Shown here one piece after another: positions 1-64,000 of a stretch of DNA of 64,000 bases (position 1 is the first letter of the stretch; every line of letters starts with the position of its first letter). Both the position numbers and the translations under genes were made by a program. Source of the stretch: Melaminivora suipulveris. Its GTDB lineage: Bacteria; Pseudomonadota; Gammaproteobacteria; Burkholderiales; Burkholderiaceae_C. The notes beneath the pieces are model-generated. The model was not told the origin of the DNA. It searched no databases and worked only from the letters and a program-made list of their open reading frames with translations. Location of the stretch: positions 1,430,501 to 1,494,500 of the forward strand of contig NZ_CP027667.1 in assembly GCF_003008575.1 (NCBI RefSeq), written 5' to 3'.

Positions 1-1
1 T

Positions 2-295
2 GTCGCCAAGACCGGCGCGCAGGCGGCCGGGCAGAAGGTGGCCGACGGCGCACGCTCGATGAAGGAGCGTGTCGCCGCCGCCTTCCGGCCCGATGACGCT
101 GGATCGGCGTCGGGGGCCGGTGCCGCGCAGGCGGCAACCGAGCCAACCCCATCCGCTGCGCAACCCGCCTGGGCCAAGCGCCTGCACCGCAGGCAGCAAC
201 TCACCCATGCCGCGACGACTGCCGCCCACACGCTGCGCGGCGGCGACGGCGGCAGTTCCAGCCAAGGCCCGACCTTGCGCGATTCCGATTCCTGA
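2..295 (+). CDS. trbL: TrbL conjugal transfer protein, C-terminal end only
   Basis: This is the last 97 codons of a gene that enters from the left edge; the frame is open from base 2 to the TGA at 293-295. TrbL is the VirB6-like polytopic inner-membrane component of the P-type mating-pair-formation system. The membrane domain lies outside the window; what is visible is the low-complexity Ala/Gly/Ser-rich cytoplasmic tail ending in a Gly- and Asp-rich stretch (TLRGGDGG and LRDSDS), typical of TrbL of Tn4371-like elements. The next gene, trbF, starts 18 bases downstream, consistent with one trb operon. The assignment depends mostly on that position and the tail. Confidence 0.75.
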   Translation, partial: VAKTGAQAAGQKVADGARSMKERVAAAFRPDDAGSASGAGAAQAATEPTPSAAQPAWAKRLHRRQQLTHAATTAAHTLRGGDGGSSSQGPTLRDSDS

Positions 296-313
296 TCCTC
301 AAGGAGAACCCCT

Positions 314-1018
314 ATGCGATTCAAACGACCGCAGGTGCGCTACGCCGACACACCGCAGCCTGCCACTCCATACCAATCCGCCGCCCAGGTTTGGGACGAG
401 CGTATCGGCTCGGCCCGCGTGCAGGCCAAGAACTGGCGTTTCATGGCCTTCGGCTGCCTCGCGCTGGCCGTGTTGATGGCCGGCGGCCTGGTGTGGCGCT
501 CGGCGCAGTCGATCGTGACGCCCTATGTGATCGAGGTGGACAACGCGGGCCAGGTGCGCGCTGTTGGCGAAGCCGCCACGCCATACCGGCCCAGCGATGC
601 GCAGATCGCCTACCACCTGGGCCGCTTTATTGGCCTGGTGCGGTCGCTGTCCATCGACCCCATCGTGGTGCGGCAGAACTGGCTGGATGCCTACGACTAC
701 ACGACCGACAAAGGCGCGGTCGTGCTCAACGAGTACGCCCGCACGAATGACCCGTTCGCGCGCATCGGCAAGGAGTCGGTGACGGTGCAGATCACCAGCG
801 TGACCCGCGCCAGCGACACGTCTTTCAACGTGCGCTGGACGGAAACGCGCTTCGTCAATGGCGCGCTGGATCGCACCGAACGCTGGAACGCGGTGATTTC
901 CACAGTGCTGCAAGCCCCGCGCACCGAGCAGCGTCTGCGCAAGAACCCACTCGGCATTTACGTCAACGGCTTGTCGTGGAGCCGCGAACTGGAAGCGAAC
1001 GAAGGAGCCAAGCCATGA
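314..1018 (+). CDS. trbF: TrbF, VirB8-like conjugal transfer protein
   Basis: The 234-residue product is TrbF, the VirB8-type inner-membrane scaffold of the conjugative type IV secretion channel. A cytoplasmic N-terminus of about 40 residues is followed by one membrane segment (about residues 42-63, rich in Ala, Leu and Val) and a periplasmic domain with the family's NTF2-like pattern (for example YVIEVDNAGQV near residue 75 and FNVRWTE near 175). The ATG is preceded by AAGGAGAA at good spacing. The stop overlaps the trbG start as ATGA, so the two are translationally coupled. Length is normal for the family. Confidence 0.92.
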   Translation: MRFKRPQVRYADTPQPATPYQSAAQVWDERIGSARVQAKNWRFMAFGCLALAVLMAGGLVWRSAQSIVTPYVIEVDNAGQVRAVGEAATPYRPSDAQIAYHLGRFIGLVRSLSIDPIVVRQNWLDAYDYTTDKGAVVLNEYARTNDPFARIGKESVTVQITSVTRASDTSFNVRWTETRFVNGALDRTERWNAVISTVLQAPRTEQRLRKNPLGIYVNGLSWSRELEANEGAKP

Positions 1019-2019
1019 ATGATCTTTTCCGTAAATCCGCCTTGCCGGTGATGCTTCTGGCTTCGACCGTGCTGTTCTCTGGCTGCGCCACGCAGGGCAA
1101 GCCGCCGCCGTCCATTTCGCTCGATGAGCCGGTGCAGGCCCAGCCGCTGCCGGAGCCGCCTGCTCCTGTCGAAGTGGTGGCCGTGCCGCAGGTGCTGCCG
1201 ATGCCGGCACAGATGAAACCTGTGCCGGATGCCAAGCCCGCCGCAGAACCCGCCGATGAAACCTTGCGGGTGTCCCGCGCCAACGCCGAGGCGCGCATTG
1301 CGCCCACGCGCGAAGGCTACGTCAATGCGATTCAGGTGTGGCCCTTCACGGATGGCGCGCTGTACCAGGTCTATGCGGCCGTGGGCCGCGTGACCGTGAT
1401 CGCGCTCCAGCCCGGTGAGGAACTGGTGACGGTGGCCGCAGGCGATACCGTGCGCTGGATCGTGGGCGACACATCGAGCGGCAGCGGTGATGCGCTGCGC
1501 GTCAATGTGATGGTCAAACCGATCCGCTCGGGCCTCAAGACCAATCTGGTCATCACCACCAGCCGCCGTACGTATCTGCTGGAGCTGACCTCGACCGAGA
1601 AGACGTGGATGGCGTCGGTGTCCTGGGAGTACCCCAAGGACAGGATGCTGGCCTTGCAGCGCCAGTCGCAGGTGGCCAATGCCGCCGCGCCAGTCGATGC
1701 CGGGCTGTCGCTGGAGAAAATCCGTTTCCGCTACGCCGTCAGCGGCAGTAATCCGCCGTGGAAGCCGCTGCGCGCCTTCGACGACGGCGAGAAGGTCTAC
1801 ATCCAGTTTCCGCCGGGCATCGCCCAGGGCGAGCTGCCGCCGCTGTTCGTCATCGGTGCGCAGGGCGACGGGCAACTGGTGAACTACCGCTTCCGCTCGC
1901 CGTACTACATCGTGGATCGCCTGTTCGGTGCGGCTGAGTTGCGCCTGGGCGGGGACAAGGGCGATGTGGTGCGGATCGAGCGCACAGATGGCGTTTCCGG
2001 TGGAACGCGGAGGAACTGA
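1015..2019 (+). CDS. trbG: TrbG, VirB9-like conjugal transfer lipoprotein
   Basis: TrbG is the VirB9/CagX-type outer-membrane-associated part of the conjugation channel core. The start chosen is the ATG overlapping the trbF stop, giving 334 residues. It is preferred over an upstream GTG because it gives a proper lipoprotein signal peptide with a lipobox ending at Cys24 (LFSGC) and has GAAGGAG upstream. A Pro-rich linker (about residues 35-80) precedes the CagX domain, which carries a typical pattern of short beta strands (YVNAIQVWPF, LVITTSRRTYLLEL). trbI begins 2 bases after its stop. Confidence 0.92.
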   Translation: MNDLFRKSALPVMLLASTVLFSGCATQGKPPPSISLDEPVQAQPLPEPPAPVEVVAVPQVLPMPAQMKPVPDAKPAAEPADETLRVSRANAEARIAPTREGYVNAIQVWPFTDGALYQVYAAVGRVTVIALQPGEELVTVAAGDTVRWIVGDTSSGSGDALRVNVMVKPIRSGLKTNLVITTSRRTYLLELTSTEKTWMASVSWEYPKDRMLALQRQSQVANAAAPVDAGLSLEKIRFRYAVSGSNPPWKPLRAFDDGEKVYIQFPPGIAQGELPPLFVIGAQGDGQLVNYRFRSPYYIVDRLFGAAELRLGGDKGDVVRIERTDGVSGGTRRN

Positions 2020-2021
2020 CC

Positions 2022-3293
2022 ATGAGCCAGGACGACACTCCAGACCTTGCCGCGCCACGGGCGGGCAAGGTGGCGCCCGAAGCGGTGGCGCTGCGCGCCC
2101 AGCCGCGCCCGGTCACACGTTTGAACCGGCGCACGCTGGCCATTCTCGTCGGCGGCCTGTCGGTCGCCGTGCTGGGGGCCACGATCTGGTCGTTGCAGCC
2201 GCATCGGCGCAATGCGGGCGAGCAGACCGAGCTGTACAACGTCGATCGCGTCTCGAAGTCCGAAGGGCTGGATGGACTGCCTGCCGACTACTCGAAGCTG
2301 CCGGCGAAGGTGCCGGAGCTGGGGCCGCCGCTGCCGGGTGATCTTGGCCCGGCCATCGTGAAGTCGCAGCAGCCGGTGACGCCGACGTATGCACCACCGG
2401 GCCACGACCCGGAGGATGCGCGGCGCAAGGAGGCGGATGCGGCGGCGGGTTCGTCGGTGTTCTTCCGCTCAGGCAACCAAGGCAAGGCCACCACGCCGGT
2501 CACGGCGCAAGCCGTTGCGGCTGCGCCCGGCAGTGCCTTGGCGGGTTTCGACCCGCTGGCTGCCGGGCCGGCCTCGACAGCGGCCCAGCCATCCGACCCG
2601 ACCGCCGTACAGAACCGGCAAGACCAGAAAGAGGCGTTCCTGAAAGGCGGCTCTACGGAAACCCGTAATTCCGGCAATCTGCAAATGCCGTCCTCGCCGT
2701 ATCAGGTCATGGCCGGGACGGTGATCGCCGGGGCGCTGGTGACGGGCATCAAGTCGGACTTGCCCGGCGACGTGATCGCCACGGTGACGGAGCCGGTCTA
2801 TGACACGGCCACGGGCAAATTTCTGCTGATCCCCCAGGGCTCGCGCATCCTGGGCAAATACAACAGCCAGGTCAGCTACGGGCAGAGCCGGGTGCAGGTG
2901 GTGTGGAACCGCGTCATCCTGCCGGACACATCCTCGTTGAAGCTCGACAACCTCGCGGGCACCGACCCGGCCGGTTACGCTGGCCTGGAGGATGGCGTCG
3001 ATTGGCATTGGGGTCGCGTCTTCGCGGGTGCGGCGCTGACGACGCTGCTGGGCGTGGGCGCCGAACTGGCCGCGCCGGAGAACCGGCAGGATGGCAACCG
3101 CATCGTGATTGCCGGGCGCGATAGCGCACAGGACAGCATCAATCAGGTGGGCCAGGAGATGACCCGGCGCAACATGAATATCCAGCCGACGCTGACCGAG
3201 CGGCCGGGCCTGCCAGTGCGAATCATCGTCAACCGCGATCTGGTGTTGCGGCCGTACCAGCCGATGTTCTTCCAAAGGGGGGCCATGCAATGA
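2022..3293 (+). CDS. trbI: TrbI, VirB10-like conjugal transfer protein
   Basis: TrbI (423 residues) is the VirB10 homologue that spans inner membrane, periplasm and outer membrane in the conjugation channel. The sequence shows a basic cytoplasmic tail, a single membrane segment at about residues 40-60 (TLAILVGGLSVAVLGATI), a Pro-rich periplasmic stretch (about 85-130) and the conserved C-terminal TrbI/VirB10 domain from about residue 225 (YQVMAGTVIAGALVTGI, TGKFLLIPQGSRILGKYNS). Its stop overlaps the start of the small DUF2274 gene as ATGA. Length and layout are those of intact Tn4371-type TrbI. Confidence 0.93.
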   Translation: MSQDDTPDLAAPRAGKVAPEAVALRAQPRPVTRLNRRTLAILVGGLSVAVLGATIWSLQPHRRNAGEQTELYNVDRVSKSEGLDGLPADYSKLPAKVPELGPPLPGDLGPAIVKSQQPVTPTYAPPGHDPEDARRKEADAAAGSSVFFRSGNQGKATTPVTAQAVAAAPGSALAGFDPLAAGPASTAAQPSDPTAVQNRQDQKEAFLKGGSTETRNSGNLQMPSSPYQVMAGTVIAGALVTGIKSDLPGDVIATVTEPVYDTATGKFLLIPQGSRILGKYNSQVSYGQSRVQVVWNRVILPDTSSLKLDNLAGTDPAGYAGLEDGVDWHWGRVFAGAALTTLLGVGAELAAPENRQDGNRIVIAGRDSAQDSINQVGQEMTRRNMNIQPTLTERPGLPVRIIVNRDLVLRPYQPMFFQRGAMQ

Positions 3294-3535
3294 GCACGGC
3301 CAAGCAACTTCGGCTGGGGCCACTGCCCAAGACCGAAAGCACGAAGCTCACGTTCTCGTGCCCGGCCAGCCTCAAGGCTGACCTCGACCGCTACGCCGCG
3401 CTGCACGCGCAGGCGTATGGCGAGGCGGTCGATGCCACGACGCTGATCCCGCATATGCTGGAGGCGTTCATGGCCGGCGACCGGGGATTCAGGAAGGGAG
3501 GCGGGAGCAAGGCTGCACTTCCGAAGTCAGGTTGA
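3290..3535 (+). CDS. DUF2274 family protein
   Basis: An 81-residue protein of the DUF2274 family, found as the last gene of the trb operon in Tn4371-like ICEs. Its function is unknown. The start overlaps the trbI stop (ATGA), so it is probably co-translated with trbI. The product is a small soluble protein with a basic N-terminus and C-terminus and a predicted helical middle (LKADLDRYAALHAQAYGEAV); a ribbon-helix-helix-like fold is conceivable but cannot be shown here. No signal peptide or membrane segment is visible. Confidence 0.85.
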   Translation: MSTAKQLRLGPLPKTESTKLTFSCPASLKADLDRYAALHAQAYGEAVDATTLIPHMLEAFMAGDRGFRKGGGSKAALPKSG

Positions 3536-3567
3536 CGATGCGGACGCATCCGCCATCCGCTCACCAA

Positions 3568-3601
3568 GAAAGCGCAGCCTACTGGCTGCGCTTTCGCTTT
3601 T
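3568..3601 (+). terminator. Rho-independent terminator of the trb operon
   Basis: A perfect 12-bp inverted repeat (GAAAGCGCAGCC at 3568-3579 and its complement at 3584-3595) with a 4-base loop is followed by GCTTTT. It lies 33 bases after the stop of the DUF2274 gene, the last gene of the element. Both position and structure fit the end of the trb transcript. Confidence 0.8.
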
Positions 3602-3808
3602 GCGGAGCCTTGTGGGAGGGCAGGACTATGATGACTGCCCCGACCTTGCCTGCTGCGGTGCCCTTGCGTTTACCACCGCGAAGCGCCTATGCGGCACCTA
3701 GCTCGAAAAGCAGCAAGAGCACGCAACGGCTGAAATCTGGCCTAACCTATTACCCCATAAGACCTTTTGTCCCGCTGCATGTCTGCATGAAAGACTTGAC
3801 AGCGGACA
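3602..3808. other. Gene-free stretch at the end of the ICE
   Basis: About 200 bases between the trb terminator and the insertion core hold no convincing gene: no frame gives a recognisable protein or a ribosome-binding site with a plausible start. The base composition is less GC-rich than the flanking chromosome, notably around 3700-3815 (runs such as CTTGACAGCGG and CCTATTACCCCAT). The stretch probably carries binding sites for the element's recombinase near attR, but none is recognised here. Confidence 0.5.
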
Positions 3809-3816
3809 TTTTTCAT
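3809..3816 (+). mobile_element. attR core of the Tn4371-like ICE (TTTTTCAT)
   Basis: The octamer TTTTTCAT matches the core sequence known for insertion of Tn4371-family ICEs. It lies on the outer side of the trb operon, exactly where attR is expected, at the change from conjugation genes to resident genes. It is immediately followed by a 9-bp inverted repeat with a 3-base loop (3814-3834) that overlaps the last bases of the core. The partner attL is outside the window, so duplication of the core cannot be confirmed. Confidence 0.8.
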
Positions 3817-3889
3817 GCCCGCCGCGCGGGCATGGACGGCAGCGACCATGCTGCACAATCGCGCCACCCCAAGCGTCCGGGCCCCAGCC

Positions 3890-4453
3890 ATGACCGACAC
3901 CCCCGCGCCCCCCGTCTCCGAAGATGCCCCTGCCCTGTACCGCCTGCTGGCGCAGGACGCGCCGGCTGGCTCGGCGCTGACGACGCTGCACATCGGCGGC
4001 TCGCACACCACGCTGGCCAGCGGCGAGGCCGGCAGCGCGCCGCTGCTGCAGCGCACGCTGGACATGGGCGCGCGCGTCACCGCCGCCACGCGCTTCGCCC
4101 AGGACACGCCGCGCTCCGACGAGCTGCAGGCGGCGGCCGAGGCGGCGCTGGCTCTCTTTGCGCCCCTGCGCGAACGCCTGGCGCCGGGCTCGACGCTCTA
4201 CACCGCCGATACCGGCGTGCGCCGCATCGCGCTGGCCGCCGGCCTGCCCGCGCAGCCCGAGATGGAACTGGCGCTGGCCGATGTCGAGGCGCTGTTCGAA
4301 CGCCTGCTGGGCCATCGCCCGCCCGAGGGCGGCGATGACGCGCCGCAGCTGCCGCCCGAAGGCCGCTTCGCCGCGGCGCTGGCCATCCTGCGCGCCTGCC
4401 TGCTGGGCCTGGGCTTCGAGCGCATCTGCATCCGCTCGGAGGCGCTGGCCTGA
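3890..4453 (+). CDS. Hypothetical protein, first resident gene beyond the ICE
   Basis: I do not recognise this 187-residue protein. The ATG at 3890 is chosen over in-frame starts nearer the att site because those would give an unconserved-looking basic leader. The product is Ala/Leu-rich, soluble-looking, without signal peptide, and has a distinctive segment LYTADTGVRRIALAAGLPA (about residues 90-110). Its stop TGA overlaps the proposed CTG start of the following aminopeptidase gene, so the two are likely one transcript. The gene starts only 74 bases from the ICE core, so its natural promoter may have been displaced by the insertion. Confidence 0.7.
   Translation: MTDTPAPPVSEDAPALYRLLAQDAPAGSALTTLHIGGSHTTLASGEAGSAPLLQRTLDMGARVTAATRFAQDTPRSDELQAAAEAALALFAPLRERLAPGSTLYTADTGVRRIALAAGLPAQPEMELALADVEALFERLLGHRPPEGGDDAPQLPPEGRFAAALAILRACLLGLGFERICIRSEALA
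4438..4442 (+). promoter_or_regulatory. Ribosome-binding site deciding a CTG start
   Basis: GGAGG ends 7 bases before CTG at 4450. No ATG, GTG or TTG in the correct frame exists between 4381 and 4528, while the reading frame upstream of the GTG at 4528 encodes an evident lipoprotein signal peptide. The site therefore supports initiation at CTG overlapping the previous gene's stop. Confidence 0.6.
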
Positions 4454-5589
4454 ACGGCGCCGCGCCAGCCCGCGCCCGCGCCCGGCCCCGGCGCGCGTCG
4501 CGCGCCGCGCTGGCCGCGGCCTGCTGCGTGCTGGCCGGCTGCGCCCAGGGCGGCGGCACCCTGGGCTACTACTGGCAATCGCTGCGCGGGCACCTGGACC
4601 TGCTGCACGCGGCGCGCCCGCTGCCCGAGTGGATCGCGGCCAGCACCACGCCCGAACCGCTGCGCCAGCGGCTGAAACTGGCGCAGCAGGTGCGCCGCTT
4701 CGCCAGCGAGCAGCTGGCGCTGCCCGACAACCCCAGCTACGGGCGCTACGCCGCCCTCGATCGCCCGGCCGCCGTATGGAACGTGGTGGCCGCGCCGCCG
4801 TGGTCGCTGCAACTGCATACCTGGTGCTTTCCGGTCACCGGCTGCGTCGGCTACCGCGGCTATTTCGATGAGCACGACGCGCAGGCCGAGGCCCGCCGCC
4901 TGGCGCTGACGGGCCTGGAGGTGAACGTCTATCCGGTGCCGGCGTACTCCACGCTGGGCTACAGCAACTGGCTGGGCGGCGACCCCCTGCTGTCCACCTT
5001 CATCGGCTGGCCCGAGGGCGATTTCGTGCGCCTGCTGCTGCACGAGCTGGCGCACCAGGTGGCCTACGCCAGCGGCGACACGCGTTTCAACGAGTCCTAT
5101 GCCACGGCCGTGGAGCGCCTGGGCGTGCGCCAGTGGCTGGACCAGCACGCCGACGCCGCCACGCGCGCCGCCTGGGAGCGCAGCGAGGAGCGCCGCGCGC
5201 AATGGCGCGCCTTGACCAGCGCGACACGCAGCCGCCTGGCCGCCATTTACGAGGCAAAAAGCCCTTCAGCCGGCGTGGATGAAGCGCTGGCAGCTATGAA
5301 AAAAGAAGCAATGGCGGATTTCGCCAGCGCCTATGCCCGGCTGCGCGCCGGCTGGCTGGCCGCCGGCGTGGCGCCGGCGCAGCTCGCGCCGCTGGACCGC
5401 TGGGTGGCGGGCGCCAACAACGCCAGCTTTGCCGCCCAGGGCGCCTACGACGACCTGGTGCCCGCCTTCATGGCGCTGTTCGCGCAGGAGGGCGGCGACT
5501 GGCCGCGCTTTCACGCGGCGGTGCGGGCCCTGGCGCGCGCGCCCCAGGCCGAGCGCGACGCAAGGATGCAAGAGCTCAGTCATCCATAA
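4450..5589 (+). CDS. Putative lipoprotein aminopeptidase (PF10023 family), probable CTG start
   Basis: A 379-residue secreted metallopeptidase of the bacterial 'putative aminopeptidase' family. Started at CTG 4450 it has an Arg-rich n-region, a hydrophobic Ala/Leu stretch and a lipobox LAGC with Cys31, so it should be an outer-membrane lipoprotein. The zinc motif HELAH with a downstream Glu (NESYAT) is present about two thirds of the way along, as is the family segment FPVTGCVGYRGYF. The next canonical start, GTG 4528, would remove the whole signal peptide. Residues around KSPSAGVDEALAAMKKEA are encoded by a dispersed repeat (5255-5310). It follows the hypothetical gene with a stop/start overlap. 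Confidence 0.8.
   Translation: MNGAAPARARARPRRASRAALAAACCVLAGCAQGGGTLGYYWQSLRGHLDLLHAARPLPEWIAASTTPEPLRQRLKLAQQVRRFASEQLALPDNPSYGRYAALDRPAAVWNVVAAPPWSLQLHTWCFPVTGCVGYRGYFDEHDAQAEARRLALTGLEVNVYPVPAYSTLGYSNWLGGDPLLSTFIGWPEGDFVRLLLHELAHQVAYASGDTRFNESYATAVERLGVRQWLDQHADAATRAAWERSEERRAQWRALTSATRSRLAAIYEAKSPSAGVDEALAAMKKEAMADFASAYARLRAGWLAAGVAPAQLAPLDRWVAGANNASFAAQGAYDDLVPAFMALFAQEGGDWPRFHAAVRALARAPQAERDARMQELSHP
5255..5310 (+). repeat. Dispersed repeat family 1, copy A (inside a CDS)
   Basis: This copy shows the family core CAGCCGGCGTGGATGAAGCG followed by GCAGCTATGAAAA. It lies inside the aminopeptidase gene and is read in frame as KSPSAGVDEALAAMKKEA. The same core occurs in nine other places of this window. 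Confidence 0.8.
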
Positions 5590-5664
5590 CGCTGCGCGCC
5601 GCCCGCAAGGCATGAAATGAGCGCGGCCCCCGCGCGGGCCACCGCGCAGGGGCCGCCCCGCCGC

Positions 5665-5737
5665 GCTGGTGGCGTCCCCCTGCCCGCGCGCAGCGCGAGA
5701 GCGGGGGGAGGCGGCGCAGCCGCTCAGGGGGGTGTCC
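5665..5737 (-). repeat. Dispersed repeat family 2, copy 1
   Basis: Read on the minus strand this is CCCCTGAGCGGCTGCGCCGC, then a run of Cs, a GC-rich palindromic middle, and GGGGGACGCCACCAGC. The same arrangement occurs at 34668-34742 in the other orientation. It fills the gap between the convergent aminopeptidase and acyl-CoA-binding protein genes. Its self-complementary arms (CCCCC and GGGGG blocks around a GCGC-rich centre) could fold into a long hairpin. Confidence 0.7.
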
Positions 5738-5743
5738 TCTAAT

Positions 5744-6001
5744 TCACCCGCGCAGCGACTCGATGAGGTCGATGTACTGCTGCTTGGCGGCGTCCGCGTC
5801 CGTGCCCTTGAGCTTTTCCCAGGCGTCCCACTTGGCACGGCCGACGATGTCGGAAAAGCTCGGCTTCTTGTCCTGGTTGTCGCCCGCAGTGGCCTGCTTG
5901 TACAGGGCGTAGATCTTCAGCAGCGTCGGGTTGTCGGGGCGCTCGCTGAGGTTCTTGGAATTGGCCACGGCGGCCTCGAAGGTGTCGTTCAGGTCGGACA
6001 T
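5744..6001 (-). CDS. Acyl-CoA-binding protein
   Basis: An 85-residue acyl-CoA-binding protein (ACBP), a four-helix protein that binds long-chain acyl-CoA thioesters in the cytoplasm. Conserved residues seen include LLKIYALYKQAT, the KWDAWEKLKG helix and QQYIDLI. The start at 6001 is chosen because GGAG lies 6 bases upstream and the product then has the usual family length; a longer upstream start adds 16 unrelated residues. It is a single gene, convergent to the aminopeptidase. Confidence 0.93.
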   Translation of the reverse strand: MSDLNDTFEAAVANSKNLSERPDNPTLLKIYALYKQATAGDNQDKKPSFSDIVGRAKWDAWEKLKGTDADAAKQQYIDLIESLRG

Positions 6002-6126
6002 GCGGGTCTCCGGTGTGAAGGGGTCGTGGAAACGGCGCAGTGTAGTCAAAAAGCGAACGGTCGTGCTTTTTCACCGGAACAAAAAAACCCGCCACCGGGG
6101 CGGGCCGGATGTCCCTGGGGCGCGGT

Positions 6127-7338
6127 TCAGGTCGCCGGCTGCGCCAACCACTTGCGCGCCAGTTCGACCCAATAGCTGCCGCCCAGCGGGATCAGCTCGT
6201 CGTTGAAGTCATAACTCGGGTTGTGCAGCGTGCAGGGCCCGCCGCCGTGGCCCATGGCGCGGTGGTCGCCCTCGCCGTTGCCGATGAAGACGTAGGCGCC
6301 CGGCTTGGCCTGCAGCATGTAGGCGAAGTCTTCCGCGCCCATGGTCGGCTCCTGCGCGCGCACGTTGTCCTCGCCGACGATGCCGGCCATGACGCGCGCG
6401 GCAAACCCCGCCTCCGCCGGCGAGTTGATGGTCGGCGGATAGTTGCGCACGAACTCGAAGTCGCACTGCGCTTCAAAGGCCGCGCAGGTGTGCTCGGCCA
6501 CCTGGCGCATGCGCTGCTCGATCAGGTCCAGCACCTCCACCGAGAAGGTGCGCACCGTGCCCTGCAGCTCGCACCAGTCGGGCACCACGTTGGTCGCCTC
6601 GCCGGCGTGGATCATGGTCACCGAGATCACGCCGGCATCCACGGGCTTTTTGTTGCGGCTGATGATGGTCTGGAAGGCCTGCACCATCTGGCAGGCCACC
6701 GGCACCGGGTCGACGCCCAGATGCGGCATGGCGCCGTGCGCGCCCTTGCCGCGGATGGTGATCTTGAACTCGTTGGAGGACGCCATCACCGGGCCGGGGC
6801 TCACGGCGAAGGTGCCCGCCGGCATGCCCGGCCAGTTGTGCATGCCGAACACGGCCTGCATCGGGAACTGCTCGAACAGGCCGTCCCGGATCATCTCGCG
6901 CGCGCCGCCGCCGCCCTCCTCGGCCGGCTGGAAGATCAGGTACACGGTGCCGTCGAAGTCGCGGTTTTCCTCGCGTGCGAAATGCTGCGCCGCCGCCAGC
7001 AGCATGGCCACGTGTCCGTCGTGGCCGCAGGCGTGCATCTTGCCGGCGTGGCGGCTGGCGTGCTCGAAGGTGTTGAACTCCTGCATGGGCAGGGCGTCGA
7101 TGTCGGCGCGCAGGCCCACGGCGCGGCCGCAGGCGCCACCGTCGCGCCCGTGCACGATGCCCACCACGCCGGTTTGCCCCAGGCCGCGGTGGATGGGGAT
7201 GCCCCATTCGGTCAGCTTGGCGGCGATGACGTCGGCCGTGCGCACCTCCTCGAAGCACAGTTCGGGGTGGGCGTGGATGTCGCGGCGCACGGCGGCGAGG
7301 GCCGCCGCCTGGGTGGCGATGGAGTCGATGAGTTTCAT
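6127..7338 (-). CDS. M20D-family amidohydrolase (hippurate / N-acyl-amino-acid hydrolase type)
   Basis: A 403-residue cytoplasmic metallohydrolase of peptidase family M20D, which removes acyl groups from N-acyl amino acids such as hippurate. Metal-binding elements are visible: HACGHDGH at about residues 102-109 (including the Cys ligand), PAEE at 138-141, and MGAEDFAYM near the C-terminus. The substrate-binding insert with HNWPGMPAGTFAV is also present. Length is normal. The start at 7338 gives the conserved N-terminus (IHAHPELCFEE near residue 21). The next gene upstream on the same strand, a solute-binding protein, is 90 bases away; shared function is possible but not shown. Confidence 0.88.
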   Translation of the reverse strand: MKLIDSIATQAAALAAVRRDIHAHPELCFEEVRTADVIAAKLTEWGIPIHRGLGQTGVVGIVHGRDGGACGRAVGLRADIDALPMQEFNTFEHASRHAGKMHACGHDGHVAMLLAAAQHFAREENRDFDGTVYLIFQPAEEGGGGAREMIRDGLFEQFPMQAVFGMHNWPGMPAGTFAVSPGPVMASSNEFKITIRGKGAHGAMPHLGVDPVPVACQMVQAFQTIISRNKKPVDAGVISVTMIHAGEATNVVPDWCELQGTVRTFSVEVLDLIEQRMRQVAEHTCAAFEAQCDFEFVRNYPPTINSPAEAGFAARVMAGIVGEDNVRAQEPTMGAEDFAYMLQAKPGAYVFIGNGEGDHRAMGHGGGPCTLHNPSYDFNDELIPLGGSYWVELARKWLAQPAT

Positions 7339-7427
7339 GGTCGCTTGGGGCCTGTGGGAGTCGTCGTGCGGGATGACCGGCCAGTCTAGCCCCATGGGTG
7401 CAACCCTGGCGTGACGGCGGACATGGC

Positions 7428-8615
7428 TCAGGTGCGCACCCGCCCGTCGCCGGTGAGCATGGACATCTCGACGAAGCGCGAGCCCTCGTGGCTGGCGCCG
7501 CTGAAGGCCACGGCGAAGCCGCCGACCGAGGCGTCCATGCCTTCCAGCGCGGCGATCAGGCCTTCGCGCGTGGGCCGCCCGCCGCCCTGCGCCGAGGCGC
7601 CCCGCAGGCCCTCGACCAGCACGCGCGCGGCGATGTAGCCCTCCAGGCTGGAGTAGTTGGGCCGCACCGCGCCGCCGCCGCGCTTGATGGCCTCGTGGAA
7701 CTCGCGCGTGATCTGGCGCGTGGGCGAGTACGGCGAGGGCACGACCTGCGAGACGACCACGCCCGCGCCGTCGGCGCCCAGCGCGTCGGCCAGCGCCTGC
7801 GTGCCGACGAAGGACACGTTGTAGAACACGCCGCCAAAGCCGGCCTTGCGCGCCGCGCGCACAAAGGCCGCGCACGAGGCATAGGTGCTGACCTGCACGA
7901 TGGCCTCGGGCCAGGCCTGACGCATCTGCGCCACCGCGCCCGCCACGTCCACCGAGTTGCGCTGCACCTTGGCCGTGATCGCCGGCTTGAGCTGGCGCGC
8001 CGCCAGCGCGCGGGTCACGCCGTCCAGCCCGGCCTGGCCGTAGGTGTCGTCCTGGTGAAAGACACCGATGCGGTTGAGGCCCAGGTGCGTGAGCTGGCGC
8101 ACCATCAGCTCGGTTTCGTCGTCGTAGGAGGCGCGCACGTGGAAGATCAGCCGGCGGAGCGGGCGGCGCAGCGCCATCGCGCCGGTGAACGGCGCGAAAT
8201 ACGGCACGCGCGCCTGGGTGAACAGCGGCAGCGCCGCCAGGCTGGTGGGCGTGCCGATGTAGCCGAACAGCGCGAACACGTCGTCGGCGATCAGGCGGCG
8301 CGTGTTCTCGGCGCAGCGCTCGGGCTCGTAGCCGTCGTCCAGGCTGCGTAGCTCGATGGCCCGCCGCGCCACGCCGCCCTGGGCGTTGACCTGGTCGAAG
8401 ACCAGCATGGCGCCGGCGCGGAACTGCACGCCCAGCTCGCCCGACGGCCCGGTCAGCGCCGCCGACTGGCCCAGCACGATGCGCTCGGCGCCCTGGGCGC
8501 GCAGCGCCGGCGCCTGGCCGGCCAGCAGCAGCGCCGCCAATCCGGCGCCAAAGCGCCGCCGCCCTAGCGCCGCGGGCCGCAGGGCCGATGCGCTGACGCG
8601 GTCTTGCTGATTCAT
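7428..8615 (-). CDS. ABC transporter periplasmic substrate-binding protein (branched-chain amino acid type)
   Basis: A 395-residue periplasmic binding protein of the Leu/Ile/Val-binding type (Peripla_BP_6). It has an N-terminal export signal with consecutive arginines (GRRRFGAGLAALLLAG) and an AXA-type cleavage region near residue 41, then the family start (IVLGQSAALTGPSGELG) and ordinary lobes. GGAGA lies 7 bases before the ATG. No permease or ATPase gene accompanies it, so it is an orphan binding protein that may feed a transporter encoded elsewhere or act in sensing. It is divergent from the molybdoenzyme gene with a 112-base gap. Confidence 0.85.
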   Translation of the reverse strand: MNQQDRVSASALRPAALGRRRFGAGLAALLLAGQAPALRAQGAERIVLGQSAALTGPSGELGVQFRAGAMLVFDQVNAQGGVARRAIELRSLDDGYEPERCAENTRRLIADDVFALFGYIGTPTSLAALPLFTQARVPYFAPFTGAMALRRPLRRLIFHVRASYDDETELMVRQLTHLGLNRIGVFHQDDTYGQAGLDGVTRALAARQLKPAITAKVQRNSVDVAGAVAQMRQAWPEAIVQVSTYASCAAFVRAARKAGFGGVFYNVSFVGTQALADALGADGAGVVVSQVVPSPYSPTRQITREFHEAIKRGGGAVRPNYSSLEGYIAARVLVEGLRGASAQGGGRPTREGLIAALEGMDASVGGFAVAFSGASHEGSRFVEMSMLTGDGRVRT

Positions 8616-8727
8616 GCTGAAATCTCCGGTTCGTGGCGTCCCGGCGCACTTTGTGCGCCGCCTGGCGTCGCACTGTAGCCAATCCGCCCGCGCGCCCCGC
8701 CCTCGCCCTCCACGCCGCCACGCCGCC

Positions 8728-10809
8728 ATGACCGATCCTGCCGCCACCGCCGCGCCGACCGCCACCGCCAGCCGCACCATGGTCGTGCGCGGCGCCTGTC
8801 CGCACGACTGCCCGGACACCTGCGCGCTGCTCACCACCGTCGAGGACGGCCGCGCCGTGCGCGTGCAGGGCAACCCGGATCACGGCGCCACCGGCGGCGT
8901 GCTGTGCGCCAAGGTCTCGCGCTACGCCGAGCGCACCAACCACGCCGAGCGCATCCTGACGCCGCTCAAGCGCGTCGGCCCCAAGGGCCTGGGGCGCTTC
9001 GAGCCCGCCTCGTGGGACGAGGCGCTGGCCGACATCGCGCAGCGCCTGGGCCAGATCGCCGCGCGCGAGCCGCAGGCCATCGTGCCCTACAGCTTCGCCG
9101 GCACCATGGGCCTGGTGCAGGGCGAGAGCATGGACCGGCGCTTCTTCCACCGCCTGGGCGCCTCGCAGCTGGCGCGCACCATCTGCGCCACCGCCGGCGC
9201 CGAAGGGCTGACCTACACGCTGGGCGGCAAGGTCGGCATGAAGACGCAGTTCTTCGCCGAATCGAAACTGATCCTGATCTGGGGCGGCAACTCGATCGCC
9301 AGCAACCTGCACTTTTGGCGTCTGGCGCAGCAGGCCAAACGAGCCGGCGCGCGCCTGGTGTGCATCGACCCGCGCAAGAGCGAGACGGCGGAAAAATGCC
9401 ACGAGCACATCCAGTTGCTGCCCGGCACCGACGCCGCGCTGGCGCTGGCGCTGATGCACGAGTTGATAACAAACGACTGGCTGGACCACGACTACCTCGC
9501 GTGCCACACGCTGGGCTGGCCGCAACTGCGCGAACGCGCCCTGCAATGGCCGCCCGAGCGCGCCGCCGCCGTCTGCGGCGTGCCGGCCGAGCAGATCCGC
9601 CGCCTGGCGCGCGACTATGGCCAGACGCAGCCCGCGGCCATTCGACTGAACTACGGCGTGCAGCGTGCGCGCGGCGGCGGCAATGCCGTGCGGGCGATTG
9701 CCAGCCTGCCGGCGCTCACGGGCGCCTGGCGCCACCGCGCGGGCGGCGTGCTGATGTCCAGCTCGGGACACTTTCCGGTGCAGCGCGCGCAGTTGCAGCG
9801 CCCGGACCTGCTGGCCGGGCGGCCCAGCCGCACCATCAACATGGTGACCATCGGCGACGACCTGCTGCGCCCGTCCTCACCCGAGTTCGGCCCGAAGATC
9901 GAGGCACTCGTCGTCTACAACAGCAACCCGGTGGCGGTGGCGCCGGATTCCGGCCGCGTGGTGCAGGGCTTTGCGCGCGAGGACCTGTTCACCGTGGTGC
10001 TGGAGCACTTCCACACCGATACCGCCGACTGGGCCGACTGGATCCTCCCGGCCACCACGCAGCTGGAGCACTGGGACGTGCACCTGGCCTACGGCCACAC
10101 CGACGTGCTGCTGAACCGCCCGGCTGTCGCGCCCCTGGGCCAGGCGCGCAGCAACGCGCAGATCTTCCGCGACCTGGCCGCGCGCATGGGCTTTGCCGAG
10201 GCCTGCTTTGCCGACGGCGACGAGCAGCTGTGCCGCCAGGCCTATGGCGACGCCGTGGATTTCGAGCAGCTGGCCGAGCGGGGCTTTGCCGCGCTGCCGG
10301 TGCCAGACGCGCCGTTTGCCGAGGGCGGCTTTCCCACGCCTTCGGGCAAGTGCGAGTTCCACAGCCCGCGCCTGGCCGCGCAGGGCCTGGAGCCGCTGCC
10401 CGACTGGCTGCCCAACCACGAGGCGCCGGGCAGCTCGGCCTTGTATCCGCTGGCCATGATCTCGCCGCCGGCGCGCAATTTCCTGAACACCACCTTCGTG
10501 AACCTGCAAAGCCTGCGCGACATCGAGGGCCGGCCGCTGCTGGAGATCCACCCGCAGGATGCCGCCGCGCGCGGCGTCCAGGATGGTGACCTGGTGCGCG
10601 TGTTCAATGGCCGCGGCAGCTACGCCTGCCATGCCGAGGTCAGCGAGCGCGCCCGCCCTGGCGTGGTGGTGGGCCTGGGGATCTGGTGGCGCAAGCTGGG
10701 CGTGGACGGCACCAACGTCAACGAACTGACCAGCCAGGCGCTGACCGACCTGGGCGCCGCGCCGACCTTCTACGACTGCCTGGTGGAGGTCGAGCGGGCT
10801 GCCGCGTAG
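8728..10809 (+). CDS. Molybdopterin-dependent oxidoreductase with an N-terminal [4Fe-4S] site
   Basis: A 693-residue enzyme of the DMSO-reductase superfamily. The N-terminus has Cys24, Cys28, Cys32 and Cys60 for a [4Fe-4S] cluster (CPHDCPDTC and GGVLCAK), followed by the molybdopterin domains (LIWGGNSIASN, CIDPRKSETA) and the C-terminal dinucleotide-binding domain (LLEIHPQDAAARGV). A Cys in ARTICATAG is a candidate metal ligand. No twin-arginine signal is present, so it is probably cytoplasmic. Substrate unknown; no electron-transfer subunit lies nearby. The ATG at 8728 is chosen because the upstream extension overlaps the divergent gene and is unlike the family. The stop TAG is the first three bases of repeat copy B. 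Confidence 0.85.
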   Translation: MTDPAATAAPTATASRTMVVRGACPHDCPDTCALLTTVEDGRAVRVQGNPDHGATGGVLCAKVSRYAERTNHAERILTPLKRVGPKGLGRFEPASWDEALADIAQRLGQIAAREPQAIVPYSFAGTMGLVQGESMDRRFFHRLGASQLARTICATAGAEGLTYTLGGKVGMKTQFFAESKLILIWGGNSIASNLHFWRLAQQAKRAGARLVCIDPRKSETAEKCHEHIQLLPGTDAALALALMHELITNDWLDHDYLACHTLGWPQLRERALQWPPERAAAVCGVPAEQIRRLARDYGQTQPAAIRLNYGVQRARGGGNAVRAIASLPALTGAWRHRAGGVLMSSSGHFPVQRAQLQRPDLLAGRPSRTINMVTIGDDLLRPSSPEFGPKIEALVVYNSNPVAVAPDSGRVVQGFAREDLFTVVLEHFHTDTADWADWILPATTQLEHWDVHLAYGHTDVLLNRPAVAPLGQARSNAQIFRDLAARMGFAEACFADGDEQLCRQAYGDAVDFEQLAERGFAALPVPDAPFAEGGFPTPSGKCEFHSPRLAAQGLEPLPDWLPNHEAPGSSALYPLAMISPPARNFLNTTFVNLQSLRDIEGRPLLEIHPQDAAARGVQDGDLVRVFNGRGSYACHAEVSERARPGVVVGLGIWWRKLGVDGTNVNELTSQALTDLGAAPTFYDCLVEVERAAA

Positions 10810-10875
10810 CTATAGAAAATATAGCTGCCCACGCTTGATCCACGCCGACTGAAGGCCCTTTCGACTGAAATTTCA
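10807..10875 (-). repeat. Dispersed repeat family 1, copy B
   Basis: On the minus strand this reads TTTCAGTCG, then GGCCTTCAGTCGGCGTGG, ATCAAGCG and GCAGCTATA. It ends in a 7-bp hairpin (AGCTATA and TATAGCT, 10808-10826). The copy fills the whole space between two convergent genes: its TAG is the stop of the molybdoenzyme and its TGA at the other end is the stop of the FAH-family gene. Confidence 0.85.
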
Positions 10876-11820
10876 GCCCAGCGGCACGATTTCCTGGTCG
10901 ATGGCGCCGAACACGCTCTGGCCGGTGCGGCCCTTCATCTCGACGCGCACGCTGTCGCCGTGGCGCAGATAGGCGGTGCTGGCCACACCGGCCTCCAGCA
11001 GCTCGCGCGCGCGGCGCTCGGCGATGCTGGCGTAGCCGCGCGCGGCGTCCTGGTTGGCCACCGGGGCGGCGGCGACGATGGAGCCGGCGCGCACGTTGCG
11101 CGTCGCCGCCAGATGTGCGATCAGCTCGCCGAAGTGCCAGCCCATCTCCGACCCGGTCTCGCACAGGCCCACGCGCCGGCCGTTCCAGCTGCACTGCAGC
11201 GTCAGGTGCACGCGTCCGCCCTGCCAGGCATCGCCCAGCTCATCGGGCGTCACGGCCACCGGACTGAAGGCGACAGCCGGGCGCGAGCGCAGCGCCGCCG
11301 CGCCGGCAGCCTGCTCGGCGACCTCCAGCCGGCGCAGCACCAGCACACTGGCCAGCATCAGCAGGCGCACGCCCTCCAGCGCCTGCTCGGGCGCGGCGCC
11401 ACACCGCACGTCGCCGGTGATGGTGGCCAGGCCGGCCTCGAAGTCGACGTCCATGTCCTCATGGGCCACTGCCGCCGCGGCGCAGGCGCCCAGCAGCTCG
11501 TCGCTGGCCGCGCGCTGCATTGGCGGCGGGGACGAAGCAGCGGGCGCCGCGCCAGGGTAGGCGCGCGCCACGGCGCACTGGTAGGCGCGCGGCAGGGGGG
11601 CCAGGCAGCGCCCTGGCTCGAACGGAAAGGCGTGCGGCGCGCGGCCGGCGTTCAGATCGCCGTAAAGGTCGGCCAGCTGCGGCGCCAGGAAGTTCCAGTC
11701 GTCCAGCACCTGCTGCAGGCGGCTGGCGATGCCGCTCGCATAATGGGCCTGGCTCAGATCGCGCGAGACCACGACGAGCTGGCCGTCGCGCGAGCCGTCC
11801 TGGTAGGTGGCAAGTTTCAT
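10873..11820 (-). CDS. Fumarylacetoacetate hydrolase (FAH) family protein
   Basis: A 315-residue cytoplasmic enzyme of the FAH superfamily, which includes metal-dependent hydrolases, isomerases and decarboxylases acting on beta-keto acids from aromatic catabolism. Family blocks are present: DMDVDFEAGLATITGDV (acidic metal-binding region), ETGSEMGWHFGELIAHLA, and the C-terminal region ERRARELLEAG. The exact substrate cannot be told from sequence and no ring-cleavage genes are adjacent. It converges on the molybdoenzyme gene and is divergent from the DUF3108 gene (122-base gap). Confidence 0.85.
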   Translation of the reverse strand: MKLATYQDGSRDGQLVVVSRDLSQAHYASGIASRLQQVLDDWNFLAPQLADLYGDLNAGRAPHAFPFEPGRCLAPLPRAYQCAVARAYPGAAPAASSPPPMQRAASDELLGACAAAAVAHEDMDVDFEAGLATITGDVRCGAAPEQALEGVRLLMLASVLVLRRLEVAEQAAGAAALRSRPAVAFSPVAVTPDELGDAWQGGRVHLTLQCSWNGRRVGLCETGSEMGWHFGELIAHLAATRNVRAGSIVAAAPVANQDAARGYASIAERRARELLEAGVASTAYLRHGDSVRVEMKGRTGQSVFGAIDQEIVPLG

Positions 11821-11942
11821 GGGTGGGCTGAAGGTGCTGCTGCCCTGGCGGGAACCGCCAGCGGCGCGCGGCGATCCAGCAAGGCAATGATGACGAGAGA
11901 ACGCAAAATTTTAGGCGGCGCGCGGGCACGGGCGCGGCACGC

Positions 11943-13187
11943 ATGAGCCCATCCATCCCGCGCCGGGCGCTCGTGCCGCTGCTGGCGCTGGTGCTGGCCG
12001 GGCATTGGCTGGCGCTGACGCAGCTGCCGCTCGCCGGCGGCGGCGGCCAGGAGCGCGACGTGGACACGCTGGCCTTCAACACCCGCATGCTGGCGCCGTC
12101 GCCCCCTCCGCCGCCCGCTGCCGCCGCCCCCCCGCCCGCCCCTGCCCCGCCGCGCCCGGTGCGGCGCCCGCGGCCGGCGCCCAAACCCGCCCCCCAGCCC
12201 GCAGCGCCGCCCGAGATGACGCCCGACCCCCCTGCCGTAGCGAGCCGCGCTGTCTCGCCCATGGACGACGAGCTGGCCCCGGCCGCCGCCGAGCCGGGTG
12301 GCGCAGATGCGGTCGCCGCAGGCCCTGCGGGCCCTGAGCTGGAGCCGCAGGGCGCGACCGCGCCGGCGCCCGCCGATCCCGCAAGCGCTCCCACCGCAAC
12401 CGCATCGGCAGTGGCCGAACCCGCCGCCCCTGCCGCCTTGGCGCCCACGCCCGAGCCGGCCGCAACCACTGCCAAGAGCACCGACGTCGAGATCCGCCCG
12501 CCCGGCGCGGGCGGCATGCCGGTGCTGAACGCCATGCCGCCGGTGCGCATCCCGGCGCCCGCGCGGCTGTCGTTCCAGGTACAGGGCCAGGCCAGGCGGC
12601 TGCAATACCACGCCAGCGCCGAGCTCGTGTGGCGCCAGGACGGCCAGCGCTACCAGGCGCGGCAAGAGGTCAAGGCCTTTCTGATCGGCTCGCGCTCGCA
12701 GTCCAGCACCGGACGCATCACGGCCCACGGCCTGCAGCCCGAGCGCTTCGGCGACAAGGCGCACAGCGAGCGCGCCGCGCATTTCGACTTCGCCAAGGGC
12801 GAGGTCACCTTCAGCGCCAACAGCCCCAGCGCCGCCATCCACGAGGGCGCGCAGGACCGCCTGAGCGTGTTCATCCAGCTCGGCGCCATGCTGGCCGCCG
12901 CGCCCGAGCGTTACCCGAGCGGCACGCAGATCGCCCTGACCACCGTGGGCGTCAAGAGCGCCGACCGCTGGGCCTTCACCGTGCAAGGCCCGCAGACGCT
13001 GGAGCTGCCCGCCGGCCCGACCCCGGCGCTGAAGCTGCAGCGCGTGCCGCCGGCCGACAAGGACTATGAGCAAAAAGCCGAACTGTGGCTGGGCACGGAG
13101 CTGGGCTACCTGCCCGTGCGCATCCGCATCACGCAGGCCAACGGCGACTTCGCTGACCTGTTGCTGAGCGAATACGGCGCGCCCTGA
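11943..13187 (+). CDS. DUF3108 domain-containing exported protein
   Basis: A 414-residue protein with an N-terminal hydrophobic segment (about residues 9-26) that acts as signal or anchor. A long Pro/Ala-rich linker (about 50-175) follows, then a DUF3108 domain (about 195-410) made mostly of beta strands (FLIGSRSQSSTGRITAHGLQPERFGDK). Such proteins are probably periplasmic; their function is unknown. The Pro-rich linker could span part of the periplasm, as in TonB-like proteins, but there is no TonB C-terminal domain. It is a stand-alone gene. Confidence 0.82.
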   Translation: MSPSIPRRALVPLLALVLAGHWLALTQLPLAGGGGQERDVDTLAFNTRMLAPSPPPPPAAAAPPPAPAPPRPVRRPRPAPKPAPQPAAPPEMTPDPPAVASRAVSPMDDELAPAAAEPGGADAVAAGPAGPELEPQGATAPAPADPASAPTATASAVAEPAAPAALAPTPEPAATTAKSTDVEIRPPGAGGMPVLNAMPPVRIPAPARLSFQVQGQARRLQYHASAELVWRQDGQRYQARQEVKAFLIGSRSQSSTGRITAHGLQPERFGDKAHSERAAHFDFAKGEVTFSANSPSAAIHEGAQDRLSVFIQLGAMLAAAPERYPSGTQIALTTVGVKSADRWAFTVQGPQTLELPAGPTPALKLQRVPPADKDYEQKAELWLGTELGYLPVRIRITQANGDFADLLLSEYGAP

Positions 13188-13280
13188 GAGCCCCGCGCCG
13201 ACGCGGGGCCAAGCTTGAAGTTGCGCATACTGCAGCCATCTGCCAGGTACGAGACAGCATCAGATATCAGGGAGAACGCC

Positions 13281-13568
13281 ATGCACATGCTCTACGACTC
13301 GGACTCTTTCGTGGTGGTCCACATGCAGCCCGACGCCCTCCTGGCCGCGCCCGCCGACGCCGGCGAAGCCGCGCCCCGCCTGGTGCGCCACGGCTTCGAG
13401 ATCGTGGACAAACGCTCGGGCAAGGAGGTCTACCTGGACGGCTCCTGGGCCGAGATGTTCCAGGAGCAGATCCTGGCCTGGCAGCGCAACGCGCCGACGC
13501 AGCAGGAAGTCGAGGAAACGCTGGACGGTTATGCCGGCCTGGCGCAGAACCCGGTGGTCATGCATTGA
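13281..13568 (+). CDS. DUF3567 (BTH_I0359) family protein
   Basis: A 95-residue conserved beta-proteobacterial protein of unknown function. The family start MHMLYDSDSFVVVHM is obvious, and the middle carries HGFEIVDKRSGKEVYLDG. The start at 13281 is set by GGGAGA 5 bases upstream; an earlier in-frame ATG adds unconserved residues. It is soluble and acidic, with no signal peptide. It converges on the hemerythrin-like gene, with repeat copy C between them. Confidence 0.88.
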   Translation: MHMLYDSDSFVVVHMQPDALLAAPADAGEAAPRLVRHGFEIVDKRSGKEVYLDGSWAEMFQEQILAWQRNAPTQQEVEETLDGYAGLAQNPVVMH

Positions 13569-13574
13569 CCGGAG

Positions 13575-13640
13575 AGTTTTTCAGTCAAATCCGCCCTCAG
13601 TCGGCGCCCATCAATCGCAAGCAGCTATGTTTTAGATAGC
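13575..13640 (+). repeat. Dispersed repeat family 1, copy C
   Basis: Reads TTTTTCAGTCAAATCCGCCC, then TCAGTCGGCG, ATCAATCG and GCAGCTATGTTTTAGATAGC. It lies between convergent genes and runs into the 3' end of the hemerythrin-like gene, whose last codons (LSKT) and TAG stop (13625-13627) are repeat sequence. Confidence 0.85.
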
Positions 13641-13975
13641 GCGCTGCCCGCGCCGCGGCGCTGCGCCATCTCCGCGCCCATGGCGCGCTCCTTCTCCTGG
13701 TCGAGCACGGCGCGCGCTGCCGGGTAGATCGTCAGGTCCTCGTGGCGCAGCGGCGCGGCGATGTCGAAGTAGCGCAGCACGTCGCGCGCGGCCTGGCGCG
13801 CGGAGTCGTCGCAGCCCTTGTCCGGCAGGTAGGCGCGCAGGCGCTCCAGCAGGTCCAGCGAGCGGCGCACGCGCTCGTGGCAGGCGTCCAGCATGGCAAA
13901 AGGTTCGTCGAACCCGGCCCCGGGGGCGCGCACGCCCGGCAGCGACACGCGCGCGGCGCTGCCGCCGCCGGTCAT
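13625..13975 (-). CDS. Hemerythrin-like protein, apparently shortened at the C-terminus
   Basis: The 116-residue product begins like a bacterial hemerythrin-domain protein (PFAMLDACHERVRRSLDLLERL) and has a second helix with DVLRYFDIAAPLRHEDLTIYP, giving candidate iron ligands His34 and the HED group. The domain needs four helices and further His/Asp ligands; here the protein ends after the third helix, inside repeat copy C, with the last residues encoded by the repeat. It is therefore probably truncated and may be non-functional for iron or oxygen binding. Its start overlaps the stop of the upstream gene (13972-14403) as ATGA. Confidence 0.65.
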   Translation of the reverse strand: MTGGGSAARVSLPGVRAPGAGFDEPFAMLDACHERVRRSLDLLERLRAYLPDKGCDDSARQAARDVLRYFDIAAPLRHEDLTIYPAARAVLDQEKERAMGAEMAQRRGAGSALSKT

Positions 13976-14403
13976 GCCTGCCCCAGCTGCACCGCCTGGC
14001 CCCGGCGGTCAAAAGCGAGATAACCGCCGACGCCGCCAGCCTTGATCGATTCGACCATGCGGTTCAGCGCGGCATCGGTCTGCGCGTCGCTGGGGCCGCT
14101 GGCGGGCGTGCCCATCAGTGCCGCGGCGAACAGCACGCGCCAGGGTTGGTCCGGCAGCTCGTATTCGCCGGATTCGCGCACCAGGGCGTCGAAGGACTGC
14201 ACCTCGCCGGGCAGCTTGTCCACGCACATCAGCGGCATCAGGGCGCCGCCTTCGCCGCGCGCGAACTCCTCGCGCTGCGCGGCGCTGGCGCCCGGCGGCA
14301 GCTCGGCGCCGGCAAATACCAGCAGCAGCCGCTGGTGTTCGCGCTGATCGCGCGCGGCGCGCAGCAGGTCGTCGAAGTGCTCGATGGTGGGTTCAGTGCT
14401 CAT
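13972..14403 (-). CDS. Conserved hypothetical protein (no ribonucleotide-reductase features)
   Basis: A 143-residue soluble acidic protein of a Comamonadaceae family. I recall related entries labelled 'ribonucleotide reductase subunit alpha', but nothing here supports that: no catalytic cysteines, no nucleotide-binding motifs and a far too short chain. Visible blocks are RLLLVFAGAELP, ALMPLMCVDKLPGEV and QPWRVLFAAAL. The start at 14403 is the conserved one. It overlaps the nitroreductase gene by 11 bases and the hemerythrin-like gene by 4, so the three are one operon. Function unknown. Confidence 0.75.
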   Translation of the reverse strand: MSTEPTIEHFDDLLRAARDQREHQRLLLVFAGAELPPGASAAQREEFARGEGGALMPLMCVDKLPGEVQSFDALVRESGEYELPDQPWRVLFAAALMGTPASGPSDAQTDAALNRMVESIKAGGVGGYLAFDRRGQAVQLGQA

Positions 14404-15049
14404 GGTTCTGCGGAAAAAAAAGTTGCGACAAGGGTAGCGCGTCGCGGCCGGGCGCCAGCACGCTGGTGTAGCGCTCAAGTGCCGGGCGCTCGCGCGGCGG
14501 CTTGCGCGACAGCACGCTGCCGATGTTGATGAAGCACAGCGCGCGCTCGCTTTGCGTTAGCGCGAACAGCTGGCGCAGCGCACGCGACTGCAGCGCCTGG
14601 CCGCTGGTCAGCGCCGAGCCGAAACCCAACGCGGTGGCCATCAAGAGCAGGTTCTGCACGGCGCAGCCGGCCGACAGGATGCGCTCGGCCGGCGGCACGG
14701 CGGCATCGCATGCAGCTTCATCGACTACCGCCAGCAGCAGCACCGGCGCGCGCTGGGCCTTGTCGCGCGCGCGTTGCTGCTCCTCGGTGCCGGCCTGGGC
14801 GTCGCGTTCCAGCAGCGCCTGCGCGAAGGCCTGGCCCAGCGCGGCGCGCGCGTCCTGCGGCACCAGGATGAAGCGCCAGGGCAACAGGCGCTCGTGGTCG
14901 GGCGCGTGGCGCGCGGCATCCAGGATGGTGCGTAGCTGCCCGGCATCGGGGCCGGGTGCGCCCAGGCGCCGCGGCAGCACGGTCTGGCGCTGCGCCAGCA
15001 GCGCGGCCAGGGCATCGCTGCAAGGCGCGGACGCTTGCCGGTCGGACAT
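14393..15049 (-). CDS. Nitroreductase family protein (YdjA-like)
   Basis: A 218-residue FMN-dependent nitroreductase-family protein, resembling the small YdjA group through APDHERLLPWRFILV (about residues 49-63) and the C-terminal FINIGSVL. Members reduce nitro or other electrophilic groups with NAD(P)H in the cytoplasm; the physiological substrate is unknown. The start at 15049 follows the carbonic anhydrase stop by 11 bases, so it is probably in one transcript with that gene and the two following small genes. Confidence 0.85.
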   Translation of the reverse strand: MSDRQASAPCSDALAALLAQRQTVLPRRLGAPGPDAGQLRTILDAARHAPDHERLLPWRFILVPQDARAALGQAFAQALLERDAQAGTEEQQRARDKAQRAPVLLLAVVDEAACDAAVPPAERILSAGCAVQNLLLMATALGFGSALTSGQALQSRALRQLFALTQSERALCFINIGSVLSRKPPRERPALERYTSVLAPGRDALPLSQLFFPQNHEH

Positions 15050-15060
15050 GGAAGGTGGGC

Positions 15061-15759
15061 TCAGCAATCGACCAGCACCTGTCCGTCGTGTTCGACGTAG
15101 GGGGGATACGGGCCGGTGCCGCTGCACTGGGCACGCGAGGCGGCAACGAAGCCGCCGTGCTCGACATCGAACACATGCACCTCGCCGTCCTCGATCACGT
15201 AGTGCCAGCCGTGCAGGCTGATGCGGCCTTGCTCGACCCGGCTGCGCACCATGGGATAGTCCATCAGGCGTTCGAGCTGCAACAGCACGGCGCGCTGCTC
15301 GGTGCGGCGCAGAGCCTCGGTGCAGGGCTGCACGGGCAGCACGGCGCCCCGGCCCAGGTCGAGCCAGCGCGCGAGGTTGCGCGCCTCCATCGGCACCTCG
15401 CCATACAGCGCCTTGATGGCACCGCAATGGCTGTGGCCACAGACGATGATGCGGCTGACCTCCAGGCTCAGCACGGCGAACTCGATGGCGGCGGCCGTGC
15501 CGTGGTGGCCGTGCGAGCCGTCGTAGGGCGGCACGAAGGCGCCGACGTTGCGCACCATGAACAGCTCGCCCGGCCCGGTGCCAGTCAGCAGGTAAGGCAC
15601 CAGGCGCGAGTCCGAGCAGCCGATGAACAGCGTCTTCGGCTGCTGCCCCTGCGCTACCAGGTCCTGGAAGCGCTGCTGGTGCAGCGGGAAATACTGGGAG
15701 TGGAAGTGCTGCAGGCGCTGCAGCAGTTCGTCGGGGACGGCGCCGGGCGGCTGGTCCAT
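15061..15759 (-). CDS. Beta-class carbonic anhydrase
   Basis: A 232-residue zinc enzyme interconverting CO2 and bicarbonate. The zinc ligands Cys48 (CSDSR), His109 and Cys112 (CGHSHCGA) and the Asp/Arg catalytic dyad of CSDSR (Asp50, Arg52) are present, with the MVRNVGAFVPPYD block typical of the CynT-like clade. Length is normal. It begins 16 bases after the prolyl isomerase gene that ends the nar cluster, so read-through from the nar transcript is possible. Bicarbonate supply to the acyl-CoA carboxylase and other carboxylases is a general role. Confidence 0.93.
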   Translation of the reverse strand: MDQPPGAVPDELLQRLQHFHSQYFPLHQQRFQDLVAQGQQPKTLFIGCSDSRLVPYLLTGTGPGELFMVRNVGAFVPPYDGSHGHHGTAAAIEFAVLSLEVSRIIVCGHSHCGAIKALYGEVPMEARNLARWLDLGRGAVLPVQPCTEALRRTEQRAVLLQLERLMDYPMVRSRVEQGRISLHGWHYVIEDGEVHVFDVEHGGFVAASRAQCSGTGPYPPYVEHDGQVLVDC

Positions 15760-15775
15760 GGCTGCGATGCCTGAC

Positions 15776-16588
15776 TTACTGCACCAGGGGCGAGGTGGCC
15801 TCGTCAAGATCGACGCCGCGCACCTCGGCCTCGGCCGCCAGCAGCTGCAGGCACTGGCGCAGCGCCGTGACCCAGGACTGCTGGCGCAGCGCCAGCTGCA
15901 CGGCGCCGCGCACCGACTCGTACGGCTCCTCGACGCCGGGATCGCGCTCCAGCACTTCGACCACATGCAGGCCGAAGCGGCTGTGCACCAGGCGCGGCAG
16001 CACGCCGATCTCGGCGCGGCCGAAGATCTCCTGCGCCATCTCGGGCGCGAATTCCTCGGCCGTCAGCCAGCCCAGCTCGCCGCCCTGCGCGCCGGTGGGG
16101 CAGTTGGACAGCTCGCGCGCGGCGCGGGCAAAGGCGTCCTCGGCGCTGCTGCCGTCGTGGCAGCGCACGTCCAGCAGGCAGGTCTCGGCGCGCGAGCGCA
16201 GCGCACCCACGTCGACGCCCGGTGTCACGCCGAACAGGATGTGGCGCGCGTGCACGCGTTCGCCGCGCCGGTAGCGGGCGGTGTGCGCGGCGTGGTGGCG
16301 CCGGCAGGCCTCTTCGGTCGGCTCGGGCACGTTCAGGTTGGCCTCCAGCCAGCGCTCGATGGCCTCGCTGGCGGCTTCGCTGATGGCGCCGGCCTGCGGC
16401 GCGGGGTCGTCGTGGGACAGCAGCCCGTCCCGTTGCGCGGCCTGGCGCAGCAGCTCGGTGCAGGCGCGCTGGCGCAGCTCCTCGGTGCTGATGTGCTCGT
16501 CCGCGGCGAGCAGGGCCACGCCGTTGATGCTGGCTTCAAGGGTGTGCGTAGTGGTGGAGGCTGTCATGGCAGGATCGTAGGCTGGCAT
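15776..16588 (-). CDS. Parvulin-type peptidylprolyl isomerase at the end of the nar operon
   Basis: A 270-residue protein with a C-terminal rotamase (parvulin) domain (about residues 110-215: HARHILFGV, GGELGWL, SRFGLHVVEVLERDPG) behind a helical N-terminal region resembling NifM-type isomerases. No signal peptide is seen, so it probably works in the cytoplasm. It starts 4 bases after the narI stop, which points to a role in folding or maturation of nitrate reductase. Either Met at 16588 or 16567 could be the start; neither has a strong ribosome-binding site and coupling to narI favours 16588. Confidence 0.8.
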   Translation of the reverse strand: MPAYDPAMTASTTTHTLEASINGVALLAADEHISTEELRQRACTELLRQAAQRDGLLSHDDPAPQAGAISEAASEAIERWLEANLNVPEPTEEACRRHHAAHTARYRRGERVHARHILFGVTPGVDVGALRSRAETCLLDVRCHDGSSAEDAFARAARELSNCPTGAQGGELGWLTAEEFAPEMAQEIFGRAEIGVLPRLVHSRFGLHVVEVLERDPGVEEPYESVRGAVQLALRQQSWVTALRQCLQLLAAEAEVRGVDLDEATSPLVQ

Positions 16589-16592
16589 GCGA

Positions 16593-17372
16593 TCACCGTA
16601 CGGCGCGCGGGTTCTCGATGGCGTCGGCCACCACGGGCGAGGGCACGGCGCTGGCCTGGCCCGGCAGATTCTGGCCAGCGGGTACGTTCAGGCGGCGGGC
16701 ACGCACCACCTGGTAGGGGCGCAACAGGTAGAACACCGATGCGAAGCCGCTCCACACGTGCACCAGCCGGCTGAAGGGGAACAGCAGGAAGATGGTCACG
16801 CCCAGCACGATGTGCACCTGGAACGTCCAGTGCAGCGCGGCCACGGCCGTGGCGTCCACCGGGCGCAGGGTGACGATGCGCTGCGCCCAGTCGGCCAGGA
16901 TCAGCATGGCGCTGCCGTCGGTGTGCTGCAGCGACTGCGGCAGCGTCAAGAGGCCCAGCGACAACTGGATCCACAGCACCACCAGCACGGCGATGTCGGT
17001 GGGGTGGCTGGTGTAGCGGATGCGCGGGTCCGTGAGGCGGCGCACCAGCAGCATGGTCAGGCCCACGAAGCACACCGCCCCGGCCACGCCGCCGGCGGTG
17101 ACGGCCAGCATTTGCTTGGTCGAGGCGCTCATGAAGATGCCGTACAGGCTGTGCGGCGTGAACAGGCCGACCATGTGCCCGAAGAACAGGAACAGGATGC
17201 CGAAGTGGAACAGGTTGCTGCCCCAGCGCAGCAGGCCCGTGCGCAGCATCTGCGAGGAGTCGCTCTTCCAGCTGTACTGGTTCTGGTCGAAGCGGATCAG
17301 GCTGCCCACCACGAAGACGACGAAGCACACGTAGGGGTAGACCTGAAAGAGGAAGCGATATACCGAGTCCAT
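16593..17372 (-). CDS. narI: Respiratory nitrate reductase gamma subunit NarI (cytochrome b)
   Basis: A 259-residue membrane cytochrome b that oxidises quinol and passes electrons to NarH. Five membrane segments are visible and the four haem ligands stand at the classic positions His56, His66, His187 and His205. The C-terminal cytoplasmic tail is Pro/Ala-rich and a little longer than in E. coli. The gene starts 4 bases after the narJ stop and is followed 4 bases later by the prolyl isomerase gene. Confidence 0.97.
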   Translation of the reverse strand: MDSVYRFLFQVYPYVCFVVFVVGSLIRFDQNQYSWKSDSSQMLRTGLLRWGSNLFHFGILFLFFGHMVGLFTPHSLYGIFMSASTKQMLAVTAGGVAGAVCFVGLTMLLVRRLTDPRIRYTSHPTDIAVLVVLWIQLSLGLLTLPQSLQHTDGSAMLILADWAQRIVTLRPVDATAVAALHWTFQVHIVLGVTIFLLFPFSRLVHVWSGFASVFYLLRPYQVVRARRLNVPAGQNLPGQASAVPSPVVADAIENPRAVR

Positions 17373-17376
17373 GGCG

Positions 17377-18102
17377 TCAGGCTCCTTGGGATGAAGTGGG
17401 GTTCTTGCGCATGATGTGGATGGGCTGGGGCTGGCCGGGGCGCGCCTGGCCGGCGGACGAGCAGCCATCAAAAGCCGCCGGTTCCTGCCAGCTCTCGTCG
17501 ATGGGCGGCTCCTCGGGCACTTCGCGATCCGTCTGCGGCTTGTGGCCTGCCAGGTCCAGCAGCGCAGCCAGCGCGGCGGCATACGGGCTGGCGCGCTGCA
17601 CCAGGGCCGCGTGCACGGCGTCCAGCAGGTGCGCCATCTCGCCCAGGAAGCCCTTGGCCTCGCGCGGCGGCTGGGTGGAGACGAACTCCAGCACCGCCGG
17701 CAGATAGTCGGGCAGCTCGTCCTCGACCAGCAGCAGGCCGGCACGGGCATAGGTCTCGCCCAGGTCGATCATGGCCGGGCCGCGGTCGCGCGAATCGCCG
17801 TGCACGTGCTCGAACAGGTACAGCGAAGTGGCGCGGCCCCGGTCGAACAGCTCGACGTACTCGGTCTCGGCGTTCAGAGGCTCACTGTCCTGCAGATGCT
17901 GGATCAGCGCGGCGACGCCGGCGCGGCGCCGCGCACCGAGCACGCCATCGGCAGCCAACAGCGCCTCGAACTCGTACAGGTGCCGGCGCAGCGCGGCATC
18001 GGGGTAGCCCAGCAGCGCGCCCAGCACGCGCAGCGTCACGGCGCCGGGGTGGCGGCCGGCGACGCGTTGCGTCACAGGGGTGTTGTCAACAGCCTGCTGC
18101 AT
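17377..18102 (-). CDS. narJ: Nitrate reductase assembly chaperone NarJ (delta subunit)
   Basis: A 241-residue cytoplasmic chaperone required for inserting the molybdenum cofactor into NarG and for attaching NarGH to NarI. It shows the TorD/NarJ pattern (LRVLGALLGYPDAALR, FLGEMAHLLDAVHAAL) and the acidic helical core, followed by a Pro-rich tail. It starts 2 bases after the narH stop, indicating translational coupling, and ends 4 bases before narI. Confidence 0.95.
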   Translation of the reverse strand: MQQAVDNTPVTQRVAGRHPGAVTLRVLGALLGYPDAALRRHLYEFEALLAADGVLGARRRAGVAALIQHLQDSEPLNAETEYVELFDRGRATSLYLFEHVHGDSRDRGPAMIDLGETYARAGLLLVEDELPDYLPAVLEFVSTQPPREAKGFLGEMAHLLDAVHAALVQRASPYAAALAALLDLAGHKPQTDREVPEEPPIDESWQEPAAFDGCSSAGQARPGQPQPIHIMRKNPTSSQGA

Positions 18103-18104
18103 GC

Positions 18105-19628
18105 TCACACCTCCGCCTTGATGGGAATGGTGCGCTTCTTCTCCTGGCCGAACAGGCTGACGTTGGACACACCGTCCGAGCAGCCGTTGCCGAAGGTGAA
18201 GCCGCAGCCGCCGCGCACGTTGAAGGCGTTTTCCGCGTATTCGCGGTGCGTGGTGGGGATGACGAAGCGGTCCTCGTAGTTGGCAATCGCCATGATCTGG
18301 TACATGTCCTCGGCCTCGGCCTGGCTCATGCCGACCTGTTGCAGCACACTGGTGTCCACCCGCCGCTCGACGTGCTTGGCGCGCTGGTAGGCGCGCATGG
18401 CCAGCATGCGTTCCAGAGCGCGCACCACGGGAGCAGTGTCGCCAGCGGTGAGCATGTTGGCCAGGTACTTGACCGGGATGCGCAACTGATTCACGTCCGG
18501 GATCTGGCCGTTCACACCCAGGTGCCCGGCGTTGGCGGCCGAGCTGATGGGCGACAGCGGCGGCACGTACCAGACCATGGGCAGCGTGCGGTACTCGGGG
18601 TGCAGCGGCAGGGCCACCTTCCAGTCCACGGCCATCTTGTACACGGGGCTCTTGCGCGCGGCCTCCATCCACTTGTCGGGGATGCCGTCGATCTTCGCCT
18701 GGGCGATGACTGCCGGATCATGCGGGTCCAGAAAGATATCCAGTTGCGCTGGATACAGGTCGCGGTCGCGCTCGACGCTGGCCGCTTCCTGGATACGGTC
18801 GGCGTCGTACAGCAGCACGCCCAGGTAGCGGATGCGGCCCACGCAGGTCTCCGAGCACACGGTGGGCTGGCCGGCCTCGATGCGCGGGTAGCAGAAGATG
18901 CACTTCTCGGCCTTGCCGCTCTTCCAGTTGTAGTAGATCTTCTTGTAGGGGCAGCCCGAGACGCACATGCGCCAGCCGCGGCACTTGTCCTGGTCGATCA
19001 GGACGATGCCGTCTTCCTCGCGCTTGTAGATCGAGCCCGACGGGCACGATGCCACGCAGGTCGGGTTCAGGCAGTGCTCGCACAGGCGCGGCAGGTACAT
19101 CATGAAGGTGTTTTCGAACTGGCCGTACATCTCTTTTTGGATGTCGTCGAAGTTCTTGTCCTTGCTGCGCTTTTCGAACTCGCCGCCCAGGATTTCCTCC
19201 CAGTTCGGGCCCCAGACGATCTTGTCCATCTGCTTGCCGGTGATGAGGCTGCGCGGCTTGGCCGTGGGCGAGGTGCTCATCTCGGGCGCCGACTGCAGAT
19301 GCGCGTAGTCGAACGTGAAGGGCTCGTAGTAGTCGTCGATCTCCGGCAGGTTCGGGTTGGCGAAGATGCGCATGAGCAGCTTCCACTTCGCGCCCTGGCG
19401 CGGAATGATGGAGCCGTCGGGGCGACGCACCCAGCCGCCGTTCCAGCGGTCCTGGTTCTCCCACTCCTTGGGGTAGCCGATGCCGGGCTTGGTCTCGACA
19501 TTGTTGAACCAGGCGTACTCCATGCCGGGACGGCTGGTCCAGACGTTCTTGCAGGTGACGGAACAGGTGTGGCAGCCGATGCACTTGTCCAGGTTCAGCA
19601 CCATGCCGATTTGGGCGCGAATTTTCAT
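18105..19628 (-). CDS. narH: Respiratory nitrate reductase beta subunit NarH (iron-sulfur)
   Basis: A 507-residue electron-transfer subunit carrying three [4Fe-4S] clusters and one [3Fe-4S] cluster between NarI haems and the NarG catalytic site. All four cysteine groups are visible: CIGCHTCSVTC at residues 16-26, CEHCLNPTCVASCPSG, CRGWRMCVSGCP (the Trp in the second position marks the [3Fe-4S] site) and CIFCYPRIEAGQPTVCSETC. Length matches the family. The gap to narG is 73 bases and contains two hairpins; narJ follows 2 bases after. Confidence 0.97.
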   Translation of the reverse strand: MKIRAQIGMVLNLDKCIGCHTCSVTCKNVWTSRPGMEYAWFNNVETKPGIGYPKEWENQDRWNGGWVRRPDGSIIPRQGAKWKLLMRIFANPNLPEIDDYYEPFTFDYAHLQSAPEMSTSPTAKPRSLITGKQMDKIVWGPNWEEILGGEFEKRSKDKNFDDIQKEMYGQFENTFMMYLPRLCEHCLNPTCVASCPSGSIYKREEDGIVLIDQDKCRGWRMCVSGCPYKKIYYNWKSGKAEKCIFCYPRIEAGQPTVCSETCVGRIRYLGVLLYDADRIQEAASVERDRDLYPAQLDIFLDPHDPAVIAQAKIDGIPDKWMEAARKSPVYKMAVDWKVALPLHPEYRTLPMVWYVPPLSPISSAANAGHLGVNGQIPDVNQLRIPVKYLANMLTAGDTAPVVRALERMLAMRAYQRAKHVERRVDTSVLQQVGMSQAEAEDMYQIMAIANYEDRFVIPTTHREYAENAFNVRGGCGFTFGNGCSDGVSNVSLFGQEKKRTIPIKAEV

Positions 19629-19631
19629 GCT

Positions 19632-19690
19632 GCCTCCTGCCGGGCCGCCTCAAAGGAGGCACGCCCCCGCTGGGGGCAGCGAACGAATGT
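19632..19690 (-). repeat. Two small hairpins between narG and narH
   Basis: The gap between narG and narH holds GCCTC/GAGGC (19647-19660, 4-base loop) and a perfect GCCCCC/GGGGGC stem with a 3-base loop (19663-19677). There is no T-run after either on the minus strand, so they are not ordinary terminators. They could slow RNA decay or cause partial attenuation after narG, or be a third dispersed repeat. Confidence 0.55.
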
Positions 19691-19701
19691 GAGTGTGGGG
19701 G

Positions 19702-22700
19702 TCATGCAGTTTCTCCTTGTGCCAGCGTGGGCTGGATGAGCTGGTCTGCCACCGGGGTGTCGAGCCAGTCGACCTTGTTCATCTTGCGCAGCACGATGAA
19801 CTCGTCGCGGTTGGTGCCGATGGTTCCGTAGTAGTTGAAGCCGTAGCTGAACTGGGCGTAGCCGCCGATCATGTGCGTGGGCTTCAAGACCACCCGCGTG
19901 ACCGAGTTGTGAATGCCGCCGCGCACGCGGGTCATCTCCGAGCCGGGGGTGTTCACGATCTTTTCCTGCGCGTGGTACATCATGACCATGCCCGGCTTCA
20001 CGCGCTGGCTGACCACCGCGCGGGCGGTAAGCGCGCCGTTGACGTTGAACAGCTCGATCCAGTCGTTGTCCTCGATGCCGGCGCGTTTCGCGTCCTCCTC
20101 GCTGACCCAGACGATGGGCCCGCCGCGGCTCAGGGTGAGCATCAGCAGGTTGTCGGTGTACGTCGAGTGGATGCCCCACTTCTGGTGCGGCGTGATGAAG
20201 TTCAGCTGGATCTCGGGGTTGCCGTTGGGCTTTCTGCCCATGACCTCCGCCGTGGCCTTCAGATCGACCGGCGGGCGGTAGCTGGAAAAACCCTCGCCGA
20301 AGGCGATCATCCACGGGTGGTCCATGTAGAACTGCTGGCGCCCGGTGAGGGTGCGCCATGGGATCAGCTCGTGCACGTTGGTGTAGCCGGCGTTGTAGCT
20401 CACCGTCTCGCTCTCGATACCGCTCCAGGTGGGCGAGCTGATGATCTTGCGCGGCTGCGCCTGGATGTCGCGGAAGCGGATTTTTTCGTCCTCGCGGTGG
20501 ATGGCCAGATGCGTGTGGTCGCGCCCGGTCTGCTTTGACAGCGATTCCCAGGCCTTCACCGCCACGTGGCCGTTGGTCTCGGGCGCCATGTGCAGCACCA
20601 CTTCGCAGGCGTCGATGTCGCTCTCGATCCTGGGCATGCCCTGACTCACGCCCGGTTCCTGCACCACGCCGTTGAGCTGGCCCAGCTGCGTGACCTCCAG
20701 CTTGGTATCCCAGTTGATGCCCTTGCCGCCATTGCCCAGCTTGTCCATCAGCGGCCCCAGGGCGGTGAAGCGCTTGTAGACGTTGGGGTAATCGCGCTCG
20801 ACCACCGTCATCTGCGGTCCGGTCTTGCCGGGGACCAGGTCGCACTCGCCGCGCGTCCAGTCGGCCACGCCGAAGGGCTGCGCCAGCTCCTGGGGCGAGT
20901 CGTGCATCAGGGGAGTCAGCACCAGTTCGCGCTCCACGCCCAGCTGGCCGGGGCACAGCTCGCTGAACTTCTTGGCAAAGCCCTTGTAGATGTCCCAGTC
21001 GCTGCGCGCCTCCCAGGCCGGGTCCACGGCGGTGGACAGCGGGTGGATGAAGGGGTGCATGTCGCTGGTGTTCAGGTCGTTCTTCTCGTACCAGGTGGCC
21101 GTGGGCAGCACGATGTCCGAGTACAGGCAGGTGGTGCTCATGCGGAAGTCCAGCGTGACCACCAGGTCCAGCTTGCCCTCGGGCGCCTTGTCATGCCAGA
21201 CGACCTCTTGCGGCTTGGCCTCCTGCGGCCCCAGGTCCTTGCCCTGCACGCCGTTGCCGGTGCCCAGCAGGTGCTTGAGGAAGTACTCGTGCCCCTTGCC
21301 CGAGCTGCCCAGGATGTTGGAGCGCCACACGAACATGTTGCGTGGCCAGTTGTCCGGGTGGTCGGGGTCGGTGCAGCTCATCTTCAGGCTGCCGGATTGG
21401 AGGCCCTGGACGGCGTAGTCCTTCGGGTCCTGGCCGGCGGCCTGCGCGTCGCGCACCACTTGCAGCGGGTTGGTCTTGAGCTGCGGGGCGGTGGGCAGCC
21501 AGCCCATGCGCTCGGCGCGCACGTTGTAGTCGATCATGCTGCCGCCGTACTCGCTCTTGTCGGCCAGCGGCGAGAGCACTTCCTCCACGCCGATCTTCTC
21601 GTAGCGCCACTGGTCGGTGTGGGCGTAGAAGAAACTGGTGGAGTTCTGCTGGCGAGGCGGGCGGATCCAGTCCAGCGCGAAGGCCAGCAGCGTCCAGCCG
21701 GTCTGCGGGCGCAGCTTTTCCTGGCCCACGTAGTGCGACCAGCCGCCGCCGCTCTTGCCGATGCAACCGCACATCATCAGCATGTTGATGACGCCGCGGT
21801 AGTTCATGTCGCAGTGGTACCAGTGGTTCATCGCCGCGCCGATGATGACCATGGAGCGGCCCTCGGTGTCGTGCGCGTTCTGGCCGAACTCGCGCGCCAC
21901 GGTGATGACCTGGTCGCGCGGCGTGCCGGTGATTTGCTCCTGCCAGGCGGGCGTGTAGGGGTGGTTGTCGTCGAAGCTTTTCGCCGCGAATTCGCCCTCC
22001 AGGCCGCGTGCCACGCCGTAGTTGGCGACCTGCAGGTCGAACACCGTGGCCACGAGGGTGCTGCCGCCGGCGAGCTCCAGACGCTGCACCGGCACGGTGC
22101 GCACCAGGACGTCGGACTGCGGGTTGCTGGGGAAGTGTTCGGAGGCGATGCCGCCGAAGTACGGAAAGCCCACGCGCGCCGTCTCGGGCTTGGCAGCCTC
22201 GTCCTCCAGCAGCGACAGGCGCAGGCGAACCTCGCTGCCGTCGTCGGCGTTCTTTTGCTCCAGGTTCCACTGGCCCTTGTCGGCGCGCCCGTCCGGGCCC
22301 CAGCGGAAGCCGATGGCCCCCTGCGGCACGACCACGGCGCCACTGTCATCCAGTGCCACGGTCTTCCACTCGGGGTTGTTGGCCTGACCCCCGGCGTCGC
22401 CCAAATCGCTGGCACGCACGTAACGATCGGGCACCAGCACCGTCTCGCCCGAATCCAGCACCTTTTCCTTGAGCGTCACCAGCATCGGCATGTCGGTGTA
22501 GCGGCGCACGTAGTCGTCGAAGTAGGCGCTCCTCTCACCGTTGTCGGGGAAGTAGAACTCCTTGAGGATGACGTGGCCCATGGCCATGGCCATGGCCGCG
22601 TCGGTGCCCTGCTTGGGGTGCAGCCAGATGTCGGACAGCTTGGCGACCTCGGAGAAGTCGGGCGTCACGGCCACGGTCTTGGTGCCCTTGTAGCGCACCT

Positions 22701-23505
22701 CGGTGAAGAAGTGCGCGTCCGGCGTGCGCGTCTGCGGCACGTTGGAGCCCCAGGCGATGATGTAGCTGGAGTTGTACCAGTCGGCGCTCTCGGGCACGTC
22801 GGTCTGTTCGCCCCAGACCTGCGGGCTGGATGGCGGCAGGTCGCAGTACCAGTCATAAAAGCTCATGCACACGCCGCCGATCAGCGACAGATACCGCGTG
22901 CCGGCCGCGTAGCTGATCATGGACATGGCCGGAATGGGCGAGAAGCCGATGATCCGGTCCGGCCCGTGGCGCTTGATGGTGTGGATGTTGGAGGCAGCGA
23001 CGATCTCGTTGACCTCGTCCCAGCTGGAGCGCGCAAAGCCGCCCATGCCGCGCACCTTCTGGTATTCGCTGCGCTTGGCGTCGTCGCTGACGATGCTGGC
23101 CCAGGCCTCCACCGGCCCCATGGTCTGACGCGCGGTGCGCCACAGGCGCAGCAGGCGCGCGCGCACCATGGGGTACTTCACGCGGTTGGCGCTGTACAGG
23201 TACCAGCTGTAGCTGGCGCCGCGCGAGCAGCCGCGCGGCTCGTGGTTGGGCATGTCCCAGCGCGTGCGCGGGTAGTCGGTCTGCTGGGTTTCCCAGGTGA
23301 CGATGCCGCCCTTCACATACACCTTCCACGAGCACGAGCCGGTGCAGTTCACGCCGTGCGTGGAGCGCACGACCTTGTCGTGCGCCCAGCGGTTGCGGTA
23401 GGCGTCCTCCCAGGTGCGGTCTTCGCCCGTGACCTGGCCGTGCCCGCCGGCAAAGGTTTCGCGCGGTTGCGAGAAATAGGTGAGACGGTCGAGGAAGTGA
23501 CTCAT
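19702..23505 (-). CDS. narG: Respiratory nitrate reductase alpha subunit NarG (catalytic)
   Basis: The 1267-residue molybdo-bis(MGD) subunit reducing nitrate to nitrite at the cytoplasmic face of the membrane. His50, Cys54, Cys58 and Cys93 bind the FS0 [4Fe-4S] cluster, and the molybdenum ligand Asp222 sits in SFYDWYCDLP, the same numbering as in E. coli NarG. Other blocks include NVPQTRTPDAHF and GGGWSHYVGQEK. AAGGAG lies 5 bases before the ATG at 23505; a longer upstream frame is rejected. The gene is intact, 65 bases downstream of narK2. Confidence 0.98.
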   Translation of the reverse strand: MSHFLDRLTYFSQPRETFAGGHGQVTGEDRTWEDAYRNRWAHDKVVRSTHGVNCTGSCSWKVYVKGGIVTWETQQTDYPRTRWDMPNHEPRGCSRGASYSWYLYSANRVKYPMVRARLLRLWRTARQTMGPVEAWASIVSDDAKRSEYQKVRGMGGFARSSWDEVNEIVAASNIHTIKRHGPDRIIGFSPIPAMSMISYAAGTRYLSLIGGVCMSFYDWYCDLPPSSPQVWGEQTDVPESADWYNSSYIIAWGSNVPQTRTPDAHFFTEVRYKGTKTVAVTPDFSEVAKLSDIWLHPKQGTDAAMAMAMGHVILKEFYFPDNGERSAYFDDYVRRYTDMPMLVTLKEKVLDSGETVLVPDRYVRASDLGDAGGQANNPEWKTVALDDSGAVVVPQGAIGFRWGPDGRADKGQWNLEQKNADDGSEVRLRLSLLEDEAAKPETARVGFPYFGGIASEHFPSNPQSDVLVRTVPVQRLELAGGSTLVATVFDLQVANYGVARGLEGEFAAKSFDDNHPYTPAWQEQITGTPRDQVITVAREFGQNAHDTEGRSMVIIGAAMNHWYHCDMNYRGVINMLMMCGCIGKSGGGWSHYVGQEKLRPQTGWTLLAFALDWIRPPRQQNSTSFFYAHTDQWRYEKIGVEEVLSPLADKSEYGGSMIDYNVRAERMGWLPTAPQLKTNPLQVVRDAQAAGQDPKDYAVQGLQSGSLKMSCTDPDHPDNWPRNMFVWRSNILGSSGKGHEYFLKHLLGTGNGVQGKDLGPQEAKPQEVVWHDKAPEGKLDLVVTLDFRMSTTCLYSDIVLPTATWYEKNDLNTSDMHPFIHPLSTAVDPAWEARSDWDIYKGFAKKFSELCPGQLGVERELVLTPLMHDSPQELAQPFGVADWTRGECDLVPGKTGPQMTVVERDYPNVYKRFTALGPLMDKLGNGGKGINWDTKLEVTQLGQLNGVVQEPGVSQGMPRIESDIDACEVVLHMAPETNGHVAVKAWESLSKQTGRDHTHLAIHREDEKIRFRDIQAQPRKIISSPTWSGIESETVSYNAGYTNVHELIPWRTLTGRQQFYMDHPWMIAFGEGFSSYRPPVDLKATAEVMGRKPNGNPEIQLNFITPHQKWGIHSTYTDNLLMLTLSRGGPIVWVSEEDAKRAGIEDNDWIELFNVNGALTARAVVSQRVKPGMVMMYHAQEKIVNTPGSEMTRVRGGIHNSVTRVVLKPTHMIGGYAQFSYGFNYYGTIGTNRDEFIVLRKMNKVDWLDTPVADQLIQPTLAQGETA

Positions 23506-23570
23506 CGTGGCTCCTTGGATGGAATGTTGGTGAGGGGCTGGCGCCGTGGTGTTGCGTACATGGGGCGGGG

Positions 23571-25019
23571 TCAGACAGGCATCTCGGCGTTCCTGCGGGC
23601 GTAATACCACCAGGTAACGACGATGCACAGGGCGTAGAAGATCGAGAAGATCCACAGCGCCAGCTCAGGCCCGCCGGTGGCGGCGATCGAGCTGCCGTAG
23701 CTCTTGGGGATGAAAAAGCCTCCGTAGGCGCCCAGCGCGCCGGCAAAGCCCAGGGCGGCGGCGCCCTCGGTGTTGCCTTCCTTGATGGCGGCGGCGCGGG
23801 CCGCTTCGTCGGCGCTCGGGGCTTCGCGCAGTTTCAGCTTCAGGAAGATCGCCGGGATCATGCTGAAGGTGGAACCGTTGCCGATGCCGGTGGTGAAAAA
23901 CAGCACCAGGAACATCAAAAAGAAGCCCATGAAGCTGCCCTCCTGGGGGCCGAAGGGCATGACGTGTCCGCCCGTGCCCTTGGGCAGGAAGTACAGCACG
24001 CCCAGCACCGCCAGCGCCATGGCCAGGAAGTTCCACAGCGTCACGCGTGCGCCGCCGAGCTTGTCGGCCAGCCAGCCGCCGAAGGGCCGGATCACGGCGC
24101 CCACCAGCGGGCCCAGCCAGGCGTAGGCCAGCGGGTTGATGGCCGGGAACTGGCTCTTCATCAGCAGCGGAAAGCCCGCGGCAAAGCCGATGAACGAGCC
24201 GAAGGTGCCCAGGTACAGCAGGCACATGATCCAGTTGTGCTTGCGCCGAAAGATCGCGGCCTGGGCGGCGAAGCTGGCGCGGGCATCGGCGATGTCGTGC
24301 ATGCCGAACCAGGCGGCGATCGACACCACCGCGATCCACGGCACCCAGATGAAGGCGGCGTTTTGCGCCCACACCAGCTGCTGCGTGCCGTTGCGCATCA
24401 TGCTCTGCGGCTCGCCGCCGAAAATGCCGAAGATGCCCAGGGTGATGACCAGCGGGCTCAGGAACTGCACCACCGACACGCCCAGGTTGCCAAGGCCCGC
24501 GTTCACGCCCAGCGCCGAGCCCTTGCGCTCCTTCGGAAAGAAGAAGCTGATGTTGGCCATGCTGGAGCTGAAGTTGCCCCCGCCCAGGCCGCACAAGAGT
24601 GCCAGGATCAGCATCGTCGGGTAGCTGGTGGTGGGGTCCTGCACCGCCATGCCGATGCCAATCGCCGGGATCAGGAGCGACGCGGTGGACAGCGCCGTGA
24701 AGCGCCGCCCGCCGAAGATCGGCACCATGAACGAATAAAAAATGCGCAGCGTGGCGCCCGACAGGGCCGGCGCCGCCGCCAGCCAGAACAGCTGGTTGGT
24801 CGAGTACTTGAAGCCCAGGTTGGGCAGGTTCACGGCGACCACGCTCCAGACCTGCCAGATGGCGAAGGCCACGAACAGGGCCGGCACCGAGATCCACAGG
24901 TTGAGCTTGGCGACGGCCTCGCCCTCGCGCTCCCAGAACTGCTTGTCCTCGGGCGTCCACAGGGTCAGGAGCCGGCCCTTGCGCGCGGCGCCGGGCGATG
25001 CGTTGGGGATGGAAGACAT
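23571..25019 (-). CDS. narK2: NarK2-type nitrate/nitrite transporter (MFS)
   Basis: A 482-residue major facilitator with twelve membrane segments. The N-terminal domain resembles E. coli NarK/NarU (LTLWTPEDKQFWEREG), and the two nitrate signature motifs are present (GLGGGNFSSSMANISFFFP and GFAGALGAYGGFFIP). This type is the nitrate/nitrite antiporter that brings nitrate in and exports the nitrite made by NarG. It lies 31 bases downstream of narK1 and upstream of narG in one operon. The long loop before the last two segments is charged. Confidence 0.93.
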   Translation of the reverse strand: MSSIPNASPGAARKGRLLTLWTPEDKQFWEREGEAVAKLNLWISVPALFVAFAIWQVWSVVAVNLPNLGFKYSTNQLFWLAAAPALSGATLRIFYSFMVPIFGGRRFTALSTASLLIPAIGIGMAVQDPTTSYPTMLILALLCGLGGGNFSSSMANISFFFPKERKGSALGVNAGLGNLGVSVVQFLSPLVITLGIFGIFGGEPQSMMRNGTQQLVWAQNAAFIWVPWIAVVSIAAWFGMHDIADARASFAAQAAIFRRKHNWIMCLLYLGTFGSFIGFAAGFPLLMKSQFPAINPLAYAWLGPLVGAVIRPFGGWLADKLGGARVTLWNFLAMALAVLGVLYFLPKGTGGHVMPFGPQEGSFMGFFLMFLVLFFTTGIGNGSTFSMIPAIFLKLKLREAPSADEAARAAAIKEGNTEGAAALGFAGALGAYGGFFIPKSYGSSIAATGGPELALWIFSIFYALCIVVTWWYYARRNAEMPV

Positions 25020-25050
25020 GTGGGTCTCCGTTGGGTTCGAAACGTTCGGT

Positions 25051-26340
25051 TCAGCGCAGCGCGGCAGCGGCGCTGCCGTGCGGGGCCATGACGTCGGTGC
25101 GGCGCACCTCGGTGAAATACATCCAGATGAGCGACACCCAGACCACGCCGTACATCAGCATGAAGGCGCTGGAGCGGATGCCGGTCCAGTCCATCAGCAC
25201 GCCGAACAGGATGGGCAGGATGAAGCCGCCCAGGCCGCCGGCCAGGCCGACGATGCCGCTGATGGCGCCGATGTTGTGGGGATAGTCGTCGCTGATGTAC
25301 TTGAACACGCTGGCCTTGCCGAAGGCCCAGGCGATGCCCAGGATGAACATCAGGGCGGTGAAGACGTAGACGTTCAGGCCGATGTGGAAGGTCTTGGCGC
25401 CATCCACGGTGAGGATGGTGAAGTCGGTCTGCGGGTAGGACAGCAGGAACAGGCAGATCCAGCTGACCCACATGACCCACCAGGTCACGCTGTGCGCGCC
25501 GTACTTGTCCGAGAGCACCCCGCCGATAGCCCGCAGCACGCCGCCGGGCAACGAGAAGCACGCGGCCAGCAGCGCAGCCACGCGGATGTCCAGGCCGTAT
25601 TCGCCTACGTAGTACTGCACCATCCACAGCGCCAGCGCCACGTAGCCGCCGAAGACGATGCTGTAGTACTGGCAGTACTTGAGCACCTTGGGGTCCTTCA
25701 AGGCCTTGAGCTGGTCGGTGAACTTGACGTTGCTGGGCACCAGGTGCGCCGGATCGCTGGCGCTGAACATCCAGAACAGCACCAGCGTGCCCAGCATGAT
25801 GGCGGCATAGACGTGCGGCACGGCCTGCCAGCCAAAGGCCACCAGGATGACCGGCGCGACGAACTTGTTCACCGCCGCGCCCGAGTTGCCAGCGCCATAA
25901 ACGCCCATGGCCATGCCCTGGCGGTTCTTGGGGAACCAGCGCGCCACGTAGGGCGTGCCCACCGAGAAGGCGCCGCCGGCCAGACCCACGAACAGGCCGA
26001 TGGTCAGGAAGTGCCAGTACTCGGTGGCCGAGCCCATGAACCAGATGGCGGGCACGGTGCAAGCCAGCAGCACCGTCATGACGATGCGCCCGCCGTACTT
26101 GTCGGTCCAGATGCCCAGCGGCACGCGGATCAGCGAGCCGGTGAGCACCGGCATGGCGGTGAGCAGGCCGAACTGCGTGGAGTTGAGCTGAAGCATCTTC
26201 TTGATCGGGATGCCGATGACGCCGAACATCATCCAGACCATGAAGCACACGGTGAACGCCAACGTGCTCACGATGAGCACGGACCAGGCCTGGCGGTTGC
26301 GGCGGGGGTCGACTGCCGCGGTCGGTTGCGGGGTAGCCAT
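25051..26340 (-). CDS. narK1: NarK1-type nitrate transporter (MFS, proton symport type)
   Basis: A 429-residue major facilitator of the NarK1/NasA type, with twelve membrane segments and nitrate signature segments (GLAGGAFSVGTPYVARWFP and GIVGLAGGLGGFILP). NarK1 proteins import nitrate with protons and so start nitrate respiration before nitrite is available for exchange. It heads the narK1-K2-G-H-J-I cluster. The 218-base region upstream, down to narL, should hold the operon promoter, but I see no good FNR palindrome or NarL heptamer pair there. Confidence 0.92.
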   Translation of the reverse strand: MATPQPTAAVDPRRNRQAWSVLIVSTLAFTVCFMVWMMFGVIGIPIKKMLQLNSTQFGLLTAMPVLTGSLIRVPLGIWTDKYGGRIVMTVLLACTVPAIWFMGSATEYWHFLTIGLFVGLAGGAFSVGTPYVARWFPKNRQGMAMGVYGAGNSGAAVNKFVAPVILVAFGWQAVPHVYAAIMLGTLVLFWMFSASDPAHLVPSNVKFTDQLKALKDPKVLKYCQYYSIVFGGYVALALWMVQYYVGEYGLDIRVAALLAACFSLPGGVLRAIGGVLSDKYGAHSVTWWVMWVSWICLFLLSYPQTDFTILTVDGAKTFHIGLNVYVFTALMFILGIAWAFGKASVFKYISDDYPHNIGAISGIVGLAGGLGGFILPILFGVLMDWTGIRSSAFMLMYGVVWVSLIWMYFTEVRRTDVMAPHGSAAAALR

Positions 26341-26486
26341 TGCGGGTTTTTCCGGTTGTGGGATGTCCGCAATGGTCGTCTCAACCGGACGCCGCGCCCA
26401 TCCTTCCGTGGCAGGGCCGGAGCGCGGCAGAAGAACGATGGTTGTCCGGCACCGTCCTACTCCGAAAGAACTATCACCACATGCCG

Positions 26487-26550
26487 TTTTTGAGCCAAAT
26501 TGGCCTTCAGCCGGCGTGCTTCAAGCGTGAGCAGCTATGAAAGCAGGAGC
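26487..26550 (+). repeat. Dispersed repeat family 1, copy D
   Basis: Reads TTTTTGAGCCAAATTGGCC, TTCAGCCGGCGTG, TCAAGCG and GCAGCTATGAAA. It lies between the narK1 upstream region and the narL stop, leaving only about 150 bases for the nar promoter. Confidence 0.85.
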
Positions 26551-26558
26551 AAACAGGA

Positions 26559-27266
26559 TTACTCCGCGCGCTGCCGGTCGGCCGCATAGACCGCCGCCTG
26601 CACGCGCGACGACAGCCCCAGCTTGCGCAGGATGTGCTGCACGTGGATCTTCACCGTGGTCTCGGCGATGGAAAGCTGGCGGGCGATTTCCTTGTTGCTG
26701 GCGCCGCGCGCGATTTCGCGCAGCACCTCCTCCTCGCGTGGCGACAGGGGGGCGCCACTGTCCTCGGCCGCGGGCTCGGGCGCGGCCGCGGGCGGCGGGC
26801 CGCCCTGGCTCTGGAAGGCCGCCACCAGCTTGCCCATCATCTCCGGGCTGACGACGGGCTCGCCGTGCGCGGCGCGGCGGATGGCCTCGGCCAGCAGCTC
26901 GCCGTCGATGGTTTTCAAGAGATAGCCCTGCGCGCCCCGCTGCAGCGCGCTGGCCAGGTCGGCGCCGTCCTCGCTCACGGTGAGCATCAGGATGCGGCTG
27001 CCGGGCGAGGCGGCACGCAGGTCGGCGATGGCGTCGATGCCGCGCACGCCCGGCAGGTGGTTGTCCAGCAGGATGACCTGCGGGCGCAGCTGCGGCACCA
27101 GGCGCAGGGCCTGCGCCGCGTCCCCGGCCTCGCCGACCACCTGCAGGTCATCCTGCTGGCTCAGCAGCGCCACCAGGCCACGGCGCAACAAGGTGTGGTC
27201 GTCGATCAGAAACAGCGTGATGCGGGGAGCGGCGGGGCTGGCGGCGTCTGGTTGGGGCGTCGTCAT
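26559..27266 (-). CDS. narL: Nitrate/nitrite response regulator NarL
   Basis: A 235-residue two-component response regulator with an N-terminal receiver domain (DD at residues 22-23, phosphorylation site Asp68 in ILLDNHLPG) and a C-terminal LuxR-type helix-turn-helix (about 170-232: [22 protein letters not shown]). A Pro/Ala-rich linker joins them. It overlaps narX by 4 bases (ATGA), so NarX is its partner kinase. The adjacent nar operon is the expected target. Confidence 0.95.
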
Positions 27267-29206
27267 GTCGGGCTGTCAGGCAGTGCGAAAGTGATGGGCT
27301 GGCCAGCGTCGGCGGCGGCAACGGCAGCGGGCGGCGCGTCGTCCGCGCCGGGTGGCGGCAGCTCCAGGGCCACGCGGGTGCCACGGCCGCCGGGCTGCGA
27401 ATGCAGCGTCAGGCGCGCCTGGATGCGCTCGGCGCGCTCGCGCATGATCCCCAGGCCCACGTGCAGCGAATCCGGCGGCACGGCGGCCGGATCGAAACCC
27501 TGGCCGTCGTCGTGCACCTCGAAGCGCCAGCGCGGGTGGCGCTGCACGCGCAGTTCCACGCGGCGCGCGCCGGCGTGCTTGCGCACGTTGGACAGCGCCT
27601 CCTGCACGATGTGCAGCACCTGGATCTGCACGTCCGGCGCCAGCGGCCGGCCCTGGCCGGACATGGCCAGGTGCGTGGGCACGCCGGTCTGGTGCTCGAA
27701 CTTGGACAGCGTGGCGCGCAGTGCGCCCTCGATGTCCTCGTCGCTCGTGCGCGTGCGAAAGTGCACCAGCAGCTCGCGCACGTCGGCATAGCACTCGCGC
27801 ACGCCGGTATCCAGCTCGGCGATGGCCGCATCGCGCGCCCCGTCGTTGCCGCGCGCCACGGCGCCGTGCAGCAGCTGCATCTGGATCTTCAGGAAGGCCA
27901 GCGACTGGGCGATGGAGTCGTGCAGTTCGCGCGCGATCAGGCTGCGCTCGGCGGCCACGGCCGCCTCGCGCTCCAGCGCCGCCACGCGCAGGTTCTCCAT
28001 GGAGCTTGCCAGGTGCCGCGCCATGCTGGCCAGCAGCTCGCGCGTGTCATCGGCCAGCGCGTAGGAGCGGCGAAAGAACAGCGTGACCTCGCCCAGCAGC
28101 CGCTGGTGCAGCTGCACCGGCACGCTGATGACGGTCTGAAACCCCGCCTCGCGGCAGTGCGGCAGCTGCATGTCGGTGGCCGGCAGGATGGGGATGACGC
28201 GCATGCGCGCTTGCGCCTGGGTCTGGCCGCACTCGCAGGCGCCGGTGACCACGCAGTGCTCCTGCTCGACCATGGACTGCGGCAGGCCGTCGGCGGCCAG
28301 CAGCACGTAGCGCTGGTTGGCCTCGTCGGACCAGCGCACGGCGGCCGCGTCGGCGCCGGCCACGCGGCGCACGTGCTGCACGAAGCCCTGGGTCAGCGCG
28401 TCCAGGCTGCCGGCATCGGCGGCCAGTGCGCTGAGCTGGTAGAGCGCGGTCAGGCGCTGGTTCTGCTCCTCGACGCTGGCGGTCTTGTCGCGCACCTTGC
28501 GCTCCAGGTCCTGGTGCGAGGCCTGCAGCGCGTGCGCCATGCGGTTGAAGCCGGCGGTGAGCTGGCCGAACTCGTCGTCGGCCTCCACCGCCAGGCGTGT
28601 GGACAACTCGCCGCGCTGCACGCGCGCCAGCGCCTGCTGCAGCCGCATGACCGGGTTGAGCACCAGCAGGTAGCTCAGCGCCATGAAGGCCACGGCGGCG
28701 GCGATCGCCAGCGCCACCATCAGCAGCTGGAACAGGTGCAGCCCGGACGTCCAGCGGGCGATCTGCTCTTCGATGGCCTGCACGAAGCCGTCCAGCTCGG
28801 TCACGAAGGCATCACCGCGCGCCAGCGCCTCCTCCCGCGTGGGCGGCTGGGCGCGCCAGTGCGCGCGGATCGCCTGCCACTCGCGCGCCACGGCCGTGTA
28901 GTGCGCGCGCGTGGCGTCGCTCCAGGGCACGAACAGCGGCCGCGCCGGATCGCCCGTGCGCAGCAGCTCCAGGCTGCGGTCGAAGCGCTGCGCCAGCTCG
29001 GCGAACTTCTGCGGCGCCTCCTGCTGCTGCGCCAGCACCATGCGCAGCATGTTCATGCGCAGCCGGCCCGCCTCGTTGACGGCAGCGGCGCCGCCTTCCA
29101 GCTTCCACGTCACCCACAGGGTGAAGCCGATGGAGGCCAGGGCCACGAGCAGGAACGCCGTGCCCATGGCCAGCAGCTTGGTCGACAGGGTGGGCTGGTG
29201 GCGCAT
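27263..29206 (-). CDS. narX: Nitrate/nitrite sensor histidine kinase NarX
   Basis: A 647-residue membrane sensor kinase. Membrane segments at about 11-33 and 158-183 enclose a periplasmic domain whose beginning carries the P-box nitrate-binding sequence (AAAVNEAGRLRMNMLRM, residues 40-56). HAMP follows, then a central GAF-like module with a cysteine group (Cys318, Cys324, Cys326, Cys351), a HisKA_3 domain with His429 (ARELHDSIAQSLAF) and an ATPase domain with HAGARRV and DDGQGFD. It is translationally coupled to narL. Confidence 0.95.
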   Translation of the reverse strand: MRHQPTLSTKLLAMGTAFLLVALASIGFTLWVTWKLEGGAAAVNEAGRLRMNMLRMVLAQQQEAPQKFAELAQRFDRSLELLRTGDPARPLFVPWSDATRAHYTAVAREWQAIRAHWRAQPPTREEALARGDAFVTELDGFVQAIEEQIARWTSGLHLFQLLMVALAIAAAVAFMALSYLLVLNPVMRLQQALARVQRGELSTRLAVEADDEFGQLTAGFNRMAHALQASHQDLERKVRDKTASVEEQNQRLTALYQLSALAADAGSLDALTQGFVQHVRRVAGADAAAVRWSDEANQRYVLLAADGLPQSMVEQEHCVVTGACECGQTQAQARMRVIPILPATDMQLPHCREAGFQTVISVPVQLHQRLLGEVTLFFRRSYALADDTRELLASMARHLASSMENLRVAALEREAAVAAERSLIARELHDSIAQSLAFLKIQMQLLHGAVARGNDGARDAAIAELDTGVRECYADVRELLVHFRTRTSDEDIEGALRATLSKFEHQTGVPTHLAMSGQGRPLAPDVQIQVLHIVQEALSNVRKHAGARRVELRVQRHPRWRFEVHDDGQGFDPAAVPPDSLHVGLGIMRERAERIQARLTLHSQPGGRGTRVALELPPPGADDAPPAAVAAADAGQPITFALPDSPT

Positions 29207-29241
29207 GGCGCCAGTGTAGGCCTGCCGCCATGCGGGCGGCG

Positions 29242-29306
29242 TTTTTGAAGCCTTTTGAGGCCTCAGCCGTCGTGGAGCAAAGGCCTTTAGCTATTAAATA
29301 TATAGC
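29242..29306 (+). repeat. Dispersed repeat family 1, copy E (divergent)
   Basis: Reads TTTTTGAAGCC, GGCCTCAGCCGTCGTGGA, GCAAAGG and TTAGCTATTAAATATATAGC. The middle is less conserved than in other copies but the order and spacing of blocks are the same, including the terminal GCTAT/ATAGC hairpin. It sits between the narX start and the nrdJ stop. Confidence 0.7.
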
Positions 29307-29315
29307 GTCGAGCCG

Positions 29316-31760
29316 TCACCCGCAACTGCCCAGCGCGCCGCACTGCGTACAGTAGTCGCAGCCGTCCTTGCGGATCACGGCGTGCGCGCCGCATTCGAAG
29401 CACTTCTTGCCAGCCATGGCGTGTGGCGTGGCGCCGGCCTCGATCGGCGGCTCGTCCAGCGGCAGCAGCTGCTGCTGCGGATCGCTGGTGCGCCGTGCCA
29501 GGATGTTCTGCACCGCGTAGGCGATGGCGGCGACCTCCGAGTCGTGCCACAGCGGCACCTGCGTGCCGTCGGCGCGCGTGTGCTGGCCCAGGCGCACGGG
29601 GCCGCGGTCCCAGGCCACCTTGCGCATGTCCGACAGCGCCCGCTCCAGAAAACCGCCGCGCGCGGCCAGCGACAAAAGGCGCATGCTGGAGGTGATCCAT
29701 TGCTGCGATTCGCCGCTTTGGCCCACCGGCATGAAGAACTCGATGGCCCGGTCCACCGTGCCGCCGCGCCCGTCGGGAATCGGCAGGAAGGAGACGATCA
29801 GGTACAGGCGCTTTTGGCCCTCCTGCGTCCAGTACTCGATCTTCTCTGCCACGGCCGACAACCCGCCTTTGGGGCGGCTTTCGATGACCGTGCGCATCGG
29901 GTCCACCGGCGCAGCCGGCTCGCTGGCGGCGGCTTGCGGCGTGGCCTGGGCCGGCGCGGCGGCGGGCGTCACCTCCAGCACCGCGCCCAGAATGCTGTTG
30001 GGCCGGTAGGTCGCCAGGCCCTTCAGGCCCGAGTGCCAGGCCTGCAGGTACAGGTTCTTGAAATCCTCGTACGGATAGTCGCCCGGCACGTTCACGGTCT
30101 TGGAGATCGCCGTGTCCACGTAGGGCTGCACCGCCTCCATCATGGCCACGTGCTCGCCGGCGCTCATGTCCATGGCGCTGACGAAATACTCGGGCAGCTG
30201 GTTCACGTCGCCGCCCAGCGTCTTGTACAGGCGCCAGGCGTGGTCCTCAACCACGTACTCGCTCTTGCTGCCGTCGGCCTCGCGCTTCCTGCGCGTGTAG
30301 GCCCAGGAGAACGGCGGCTCGATGCCGTTGGAGGCGTTGTCGGCAAAGGCCAGGCTCACCGTGCCGGTGGGCGCGATGGACAGCAGGTGACTGTTGCGAA
30401 TGCCGTGCTTCTTGATCGCTTTCCGGATGTCCTCGGGCAGGCGGCTGGCGAACGTCCCCTCGGCCAGATAACCCTCGGCGTCGAACTTCGGGAAGGCGCC
30501 TTTTTCCCTGGCCAGCTCGACCGAGGCGCGGTAGGCCGCATCGCGCATGCGCCGGGCGATCTTCACCGCCATGTCGCGCCCGTCCTGGCGGTCGTAGCGC
30601 ACTTTCAGCATCGCCAGGGTGTTGCCCATGCCGGTGAAGCCTACGCCGATGCGCCGCTTGGCGGCGGACTCGGCCTGCTGCTGCGCCAGCGGCCAGAAGG
30701 TCACGTCCAGCACGTTGTCCAGCGCCCGCACCTGCGTGGCCACGGCGGCTTCGAAGGCGTCGAAGTCGAACGCCGCCTCGCCGTGCAGGCCAAACGGGTT
30801 GCGCACGAAACGCGTCAGGATGACGGGGCCCAGGTCGCAGCAGCCGTAGGGCGGAAGCGGCTGCTCGCCGCAGGGGTTGGTGGCCTCGATGCCCTCGGTG
30901 TAGCGCAGGTTGTTGTCGGTATTGATCTGGTCGAGGAACAGGATGCCCGGCTCGGCGAAGTCGTAGGCCGACTGCATGATGGTGTCCCACAGCTCGCGCG
31001 CGCGCAGTGTGCGGTAGACCCATTGGCCGTCGGCGCGCTGGCGGGCGCCGGCGGCCAGCAGATCGGCGCCGGGGGCGGCGGCGTGCACCAGCTCCCATTG
31101 GCCATCCTGCTCGACCGCCTGCATGAAGGCATCGGGTACGCCAACCGAGACGTTGAAATTGTTCCAGCGCCCAGGCGTGCGCTTGGCGGTGATGAAGTCC
31201 AGCACGTCCGGATGGTCGATGCGCAGCACGCCCATCTGCGCGCCGCGCCGGGCGCCTGCGCTCTCCACCGTCGAACACGACTGATCGAACACGTTGATGT
31301 AGCTGCACGGCCCCGAGGCCATGGAGTGCGTGCCCTTGACCAGCGCCCCACGCGGGCGGATGCGCGAGAAGTCGTAGCCCACGCCGCCTCCGCGGCGCAT
31401 GGTCTCTGCCGCCTCGCGCAGGGCCTCGTAGATGCCGGGGTAGCCGGCGTCGTCCACGCCCTGGATGCAGTCTCCCACCGGCTGCACGAAGCAGTTGATG
31501 AGAGTGGCCTGGATGTCGGTGCCGGCGGCGCTCATGATGCGGCCGGCGCCGATGGCGCCGGCGCGCAGGTTGTCCAGAAAGCGCTGCTCGAACTTTTGCC
31601 GCAGTTCGGGCTTTTCCACCGACGCCAGGGCGCGCGCCACGCGGGCGTATAGCTGATCCACATCGCTCTCGCCACTCTTGAAATACTTTTCGCTGAGCAC
31701 GTCGTGGCTGATGGGCTGGACGGGCAGGCTGGGGGCGAGGCTGGTGGTTTCGCGTTGCAT
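29316..31760 (-). CDS. nrdJ: Vitamin-B12-dependent (class II) ribonucleotide reductase
   Basis: An 814-residue adenosylcobalamin-dependent reductase that makes deoxyribonucleotides without oxygen. Catalytic-barrel features are present: LINCFVQPVGD, NPCGEQPLPPYGCCD with the active-site Cys and Glu, and RNSHLLSIAPTGT. The C-terminus carries a cysteine-rich zinc-ribbon-like tail (CFECGAHAV, CDYCTQCGALGSCG) used for disulfide exchange. The ATG at 31760 starts the conserved region. The 254 bases upstream, to the ChaN-like gene, are GC-rich and hold no recognised cobalamin riboswitch or NrdR box. Its position before narXL suits oxygen-limited growth. Confidence 0.95.
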   Translation of the reverse strand: MQRETTSLAPSLPVQPISHDVLSEKYFKSGESDVDQLYARVARALASVEKPELRQKFEQRFLDNLRAGAIGAGRIMSAAGTDIQATLINCFVQPVGDCIQGVDDAGYPGIYEALREAAETMRRGGGVGYDFSRIRPRGALVKGTHSMASGPCSYINVFDQSCSTVESAGARRGAQMGVLRIDHPDVLDFITAKRTPGRWNNFNVSVGVPDAFMQAVEQDGQWELVHAAAPGADLLAAGARQRADGQWVYRTLRARELWDTIMQSAYDFAEPGILFLDQINTDNNLRYTEGIEATNPCGEQPLPPYGCCDLGPVILTRFVRNPFGLHGEAAFDFDAFEAAVATQVRALDNVLDVTFWPLAQQQAESAAKRRIGVGFTGMGNTLAMLKVRYDRQDGRDMAVKIARRMRDAAYRASVELAREKGAFPKFDAEGYLAEGTFASRLPEDIRKAIKKHGIRNSHLLSIAPTGTVSLAFADNASNGIEPPFSWAYTRRKREADGSKSEYVVEDHAWRLYKTLGGDVNQLPEYFVSAMDMSAGEHVAMMEAVQPYVDTAISKTVNVPGDYPYEDFKNLYLQAWHSGLKGLATYRPNSILGAVLEVTPAAAPAQATPQAAASEPAAPVDPMRTVIESRPKGGLSAVAEKIEYWTQEGQKRLYLIVSFLPIPDGRGGTVDRAIEFFMPVGQSGESQQWITSSMRLLSLAARGGFLERALSDMRKVAWDRGPVRLGQHTRADGTQVPLWHDSEVAAIAYAVQNILARRTSDPQQQLLPLDEPPIEAGATPHAMAGKKCFECGAHAVIRKDGCDYCTQCGALGSCG

Positions 31761-32014
31761 GGTGTTTTGTTCTCGGCTGGTAATGAAAGGCGCGGGGCGG
31801 AGCGCTGGCTCGGCCCATCCGCGGGCGCCGCTTCGGGCGGCTCGCGCGCGAAACTGGGGTTGTACACCACCGGCCCAGCCGCTCTTTCGGCACGTGAAAC
31901 GCGGGGCGTCCGGGGCGTCGATTCGGCATTTTTCGTAGCACCCGCGCTGCACCCGGCATGGACTGCGGCGCGGTCGCCCGTCTGTCGCGCCCAGGCAACA
32001 ATTACCATGCGGCG

Positions 32015-32857
32015 ATGTCCGCCATTTCCTTGCCTTTCCGCAGGCCCTTTCTGCTCGCCGCCCTGGCGCTGGCCGCCCTGCCCGGCTGCGCGCCGGGCCG
32101 GATCGGCCCCGCGCATTCAGCCTGGCACGCGCAGCTCGAGCGCTGGGCCGGCGTACAGGCACTGTTGCTGGGCGAGCAGCACGACGTGCCCGCGCACCAG
32201 CAGTGGGAGGCCGACACCGTGGCCTGGCTGGCCGCGCGGGGTCGGCTGGCGGCGCTGGTCATCGAGATGGCCGAGGCCGGCGCCGGCACCGACGGCCTGC
32301 CGCCCGGCGCATCCGAAGATCAGGTGCGCGCCGCCCTGCGCTGGAACGAGGACGCCTGGCCCTGGCAGCGCTACGCCGCGCCGGTCATGGCCGCCGTGGC
32401 CGCCGGCGTGCCGGTGCGCGGCGGCAACCTGGACTCCGACGCGCTGCGCGCGGCCTTGCGCGACGAGGCGCTGGACACCCACCTGGGCGCCGATGCCTTG
32501 GCGCGCCAGCGCCGCGCCATCGAAGACGGCCACTGCGGCCTGCTGCCCGCAGCGCGCGTGCAGCCCATGGTGCGCGTGCAGCTGGCGCGCGACGCCAGCC
32601 TGGCGCGCACCCTGCGCCAATCGCTGCGGCCGGGGCGCACGGCGGTGCTGCTGGCCGGCTACGGCCACGTGCAGCGCAGCCTGGGCGTGCCGACCTGGCT
32701 GGGGCCGGATATCACGGCAAAAGTGGCCATAGCCGGCGAAAATCAAGCGCGGACAGCTATGAAAATGGAAGCGGATTGGCACCAGGAAACGCCCGCCGCA
32801 CCACCGGTGGACCACTGCGCCGCGCTGCGCGCGCGCTGGCCCGGCGCCGCGCGCTGA
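32015..32857 (+). CDS. ChaN-family lipoprotein (haem/iron-regulated type)
   Basis: A 280-residue lipoprotein of the ChaN family (PF04187), outer-membrane proteins some of which bind haem. The start at 32015 gives a signal peptide ending in LPGC. The family motif LLLGEQHDVPAHQQWE follows, and near the C-terminus VLLAGYGHVQRSLGVP. The last part (from about residue 235) is encoded by repeat copy F, read as AKVAIAGENQARTAMKMEA, and is followed by a short Cys-containing tail. Divergent from nrdJ. Iron regulation is not evident from the upstream sequence. Confidence 0.8.
   Translation: MSAISLPFRRPFLLAALALAALPGCAPGRIGPAHSAWHAQLERWAGVQALLLGEQHDVPAHQQWEADTVAWLAARGRLAALVIEMAEAGAGTDGLPPGASEDQVRAALRWNEDAWPWQRYAAPVMAAVAAGVPVRGGNLDSDALRAALRDEALDTHLGADALARQRRAIEDGHCGLLPAARVQPMVRVQLARDASLARTLRQSLRPGRTAVLLAGYGHVQRSLGVPTWLGPDITAKVAIAGENQARTAMKMEADWHQETPAAPPVDHCAALRARWPGAAR
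32717..32772 (+). repeat. Dispersed repeat family 1, copy F (inside a CDS)
   Basis: Reads GGCCATAGCCGGCG, AATCAAGCGCGGACAGCTAT and GAAAATGGAAGC. It lies in the 3' part of the ChaN-like gene and is translated in the same frame as copy A in the aminopeptidase, giving a related peptide (AG, A and AMK at the same positions). Confidence 0.8.
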
Positions 32858-32928
32858 CACGCCAGGCGCGCGCTGCGCTGCAGCCCCACCCCCGCGTGGC
32901 GCGCGGGCCTGCTGCGACAATTCGCGCC

Positions 32929-33777
32929 ATGAGCCAAGCCTATATCCTGACCCTGTCCTGCCCCGACCGCCTGGGGTTGGTCCATGCCGTCTCCGGCTTC
33001 CTGCTGGAGCATGGCGCCAACATCGAAGAAGCCGCGCAGTACAACGACCACGCCACCGGCCTGTTCTTCATGCGCGTGCAGTTTGCCTGCGGCGAGCACG
33101 ACACCGCCACCCTGCGCGCGCGCCTGCAGGAGTTCGGCCAGCCGCTGCAGATGGAGCTGAAGCTGCACGAGCGCGATGCCCCGATGCGCACCGTCATCAT
33201 GGTCAGCCGCGAGGGCCATTGCCTGAACGATCTGCTGTTTCGCGTGAAAAGCGGGCTGTTGCCCATCCAGGTGGCGGCCATCATCAGCAACCATCGCGAC
33301 TTCTACCAGCTGGCGGCCAGCTACAACATCCCCTTCCACCACGTGCCGGTCACGGCCGCCACCAAGGCGCAGGCCGAGGCGCGCCAGTACGAGATCATCC
33401 AGGCCGAAGGAGCCGAGCTGGTGGTGCTGGCGCGCTACATGCAGGTGCTGTCGGATGATCTGTGCAAGAAGCTCGCCGGCCGGGCCATCAACATCCACCA
33501 CAGCTTCCTGCCCAGCTTCAAGGGCGCCAAGCCGTACTACCAGGCACACGACCGCGGCGTGAAGCTGATCGGCGCCACCGCCCACTACGTGACGGCCGAT
33601 CTGGACGAGGGCCCGATCATCGAGCAGGACGTGGCGCGCGCCGACCACACCGACACGGTGGAAGACCTGACCGCCCGCGGCAGAGACACCGAAAGCCTGG
33701 TGCTGGCGCGCGCCGTGAAGTGGCACAGCGAGCATCGCGTGCTGCCCAACGGGCACAAGACCGTCGTCTTCCGGTAA
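32929..33777 (+). CDS. purU: Formyltetrahydrofolate deformylase
   Basis: A 282-residue cytoplasmic enzyme hydrolysing 10-formyltetrahydrofolate to formate and tetrahydrofolate, balancing one-carbon pools. An N-terminal ACT domain (about residues 5-80, LTLSCPDRLGLVHAVSGFL) is followed by the formyltransferase-like catalytic domain with NIHHSFLPSFKGAKPY and ATAHYVTADLDEGPIIEQD. Length and start are normal for the family. The LysR gene starts 6 bases after its stop and may be co-transcribed. Confidence 0.95.
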   Translation: MSQAYILTLSCPDRLGLVHAVSGFLLEHGANIEEAAQYNDHATGLFFMRVQFACGEHDTATLRARLQEFGQPLQMELKLHERDAPMRTVIMVSREGHCLNDLLFRVKSGLLPIQVAAIISNHRDFYQLAASYNIPFHHVPVTAATKAQAEARQYEIIQAEGAELVVLARYMQVLSDDLCKKLAGRAINIHHSFLPSFKGAKPYYQAHDRGVKLIGATAHYVTADLDEGPIIEQDVARADHTDTVEDLTARGRDTESLVLARAVKWHSEHRVLPNGHKTVVFR

Positions 33778-33783
33778 CGCAGC

Positions 33784-34677
33784 ATGGCCGCCCCGGAGGG
33801 CGCCGGCCTGCGGCGCATTCCCCCCATCCAGTGCCTGCTCACCTTCGAGGCGCTGGCGCGCCTGCGCAGCGTGACGCAGACGGCCGACGAGCTGTGCGTG
33901 ACGCCCAGCGCGGTGAGCCACCGCGTCAAACAGCTCGAGCAGATCCTGGGCACGCGCTTGTTCGGCCGCTCGGACTTTTCGCTGACCACCGACGGCAGCG
34001 CGTATCTCGCGCACGTGCGCGAGGGGCTCACTGCCCTGCAGCGCTTTCCCGGCATGGCGTCCAATCCGGCCAAGCGGCGCCTGAAGATCGCCGTCACGCC
34101 GACGTTCGCCCGCTCCATCCTGATCCCGCGCCTGCGCCAGTTCACCGAGGCTTATCCCGAGATCGACCTGGCACTGCAGGTCTCCATTCCACTTTTGGAC
34201 GTGGTGGCCGAGGACGCCGACCTGGTCGTGCGCTTCGGCCCCGGCCATTACGCCGACATGGAGCACGTGGAGATCGCGCGCGACATCGTCACGCCCCTGG
34301 CCTCGCCGGCCTTCGTGCGCGAGCACGGCCCCTTCGAACGGCCGGAGGACCTGGCCGAAGTGCCGCTGCTGCGCAGCCCGCTGGAGCCCTGGCGCAGCTG
34401 GTTCGACGCCTGCGGCCTGGACTGGCCGGCGCCCACCGAGGGCTCGCAGTTCAACGATGTGGGCCTGATGTGCGACGCGGCGGCTGCCGGCATGGGCGTG
34501 GCGCTGGTGCGACTGAAACTCGGCATGCCCTGGCTGGACCAGGGCACGTTGGTCCGCCTGTTCGACATCGACGCGCCCAGCCCGCACGCGCACTACCTGT
34601 GCTGGCGCACCGGCACCATGGACCGCTGGGAGTGCTCGGCCTTCGCCGAATGGTTGAAGGCGACGACATCCCCCTGA
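33784..34677 (+). CDS. LysR-family transcriptional regulator (GcvA-like)
   Basis: A 297-residue LysR-type regulator with an N-terminal winged helix-turn-helix (about residues 12-70: LRSVTQTADELCVTPSAVSHRVKQLE) and a substrate-binding domain typical of the GcvA group (VVRFGPGHYADMEHVEI, MCDAAAAGMGVALV). Its target is unknown; it follows purU by 6 bases, so a link with one-carbon or glycine metabolism is possible but only inferred. The stop TGA lies within repeat family 2 copy 2. Confidence 0.88.
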   Translation: MAAPEGAGLRRIPPIQCLLTFEALARLRSVTQTADELCVTPSAVSHRVKQLEQILGTRLFGRSDFSLTTDGSAYLAHVREGLTALQRFPGMASNPAKRRLKIAVTPTFARSILIPRLRQFTEAYPEIDLALQVSIPLLDVVAEDADLVVRFGPGHYADMEHVEIARDIVTPLASPAFVREHGPFERPEDLAEVPLLRSPLEPWRSWFDACGLDWPAPTEGSQFNDVGLMCDAAAAGMGVALVRLKLGMPWLDQGTLVRLFDIDAPSPHAHYLCWRTGTMDRWECSAFAEWLKATTSP

Positions 34678-34742
34678 GCGCCTGCGGCGCTTCCCCCTTC
34701 TCTGGCGCGCTGCGCGCTGGGAAGGGGGACGACGCCAGTGGC
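34668..34742 (+). repeat. Dispersed repeat family 2, copy 2
   Basis: Begins CCCCCTGAGCGCCTGCGGCGC, continues with TTCCCCC, a palindromic GCGCGCTGCGCGC centre and GGGGGACGACGCCAG, matching the minus strand of 5665-5737. The TGA of its first block is the stop codon of the LysR gene. The C-rich and G-rich arms can pair around the central palindrome. Confidence 0.7.
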
Positions 34743-34805
34743 CTGGCAAAGCCAGTTCCACGACGTCCGCTGGCTTGGCGCGCCGGTTTCCGGGGTTGCT
34801 GACGA

Positions 34806-34868
34806 TTTCAAGCCAAATCTGGCCTTAGCCGGCGTAGATGAAGCGCGATTAGCTATCAATAAATGAGC
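34806..34868 (+). repeat. Dispersed repeat family 1, copy G
   Basis: Reads TTTCAAGCCAAATCTGGCC, TTAGCCGGCGTAGATGAAGC and TTAGCTATCAATAAATGAGC. It lies in the 267-base gap between the LysR gene and glcD, downstream of repeat family 2 copy 2; nothing else is recognised in that gap. Confidence 0.85.
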
Positions 34869-34944
34869 ATCAGTGCCAGCGGCTTCACGGCTGGCTGCAA
34901 GAAAACTCACGCCGCGCGCGGCCGCGCTGGCCTACAGTTGTCCC

Positions 34945-36450
34945 ATGTCCCAGCCCTCCAGCCCCAACCCCCAGCCCAGCGCCGCCGAGCGCGCCCAGCG
35001 CCAGCGCGAAGTCGTGCAGGCGCTCGCGGCCTGCGTGCCGCAGCACGCCCTGCTGTGGCACGCCGAGGACACGACACCCTATGAATGCGACGGCCTGACG
35101 GCTTACCGCCAGCGGCCGTTGGTGGTGTGCCTGCCCGAGACTGAAGAAGAAGTGCAGGCCGTGCTGAAAGCCTGCCACCGCCTGCAGGTGCCGGTGGTGG
35201 CGCGCGGCGCCGGCACCGGGCTGTCGGGCGGCGCCATGCCGCACGCCATGGGCGTGACGCTGTCGCTGGCCAAGTTCAACCGCATTCTTGATGTGGACCC
35301 GGTCAGCCGCACCGCCCGCGTGCAGTGCGGCGTGCGCAACCTGGCCATCAGCGAGGCCGCCGCCCCGCACGGCCTGTACTACGCGCCCGACCCGAGCAGC
35401 CAGATCGCTTGCACCATCGGCGGCAACGTGGCCGAGAACTCCGGCGGCGTGCACTGCCTGAAGTACGGCCTGACGGTGCACAACGTGCTGCGCGTGCGCG
35501 GCTACACCATGGAGGGCGAGCCCATCACCTTCGGAGCTGAGGCTCTGGACAGCCCCGGCCTGGACCTGCTGGCCGCCGTGATCGGCAGCGAGGGCATGCT
35601 GGCCGTGGCGCTTGAAGTGACCGTCAAACTGATCCCGCGCCCGCAACTGGCGCGCTGCATCATGGCCAGCTTCGACGACGTGCGCAAAGCCGGCGACGCC
35701 GTGGCAGCGGTGATCGCCGCCGGCATCATCCCGGCTGGCCTGGAGATGATGGACAAGCCCATGACCGCCGCCGTGGAGGATTTCGTCAAGGCCGGCTACG
35801 ACCTGTCGGCCGCCGCCATCCTGCTGTGCGAGAGCGACGGCACGCCCGAGGAGGTGGAAGAAGAGATCGCCCGCATGAGCGAGGTGCTCACCAAAGCCGG
35901 CGCAACGGCGATCGCGGTGAGCCGCGACGAGGAGGAGCGCGCGCGCTTTTGGAGCGGGCGCAAGAACGCCTTTCCCGCCAGCGGCCGCATCAGCCCCGAC
36001 TACATGTGCATGGATTCGACCATCCCGAGGAAGCGCCTGGCGGACATCCTGCTGGCTATTTCAGATATGGAGAAGAAGTACGGCCTGCGCTGCTGCAACG
36101 TCTTTCACGCCGGCGACGGCAACCTGCACCCCCTGATCCTGTTCGACGCCAACGACCCTGACGAGCTGCGCCGCTGCGAGCTGTTCGGCGCCGACATCCT
36201 GGAGACCAGCGTGGCCATGGGCGGCACCGTGACCGGCGAGCACGGCGTGGGCGTGGAAAAGTTGAACAGCATGTGCACGCAGTTCACCACCGAGGAGAAC
36301 GCACAGATGATCGCGCTGAAGGCCGCGTTCGACCCGGCCGGTCTGCTCAACCCTGGCAAGGTGATCCCGACACTGAACCGCTGCGCCGAGTACGGCAAGA
36401 TGCTGGTGCGCGGCGGCAAGCTGGCGCACCCGGACCTGCCGCGCTTCTGA
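34945..36450 (+). CDS. glcD: FAD-linked glycolate / D-2-hydroxyacid oxidase subunit GlcD
   Basis: A 501-residue flavoprotein of the GlcD/FAD-linked oxidase family that oxidises glycolate or D-lactate. An FAD-binding domain (about 60-240: GAGTGLSGGAMPHAMG, IGGNVAENSGGVHCLKYG) is followed by the FAD-linked oxidase C-terminal domain with NVFHAGDGNLHP and GTVTGEHGVGVEK. The start at 34945 gives the usual N-terminus. The partner subunits glcE and glcF are not adjacent, so the true substrate and complex are uncertain. Confidence 0.88.
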   Translation: MSQPSSPNPQPSAAERAQRQREVVQALAACVPQHALLWHAEDTTPYECDGLTAYRQRPLVVCLPETEEEVQAVLKACHRLQVPVVARGAGTGLSGGAMPHAMGVTLSLAKFNRILDVDPVSRTARVQCGVRNLAISEAAAPHGLYYAPDPSSQIACTIGGNVAENSGGVHCLKYGLTVHNVLRVRGYTMEGEPITFGAEALDSPGLDLLAAVIGSEGMLAVALEVTVKLIPRPQLARCIMASFDDVRKAGDAVAAVIAAGIIPAGLEMMDKPMTAAVEDFVKAGYDLSAAAILLCESDGTPEEVEEEIARMSEVLTKAGATAIAVSRDEEERARFWSGRKNAFPASGRISPDYMCMDSTIPRKRLADILLAISDMEKKYGLRCCNVFHAGDGNLHPLILFDANDPDELRRCELFGADILETSVAMGGTVTGEHGVGVEKLNSMCTQFTTEENAQMIALKAAFDPAGLLNPGKVIPTLNRCAEYGKMLVRGGKLAHPDLPRF

Positions 36451-36563
36451 CGGCGGCACCTCCCGTCCGTACCACACCGGGGCACGCCTTGCACTGACAG
36501 GCGTGCGCGGCGGCCGGGCCCAGCATGGGCGTTTCTTCATCCCTTTGGATCAGGAGGATCGCC

Positions 36564-37016
36564 ATGCCCATGTATCTCCCCCGCCTTCGCGCCCGTGCCA
36601 CGTCCCTGTGCCTGACCGGCCTCCTGGCCGCAGGCGGCGCCCTGGCGCAACAGCCGCCAGCCACCTCCGCCGCGCCGCAGGCGCGCATGCCGGAGGCGAA
36701 GACCAGCGGCGCGCTGCACTACCAGTGCGGCGGCATCGGCGTGGATGAATCCACGGCCATGCGCGCGGCCATGAAGGACTACCCGCTGTCGCTGCTGTTC
36801 GCCCGCGCCGACGGCGCCTACGAGGCCAACATCAGCGTGCGCATCACGCCCGAGGGCGGCCAGGGAGCGCCCATGGCCTTCAACGCCGGTGGCCCGGTGT
36901 GCCTGCTGCAGCTGCCCGCCGGCAGCTACCGCGTCGACGTGCAGGGCGCGGGACAAAAGCACGAGCGCAGCGTGAAGGTCGGCGGCGCGCCGCAGTCGCT
37001 GGACTTCCGCTTCTGA
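36564..37016 (+). CDS. Small exported protein with a carboxypeptidase-regulatory-like domain
   Basis: A 150-residue protein with an N-terminal signal peptide (basic start, hydrophobic core LCLTGLLAAGGALAQ, cleavage near residue 29) and a beta-rich domain ending in PAGSYRVDVQGAGQKHERSVKV, as in carboxypeptidase-regulatory-like folds. AGGAGG stands 6 bases before the ATG at 36564, which decides the start over an upstream in-frame ATG. Probably periplasmic; the role is unknown. Convergent with marC. Confidence 0.75.
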   Translation: MPMYLPRLRARATSLCLTGLLAAGGALAQQPPATSAAPQARMPEAKTSGALHYQCGGIGVDESTAMRAAMKDYPLSLLFARADGAYEANISVRITPEGGQGAPMAFNAGGPVCLLQLPAGSYRVDVQGAGQKHERSVKVGGAPQSLDFRF

Positions 37017-37026
37017 CGCCGCAGCT

Positions 37027-37722
37027 TCAGGGCGCCGGCCACACGCTGACCAGCAGCGCGCGCACGCCGTCCCACAGGATCTCCACGCCCACGCACAGCA
37101 GCACGAAGGCCATCAGGCGCAGGAACACGATCTGCCCGGTCTCGCCCAGCAGGCGCAGCAGGCGCGGCGCGTAGCGGAAAGTCAGCGCCGCCACCAGGCC
37201 CAGCAGCACGGCGCCGGTCAGGCCGCCGGCCATGTTGGCGATGGTGGTCGGCAGGCTGCTGCGCGTGTGCAGGCTGGCGCCGATGGCGATCGACACCGCG
37301 ATCGACCCCGGCCCGCAGGTCAGCGGAAAGGTCAATGGATAGAACGCCTTGATGCGCGCCCGCTCGTCGCTGAGTGACTGCGCCATGGACGCCGTGTCCT
37401 TGCTGGCGATCTGCTGGGCGTGCAGCATGTCCCAGGCGATGGAGGCGACGATCATGCCGCCGGCCACGCGCACCACCGGCAGCGAAATGCCGAAGATGTG
37501 CAGCACGTACGAGCCGATCAGCATGGCACCCATCAAAAGCACCATCACGTAGCGCCCCACGCGGCGCGCCAGCCACAGGCGGCTGTCGTCGCTGAGCTCG
37601 CGCGTCAGGTCCACGAAGATCGGCGCCGTGGCCAGCGGATTGATGATGGGCAGCACCCCGGCCACCACGAACAGCACGCTTTTGGCGTACGCGGCGAGCA
37701 GGTCGGTGACGGACAGTTCCAT
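37027..37722 (-). CDS. MarC family integral membrane protein
   Basis: A 231-residue inner-membrane protein of the MarC (UPF0056) family with six membrane segments. Family blocks include VVAGVLPIINPLATAPIF and the conserved FPLTCGPGSIAVSIAIG. Despite the name, MarC is not shown to be a drug transporter; its function remains unknown. The gene is 84 bases downstream of the DUF445 gene on the same strand. Confidence 0.9.
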   Translation of the reverse strand: MELSVTDLLAAYAKSVLFVVAGVLPIINPLATAPIFVDLTRELSDDSRLWLARRVGRYVMVLLMGAMLIGSYVLHIFGISLPVVRVAGGMIVASIAWDMLHAQQIASKDTASMAQSLSDERARIKAFYPLTFPLTCGPGSIAVSIAIGASLHTRSSLPTTIANMAGGLTGAVLLGLVAALTFRYAPRLLRLLGETGQIVFLRLMAFVLLCVGVEILWDGVRALLVSVWPAP

Positions 37723-37806
37723 GGGTGGTGGAGAAAAAGAAGAGAGACAACGGATGCGGGCCAGCCAGGCGCCAGCCAGGGTCTGCAGGCAACTGCGAAA
37801 AGGCGC

Positions 37807-39174
37807 TCAGCCCTGTCGCGTCAGCAGCGCAAGCAATGGCTTGGCGTGCGAGACGCCAAACAGCACCAGCCCGATCAACCCCCCCACGATAGTGCCATTG
37901 ATGCGGATGTACTGAAGGTCGGTGCCGATGTGCAGCTCGACCAGGCGCGCCGTCTCGGCCGCGTTCCAGCGCTGCACCGTGGCCTGGATGTGCTCGGCCA
38001 CGGATTGCGCCACGTCGGGCGCGAAGGTGGCGGCCCACAGCTCCAGGCGCACGTTCAGGCGCACGCGCAGCGCGGCGTCCGACGCCAGCGAATGGCCCAG
38101 CCACTGCCCCATGCCCGCCACACGGCGCGACAGTTCCGAGTCCTGGTCGTTCAGATCGCTTCGCAGGCGCTGGCGCACCTGCTGCCACAGGCCTTGCACG
38201 TACTCGCCCAGCAGCGCGTCGTTTTGCAGATAGCCGCGCATCTCCTCGCCGCGCCGCGCCCAGTCGGGGTCCTGCTGCAGGCGCTCGATCAGGCGCGCGA
38301 TGGCGCCGTCCAGCGCCTCGCGCAACTCGTGCTGCGGGTCTTCGGCAATGGACTTGAGCAGCGCATCGACGGCGTGCGCAATGGCGGCGGCGCCCTTGCC
38401 CGAGAGCCAGTCGGTGGGCAGCATCCTCTGCTTCAGCGGGTGCTCGCGGCGCAGCCATTGCACCAGCGTGTCGGCGATGAACTGGCGCGTCTCGGGCGTG
38501 CGCACCTGCTCGCCCAGGCGCGCCAGCAGCGCGTCCAGCAGCGCCTGGTGCCGGCCCTCGTGCGTCAGCGCCCCCAGCGCCGAGGCCATGGTGCGCGAGA
38601 CGTCCAGCTGCCCGACCAGGGTGCGCGCGGCGCGCGCCAAAAAGGCCTGGATGCGGGCGTCCTCCACGGTATCGAGCGCGGTGAGCGCCAGCCGCGCCAC
38701 CTGCCGGCCCAGCAGCTCGGCGTTGGCTGGCGCGGTGAGCCACTGCGCCAGCATGCCGGCGGGGTCGTGCTGGCGGATCATGGCCACCAGCGAGGGCGCG
38801 TCCAGGAACTTGTCGCGCACGAAGCCCGCCAGATTGCCGCCGATGCGGTCCTTGTTGCGCGCGATGATGTCGGTGTGGCGCGCCACCAGCGGCAGCGGGA
38901 TGCGGCGAAACAGCGCCGAGACGGCGAACCAGTCGGCCAGCGCGCCGACCATGGCCGCCTCGGCCACGGCGCGCACGCAGTCCACGGCCAGGCCGCGCGG
39001 CAGGAAGTGCGTGATGGCAAAGACCACCACCACCGCCAGCAGCAGGCCTGTGGCCTGGCGCTTGGCGCGCGCCAGCTGGCGCGCGTGACTGCCCTGGGGC
39101 AACGGCGGCGCGATGTCGCTGGCCAGAGGGAGAACGGTGCGTTCCAGGGGCGAGGCAGGCATGCGCGCCAGCAT
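37807..39174 (-). CDS. DUF445 family membrane protein
   Basis: A 455-residue DUF445 (YjiN-like) protein. An N-terminal membrane segment (about residues 43-60, GLLLAVVVVFAITHFL) is followed by a second hydrophobic region (AMVGALADWFAVSALFR, the signature of the family), a long helical soluble part, and a C-terminal membrane segment (TIVGGLIGLVLFGV). Function unknown. Starts at 39174 or 39162 are both possible. Confidence 0.88.
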   Translation of the reverse strand: MLARMPASPLERTVLPLASDIAPPLPQGSHARQLARAKRQATGLLLAVVVVFAITHFLPRGLAVDCVRAVAEAAMVGALADWFAVSALFRRIPLPLVARHTDIIARNKDRIGGNLAGFVRDKFLDAPSLVAMIRQHDPAGMLAQWLTAPANAELLGRQVARLALTALDTVEDARIQAFLARAARTLVGQLDVSRTMASALGALTHEGRHQALLDALLARLGEQVRTPETRQFIADTLVQWLRREHPLKQRMLPTDWLSGKGAAAIAHAVDALLKSIAEDPQHELREALDGAIARLIERLQQDPDWARRGEEMRGYLQNDALLGEYVQGLWQQVRQRLRSDLNDQDSELSRRVAGMGQWLGHSLASDAALRVRLNVRLELWAATFAPDVAQSVAEHIQATVQRWNAAETARLVELHIGTDLQYIRINGTIVGGLIGLVLFGVSHAKPLLALLTRQG

Positions 39175-39264
39175 AGCCCTGCGGCGCGGGCGGCGCCACG
39201 GCCCGCTGTAGGAGAGCGCTGCCCCTGCGCGTGCTCCCTGGGCGTCAGTGGCCCGCTTGCGCTG

Positions 39265-40404
39265 TCAATGCGCCGGCGCGATCTGGTCCAGCGCCGCGCG
39301 CAGGTGGCCCACGGTGCGCTCGACGTTGTGCCACTTCTCCAGTCCGAACAGCCCTATGCGGAAAGTCTTGAAATCCGGCCCCTCGCCACACTGCAGCGGC
39401 ACGCCGGCGGCGGTCTGCAGGCCGACTTCCCGGAACTTCTTGCCGCTTTGAATGCCTGGATCAGTGGTGTAGCTGACCACCACGCCCGGCGCCTTGAAGC
39501 CCTCGGCGGCGACGCTGGGAAAGCCGCGCGATTGCAGCAGATGGCGCACCTTGTCGCCCAGTTCGATCTGCTCGGCGCGCACCTTGTCGAAGCCGTAGTC
39601 GCGCGTCTCCAGCATCACGTCGCGCAGCAGCACCAGCGCATCGGTGGGCATGGTGGTGTGGTAGGCGTGCTGGCCTTTCTCGTAGCCTTCGGCGATCTGC
39701 ATCCATTTCTTCAGGTCGCACGAGAAGCTGGAGCTTTGCGTGCCCTCGATGGCCTCGCGGGCGCGCTCGGACAGCATCACCATGGCGCAGCACGGCGAGC
39801 CGCTCCAGCCCTTTTGCGGGGCACTGATCAAGACGTCCACGCCCGTCTTTTCCATGTCCACCCACATCGCGCCCGAGGCCACGCAGTCCAGCACGAACAG
39901 CGCGCCGACTTCGTGCGCGGCGTCGCTCACGGTGCGGATGTAGTCGTCAGGAAGGATGATGCCGCTGGCCGTCTCGACATGCGGGGCGAACACCACCTTC
40001 GGACGCTCGGCGCGGATGGCCGCTGCCACCTCGTCCGCCGGGCACGGCGCCCAGGGTGATTGGGCTCCCTCGCCTTGCTGGCGTGCCTTGCAGACGACGG
40101 AGCCGCCACCCAGGCCGGCATCGGCGTCGAAAATCTGCGTCCAGCGGTAGCTGAACCAGCCGTTGCGCACGATCAGCACTTTTTCCTTGTTGGCGAACTG
40201 GCGCGCCACGGCCTCCATGCCGAAGGTGCCGCTGCCGGGCACGAGGACGGCGGTGTGCGCGTGGTAGACCTCCTTGAGCGTCGCCAGGATGTCCTGCATC
40301 ACGCCGACGAAGCGCTGCGACATGTGGTTCAGCGCGCGGTCGGTGTAGACCACGGAAAACTCCAGAAGTCCGTCGGGGTCGATATCAGGCAGCAGTCCGG
40401 GCAT
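39265..40404 (-). CDS. Class V aminotransferase (serine/alanine-glyoxylate type)
   Basis: A 379-residue PLP-dependent aminotransferase of the serine-glyoxylate/alanine-glyoxylate family. The PLP lysine lies in SAPQKGWSGSP, with the PLP-binding aspartate in VLDCVASGAMWVDM and the N-terminal GSGTFGMEAVARQ. It interconverts amino acids with glyoxylate; with glcD 3 kb away (glycolate to glyoxylate) a glyoxylate link is plausible but inferred. Length is normal. Confidence 0.85.
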   Translation of the reverse strand: MPGLLPDIDPDGLLEFSVVYTDRALNHMSQRFVGVMQDILATLKEVYHAHTAVLVPGSGTFGMEAVARQFANKEKVLIVRNGWFSYRWTQIFDADAGLGGGSVVCKARQQGEGAQSPWAPCPADEVAAAIRAERPKVVFAPHVETASGIILPDDYIRTVSDAAHEVGALFVLDCVASGAMWVDMEKTGVDVLISAPQKGWSGSPCCAMVMLSERAREAIEGTQSSSFSCDLKKWMQIAEGYEKGQHAYHTTMPTDALVLLRDVMLETRDYGFDKVRAEQIELGDKVRHLLQSRGFPSVAAEGFKAPGVVVSYTTDPGIQSGKKFREVGLQTAAGVPLQCGEGPDFKTFRIGLFGLEKWHNVERTVGHLRAALDQIAPAH

Positions 40405-40460
40405 GGCGGTCTTTCTCTAAAAAACAGGGGATGTGGAATGCGAATCAGCTTACCACCGGC

Positions 40461-43400
40461 CTACCAGGTATCCACGAAGCGCGCGCGGCCTTCGCGCAGC
40501 TGCGCCGAGGCCAGTCCGCGCACCAGCCAGGCGCGGGTTTCCGCAGGGTCGATGACGGCATCGATCTCCAGCGTGCTGGCCATGTGCATGGCCTCGCCGT
40601 GCGCGTACTGGCGCGCCAGCAGCTGCTGGAACAGCGCGTCGCGCTCCGGCCCTTCGGCCACGGCTTCGAGCTCCTTGCGAAAGCCCAGGCGCACCGCACC
40701 CTCCAGCCCCATGGCGCCAAACTCGCCCGTGGGCCAGGACACCGTGAACACCGGCGCGTGCAGCCCGCCCGCCGCCATGCCCATCGCCCCCAGGCCATAG
40801 GCCTTGCGCAGCACCACGGCGAAGAACGGCACGCGCAGGCTGGCGGCGGTGACGAACAGGCGGCTGACGTGGCGCACCTGCGCGGTTTTTTCAACCTCGG
40901 GGCCGACCATGAAGCCGGGCGTGTCGATCAGGCTGACGATGGGCAGGCCGTGCGCGTTGCACAGCTGCATGAATCGCGCCGCCTTGTCGGCCGCCGGCGC
41001 GTCGATGGCGCCGCCCAGGTGCGCGGGGTTGCTGGCCAGCAGGCCCACGGGCCGGCCGTCGATGCGCGCAAGCGCCGTGTGGATGCCGATGCCGAAGCCC
41101 GTGCGCAGCATCAGCAGGCTGCCCTCGTCCACCAGCTGCGCCATGGCCGCGCGCGTGTCGTACACGCGCAGGCGGTTATGAGGCACCACGGCGCGAAGCT
41201 GACGCTGGTCGGGCGCGCTCCACTGGCGCGCGCGGCCCTGGAAGAAAGACAGGTAGTGGCGCGCCGCCGCCACGGCTGCGCGCTCATCCTGCACCAGCAC
41301 GTCGATCACGCCGCTTTGGTGCTGCACGCCGGCCGGGCCGATGTCCTCGGGTGCAAAAACGCCCAGCCCGCCGCCTTCGATCATGGCCGGCCCGCCCATG
41401 CCGATGTTGCTGGCGCGCGTGGCGATGATGACGTCCGAGCAGCCCAAGAGCGCCGCGTTGCCGGCAAAGCAGCGCCCGTGCGCGATGCCAACGACGGGCA
41501 CCTGTCCGGACAGCGCGGCATAGGCAGCGAAGGTGTGTACGTGCAGGCCGGCGACGACGGCCATGTCGGTATCGCCCGGCCGCCCGCCGCCGCCTTCGGC
41601 AAACAGCACCACGGGCAGCTTTTGCTGCAGGGCAATGCCCAGCATGCGGTCGGTCTTGGCGTGGTTGCGCATGCCTTGCGTGCCCGCCAGCACCGTGGCG
41701 TCGTAGGCCATGACCACGGCGCGCGCGCGCTCGGCGCTGTCGCAGTGCGCGCCGTTGACGCTGCCGATGCCGGTGACCATGCCGTCGGCCGGCGTGTTGG
41801 CGATCAAATCCTCCATGCTGCGCCGGCGCGTCTGCGCGGCCACGGCCAACTGGCCGTATTCGATGAAGGAGCCTTCGTCGCACAGGTCGTCGATGTTCTC
41901 GCGCGCGCTGCGGCTGCCCTGGGCGCGCCGGCGCGCCATGGCGCCCTCGCGGGCGGCGTCCAGCGTGTGCGCGTGGCGCTCGATGACGCGCTGCAGGTCG
42001 GCGCGGATGTGGTCCGGGTCGTGCTGCGCGGCGGGGCCGGCGGCGGCGGCATCGCCCGGCGCGTCGCCCTCGGCATCGAGCAGCAGCACCGCCTGGCCCT
42101 GCGCCAGTTGCGCGCCGGACGGCACCAGCCAGCGGCGCACGCGGCCGGCGTGCGGCGCGGCCAGCACATGCTCCATCTTCATGGCTTCCAGCAGGGCCAA
42201 CTCGGCGCCGGCGGCCACCCACTCGCCCTCGGCCACGCTGCACTGCGCCAGCAACGCCGGCATGGGCGCGGGCACGGCGCCCTGCTCCAGGGGCTCCAAA
42301 GGGGCCGCTGGAGGAGGTTTTTGGTCAAATCCGCCTCTAGCCGGCGAGGATGGCCGATTGTTTGCTATCGTTTTTGATTCTTCCAGCAACTGCGGCAGCA
42401 CCGCTTCCAGCCAGCGCGTGTGAACCTGCTGGGTCTGCAGCTCGGGCCGTGCGGCCAGCGCGCGCAGCAGCGGCAGGTTGGTCGCCACGCCGTCGATGTG
42501 GAACTCGGCCAGCGCCCGGCGCGAGCGGCGCAGCGCGGCGCCAAAGCCATCCGGCGCATGCACGACCAGCTTGGCCAGCAGCGTGTCGTAGTGCGGCGAG
42601 GGCGCGGCGCCTGTCTGGCCGTGCGTGTCCACGCGCACGCCCGGGCCGCCGGGCAGGTCGAAGCGCGTGAGCGTGCCGCTGCTGGCCAGGGCGTGGCCCG
42701 CGCCGTCCAGCGTCTCGACGTTGATGCGCCACTGGATGGCGCAGCCGCGCACCGGTGGCGGCGCGGCCGCGTCCAGCCCCAGGTCGGCCAGGCGGCAGCC
42801 GGCGGCCAGGCGCAGCTGCGCCTGCACCAGGTCGATGCCGCTGACCTCCTCGGTCACCGTGTGTTCGACCTGCAGGCGCGCGTTGGTTTCGATGAAGACG
42901 AAGGGCAGCTCCTGGCTGTCCAGGTCCACCAGGAATTCCCAGGTGCCCAGGCCCTGGTAGCGCACGGCGCGCGCCATGGCCAGGGCGGCGTCCTGCAGCT
43001 GCGCGCGCAGCGCGGGCGTGAGCGACGGGCTGGGCGCGATCTCGACCACCTTCTGGAAGCGCCGCTGCAGCGTGCATTCGCGCTCGCCCAGGGCCAGGGC
43101 GGCGTCGCCGTCGGCCAGGACTTGCACCTCGACGTGGCGCGCGCCCTCCATCAGCCGCTCGGCGTACACGCCGTCCAGGCCGAAGGCCGCGCGCGCCTCG
43201 CGCTGGCAGCGGGCGTAGGCATCCTCCAGCTCGGCCAGGCTGCGCACCGCGCGCATGCCGCGCCCGCCGCCGCCGGCCACGGCCTTGAGCATCACGCCGG
43301 CGCCGCCCTGCGCCTGGAAGAAGTCGCGCGCCTGGGCAAGCGTCAGCGCGCCGCCGCTGCCGGGCATGACGGGCACGCCGTGCTGCCGGGCCAGCTCGCG

Positions 43401-43754
43401 CGAGCGCGCCTTGTCGCCAAACAGCGCCAGCTGCGCGGGCGTGGGGCCGATGAAGCGCAGGCCGGCGTCGGTGCAGGCCTGGGCGAAGTCGGCGCGCTCG
43501 CTCAGGAAGCCATAGCCGGGGTGGATGGCGTCGCAGCCGTGCGCGCGTGCGATGGCGATCAAACGCGCGCCGTCCAGGTAAGCGGCCGGGCCGCTGCCGG
43601 CCAGCGGCGCGGCGGCTTCGGCGGCATGCACATGCGCGGCGTGCGCATCGTCCTCGGCAAAGACGGCCAGGCTGGCGACGCCCAGCTCGTGCAGCGCGCG
43701 GGCGATGCGGATGGAGATCTCGCCGCGGTTGGCGATCAGGACTTTCTCGAACAT
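40461..43754 (-). CDS. Single-chain acyl-CoA carboxylase (biotin carboxylase, biotinyl and carboxyltransferase domains)
   Basis: A 1097-residue fusion carrying all activities of an acetyl/propionyl-type acyl-CoA carboxylase. An N-terminal biotin carboxylase (about 1-440: FEKVLIANRGEISIRIAR, GGGGRGMRAV, FIETNARLQVEHTVTEE) is followed by a biotinyl domain with the target lysine in EAMKMEH (about 520-530). The C-terminal carboxyltransferase follows (about 570-1097: GMVTGIGSVNG, FAEGGGGRPGD, SLIDTPGFMVGPEVE). Related single-chain enzymes act on long- or short-chain acyl-CoAs. The linker before the biotinyl domain contains repeat copy H. The start at 43754 gives the conserved N-terminus. It follows an acyl-CoA synthetase gene. 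Confidence 0.9.
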   Translation of the reverse strand: MFEKVLIANRGEISIRIARALHELGVASLAVFAEDDAHAAHVHAAEAAAPLAGSGPAAYLDGARLIAIARAHGCDAIHPGYGFLSERADFAQACTDAGLRFIGPTPAQLALFGDKARSRELARQHGVPVMPGSGGALTLAQARDFFQAQGGAGVMLKAVAGGGGRGMRAVRSLAELEDAYARCQREARAAFGLDGVYAERLMEGARHVEVQVLADGDAALALGERECTLQRRFQKVVEIAPSPSLTPALRAQLQDAALAMARAVRYQGLGTWEFLVDLDSQELPFVFIETNARLQVEHTVTEEVSGIDLVQAQLRLAAGCRLADLGLDAAAPPPVRGCAIQWRINVETLDGAGHALASSGTLTRFDLPGGPGVRVDTHGQTGAAPSPHYDTLLAKLVVHAPDGFGAALRRSRRALAEFHIDGVATNLPLLRALAARPELQTQQVHTRWLEAVLPQLLEESKTIANNRPSSPARGGFDQKPPPAAPLEPLEQGAVPAPMPALLAQCSVAEGEWVAAGAELALLEAMKMEHVLAAPHAGRVRRWLVPSGAQLAQGQAVLLLDAEGDAPGDAAAAGPAAQHDPDHIRADLQRVIERHAHTLDAAREGAMARRRAQGSRSARENIDDLCDEGSFIEYGQLAVAAQTRRRSMEDLIANTPADGMVTGIGSVNGAHCDSAERARAVVMAYDATVLAGTQGMRNHAKTDRMLGIALQQKLPVVLFAEGGGGRPGDTDMAVVAGLHVHTFAAYAALSGQVPVVGIAHGRCFAGNAALLGCSDVIIATRASNIGMGGPAMIEGGGLGVFAPEDIGPAGVQHQSGVIDVLVQDERAAVAAARHYLSFFQGRARQWSAPDQRQLRAVVPHNRLRVYDTRAAMAQLVDEGSLLMLRTGFGIGIHTALARIDGRPVGLLASNPAHLGGAIDAPAADKAARFMQLCNAHGLPIVSLIDTPGFMVGPEVEKTAQVRHVSRLFVTAASLRVPFFAVVLRKAYGLGAMGMAAGGLHAPVFTVSWPTGEFGAMGLEGAVRLGFRKELEAVAEGPERDALFQQLLARQYAHGEAMHMASTLEIDAVIDPAETRAWLVRGLASAQLREGRARFVDTW
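42318..42380 (+). repeat. Dispersed repeat family 1, copy H (inside a CDS)
   Basis: Reads TTTTTGGTCAAATCCGCC, TCTAGCCGGCG, GGATGGCCGA and TTTGCTATCGTTTTTGAT. It lies antisense to the carboxylase reading direction and is translated as ESKTIANNRPSSPARGGFDQ in the linker between the biotin carboxylase and biotinyl domains. Confidence 0.8.
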
Positions 43755-43767
43755 ATTCGGCGACGTA

Positions 43768-43818
43768 TTCAAATTTGATAGCTGGATGCGCTTGCTTGGC
43801 GCCGGCTCACGGCTGTTT
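43768..43818 (-). repeat. Dispersed repeat family 1, copy J
   Basis: On the minus strand this reads AAACAGCCGTGAGCCGGCG, then CAAGCAAGCGCATCCAGCTA and TCAAATTTGAAT. It is between the acyl-CoA synthetase stop and the carboxylase start, 13 bases upstream of the carboxylase ATG. Confidence 0.75.
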
Positions 43819-43848
43819 CTCCCTCTCCCGCGCGGTGGGAGAGGGAGA
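43818..43848 (-). other. 12-bp hairpin between acyl-CoA synthetase and carboxylase genes
   Basis: TCTCCCTCTCCC and its exact complement flank a 7-base loop (43818-43829 and 43837-43848). There is no T-run on either side, so it is not a standard terminator. It abuts repeat copy J and could be an RNA-processing or mRNA-stability element, or part of another repeat. Confidence 0.6.
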
Positions 43849-43854
43849 GAAGAA

Positions 43855-45453
43855 TCAGGCCGCGTCTTTGAGCAGCCGGCGCAGCACCTTGCCCGCCCCG
43901 GTGGCCGGCAGCGCATCGATCACGCGCACCTCGCGCGGCGCCTTGTAGGGCGCCATGTGCTCGCGGCACCAGGCGATGAAATCCGCCTCGTCCAGCGCCT
44001 GCCCCGCGCGCGGCACGATGAAGGCGCGCACCACCTCGCCCTTGGCCGCGTCGGGCACGCCGATCACGGCCGATTGCGCCACGGCGGGGTGGCGGTTCAG
44101 GATGGATTCGACCTCCTCGGGGAACACGCTGTAGCCCGAGACCTTGATCATTTCCTTGAAGCGCCCGGTGAACGTCAGGTAGCCCTCGGCGTCCATGCGG
44201 CCCATGTCGCCGGTGTGTACCCAGCCACCCCGCAGCGTGGCGGCGCTGGCCTCGGGCTTGTTCCAGTAGCCCTTGAAGTTGCCCGGCGACTGCAGCGTGA
44301 TCTCGCCCTGCTCGCCCACCGGCAGCTCGGCGCCGCTGGCCGGATCGATGATGCGCACGTTGACCCCCGGCATGGGCTTGCCGTGCGTGCCCCAGCGGAT
44401 GGCATCGAACGGCATGCCGGTGTCCATGGTGTGCGTCTCGGACAGGCCGTAGGCGGCCTCGCAGCTGATGCAGCCGCCGGTGAAGTCCTGCCATTTGTCC
44501 GCCAGCGCCTCGGTGTAGGCGATGCCGAAGCTCGTCACCGAATTGCGCTTCAGGCTGGAGAGGTCGAAGGACTGCGGCACCTGCATGCACGCCACGTTCA
44601 TGGGCGCGATGGAGTACCAGAAGCTGACGCGGTGGCGCTCGATCGCCTGCAGCACCGCCAGCGGGTCGAAGCGAAACAGCAGCACCTGCGTGCAGCCCAC
44701 CCACACCGGCGTGTTCACGCCCATCAGCATGCCGGCGATGTGGTACAGCGGCGCGATCGACAGGCACACGTCGCCCCGCGCCAGGCCGGCGGTCTGCGCC
44801 GTCACCTCGGTCTTGAACAGCGCGTTGCCGTAGCTGAGCATCGCCCCCTTGGGCAGGCCGGTGGTGCCACTGGTGTAGGTCATCAGGGCGACGTCGTCCA
44901 TGGCGAGCGCCACCGGCTGCGGATGCTCGCCCGTGCGCATCGCGGCCCAGAAGTCCTCGCAGCCCGCAGGCACCTGGCGCGGCGTCTGGCGCGCGGCGGC
45001 CAACTCAGGCGGCAGGTCGATGGCGGGCTGCTCGGGCAGCCAGTCGGCGTAGTGCACGGCGAACACGTGCGCGAGCTGGCTGCCGGCGCGCACCTGCTCG
45101 ACCACGGGCAGCAGGTCGGCAGCGGCGACGAGCACGCGCGCCTGCAGGTCGTTCAACTGGTAGGCGAGTTCATGCGCCTTGTTCAGTGGGCCGCTGGGGC
45201 AGACGATGGCGCCGATCTTCTGGATGCCGTAGTGCGCGACCAGGTACTGCGGGCAGTTGTTCAGGAACAGCACCACCGGCTCGCCCTTTCGCACGCCCAG
45301 CGCCTGCAGCCGGGCGGCAAAGGCGTCGCTGGCGGCGTCCAGCTCGGCCCAGGTGATGGCGCGGCCGTACCACAGCACGGCGGCGCCCTCGGGCGTGGCG
45401 CGGGCGTGGCGGCGCAGGTGTTCGTGCAGGGGCTGCGGGGCGGTGGCGCTCAT
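43855..45453 (-). CDS. Acyl-CoA synthetase (AMP-forming)
   Basis: A 532-residue ANL-superfamily ligase that activates a carboxylic acid with ATP and CoA. The P-loop-like motif TYTSGTTGLPKG is at about residues 192-203, with AAYGLSETH, the hinge region TGDMGRMDAEGYLTFTGR and the catalytic Lys522 near the end (TGAGKVLRR). AGGAGA stands 7 bases before the ATG at 45453. It precedes the single-chain acyl-CoA carboxylase on the same strand (about 100-base gap), suggesting that the two may act on the same acyl chain. Substrate unknown. Confidence 0.88.
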   Translation of the reverse strand: MSATAPQPLHEHLRRHARATPEGAAVLWYGRAITWAELDAASDAFAARLQALGVRKGEPVVLFLNNCPQYLVAHYGIQKIGAIVCPSGPLNKAHELAYQLNDLQARVLVAAADLLPVVEQVRAGSQLAHVFAVHYADWLPEQPAIDLPPELAAARQTPRQVPAGCEDFWAAMRTGEHPQPVALAMDDVALMTYTSGTTGLPKGAMLSYGNALFKTEVTAQTAGLARGDVCLSIAPLYHIAGMLMGVNTPVWVGCTQVLLFRFDPLAVLQAIERHRVSFWYSIAPMNVACMQVPQSFDLSSLKRNSVTSFGIAYTEALADKWQDFTGGCISCEAAYGLSETHTMDTGMPFDAIRWGTHGKPMPGVNVRIIDPASGAELPVGEQGEITLQSPGNFKGYWNKPEASAATLRGGWVHTGDMGRMDAEGYLTFTGRFKEMIKVSGYSVFPEEVESILNRHPAVAQSAVIGVPDAAKGEVVRAFIVPRAGQALDEADFIAWCREHMAPYKAPREVRVIDALPATGAGKVLRRLLKDAA

Positions 45454-45514
45454 GGGGTTGTCTCCTGGGGCGGTTGCGGCGAACGCGCCAGGATAGGTCG
45501 CGCAGCCGCGGCCG

Positions 45515-46267
45515 CTATAACTTTTGCGACAGCGCCCGGTCTGCCTGCGGCCCGTAGCTGCGCGCGCCGAAGATGCCGCTGCCCACGCGCACCAGCGTGC
45601 TGCCGGCCGCAACCGCCGCCTCCAGGTCGCCGGTCATGCCCAGCGACAGCGTGTCCCACTGCGCCAGCCCGGCCGCGCCGGATGCGGCGATGGCGTCGAA
45701 CAGCGCACGCGCTCTCTGGTGCATTGCCAGTTGTGCGGCGAAGTCGGGTGCCGGCTCGGGGATGGCCATCAGGCCACGCAGCGCCAGGCGCGGCAACTGC
45801 AGCACGGCGCGCACCAGATCCAGCGCGTCATCGGGCGAAGCGCCGGATTTGTTGACGCCGCCATCCACGTTGACCTGGATGCATATGTTCAAAGGCGGCA
45901 GGTGCGCCGGGCGCTGATCGGACAGCCGCTGCGCGATCTTCAGCCGGTCGACGGTGTGCGCCCAGGCGAAATGCTCGGCCACCAGGCGCGTCTTGTTGCT
46001 CTGGATGGGGCCGATGCAATGCCAGGCAAATTCGCGCGCCAGGTCGGGCACCAGCGCGTGCACGGCGGCCATCTTGTCCACGGCCTCCTGGATGTAGTTC
46101 TCGCCAAAGGCGCGCTGGCCGGCGCGTGCAGCATCCAGCACGGCCGACGCATCGAAGGTTTTGGAGACAGCCAGCAGCGCCACCTCATCCGGGCTACGGC
46201 CGGCGGCGCGGCAGGCCGCTTCGATGCGCGCCCGCACCCCGGTCAATTGCTCGGCAATCGTCGCCAT
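45515..46267 (-). CDS. yggS: Pyridoxal phosphate homeostasis protein (YggS family)
   Basis: A 250-residue PLP-binding protein of the YggS/PROSC family, a TIM-barrel protein without known enzymatic activity that keeps PLP and amino-acid pools in balance. PLP is bound by Lys36 in LLAVSKTF. FGENYIQEAVDK, HCIGPIQSNK and LSLGMTGDLEAAV are conserved. It is divergent from pilT with a 44-base gap, a neighbourhood common in proteobacteria. Confidence 0.95.
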   Translation of the reverse strand: MATIAEQLTGVRARIEAACRAAGRSPDEVALLAVSKTFDASAVLDAARAGQRAFGENYIQEAVDKMAAVHALVPDLAREFAWHCIGPIQSNKTRLVAEHFAWAHTVDRLKIAQRLSDQRPAHLPPLNICIQVNVDGGVNKSGASPDDALDLVRAVLQLPRLALRGLMAIPEPAPDFAAQLAMHQRARALFDAIAASGAAGLAQWDTLSLGMTGDLEAAVAAGSTLVRVGSGIFGARSYGPQADRALSQKL

Positions 46268-46311
46268 AATGTTTGTCCAGAATTGTCAAATACAGCCAAC
46301 CGGGAATTCTC

Positions 46312-47355
46312 GTGGACATCACCCAGCTGCTCGCCTTCAGTGTGAAGAACAAGGCTTCGGACCTGCACCTGTCGGCCGGGCTGCCGCCCATGATCCGCGT
46401 GCATGGTGACGTGCGCCGCATCAACGTCGATGCGCTGGACCACAAGACCGTGCATGCCATGGTCTACGACATCATGACCGACTCGCAGCGCAAGGCCTAC
46501 GAGGAGTTCCTGGAGGTCGATTTTTCCTTCGAGATCGATGGCCTGGCGCGTTTTCGCGTCAACGCCTTCAACCAGCACCGGGGCGCGGCGGCGGTGTTCC
46601 GCACCATTCCCAGCAAGATCCTCACACTGGAGCAGCTGAACGCACCCAAGATCTTTGCCGACCTGTCGCTCAAACCGCGCGGGCTGGTGCTGGTCACCGG
46701 GCCTACGGGCTCGGGCAAGTCGACCACGCTGGCGGCCATGGTCAATTACCTCAACGAAAGCGCCTACGGCCACATCCTGACGGTGGAGGATCCGATCGAG
46801 TTCGTGCACGAGTCCAAGAAGTCGCTCATCAACCAGCGCGAGGTCGGGCCCATGACGCTGTCGTTCTCGGCGGCGCTGCGCTCGGCGCTGCGCGAGGACC
46901 CGGATGCCATCCTGGTGGGCGAGATGCGCGACCTGGAGACCATCCGCCTGGCCATGACCGCCGCCGAGACCGGCCACCTGGTGTTCGGCACGCTGCACAC
47001 CTCCAGCGCCGCCAAGACGATCGACCGCATCATCGACGTCTTCCCGGCGGAGGAAAAGGAGATGGTGCGCGCCATGCTGTCGGAGTCGCTGCAGGCGGTG
47101 ATTTCGCAGACGCTGTGCAAGACCAAGGACGGCCAGGGCCGCGTGGCGGCGCACGAGATCATGCTGGGCACCAGCGCGATCCGCAACCTGATCCGCGAGG
47201 CCAAGGTGGCGCAGATGTATTCGGCCATCCAGACCGGCAACAGCGTCGGCATGCAGACGCTGGACCAGAACCTCACCGACCTGGTGCGGCGCAACATCAT
47301 CAGCCCGGCCGAGGCGCGCAGCAAGGCCAAGATTCCGGAGAACTTCCCCGGTTGA
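46312..47355 (+). CDS. pilT: Twitching motility / pilus retraction ATPase PilT
   Basis: A 347-residue hexameric ATPase that powers type IV pilus retraction. Walker A GPTGSGKST at residues 130-138, the Asp box (HILTVEDPIEF), Walker B (DAILVGEMRD) and His box (ETGHLVFGTLHTSSA) are all present. The start is the GTG at 46312, which gives the family N-terminus DITQLLAFSVKNKASDLHLS; a TTG further upstream is not used. pilU follows after 63 bases. Confidence 0.96.
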   Translation: MDITQLLAFSVKNKASDLHLSAGLPPMIRVHGDVRRINVDALDHKTVHAMVYDIMTDSQRKAYEEFLEVDFSFEIDGLARFRVNAFNQHRGAAAVFRTIPSKILTLEQLNAPKIFADLSLKPRGLVLVTGPTGSGKSTTLAAMVNYLNESAYGHILTVEDPIEFVHESKKSLINQREVGPMTLSFSAALRSALREDPDAILVGEMRDLETIRLAMTAAETGHLVFGTLHTSSAAKTIDRIIDVFPAEEKEMVRAMLSESLQAVISQTLCKTKDGQGRVAAHEIMLGTSAIRNLIREAKVAQMYSAIQTGNSVGMQTLDQNLTDLVRRNIISPAEARSKAKIPENFPG

Positions 47356-47418
47356 TGCTGCGCGCATCGCCTGCCCACAGGACAATCGGGGCCGTAGCCG
47401 CCCAGGGAACACGCCGAC

Positions 47419-48555
47419 ATGGAACGCGATCAGGCCAGTAAATTCATCAACGATCTGCTCCGGCTGATGGTCAGCCGCGGCGGCAGCGACCTGTTCATCA
47501 CGGCCGAGTTTCCGCCGGCCATCAAGGTCGACGGCAAGGTCACCAAGGTCTCGCCGCAACCGCTCACGCCCGGCCACACGCTGGCGCTGGCGCGCTCCAT
47601 CATGAGCGACCGGCAGATCGCCGACTTCGAACGCACCAAGGAGTGCAATTTCGCCATTTCCCCAGCCGGCGTCGGGCGCTTTCGCGTCAACACTTTCGTG
47701 CAGCAGGGCCGCGTGGGCATGGTCATGCGCTCCATCCCGACGCGCCCGCCGACCATCGACGGCCTGGGGATGCCGCAGGTGCTCAAGGAGGTCGCCATGG
47801 CCAAGCGCGGCCTGTGCATCCTGGTGGGCGCCACCGGCTCGGGCAAGTCGACCACGCTGGCGGCCATGCTGGACTGGCGCAACGAGAACTCGCACGGCCA
47901 CATCGTCACGGTGGAGGACCCGGTGGAGTTCGTGCACGCGCACAAGAACTGCGTGGTCACGCAGCGCGAGATCGGTCTGGACACGGACAGCTGGGAAATC
48001 GCGCTGAAAAACAGCCTGCGCCAGGCGCCCGACGTGATCCTGATGGGCGAGATCCGCGACCGCGAGACGATGGAGCACGCGGTGGTCTTCGCCGAAACCG
48101 GCCACCTGTGCCTGGCCACGCTGCACGCCAACAGCGCCAACCAGGCGCTGGACCGCATCGTCAACTTCTTCCCCGAGGAGCGGCGCGAACAGCTCCTGAT
48201 GGACCTGTCGCTGAACCTGCGCGCCATGGTCTCGCAGCGCCTGGTGCCGCACCAAAACGGCAAGGGCCGCGCCGCCGCCGTGGAGATCATGCTGAACACG
48301 CCCCTGATTGCCGACCTGATCTTCAAGAACGAGGTGGTCGAGATCAAGGAGATCATGAAAAAGAGCCGCAACCTCGGCATGCAGACCTTCGACCAGTCGC
48401 TGTTCGACCTGTTCGAGGCGGGCGTCATCACCTACGAGGACGCGCTGCGCAACGCCGATTCGGTCAACGACCTGCGGCTGCAGATCAAGCTGTCCAGCCA
48501 GCGCATGAAGACCACCGACCTGGCTGCCGGCACCGAGCACCTGAGCATCGTCTGA
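47419..48555 (+). CDS. pilU: PilT-dependent retraction ATPase PilU
   Basis: A 378-residue accessory retraction ATPase of type IV pili that works together with PilT. Walker A GATGSGKST at residues 137-145, HIVTVEDPVEF, VILMGEIRD and ETGHLCLATLHANSA are present. The C-terminal tail (about 340-378) is longer than in PilT, as usual for PilU. It is in one operon with pilT and is followed 42 bases later by the dehydrogenase gene, itself preceded by AAGGAG. Confidence 0.95.
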   Translation: MERDQASKFINDLLRLMVSRGGSDLFITAEFPPAIKVDGKVTKVSPQPLTPGHTLALARSIMSDRQIADFERTKECNFAISPAGVGRFRVNTFVQQGRVGMVMRSIPTRPPTIDGLGMPQVLKEVAMAKRGLCILVGATGSGKSTTLAAMLDWRNENSHGHIVTVEDPVEFVHAHKNCVVTQREIGLDTDSWEIALKNSLRQAPDVILMGEIRDRETMEHAVVFAETGHLCLATLHANSANQALDRIVNFFPEERREQLLMDLSLNLRAMVSQRLVPHQNGKGRAAAVEIMLNTPLIADLIFKNEVVEIKEIMKKSRNLGMQTFDQSLFDLFEAGVITYEDALRNADSVNDLRLQIKLSSQRMKTTDLAAGTEHLSIV

Positions 48556-48597
48556 CCCTGGCCGCGCCCGGCCGTTTCACAAGGAGTTTTCTGCCGC

Positions 48598-49527
48598 ATG
48601 ACCAGCAGCATCAATCCGCGCGACTACGAACCCACGCCCGCGCGCCGCGTCGCCTTCCTGGGCCTGGGCGTGATGGGCTATCCCATGGCCGGCCACCTCG
48701 CGCGCGCCGGCCATGCGGTGGCGGTGTACAACCGGACTGCTAGTAAAAAGATAGCATGGTGCGCAGAATTCACGCCGACTGACGGCCAAAAACACACCCA
48801 TACGCCGCGCGAGACGGTGCAGGACGCCGACATCGTGTTCTGCTGCGTCGGCAACGACGACGACCTGCGCAGCGTGATGCTGGGGCCGGAAGGCGCTTTC
48901 GCCGGCATGAAGCCCGGCGCGATCTTCGTCGACCACACCACGGCCTCGGCGGCAGTGGCACGCGAGCTGTACGCGCTGGCGGCAGAGCGCGGCCTGCGCT
49001 TCGTCGACGCGCCGGTCTCGGGCGGTCAATCCGGCGCGCAGAACGGCCAGCTGACGGTGATGTGCGGCGGCGATCAGGACGCTTTCGACGCGATGCGCCC
49101 GGTGGCACTCTCCTTCGGCCGCGCCGTGACTCGGGTCGGGGACAGCGGCGCCGGGCAACTGGCCAAGATGGTCAACCAGATCTGCATTGCCGGTCTGGTG
49201 CAGGGCCTGTCGGAGGCCGTGGCCTTCGGCCAGCAGGCGGGGCTGGACATGCCGCTGGTGCTGGAGGTGATCGGCAAGGGCGCGGCGCAAAGCTGGCAGC
49301 TGGACAACCGCGGCAAGACCATGGCCGAAGGCCGCTTCGACTTCGGCTTCGCGGTGGACTGGATGCGCAAGGACTTAGGGCTGGTGCTCGACGAGGCGCG
49401 GCGCAATGGCGCGCGCGTGCCCGTCACCGCGCTGGTAGACCAGTTCTACGCCGACGTGCAAAGCGCCGGCGGCGGGCGCTGGGACACTTCCAGCCTCATC
49501 ACCCGCCTGGCGCCGGACAAGAAATAG
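48598..49527 (+). CDS. NAD(P)-dependent beta-hydroxyacid dehydrogenase
   Basis: A 309-residue enzyme of the 3-hydroxyisobutyrate dehydrogenase / tartronate-semialdehyde reductase family. The Rossmann fold shows FLGLGVMGYPMAGHLARAGH, the substrate-binding FVDAPVSGGQSGAQNGQLTV and catalytic Lys in GAGQLAKMVNQI. The stretch after the second strand (TASKKIAWCAEFTPTDGQ) is encoded by repeat copy I; it replaces the surface helix and loop that normally follow VYNRT. The substrate cannot be assigned. Convergent with the BON lipoprotein gene. Confidence 0.87.
   Translation: MTSSINPRDYEPTPARRVAFLGLGVMGYPMAGHLARAGHAVAVYNRTASKKIAWCAEFTPTDGQKHTHTPRETVQDADIVFCCVGNDDDLRSVMLGPEGAFAGMKPGAIFVDHTTASAAVARELYALAAERGLRFVDAPVSGGQSGAQNGQLTVMCGGDQDAFDAMRPVALSFGRAVTRVGDSGAGQLAKMVNQICIAGLVQGLSEAVAFGQQAGLDMPLVLEVIGKGAAQSWQLDNRGKTMAEGRFDFGFAVDWMRKDLGLVLDEARRNGARVPVTALVDQFYADVQSAGGGRWDTSSLITRLAPDKK
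48739..48793 (-). repeat. Dispersed repeat family 1, copy I (inside a CDS)
   Basis: On the minus strand it reads TTTTTGGCCGTCAGTCGGCG, then TGAATTCTGCGC and GCTATCTTTTTACTAGC. It is inside the dehydrogenase gene and read in frame as SKKIAWCAEFTPTDGQK, the same frame as copy H in the carboxylase. Confidence 0.8.
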
Positions 49528-49534
49528 CGCCGGT

Positions 49535-50185
49535 TCAGGGCTTGGCCGGCGTGCGCGCGGCGGCCGGGTCCTGCGTCGCCGGCGCCACCATCTGGCGGCT
49601 CAGCTCCTCCTCGGTCAGCAGTTCGAACACGCGCACCACCTTGCGCACACCGTCCACGCCGCGCGCAATCTCGGCGGCGCGCTTGGCTTCGCGCTGGGTG
49701 ACGCGGCCCATCAGATAGACCACGTTGCGCTCGGTCACCACCTTGAAGGCGCTGGCCGTCAGGTCCTTGGCGTCCACCAGACTGGCACGCACCTTGCCGG
49801 TGATGAAGGTGTCGTTGGAGCGCTGCGCGAAGGTCGACGCCGGCCCGACACCCAGCTCGTTGACCACCGACAGCACGTTCTCCACATCACGCACGACCTG
49901 CTCGACCTTCTGGCTGTCCTCGGCGGTGAGTGCTTCGCCGGTGAGCAGCACCTGGCGGTTGTAGCTGGTGATGTTCACGTGCACGCGGTCGCCCAGCGCC
50001 TCGCGCACGCGGCTGGCGGCGCGCAGCTCGATGCCCTCGTCTTCGACCTGCGTGCCGGCGGTGCGGCGGTCGATGGCGACCATGGTGCCGACCACGGCGC
50101 CGCCGCCGATGACCAGCGGCACGCAGGCGCTCAAGGTGGCGCCGATGAGCGCGGCCAATACGCCGCGCAGCACAATTTTCTTCAT
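49535..50185 (-). CDS. BON-domain outer-membrane lipoprotein (DolP/YraP-like)
   Basis: A 216-residue lipoprotein with a signal peptide ending at the lipobox LSAC (Cys21) and two BON domains (about residues 45-115 and 122-190), each with the family Gly (VLLTGEAL, VYLMGRVT). BON proteins bind phospholipids; the E. coli homologue DolP keeps the outer membrane intact. A Pro/Ala-rich tail follows. It overlaps the upstream SIS-domain gene by 4 bases (ATGA). The order with diaA, yraN and rsmI nearby is that of the E. coli rsmI-yraN-diaA-dolP region. Confidence 0.88.
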   Translation of the reverse strand: MKKIVLRGVLAALIGATLSACVPLVIGGGAVVGTMVAIDRRTAGTQVEDEGIELRAASRVREALGDRVHVNITSYNRQVLLTGEALTAEDSQKVEQVVRDVENVLSVVNELGVGPASTFAQRSNDTFITGKVRASLVDAKDLTASAFKVVTERNVVYLMGRVTQREAKRAAEIARGVDGVRKVVRVFELLTEEELSRQMVAPATQDPAAARTPAKP

Positions 50186-50784
50186 AGCATGATCTCCTGA
50201 TCTCCAAGCAGCAAGGTGTCCATGCCGTCGCACAGGCAATGCAGCACCAGCGCCTGGACCTCGCGCACGCGCGCGGCGCGCTCGTGCATGACGCCGATCT
50301 GCACGTCGGTCTCGCGCAGCCGCGCTGCCAGCTCGCCGCCGTCGCGGCCGAAACACGCCACCACGGTCATGTCGCGCTCGTGCGCGGCCTGCACCGCTTG
50401 CAGCAGCGCCGGCTCGCTGCCAGCGACGGTGAGCACCAGCAGCACGTCGCCCGCCTGGCCCAGGGCGCGGACCTGGCGCGCCAGGCGCATGTCGGGGACG
50501 CCGACGTCGCCGGTCGCCGGACACGCCCAGGTGGCGTCGGGGGTGATGGCCAGAGCCGCCAGCTCGGGGCGCTCACGCTCGAAACCGGTCACGCACATCG
50601 CGGCGAACTGCTGCGCCAGCGCGCCGCACGGCCCGATGCCGCAGGCATACACCCGCGCGCCGCTGGTCATGCATGCCACCATGGCCTGCGCCGCGGCGGC
50701 GATGGCCGGGCTCAGCGATTGCGCGGATTGGTACTTGAGGTCGGCGCTGTCGATGAAATGCTGTTGTATGCGTTGCTCGAGCAT
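50182..50784 (-). CDS. diaA: SIS-domain protein, DiaA-like
   Basis: A 200-residue SIS-domain protein resembling DiaA, a tetramer that stimulates DnaA assembly at oriC, and also sedoheptulose-7-phosphate isomerase GmhA. Context (yraN upstream, BON lipoprotein overlapping downstream) supports DiaA. Blocks seen are QVRALGQAGDVLLVLTVAGSEPALLQAV and a C-terminal ALVLHCLCDGMDTLLLG. The usual phosphosugar loop GNGxSA is altered to GIGPCGA, which argues against isomerase activity. Confidence 0.78.
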   Translation of the reverse strand: MLEQRIQQHFIDSADLKYQSAQSLSPAIAAAAQAMVACMTSGARVYACGIGPCGALAQQFAAMCVTGFERERPELAALAITPDATWACPATGDVGVPDMRLARQVRALGQAGDVLLVLTVAGSEPALLQAVQAAHERDMTVVACFGRDGGELAARLRETDVQIGVMHERAARVREVQALVLHCLCDGMDTLLLGDQEIML

Positions 50785-50847
50785 GGGCCGGCGATCATAC
50801 CTGCGGGCCTTGTTGCAGGGCGCAACGGCGCGGCGTGGCTCACTTGT

Positions 50848-51246
50848 TCACGCGCCCTCGGCATCGAATGCGGCGCGCAGCCACTGCACCTGGCCACCCT
50901 CGATCAACACGGCGTCGAAGCGGCACGGCGGTGGCGATGGCAAACGCATCAGGTAGCAACGCGCCGCAAACACGATGCGGCGGCGCTTGGTCGCACCGAT
51001 GCTGGCAGCCGCGCCACCGAATTGCGGCAGGGCGCGGCTGCGCACTTCCACAAATACCAGCGTGCCGCCCGGCTCACGCATGATCAGGTCGATCTCACCT
51101 CCGCCGCGGCCTGCGGTCCGATAATTGCGCGCCACCAGCGCCAGGCCTGCGCCGCGCAGGTACGTCAGCGCCAGATCTTCCGCGGCCTGGCCCCGCAGGC
51201 GCGTGCTGGCTGGCGCAGCCGGCGGATCATTTTTGAGGAAACCCAT
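50848..51246 (-). CDS. yraN: YraN family (UPF0102) endonuclease-like protein
   Basis: A 132-residue protein of UPF0102 with a restriction-endonuclease-like core: GGGEIDLIMREPGGTLVFVEVRSR carries the Glu-Asp-(Glu-x-Arg) residues of the PD-(D/E)xK fold. Role unknown; it lies in the conserved rsmI-yraN-diaA neighbourhood. The start at 51246 shares one base with the divergent rsmI start; an alternative ATG at 51255 would lie inside rsmI. Confidence 0.85.
   Translation of the reverse strand: MGFLKNDPPAAPASTRLRGQAAEDLALTYLRGAGLALVARNYRTAGRGGGEIDLIMREPGGTLVFVEVRSRALPQFGGAAASIGATKRRRIVFAARCYLMRLPSPPPCRFDAVLIEGGQVQWLRAAFDAEGA
51235..51239 (+). promoter_or_regulatory. Ribosome-binding site for a TTG start of rsmI
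   Basis: GAGGA stands 6 bases before TTG at 51246. No ATG or GTG start with an equally good site precedes the conserved region, so TTG is the likely start. Confidence 0.6.
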
Positions 51247-52166
51247 TGAGCGCATCCTTTGCCCTGGCCCTTCAAGCGGCGCGCGACGCGGCTGCCGGCC
51301 AGCATTATCCGCAGTCCACCCTGTACATGGTGGCCACGCCCATCGGCAACCTGGCCGACATCACCTTGCGCGCGCTGCATGTGCTGCAGCTGGTGGACGC
51401 CGTCGCCTGCGAGGACACGCGCCACACGCAGGCGCTGCTGCGCGCCTATGGCATCGACAAGCCCGCCGCCAGCCTGATGGCGCTGCACCAGCACAACGAG
51501 TCGCAGGCCGCGCAGCAGGTGGTGCAGCGGCTGCGCCAGGGTCAACGCGTGGCCTATGCGAGCGATGCCGGCACTCCCGGCGTGAGCGACCCCGGTGCGC
51601 GGCTGGCGGCCGCCGTGCGGGCGGAGGGGCTGCGCTGCGTGCCGCTGCCGGGTGCCAGCAGCGTCACCGCAGCCCTGAGCGTTGCAGGCGCCGTCGCGCC
51701 GCAGGCACAAGAATCCGGCTTCGTTTTTGCCGGCTTTCTGCCAGCCAGGGGTGCCGAGCGCGTCGCCGCGTTGCAAAAGCTGGCCCTGGACGGCCGTTGC
51801 GTACTGCTGCTCGAGGCACCGCACCGCATCCGCGAGCTGGCCCAGGCGCTGGGCACACTGGGCACGCGCCCGGTCACGCTGGCGCGCGAGCTGACCAAGC
51901 AATTCGAGGAGATCAGCACGCACGCGGCGCAAGACCTGCTGCCCTGGCTGGACGGCGCTCCGCAGCGTGCGCGCGGGGAATTCATCGTGTTGTTGCATCC
52001 CGCCCAGCCGCGCGAGGATGAGAGCGCGGGGCAGGACGTGTTGCGGTTGCTGCTGCAGGAGCTGCCTACCAAGGCGGCAGTGAGACTGGCCGCTCAGATC
52101 ACAGGATCGTCGCGCAATGCCTTGTACGCGGCTGCGCTGCAGATCAAGGGGGACGCCGGAGACTGA
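51246..52166 (+). CDS. rsmI: 16S rRNA (cytidine(1402)-2'-O)-methyltransferase RsmI
   Basis: A 306-residue methyltransferase of the tetrapyrrole methylase fold that modifies C1402 of 16S rRNA. YMVATPIGNLADITLRALHVL, ACEDTRHTQ, ASDAGTPGVSDPG and LEAPHRI are the family blocks. TTG at 51246 is the chosen start, supported by GAGGA upstream. The gene is divergent from yraN with effectively no intergenic space. In E. coli the same genes are neighbours but lpoA lies between them; lpoA is absent here. Confidence 0.93.
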   Translation: MSASFALALQAARDAAAGQHYPQSTLYMVATPIGNLADITLRALHVLQLVDAVACEDTRHTQALLRAYGIDKPAASLMALHQHNESQAAQQVVQRLRQGQRVAYASDAGTPGVSDPGARLAAAVRAEGLRCVPLPGASSVTAALSVAGAVAPQAQESGFVFAGFLPARGAERVAALQKLALDGRCVLLLEAPHRIRELAQALGTLGTRPVTLARELTKQFEEISTHAAQDLLPWLDGAPQRARGEFIVLLHPAQPREDESAGQDVLRLLLQELPTKAAVRLAAQITGSSRNALYAAALQIKGDAGD

Positions 52167-52192
52167 TGGGGCGCACCGCCGGGTTGGCGCGC

Positions 52193-52225
52193 AAATAAAA
52201 AAAGACCCGCTTATAGCGGGTCTTT
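52193..52225 (-). terminator. Terminator downstream of tRNA-fMet
   Basis: A perfect 10-bp stem AAAGACCCGC / GCGGGTCTTT with a 5-base loop is followed on the minus strand by a T-rich run (TTTTTTTATTT). It ends the tRNA transcript. It may also serve the convergent rsmI gene, although the plus-strand tail has few Ts. Confidence 0.85.
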
Positions 52226-52249
52226 CATGGCAGGCAGCCCTGCCGAATT

Positions 52250-52326
<77 letters not shown>

Positions 52327-52351
52327 ACAGAAATGAAAGTATAACCTATTT

Positions 52352-52744
52352 TCAGGCGTTCGCCGAAGCGTCTTCAGCTTTTTCTTCAGCGCGCTCGACG
52401 AACTCGACATAAGCCATGGGCGCGTTGTCACCGACGCGGAAACCCATCTTCAGGATGCGCGTGTAGCCGCCCGGACGCGCCTTGAAGCGCGGGCCGAGTT
52501 CGTTGAACAGCTTGGTCACGTTGTCGCGATTGCGCAGGCGGTTGAAAGCCAGGCGGCGATTGGCCACCGAGTCTTCCTTGGCCAGGGTGATCATGGGCTC
52601 GATCACGCGGCGCAGTTCCTTGGCCTTGGGCACAGTTGTCTTGATGGCCTCGTGCTCGATGAGCGAGTTCATCATGTTTTGCAGCATCGCCAGGCGGTGC
52701 GATGTCGTGCGGTTCAATTTACGGAGTCCGTGTCCGTGGCGCAT
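52352..52744 (-). CDS. rplQ: 50S ribosomal protein L17
   Basis: A 130-residue L17 with the conserved start [20 protein letters not shown] and a short charged, Ala-rich tail. It is the last gene of the alpha operon, 86 bases after rpoA. The gap contains two small stems (GGGCAG/CTGCCC and TCCCC/GGGGA), perhaps RNA-processing sites. Confidence 0.97.
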
Positions 52745-52830
52745 GGTGCTTTCCTTTTTCAGTCAATTAAAACGGGCAGCCGTATCAGGTACTGCCCGGA
52801 GCACTCCCCATGGCGGGGAAATTTGGCAGA

Positions 52831-53823
52831 TCAGCGCTTGTCCAGGCCGGCGGGCGGCCAGTTTTCGAGCTTCATGCCCAGGGTCAGGCCGCGCGAGGCG
52901 AGCACTTCCTTGATTTCGTTGAGCGACTTGCGGCCCAGGTTGGGCGTCTTCAGCAGCTCGTTCTCGGTGCGCTGGATCAGGTCACCGATGTAGTAGATGT
53001 TCTCGGCCTTCAGGCAGTTGGCCGAACGCACGGTGAGCTCCAGCTCGTCCACCGGGCGCAGCAGGATCGGGTCGAACGTGGCATTGCCGCGCGAGCTCGC
53101 CGGTGCGTCGAATGCAGCCAGTTCGCCGCCTTCAAGCTGAGCGAACACTGCCAGCTGCTCGACCAGGATCTTGGCCGAGGCGCGCACCGCATCTTCCGCG
53201 GTGATGGCGCCGTTGGTCTCGATTTCCATGACCAGCTTGTCCAGGTCGGTGCGCTGCTCCACGCGCGCGCTCTCCACCGTGTAGCTGACGCGGCGGATCG
53301 GCGAGAACGAGGCATCGAGCACGATGCGGCCGATCGACTTGGTCGACTCGTCGGCGTACCGGCGCAGATTGCCCGGCACATAGCCGCGGCCCTTTTCGAC
53401 CTTGATCTGCATGTCCAGCTTGCCGCCGGCGGACAGCGTGGCGATGACGTGGTCGGGGTTGACGATCTCGACGTCGTGCGGCGTCTGGATGTCGCGCGCC
53501 GTGACCACGCCTTCGCCGTCCTTGCGCAGCGACAGCGTCACCTCGTCACGGTTGAGCAGCTTGAACACCACACCCTTCAAGTTCAGCAGGATGTTGACGA
53601 CGTCTTCCTGCACGCCGTCGATGGACGAGTACTCATGCACCACGCCGGCGATCGTCACTTCGGTTGCTGCGTAACCCAGCATGGACGACAGCAGCACCCG
53701 ACGCAGGGCGTTGCCCAGCGTGTGGCCGTAGCCGCGCTCGAACGGTTCCAGTTCGACCTGGGCGCGGTTGGGCCCGAGCTGCTCGACGTTGATGGTCTTG
53801 GGTTTCAGCAGATTGGTTTGCAT
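52831..53823 (-). CDS. rpoA: DNA-directed RNA polymerase alpha subunit
   Basis: A 330-residue alpha subunit. The N-terminal assembly domain (residues 1-230) carries [23 protein letters not shown]; a linker leads to the C-terminal domain that contacts UP elements and activators ([24 protein letters not shown] block, [14 protein letters not shown]). It is in the alpha operon between rpsD and rplQ. Confidence 0.98.
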
Positions 53824-53877
53824 GCAGACTTCCTCTCAATACCCCCAGCTCGTTACACCGGTAAGGCTGGTGAAGCG

Positions 53878-53905
53878 CCCATACCGCGATGCCTCGCGGT
53901 ATGGG
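53878..53905 (-). other. Strong 12-bp hairpin between rpsD and rpoA
   Basis: CCCATACCGCGA and its exact complement enclose a 4-base loop. There is no T-run after it on the minus strand, so it is unlikely to be a terminator. The location in the rpsD-rpoA gap suggests an RNase site or an element that sets the ratio of alpha subunit to ribosomal proteins. Confidence 0.6.
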
Positions 53906-53950
53906 GGACGGTTTTTGCGTGCGCAATGGGCGCCTGACGCGCCCCAGGAA

Positions 53951-54574
53951 TCAACGCGAGTACAACTCGACGATCAGCGATTCGTTGATGTCGGCGCCGA
54001 ATTCGTCGCGGTCCGGCACCTTCTTGAACGTGCCTTCGGCCTTGTCGGCGTTGACTTCGACCCAGGCCGGAATGCCGACCTGCTGGGCCAGTTGCAGGGC
54101 TTCGACGATGCGCGCCTGCTTCTTGGACTTCTCACGCACTGCCACCACGTCGCCGGCCTTGACCAGGTAAGAGGCGATGTTCACGGACTGGCCGTTCACG
54201 GTGATGGCCTTGTGCGACACCAGCTGGCGCGCTTCGGCGCGCGTGGAGCCGAAGCCCATGCGATAGACCACATTGTCCAGGCGGCACTCCAGCAGGCCCA
54301 TCAGGTTGGCACCAGTGTTGCCGCGGCGGCGCTCGGCCTCCTCGAAGTAACGGCGGAACTGCTTTTCCAGCACGCCGTACATGCGCTTGACCTTCTGCTT
54401 CTCGCGCAGCTGCAGGCCATAGTCGGACGTGCGGGCGCCCGAGGTGCGGCCGTGTTGGCCGGGTTTGGAGTCGAACTTGGCCTTGTCCGCGATCGAGCGA
54501 CGGGCGCTCTTGAGGAACAGGTCGGTGCCTTCACGGCGGGAGAGTTTGGCCTTGGGACCGAGATAGCGTGCCAC
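53951..54574 (-). CDS. rpsD: 30S ribosomal protein S4
   Basis: A 207-residue S4, an early 16S rRNA-binding assembly protein. It shows [20 protein letters not shown], the S4 domain ([30 protein letters not shown]) and a normal C-terminus. The start is GTG at 54574, with AAGGAAA upstream, not the earlier ATG. In E. coli S4 represses this operon; a matching leader structure is not identified here. Confidence 0.97.
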
Positions 54575-54690
54575 TTGGGTTTCCTTGAAGTTTTCAGCTT
54601 CCGCAGGCGGTCGCCACCGCTTGCGGGAGCCACCTTGCACGCCGCAGCGGGCGCGAGGTGGCGGTGGGGTTCAACGAACGAAAAAAGCGT

Positions 54691-55095
54691 TCAGATGCGG
54701 CGGCGCTTTTGCGGGCGGCAGCCGTTGTGCGGAACGGGCGTCACGTCGGAGATCGACGTGATGCGGATGCCCAGAGCGCCCAGAGCACGTACGGAGGACT
54801 CGCGACCGGGGCCGGGGCCCTTGATCTCGACGTCCAGGTTCTTGATGCCCTGCTCCATGGCGGCGCGGCCGGCCATTTCAGAAGCCACCTGGGCAGCGAA
54901 TGGCGTCGACTTGCGCGAGCCCTTGAAGCCCTGACCGCCCGACGAGGCCCACGACAGCGCGTTGCCCTGGCGATCGGTGATGGTGATGATGGTGTTGTTG
55001 AAGGACGCGTGAACGTGGGCGATGCCGTCGGAGACGTTCTTGCGGACCTTCTTGCGCACGCGCTGGGCGGCGTTATTGGCGGGAGACTTGGCCAT
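54691..55095 (-). CDS. rpsK: 30S ribosomal protein S11
   Basis: A 134-residue S11 of the small-subunit platform, with the typical [19 protein letters not shown] and C-terminal [16 protein letters not shown]. It follows rpsM after 21 bases. The gap to rpsD is longer (116 bases) and contains a GCCACC/GGTGGC inverted repeat. Confidence 0.97.
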
Positions 55096-55116
55096 GGGGT
55101 TCTTTCAGTCCTTAAT

Positions 55117-55482
55117 TCACTTCTTCAGTGCCGCTGCGCCCTTGCGCGGACCCTTGCGGGTGCGGGCGTTGGTGCGGGTGCGCTGACCGCGCATCGGCAG
55201 ACCGCGGCGGTGACGGAAGCCCCGGTAGCAACCGATGTCCATCAAACGCTTGATGTTCATCGTTGTCTCTCGGCGCAGGTCACCTTCGATGGTGAACTGG
55301 GCGATCTGGTCCCGGATCTTTTCGAGATCGGCGTCGGTCAATTCCTTGACCTTCTTGGAATAAGCGATGCCGCATGCGTCGCAGATCTTGCGAGCACGGG
55401 TGCGCCCGATGCCATAGATGGCCGTGAGGCCAACCTCGGCATGTTGATGGGGCGGAATATTGATACCAGCGATACGAGCCAT
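55117..55482 (-). CDS. rpsM: 30S ribosomal protein S13
   Basis: A 121-residue S13 of the small-subunit head, contacting the P-site tRNA. The conserved [20 protein letters not shown] start, [13 protein letters not shown] helix-hairpin-helix and the basic end ([17 protein letters not shown]) are present. It follows rpmJ after 27 bases. Confidence 0.97.
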
Positions 55483-55509
55483 GTGCGTCCTCTAACTGTT
55501 CTCGTGCAA

Positions 55510-55623
55510 TCAACCCTGGCGCTGCTTGTGGCGCTGATCCGTGCAGATCACGCGCACAACGCCCTTGCGGCGGATGATTTTGCAGTTGCGGCAGATCTTC
55601 TTCACCGAAGCCGAAACTCTCAT
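55510..55623 (-). CDS. rpmJ: 50S ribosomal protein L36
   Basis: A 37-residue zinc-binding protein L36. Residues [19 protein letters not shown] contain the first two zinc cysteines (Cys11, Cys14), with Cys27 and His32 completing the site ([10 protein letters not shown]). It has the four-ligand form. It lies between secY and rpsM; the usual infA gene is not present between secY and rpmJ. Confidence 0.95.
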
Positions 55624-55729
55624 TGCTTTCTCCTAAACGTGTCCAAAGTGTTCCGGCCCTCGCGGGTCTCACGCGGAACTAAAAAACAGTGCCCCGCGAT
55701 CAACCGTTGGGCAACGATGGCAACCGCTG

Positions 55730-55770
55730 GATTTTGGCGAACCGGCGAGTATACCGCATCCGCCAAAATC
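55730..55770 (-). promoter_or_regulatory. 10-bp inverted repeat with a possible promoter between secY and rpmJ
   Basis: GATTTTGGCG (55730-55739) and its exact complement (55761-55770) flank a 21-base spacer. On the minus strand the spacer holds TATACT, a good -10 hexamer, but no clear -35 at 17 bases. The palindrome could be a regulator site or RNA structure at the start of the alpha operon (rpmJ to rplQ). Confidence 0.4.
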
Positions 55771-55785
55771 TCGGGCTTTCGACAA

Positions 55786-57102
55786 TCAACCGGCGTTGGT
55801 CCTGAAGTTCGCCTTCTTGAGCAGCGACTCGTACTGCTGGCTCATCAGGTAGTTCTGCACCTGGGCCATGAAGTCCATGGTGACGACCACGATGATCAAC
55901 AGCGACGTGCCGCCGAAGTAGAACGGAACGTTGTACTTCAGGATCAGGAACTCAGGCAGCAGGCACACGAAGGTGATGTAGATCGCCCCCACCAGTGTCA
56001 GGCGCAGCAGGATCTTGTCGATATAGCGCGCCGTGTGCTCGCCAGGACGGATGCCGGGTATGAAGGCCCCGCTCTTCTTCAGGTTGTCCGCCGTCTCGCG
56101 GCTGTTGAACACCAGCGCGGTATAGAAGAAACAGAAGAAGATGATGGCCGTTGCGTACAGCAGCACGTAGATCGGCTGGCCTGGCGTGAGCGTGCCGGCG
56201 ATGTCGCGCAGCCAGCGCATGGACTCGCCTGCGCTGAACCAGTTCACCACCGTGGCCGGCAGCAAGATGATCGACGACGCGAAGATCGGCGGGATGACGC
56301 CTGCCATGTTCAGCTTGAGCGGCAGGTGCGACGACTGACCGCCGTAGACCTTGTTGCCCACCTGACGGCGTGCGTAGTTCACCAGGATCTTGCGCTGCCC
56401 GCGCTCGACGAACACTACGAAGTAGGTCACCGCGCCCACCAGGAACACGATGAAGATGGCTGCGATGATGCTCATGGCACCGGTGCGCACCAACTCCAGC
56501 ATGCCACCCATGGCGCTGGGCAGGCCGGCGGCGATGCCGGCGAAGATCAGGATCGAAATGCCGTTGCCCAGGCCCCGCTCGGTGATCTGCTCACCCAGCC
56601 ACATCAGGAACATGGTGCCCGTGGTCAGCGTGACCACGGACGTCAGGCGAAAGCCGAAGCCCGGATCAATGACCAGGCCGGCCTGGCTCTCCAGCGCCAC
56701 GGCGATGCCCAGCGACTGGAACAGGGCCAGGCCCACCGTGCCGTAACGCGTGTACTGCGTCGTCTTGCGCCGGCCCGCCTCCCCTTCCTTCTTCAACTGC
56801 TCGAACGCGGGCAGCACGTACGTCATCAGCTGCATGATGATCGATGCCGAGATGTACGGCATGATCCCCAGAGCGAAGACCGAGAAGCGCGACAGCGCCC
56901 CGCCCGAGAACATGTTGAACAGGTTCAGGATGCCGCCCTGCTGGCTGTTGAACAACTGCTGCAGCTGCGTCGGGTCGATGCCCGGCACGGGCACGTGCGT
57001 GCCCAGGCGGTACACGACCAGCGCGAGCAGCAGAAAGACCAGGCGTCGGCGAAGGTCGCCGAACTTGCCGGTCTTCGCCAGTTGGGCTGCGTTCGTTGCC
57101 AC
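55786..57102 (-). CDS. secY: Protein translocase subunit SecY
   Basis: A 438-residue central channel of the Sec translocon with ten membrane segments. Family blocks are [16 protein letters not shown], the segment [19 protein letters not shown], and [39 protein letters not shown] cytoplasmic and membrane regions. It follows rplO after 25 bases and ends the spc operon before the rpmJ gap. Confidence 0.97.
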
Positions 57103-57127
57103 GGATGCCTTTCCTGCCGGGGGCCGA

Positions 57128-57559
57128 TCAGGCGACGCTGCCGCCGGCCGCCTCGATGGCGGCCTTGGCGCCGGCTGTGGCGCCGATGCCCGACAACTTC
57201 ACCGCGCGGGTGATCTCGCCGCTCTTGATGACCTTGACCACGCGGGTCAGCTCATCGACGAGGCCGGCCTTCTTCAGTGCCAGCATGTCCACCTCGGCGG
57301 CGTCCAGACGGCCCAGAGCCGTGAGCGTCACCTCGGCGTTGTACTTGAGCAGATGCGACTTGAAGCCGCGCTTGGGCAGTCGGCGCTGCAGGGGCATCTG
57401 GCCGCCTTCGAAGCCGACCTTGTGGTAGCCGCCCGAACGCGATTTCTGGCCCTTGTGGCCGCGACCGGCCGTCTTGCCCAGGCCGGAGCCGATGCCGCGT
57501 CCGACGCGGCGTGCCGCGTGCTTGGCGCCAGCGGCGGGCTGGATGCTGTTGAGTTCCAT
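57128..57559 (-). CDS. rplO: 50S ribosomal protein L15
   Basis: A 143-residue L15 with the basic Gly-rich N-terminus ([20 protein letters not shown]) and the C-terminal L15/L18e domain. Two adjacent ATGs exist; the second (57559) is chosen because AGAGG then stands 6 bases away and the family begins MELNSI. rpmD is 10 bases upstream. Confidence 0.96.
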
Positions 57560-57569
57560 CATCGACCTC

Positions 57570-57755
57570 TTACAGGACTTTGACCAGATAGCTGATCTTG
57601 TTGATCATGCCGCGCACTTCAGGCGTGTCCTTGAGCTCGCTCACGCTGTTGAGCTTGCGCAGGCCCAGGCCGCGGATGGTGGCGCGATGCGATTCCTTGG
57701 TGCCGATGGGGCTGCGCACCAGTTGAATCTTCACGGTTTGTTCTTGCGTTGCCAT
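57570..57755 (-). CDS. rpmD: 50S ribosomal protein L30
   Basis: A 61-residue L30 with the family blocks [20 protein letters not shown] and [20 protein letters not shown]. It lies between rpsE and rplO in the order usual for the spc operon. Confidence 0.96.
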
Positions 57756-57772
57756 TGCTTGTGACTCCGGCT

Positions 57773-58294
57773 TTAAGCGGCAAACAGGTCTTCGACCGAC
57801 TTGCCACGCTTGGCGGCCACCTCGGCCGGCGTGGTGGAGTTGGCCAGAGCGTCCAGCGTTGCACGCACCATGTTGTAGGGATTGGACGAGCCGTGGCTCT
57901 TGGCGACGATGTCGGTGATGCCCATGACCTCGAAGACGGCGCGCATCGGGCCGCCGGCAATGATGCCGGTGCCCTTGGGAGCGGGCGCCATCATCACGCG
58001 GGCCGCGCCGTGGTGGCCGGTCACCTGGTGGTGGATGGTGCCGTCCTTCAAGGACACCTTGAACAGCTTGCGGCGGGCCTCCTCCATGGCCTTTTGCACG
58101 GCGGCGGGCACTTCCTTGGACTTGCCCTTGCCCATGCCGATGCGGCCATCGCCATCACCGACCACGGTCAGCGCGGCAAAGCCCAGGATGCGACCACCCT
58201 TGACGACCTTGGTCACGCGGTTGACCGCGATCATCTTCTCGCGCAGACCGTCGTCGCGACCTTCGTCCTGCACACGGGGTTGAAATTTAGCCAT
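57773..58294 (-). CDS. rpsE: 30S ribosomal protein S5
   Basis: A 173-residue S5, important for decoding accuracy. The double-stranded-RNA-binding domain ([20 protein letters not shown]) and the C-terminal domain ([20 protein letters not shown]) are present. It follows rplR after 15 bases. Confidence 0.97.
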
Positions 58295-58309
58295 TGTTGT
58301 GTCGCTCCC

Positions 58310-58675
58310 TTAGAACTGCAGGCCGGCCTCGCGGGCGGCTTCGGCCAGGGCCTTGACGCGGCCGTGGTAGGCAAAGCCGGCGCGGTCGAAGGCCACGCGC
58401 TCGATGCCGGCCGCCTTGGCCTTCTCGGCGATGCGCTTGCCGACTTCGCTGGCAGCGGCGGCATTGCCGCCCTTGCCTGCGCCGCCCAGCGACTGGCGCA
58501 GCTCGGCTTCCAGCGTCGAGGCGGTGGCCAGCACGCGCGCACCATCTTCGGAGATGACGCTGGCGTAGATGTGGAGGTTGGTGCGGTGCACGGTCAGACG
58601 CGCCACGCCCTGCTGGGCGATGCGGATGCGGGTCTGACGGGCCCGGCGAAGACGCTGCTCTTTCTTGTTCAGCAT
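58310..58675 (-). CDS. rplR: 50S ribosomal protein L18
   Basis: A 121-residue L18 that binds 5S rRNA. It shows [35 protein letters not shown] and the C-terminal [23 protein letters not shown]. It follows rplF after 11 bases. Confidence 0.97.
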
Positions 58676-58686
58676 GGTGCAGCTCC

Positions 58687-59220
58687 TTATTTCTTCTTGG
58701 TCTCTTTGATCGTGACGCGCTCGTCCGCATAGCGGATGCCCTTGCCCTTGTAGGGCTCGGGTGGACGGGCGGCGCGGATCTCGGCGGCCAGCTGGCCCAC
58801 CACCTGGCGGTCGGCACCCTTGATCACGACCTCGGTCGGAGTCGGGGTGGCCACGGTGATACCGGCGGGCATGTCGAAGTTCACGGGGTGAGAAAAGCCG
58901 ATGTTCAGGTTCAGCTTGGAACCCGACGCCGCAGCCTTGAAACCCACGCCGACCAGGGTCAGCTTCTTCTCGAAGCCGCGGCTGACGCCGACGACCATGT
59001 TGTTCACCAGCTGGCGGATGGTGCCGCTCATGGCGTTGGCCTCGCGCGACTCGTCGGCCGGAGCGAAAGTCAGCTTGCCGTCGGCCTGCGAGACCTTGAC
59101 CAGATTGTTTTGTGCCAGCGACAGCGAGCCGCCGGCGCCCTTGACGCTGATCTGCTCGGCGCTCACGGCCACATCCACGCCTTGCGGGATGGCCACGGGG
59201 GATTTGCCTACTCGGGACAT
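58687..59220 (-). CDS. rplF: 50S ribosomal protein L6
   Basis: A 177-residue L6 with two duplicated L6 domains, starting [15 protein letters not shown] and ending with [16 protein letters not shown]. The start at 59220 is conserved and preceded by GAGGAG. It lies between rpsH and rplR. Confidence 0.97.
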
Positions 59221-59245
59221 TTGTGTGTTCTCCTCGATGCCGGCA

Positions 59246-59641
59246 TCAGGCCACGTAGCACAGCACTTCGCCGCCGACACCGGTGGCGCGTGCCTTGCGA
59301 TCGGTCATCACGCCCTTGGGGGTGGTGACGATGGCCACGCCCAGACCGTTCATGACCTGGGGGATGGCGGCCGAGCCCTTGTACACGCGCAGGCCGGGGC
59401 GGCTCACGCGCTCGATGCGCTCGATGACCGGACGGCCGGCGTAGTACTTCAGGGCGATTTGCAGTTCGGACTTGCCGGCTTCGCTCTTGACTTCGAAACC
59501 GTCGATGTAGCCCTCGTCCTTGAGCACCTGGGCGATGGCAACCTTCACTTTGGAAGATGGCACCGACACGGTGGACTTGGAGACCATCTGCGCATTGCGG
59601 ATGCGGGTCAGCAAGTCAGCGATGGGATCACTCATGCTCAT
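59246..59641 (-). CDS. rpsH: 30S ribosomal protein S8
   Basis: A 131-residue S8, a primary 16S rRNA-binding protein that represses the spc operon in E. coli. It begins [18 protein letters not shown] and shows [11 protein letters not shown] and the C-terminal [17 protein letters not shown]. It lies 20 bases after rpsN. Confidence 0.97.
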
Positions 59642-59661
59642 GTGTATTTCTCCTGCCTGGC

Positions 59662-59967
59662 TTACCAGCTGGCCTTGGTGACACCGGGGATGTCACCGGC
59701 AAAAGCCAGTTCGCGGATCTTGTGACGGGCCAGGCCGAACTGGCGGAACACGCCACGCGGACGGCCGGTGAGCTCGCAGCGGTTGACCAGACGTGTCGGG
59801 TTGGCGTTGCGCGGCAGCTGCTGCAGGCCCAGGCGCGCGGCTTCGCGCTCTTCGTCGGAGCGCTTGGCGTCGCCCGCGATGGACTTCAGTTCCGCGTGCT
59901 TGGCAGCGTACTTGGCGACCAGCTTTTCGCGCTTGAGTTCGCGCTCGATCAGGGATTTTTTAGCCAT
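59662..59967 (-). CDS. rpsN: 30S ribosomal protein S14 (zinc-free type)
   Basis: A 101-residue S14 of the long form without zinc-binding cysteines. It shows [20 protein letters not shown] and the C-terminal [20 protein letters not shown]. It lies between rplE and rpsH. Confidence 0.97.
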
Positions 59968-59978
59968 GGGACGCTTTC

Positions 59979-60518
59979 TCAGTTCTTGAACGGGAAACGG
60001 AAGCCGGCCAGCAGTGCCTTGGCTTCTTCGTCGTTCCTGGCCGTCGTGGTGATGCTGATGTTCAGACCACGCAGGGCATCCACCTTGTCGTACTCGATCT
60101 CGGGGAAGATGATCTGCTCCTTGACGCCAATGTTGTAGTTGCCGCGGCCGTCAAAGGCACGGCCCGAGATGCCGCGGAAGTCGCGCACGCGCGGCAGGGC
60201 CACGGTGACGAAACGGTCCAGGAATTCGTACATGCGCACGCCGCGCAGCGTGACCATGCAGCCAATCGGCTGACCTTCGCGGATCTTGAAGCCGGCGATG
60301 GCGCGCTTGGCCTTGGTGACCACGGGCTTTTGGCCGGCGATCTTGGTGAGATCGGCCACGGCGTTGTCCATGATCTTCTTGTCGGCCACGGCCTCGCCCA
60401 CACCCATGTTCAGGGTGATCTTGGTCAGGCGCGGGACTTCCATGACGGATTGGTAGCCGAACTTTTCCTTCAGTTCGGGCGCGATCTTGTCGCGGTAGAT
60501 TTGTTGCAGTCGTGCCAT
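59979..60518 (-). CDS. rplE: 50S ribosomal protein L5
   Basis: A 179-residue L5 that binds 5S rRNA and contacts P-site t[41 protein letters not shown] and [19 protein letters not shown] are conserved. It follows rplX after 10 bases. Confidence 0.97.
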
Positions 60519-60528
60519 GGGAAATCCT

Positions 60529-60849
60529 TTAAGCCGTCTTGATCTCGGCGCCGCTGGACTTGAAGACGCGCACGCGCGTGCCGTCGGCCTGCACCTTGAT
60601 GCCGACGCGGTCGGCGCGGCCGGTGGCGGCGTTGAAGATGGCCACGTTGGACTGGTGGATGGGCATGGCCTTTTCCACGATGCCGCCGGTGGTGCCCTTC
60701 ATGGGATTGGGCTTGACGTGCTTCTTGACCAGGTTGATGCCTTCGATGACCAGGTGCGAGTCGTCCTTGCGCAGCGCGACGGTGCCGCGCTTGCCCTTGT
60801 CGCGACCGGTCAGCACGATGACTTCATCGCCCTTGCGGATCTTGTTCAT
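60529..60849 (-). CDS. rplX: 50S ribosomal protein L24
   Basis: A 106-residue L24, an initiator of large-subunit assembly. The KOW motif lies near the N-terminus ([21 protein letters not shown]). It follows rplN after 12 bases. Confidence 0.97.
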
Positions 60850-60861
60850 GGTGCCTTTCCT

Positions 60862-61230
60862 TTACAGCACTTCAGGAGCCAGGGACACGATCTTCATGAA
60901 GCGCTCGGAGCGCAATTCGCGCGTCACGGGGCCGAAGATGCGGGTGCCGATGGGCTCGAGCTTGGCGTTGAGCAGCACGGCGGCGTTGCCGTCGAACTTC
61001 ACGAGCGAGCCATCCGCGCGGCGGATGCCCTTGGCGGTGCGGACCACCACTGCGCTGTAGATCTCGCCCTTCTTGACGCGACCACGCGGAGCGGCTTCCT
61101 TCACGCTGACCTTGATGATGTCGCCGACGCTGGCATAACGGCGCTTGGAGCCACCCAGCACCTTGATGCACAGGACGGACTTGGCGCCGGTGTTGTCGGC
61201 AACCTCTAGTCGAGATTCTGTCTGGATCAT
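60862..61230 (-). CDS. rplN: 50S ribosomal protein L14
   Basis: A 122-residue L14 with [20 protein letters not shown] and [20 protein letters not shown]. It is the first gene of the spc cluster here. The gene normally upstream (rpsQ, end of the S10 operon) is not adjacent; a 245-base gap with its own promoter and then glpD precede it. Confidence 0.98.
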
Positions 61231-61394
61231 TTGAATATTTCCAACTTGTACCAGCGGCGCCTGTTGTCTCGAATCGCTTCGAAGCCAAGGCGCAACGCCA
61301 GTCAGTCTTGGACCCGTCGTCCACGCCGCACATGGTGTTGCGGCGCTTCCCGCTGGGCAGATAAGCCTCGCGCAAAGAAAGCGCGAAGCCCGCA

Positions 61395-61423
61395 AGTATC
61401 GCAAAAAGAAAAACGGGCGTCAA
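61395..61423 (-). promoter_or_regulatory. Sigma70-type promoter of the spc ribosomal operon
   Basis: On the minus strand TTGACG (61418-61423) and GATACT (61395-61400) are separated by exactly 17 bases, with a T-rich spacer. This is a strong match to the vegetative consensus and predicts a leader of about 155 bases before rplN. Confidence 0.75.
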
Positions 61424-61475
61424 GCACCTGATCGTTGCGGGCCGTCCACGCCAAACGCGAACCGCCCAACGCCCC

Positions 61476-63074
61476 TCAACCGGGCACGGTGGCGTACTGC
61501 AGGGCAAGCTCCAGGAAGGGGGCCAGTTGCGGATCATGGCCGGGCAGCTCCTCGCCGAGGATCTGCGCCACGCGCGGCGCCAGTGCCTGCGCCAGGCGTG
61601 CGTCGAGGAACAGCACCCGGGTGCGGCGCGCCAGCACGTCCTCGACGGTGCGCGCATATTCATGCCGCACGGCCCAGCGCACCATGGCTTCGGTGAAGCC
61701 ATCGGCCAGAACCACGTCGGTTCCCGGCAAGGCCGCCACCGCAGCGGCCTCGGTCCCGTAGGAGTGCAGGCCCTGCGGCAGATGCATGCCCTGGCGTGGC
61801 CTGGAGGGCGGCGCGCCCACCAGTGGCAGAGCCACCGTCACGCCGCCCGCACGGCGCGGCAGCAATCGGGCCTCGAAGCACTTGTCCAGCACATCCTCGG
61901 CCATGGCGCGGTAGGTGGTCCACTTGCCACCGGTCACGGTGACCAGGCCGCTGGCGCTGGCAATCACCGTGTGCTCACGGCTGATGCGCTTGGTGTTGCC
62001 ACCGTCCTCGCCCTGCGGCTTGACCAGGGGGCGCAGGCCGACCCAGATGCTGCGCACATCCTGCGCCCGGGGCGCACGGCGCAGGTAGCGCGCTGCCTCG
62101 CCCAGGATGAAGGCAACCTCGTCCCGCATGGCCACCGGCTCGCGCGCCAGATCGTGGCGCGGCGTGTCGGTCGTGCCCAGGATCAGCTTGCCCAGCCACG
62201 GCACGGCAAACAGGACGCGGCCGTCGGCCGTCTTGGGCACCATCAGCGCATGGTCGCTGGGCAGGAAGTCACGGTCCACCACCAAGTGCACGCCCTGGCT
62301 GGGCGCGACCATGGGCGCCAGTTGGCGGCCGGCCTGCGCGCCGTCGCGCTGGCGCAGGGCATCGACCCACACACCCGCGGCATTGACCACGCAGCGTGCC
62401 CGCACTTGGAAACTGCGCCGCGTCTCGACGTCTTCGCAGACCACCCCGGCGATCTTGCCGGCGTCATACAGCAAATCGGTCACCGGGCAGTAGTTGACCA
62501 AAAGCGCCCCCTTGGCGGCCGCCGTGCGCGCCAGCGCCAGGGCCAGGCGGGCATCGTCGAATTGCCCATCCCAATACTTGACGCCGCCCTTGAGGCCTTC
62601 GGCCACTGCGGTGGGCAGGCAGCGCAGCGTCTCCATCCGGCCCAGCAGCTGCGTATCGCCCAGGCCCGCCTTGCCGGCCAGCGCGTCGTACATCTTCAGG
62701 CCCGTGCCGTAGAACGGCGTCTCCCACAGCTTGTAGGACGGCATGACGAAGGCCAGCGGCTGCGCCAGGTGCGGGGCGTTGGCAAGCAGCGTGGTGCGCT
62801 CGTGCAGGGCTTCGCGCACCAGAGCGATGTTGCCCTGGGCCAGATAGCGCACGCCGCCATGCACCAACTTGGTGGCGCGCGACGAAGTGCCCTTGGCGAA
62901 GTCGTGCGACTCCAGCAGCACCACGGAAAAGCCGCGCGCCGCCGCATCCAGCGCCACGCCCAGGCCGGTGGCGCCGCCGCCGACCACCGCCAGGTCATAG
63001 GTGTGCGGCTGGGCGAGCTGCGCGAGCAGCGCGGTGCGGTCGGTCGGCAAAGGGTCGGTGGTGTCGGAAGTCAT
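61476..63074 (-). CDS. glpD: Glycerol-3-phosphate dehydrogenase (quinone-linked)
   Basis: A 532-residue FAD enzyme oxidising glycerol-3-phosphate to dihydroxyacetone phosphate and feeding electrons to quinone at the inner membrane. The FAD-binding N-terminus ([21 protein letters not shown]) and [18 protein letters not shown] are clear, and a C-terminal DAO domain follows. It is divergent from glpK with a 124-base gap, a layout that allows joint control by glycerol-3-phosphate, although no GlpR operator is recognised. Confidence 0.95.
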
Positions 63075-63198
63075 GGTGCGGATTTTCTCGCAGATGCGGC
63101 GGTCGATCCGGGTTTACCCGAGATCCTGCAGCACCCGCCGGGTTTGCGCGAGCGTACACGCACCACGCACCCCACCGCCCGCCGTATGCTCGCCCACC

Positions 63199-64000
63199 AT
63201 GACCCAGACCTACCTGCTGGCCCTCGACCAGGGCACCTCCAGCTCGCGCTCCATCGTCTTCGATGCGGGCGGCCACGTCGTCGCCCAGGCCCAGCTGGAG
63301 CTGCCGCAGATCTACCCGCGCCCCGGCTGGGTGGAGCACGACGCGCGCGAGATCTGGCGCACGCAGCTGGCCACCGCGCGCCAGGCGCTGGCGCAGGCCG
63401 GCATCACCGCGGCGCAGGTGCGCGCCATCGGCATCACCAACCAGCGCGAGACCACGCTGGTGTGGGACCGCAGGACCGGCGCGCCCATCCACCACGCCAT
63501 CGTCTGGCAGGACCGGCGTGCCGAGCCCGCCTGCGCGCGGCTGCGCGAGCAGGGCCACGAGGCGCTGATCCGCCAAAAGACCGGCCTGCTGATCGACGCC
63601 TATTTCTCCGCCACCAAACTGCAATGGCTGCTGGAGCACGTGCCCGGCGCCCGCACCGCCGCCGAGGCCGGCGAGCTGGCTTTTGGCACCATCGACAGCT
63701 GGCTGATCTGGCAGCTCACGGGCGGCGCACGCCACGTCACCGACGTGAGCAATGCCAGCCGCACCATGCTGCTGAACGTGCATAGCAACCAGTGGGACGA
63801 CGAACTGCTGGCGCTCTTGAACATCCCGCGCGCGCTGATGCCCGAGGTGCTGCCCTCGGCCAGCCTGGAGTTCGGCAGCACGGCGCCCGAGCTGCTGGGC
63901 AGCGCCATCCCAATAGCCGGCGTGGCCGGCGACCAGCAAAGCGCGCTCTTCGGCCAGGCCTGTTTTTCCGCCGGCATGGCCAAGAACACCTACGGCACGG
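63199..64000 (+). CDS. glpK: Glycerol kinase, N-terminal part (cut by window end)
   Basis: The first 267 codons of glycerol kinase, which phosphorylates glycerol with ATP. FGGY-family blocks are [42 protein letters not shown] and [33 protein letters not shown] segments, the last containing the glycerol-binding Asp. The frame remains open to the right edge. Divergent from glpD, so glycerol uptake metabolism is encoded here. Confidence 0.96.

Follow-up and report, generated by a model that had tools for sequence, protein, structure and literature searches.

A dispersed 68-column repeat of Melaminivora suipulveris, re-spelled at orthologous sites, is a candidate uptake-type DNA watermark of Comamonadaceae

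REP/RAYT repeats occur in hundreds of copies at gene ends and have a dyad core; the dispersed element of Melaminivora suipulveris that we describe here shares the copy number, the location and, in most of its dialects, the dyad core, but differs in that this genome has no RAYT, the copies in it lack the dyad, and sites are retained at orthologous places with re-spelling. The USS of Pasteurellaceae is laid out as a core with A/T tracts, and the element likewise has a core with A/T-rich shoulders, whereas USS are shorter, have one core and belong to another bacterial class than the element’s host. Divergent dialects, which the element also has, are described for USS, with a minor pilin proposed as the receptor (PMC12616744). 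The DUS of Neisseriaceae, as presented by Frye et al. (2013, PMC3630211), resemble the element in their many copies, their species- or clade-specific spelling, their permissive sites (including gene ends and genes) and a conserved sub-block amid changing letters, and peregrine DUS are comparable to the foreign-spelling copies in M. suipulveris; DUS differ in being 10–12 bases long and roughly ten times denser, against 68 columns in several blocks and about one copy per 6 kb. The short dispersed repeat BRE, described in several Comamonadaceae (Hot et al. 2011, PMC3110155), is set apart by that description (~90 bp, 69% G+C on average and at most 29 copies per genome, vs 45–52% G+C in four genomes and about 580 copies for the element). 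Selective transformation was described in 2014 for two Comamonadaceae, Acidovorax temperans and Verminephrobacter eiseniae, with no signal named in the portions of that report considered here (PMC4212676).

We analysed a 64,000-nt stretch of NZ_CP027667.1 (the window) within the M. suipulveris chromosome (G000, 3,754,020 bp), together with the congeners G001, G003 and G004. The dispersed repeat family proposed in a preliminary description of the window is real, and larger than was noted there: all ten window copies were recovered, each by a profile built from the other nine (Table 1), the lowest of these leave-one-out scores being those at 42317(+) (15.7 bits) and 48793(-) (17.2 bits). When 800 kb of the chromosome were searched with the ten-copy profile, 118 further matches had E<1e-3 and the same DNA reversed gave none, a strong genomic over-representation such as characterises DUS and USS. 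A refined profile identified 133 copies in 864 kb, which extrapolates to ~578 copies in the chromosome, a density of about one per 6 kb. Nine of the ten window copies reach E<=0.001 when the 864 kb are searched; the copy at 42317 falls short.

Table 1. Copies of the element in the window and the state of the orthologous places in other genomes.
Copy	Position	Strand	Context	Score (bits)	Orthologous places
1	5245..5312	+	inside predicted aminopeptidase gene (4528-5589 +, PF10023)	55.0	own-spelling copies in G003 and G004; equal-length gene sequence without element in G001
2	10806..10873	-	3' end of gene 10873-11820 (-), between converging genes	61.3	interval of 1,152 nt with two copies in G003
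3	13576..13643	+	between converging genes, 7 nt past stop codon	55.0	occupied in G001, G003 and G004
4	26486..26553	+	intergenic, opposite strand to both neighbour genes	58.0	copies in G003 and G004; G001 retains a weak remnant (18.1 bits); none in G002
5	29242..29309	+	intergenic	41.7	occupied in G001, G003 and G004, each with own spelling; none in G002
6	32708..32775	+	inside predicted gene (31958-32857 +, PF04187)	30.6	occupied in G001 and G003
7	34804..34871	+	intergenic	53.2	occupied in G003 and G004
8	42317..42384	+	decayed	15.7 (leave-one-out)	clear copies in G003 and G004 (38.4, 42.6 bits)
9	43763..43830	-	intergenic, 24 nt from downstream-lying gene, 8 nt from next	35.0	own spelling in G003; letters nearly identical to G000 in G004
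10	48736..48803	-	weak, antisense in 6PGDH/HIBADH-type dehydrogenase gene (48598-49527 +)	27.3	no match in G003 or G001 (same or near-same length); G000-like copy in G004

The element has several conserved blocks at fixed spacing and phased A/T tracts, a G+C content of 45.9% in G000 and 44.9–51.9% in the three congeners, and an information content of ~67 bits, where ~13.7 bits would be enough to locate the sites. The closing ATAGC first reported is present in part, columns 61–62 being A (49%) or G (44%) and T (62%). Copy 7 is adjoined by another repeat, of a different kind (about 34666-34795). The reported absence of copies from an ICE segment carries little weight, because VirB8, CagX and TrbI (window 314-3293) are the only conjugation proteins among the proteins scanned; across the 864 kb, four of the seven element-free gaps longer than 16 kb have a G+C of 0.53–0.65 against 0.68 for the genome, and the other three are ordinary. 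In a literature search that was thin on subscription journals we found no description of the repeat, and six 16-mer core strings were printed in no paper searched.

Copies are concentrated at the 3' ends of genes. Most are intergenic (108/133), so codon bias is not their source; about a fifth (25/133) lie in genes, as do three of the nine passing window copies (5245, 32708, 48736), which are thus not all intergenic. Downstream of a co-oriented gene lie 74 copies, at a median of 6.5 nt past its end, and divergent gene pairs are nearly avoided (2/108 intergenic copies vs 97/429 background gaps). Orientation is balanced between tandem genes (33 vs 32), and 14 of the 25 in-gene copies have a common strand and phase. 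In total, 70 copies lie on the plus and 63 on the minus strand; the GC skew is too weak for a bias relative to replichores to be defined.

Occupied sites are largely shared between congeners, whose aligned DNA is 85–88% identical: 30 of 35 testable G000 sites are occupied in G003, all 30 in the same orientation; five of six are occupied in G004 and four of six in G001. The copies at these orthologous places carry a core spelling specific to their lineage, the consensus differs among G000, G001, G003, G004 and G035 in the manner of DUS and USS dialects, and from one lineage to the next each half-site of the core changes independently of the other. Several left-arm spellings coexist in G000 (n = 120: AGTCGGCGT in 53 copies, AGCCGGCGT in 25, AGCCGTCGT in 3 and AGCCGTTGA in 3), and this set includes intermediates, which we read as stepwise change. 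Conservation between orthologous pairs is ~0.8 in the flanks, ~0.6 in the first 10 flanking bases, 0.60 in the tail, 0.34 in the arm core and 0.29 in the loop, the last two values equalling those of random pairs; the core columns keep no memory of their locus, a pattern that block replacement would also give. Some G000 copies have a foreign spelling, three of them at 2,033,529-2,039,206. An imported island there was rejected, the flanks being ordinary orthologous DNA at 0.88–0.91. At 43.7 and 48.7 kb, where G004 has a G000-like spelling, flank identity is not raised, and import of that spelling into G004 was likewise rejected.

The family resembles DUS and USS, which are kept by molecular drive, and we consider that there is about an even chance that it marks DNA throughout the genome as a watermark of uptake-sequence type, a putative function. 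In favour of this reading we count the retention of sites with changed spelling, the lack of core haplotypes and of element-sized length steps, the left-arm intermediates, the placement at gene ends with avoidance of divergent pairs, the common strand and phase of in-gene copies, even spacing in sequence block A, the foreign-spelling copies and the selective transformation of A. temperans and V. eiseniae. The competence machinery would include a DNA receptor that reads the core, as two half-sites around a short centre, along with the A/T-rich shoulders and AGCTAT block of the element; better-matching DNA would be taken up and recombined more often, and point mutation together with biased transformation would pull each locus towards the receptor’s preferred word. 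Following a change in the receptor, loci would drift to a new word, first in one half-site and then in the other, and copies would persist where they do least harm, at gene ends, in tolerant codons and at the ends of integron cassettes. Against this reading, a length of 68 bp (~67 bits) and a density of one copy per ~6 kb differ widely from the short core of about 9–12 bases and the spacing of roughly one per kb of DUS and USS, and because its 68 columns form several conserved blocks we do not file the element as a DUS.

The main alternative, which we regard as rather unlikely, is that the copies are sites of a cytoplasmic chromosomal DNA-binding protein, such as a nucleoid factor or one that organises the chromosome; its specificity would have shifted between species, and the sites would have followed by selection. 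The copies behave like instances of a weight matrix, and the dyad-like half-sites belong to the consensus and not to single copies: in G000 the two arms of a copy form 2.01 of 7 pairs on average, as they do with shuffled partners (2.01), so that these copies form no palindromic stem of their own, and in G003 the pairing is only slightly higher than with shuffled partners (4.88 vs 4.74). The phased A/T tracts also fit such a protein, as does spacing more even than that of random gene ends in sequence block A (0/2000 nulls as low); in block B the evenness does not reach significance (20% of nulls being as low). However, a binding site would hardly need the information that the element holds, in-gene copies are re-spelled too, though a redundant site there should vanish, and several bases at hundreds of sites would have to have come under selection within 12–15% divergence.

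It is improbable, in our assessment, that the copies are old repeats, mobile or REP-like, which have stopped inserting and are now homogenised in situ through short ectopic gene conversions. The fall in orthologous conservation from the flanks towards the loop would fit such conversion, as would the dyad core of most dialects and the single-copy Y1_Tnp gene present in many genomes of the family. Yet G000 gives no match to the Y1/RAYT transposase (Y1_Tnp) and does not keep the arm pairing, and no copy lies within ~1.5 kb of 18 of 20 Y1_Tnp loci; of the two loci that do have one nearby, that in G019 is of insertion-sequence type. The stepwise intermediates also speak against it, as do the unlinked core columns and the lack of near-identical pairs: the closest two of the 133 copies have 59 of 68 bases in common, and with match quality stratified the core has no haplotype structure in four genomes (z −2.3 to −0.2). 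Copying by descent is therefore not supported for the core; unstratified full-length pairwise distances have a variance above shuffles in all four genomes, and after stratification of the full-length columns an excess remains in G003 and G004 (z = 3.2 and 3.5).

Neither a RAYT-type repeat nor insertion polymorphism, both raised in the preliminary description, agrees with the missing transposase, the sites shared with G003 and the unrelated cores, and fresh insertion, including that of a MITE, is not supported, as these sites keep their orientation and no clean 68-bp empty site is among those compared. Unoccupied sites showed no element-sized length step in ten comparisons, several of which represent one locus repeated; length differences ranged from +9 to −198, with none between −40 and −196. 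At copy 1, the corresponding region spans 47–70 residues in an alignment of 121 aminopeptidase sequences, against 53 in the query, so that no sequence lacks 22 residues. Judged by few unoccupied sites, the copies thus appear to have originated in place by substitution, not insertion. That the copies act as RNA at the 3' ends of mRNAs (as a terminator, stability or processing signal) would account for their lying just behind co-oriented genes but is very improbable, given the lack of orientation preference between tandem genes, the absence of a consensus structure in RNAalifold on 80 copies, and the absence of an Rfam match to the element, only a tRNA in the window exceeding the gathering score.

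The impression that similar motifs occur in Comamonadaceae proved correct, relatives being found in other genomes of the family. Among 291 genomes sampled from the other families of the order, none had more than two matches to a 12.5-base pattern, as few as the reversed pattern gave as a control. One genome (G035) has no match to a one-dialect pattern but contains, in another dialect, 24 copies in 80 kb; patchy loss within genera, which had been concluded from one such pattern, was withdrawn for this reason, and pattern-negative genomes in the comparison of competence genes may likewise not be element-negative. ComEC is present in 36 of 36 genomes, pattern-positive and pattern-negative, and two ComEA-type profiles do not separate the two groups, in which the negatives may hold the element in another dialect; competence genes are thus uninformative as a predictor of the element.

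DUF1010 (PF06231), which Pfam classes as a family of proteins, also involves the element. Its profile has 66 residues; in the plasmid frame that we examined, the first third of them is the DNA element in translation and the rest reads across an attC-like site of integron type. Six of 13 plasmid matches are annotated as DUF1010. More tentatively, and as less likely than not, we suggest that Comamonadaceae have an uptake watermark of their own: an unusually long multi-block signal whose half-sites are separately recognised and change independently, with copies re-spelled in place when the recogniser changes, integron cassettes of these bacteria labelled beside attC and hence addressed for uptake by kin, and DUF1010 at least partly this label mistaken for a protein.

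Part of what is annotated as DUF1010 is explained by the element, which also flags resistance cassettes with a possible passage through Comamonadaceae. The element provides a concrete candidate signal for the selective transformation described in two members of this family, and because the predicted word differs from species to species the question of the signal becomes directly testable. If the recogniser is a chromosomal protein, the re-spelling in place of hundreds of orthologous sites would still be a striking example of cis-trans co-evolution across a genome. If the uptake reading is true, uptake specificity extends beyond Neisseriaceae and Pasteurellaceae, and the uptake word changes fast enough to separate congeners as similar as those compared here.

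All ten copies of the 68-bp repeat that the preliminary description had placed in the window are present, each being recovered by a profile built from the other nine, and the family is likewise upheld by a profile search of 800 kb of the host chromosome (two 400-kb blocks, A and B, of one contig of 3,754,020 bp), which returned 118 matches at E<1e-3 against none in reversed DNA. After profile refinement, the 864 kb that include the window hold 133 copies, from which a genome total of ~578 is extrapolated. The best 80 of 134 matches (E<1e-5), cut to equal 68-base pieces, align gap-free, and an nhmmer alignment of all 134 has only one insert column. The element opens with A/T-rich columns 1-16 (TTT near 3-5, AAA or TTT at 12-14), followed by GCC and the core AGYCGGCGTgnATcAAGCGC (columns 24-43); on its 3' side the core is followed by four unconstrained columns and the block AGCTAT (48-53), beyond which an A/T tract leads to AGC or AGT at 63-65. 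Columns 25, 27 and 49-51 are invariant among the 80 best copies, and the relative entropy of the 133 copies is ~67 bits, versus ~13.7 bits needed to locate 580 sites. RNAalifold predicted no base pair in the element copies, and an Rfam scan of the window reported one tRNA and nothing else.

Most of the window is orthologous to 47-119 kb of contig C1 in the congener G003, where nine of the ten window sites are occupied and the interval corresponding to site 10807 is 1.15 kb long, with two copies. Taking as testable those sites with two flanks mapped in the compared DNA (35 of the 133 G000 sites for G003), 30 of 35 are occupied in G003, in the same orientation in 30/30; occupancy is 5/6 in the congener G004 and 4/6 in the congener G001. 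Given the G003 copy density (160 in 760 kb), we estimate chance occupancy of orthologous sites at a few per cent. The first 4 kb of the window gave no alignment in the compared parts of three congeners. The spellings in five genomes (see table) show that the two half-sites are combined freely between lineages. Scored against five dialect profiles, partly trained on the same copies, 127 of 138 sites fit the profile of their own dialect best. The shift to the own dialect is not complete; a handful of sites retain AGCCCTTG- or AGCGCCCG-type cores, and G004 has G000-like letters at two window sites.

Half-site spellings of the element and coordinates of associated and neighbouring features (G000, the host genome; G035, a further genome compared)
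Genome or locus	Position	Spelling or feature
G000	columns 24-31 ... 37-43	AGYCGGCG...CAAGCGC
G003	columns 24-31 ... 37-43	AGCGCTTG or AGCGCCCG...CAAGCGC
G004	columns 24-31 ... 37-43	mostly AACCCTTG...CAAGCGC
G001	columns 24-31 ... 37-43	AGCCCTTG-like...CAAGGGC
G035	half-sites, left ... right	AGCCGGCG...TTGCC
L176, plasmid NZ_KJ541071.1	1482-1556 and 2679-2752	DUF1010/element module places
L178-L183		further loci with DUF1010/element module
Window	1-4742	conjugative element end
Window	314-3293	VirB8, CagX and TrbI genes
Window	4656-4742	tRNA-Ser(gct), beside the conjugative element end
Window	~34666-34795	second repeat, G+C-rich, ~100-125 bp
Window	46705-48180	two stretches repeated at 1,128 bp spacing, 73-79% identity
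G019:C1	2422373-2422732	example of the Y1_Tnp matches

Across the 30 orthologous pairs, the loop (identity 0.29 vs 0.28 in random pairs) and the left arm core (0.34 vs 0.32) are at random level; the tail (0.60 vs 0.39) and columns 1-17 (0.58 vs 0.42) are still partly locus-specific, and flank identity climbs to ~0.8. Core columns are independent within each of four genomes (z -2.3 to -0.2, with the weakest quarter of copies dropped and shuffling inside match-quality strata); the same test without stratification gives excess variance, and some excess remains after stratification for the full-length columns of G003 and G004. The closest pair among the 133 copies shares 59/68 bases, and intermediate left-arm spellings coexist. 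Insertion polymorphism, which the preliminary description had raised, failed to emerge: in ten unoccupied-site comparisons, several of which involve one recurring locus, the length differences were 0, 0, +9, -14, -15, -15, -25, -40, -196 and -198. At site 5245 the G001 gene sequence has identical length without the element. When the aminopeptidase encoded there is aligned with its 120 best homologues, this region measures 47-70 residues, versus 53 in the query, and QALAAMK-like strings are common among the 70 rows listed. From the identity, linkage and length data, the sites therefore look old, born by substitution and re-spelled in place rather than copied or inserted, with few unoccupied sites entering the comparison.

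Genes were predicted with a simple purpose-written caller (721 genes, 86-91% coding). Over the 864 kb, 108 of 133 copies are intergenic (41 copies in converging, 65 in tandem and 2 in diverging gene contexts) against a background, for gaps of at least 50 nt, of 70, 262 and 97, respectively; the tandem contexts hold 33 co-oriented and 32 opposite copies. The other 25 lie within predicted genes, 14 of them sharing strand and phase. Spacing in block A is more even than that of random gene ends (CV 0.64, 0/2000 nulls as low), and evenness in block B is not significant (CV 0.87, 20% of nulls as low). The second repeat in the window is common in G001 and G003 (dozens of matches) and scarce in G004 and the congener G002; it may be a recent G000 insertion, because its interval measures 221 nt in G000 vs 98 nt in G003, and it is possibly related to BRE. 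The stretches repeated at 1,128 bp spacing are probably a tandem gene duplication.

Similar motifs had been suspected in related genomes, and a model built from sequence only (R1) does match 19 of 59 relatives besides G000: four of four congeners, 15 of 31 further genomes of the same GTDB family (G010 being counted on one weak match) and none of 24 genomes of other families. Among 299 family genomes, 39 (G000 being one) reach at least 10 matches to a 12.5-base, one-dialect pattern (maximum 463), with at most two per genome for the reversed pattern; 291 genomes sampled from the order outside the family have at most two each, versus at most three for the control. The family counts are lower bounds, because G035 has no pattern match yet uses a different dialect, with 24 copies across 80 kb and no hit of that dialect's profile in reversed DNA. 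The exact G000 core occurs in four stretches of an 84,980-species collection, which may omit the window's own genome, three of them in unrelated bacteria. Y1_Tnp matches contig C1 of G019 at ~20 places, and several of the scores are equal, marking a multi-copy IS200-type element, unlike the single match of most family genomes.

The element consensus matches 13 of 72,556 plasmid records and none of 50,697 phages. DUF1010 is annotated at six of the 13 best plasmid places, and one such place, when opened, had two element copies among resistance cassettes. The domain spans residues 34-99 of one 105-residue frame, in which its start is the element translated and its end crosses what we take, from the attC consensus, to be an attC-like site. 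All six genomic loci opened, chosen as best DUF1010 matches, carry at least two element copies, most of these with an attC-like site behind them. A scan of 24 genomes gave DUF1010 matches in 13 (nine above cut-off), all belonging to the 14 chosen as pattern-positive. In the frames examined, Pfam DUF1010 is the present repeat in translation plus an attC-like site. Several Comamonadaceae genomes and a blaOXA-2 array have the module at the ends of their integron cassettes, a hint that such cassettes may have passed through Comamonadaceae.

Against a role in DNA uptake, the element differs in motif length and density from the uptake sequences of Neisseriaceae (DUS) and Pasteurellaceae (USS), and the competence genes are uninformative; we did not file it as DUS because it lacks the short core. 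According to one study (PMC4212676), transformation of V. eiseniae drops at most ~tenfold with up to 1500-fold foreign DNA, and same-species DNA alone transformed A. temperans. In G007, which yielded only 7 sites over 120 kb, the ComEC gene reads in several frames (L173); in G115, with 25 pattern matches, the match to the ComEC of G008 is limited to residues 276-825 (L175); and in the pattern-free G290 the frame is open. Broken ComEC in the element-poor G007 and G115 would be a weak lead towards uptake, with assembly error as the alternative. Molecular drive, by which biased uptake and recombination are held to converge loci on one word, is familiar from the USS/DUS literature. In Melaminivora, hundreds of loci would converge on the species word through biased uptake plus recombination; because of this convergence, the tolerated places and the lack of orientation preference, we give an even chance to the family working like an uptake sequence.
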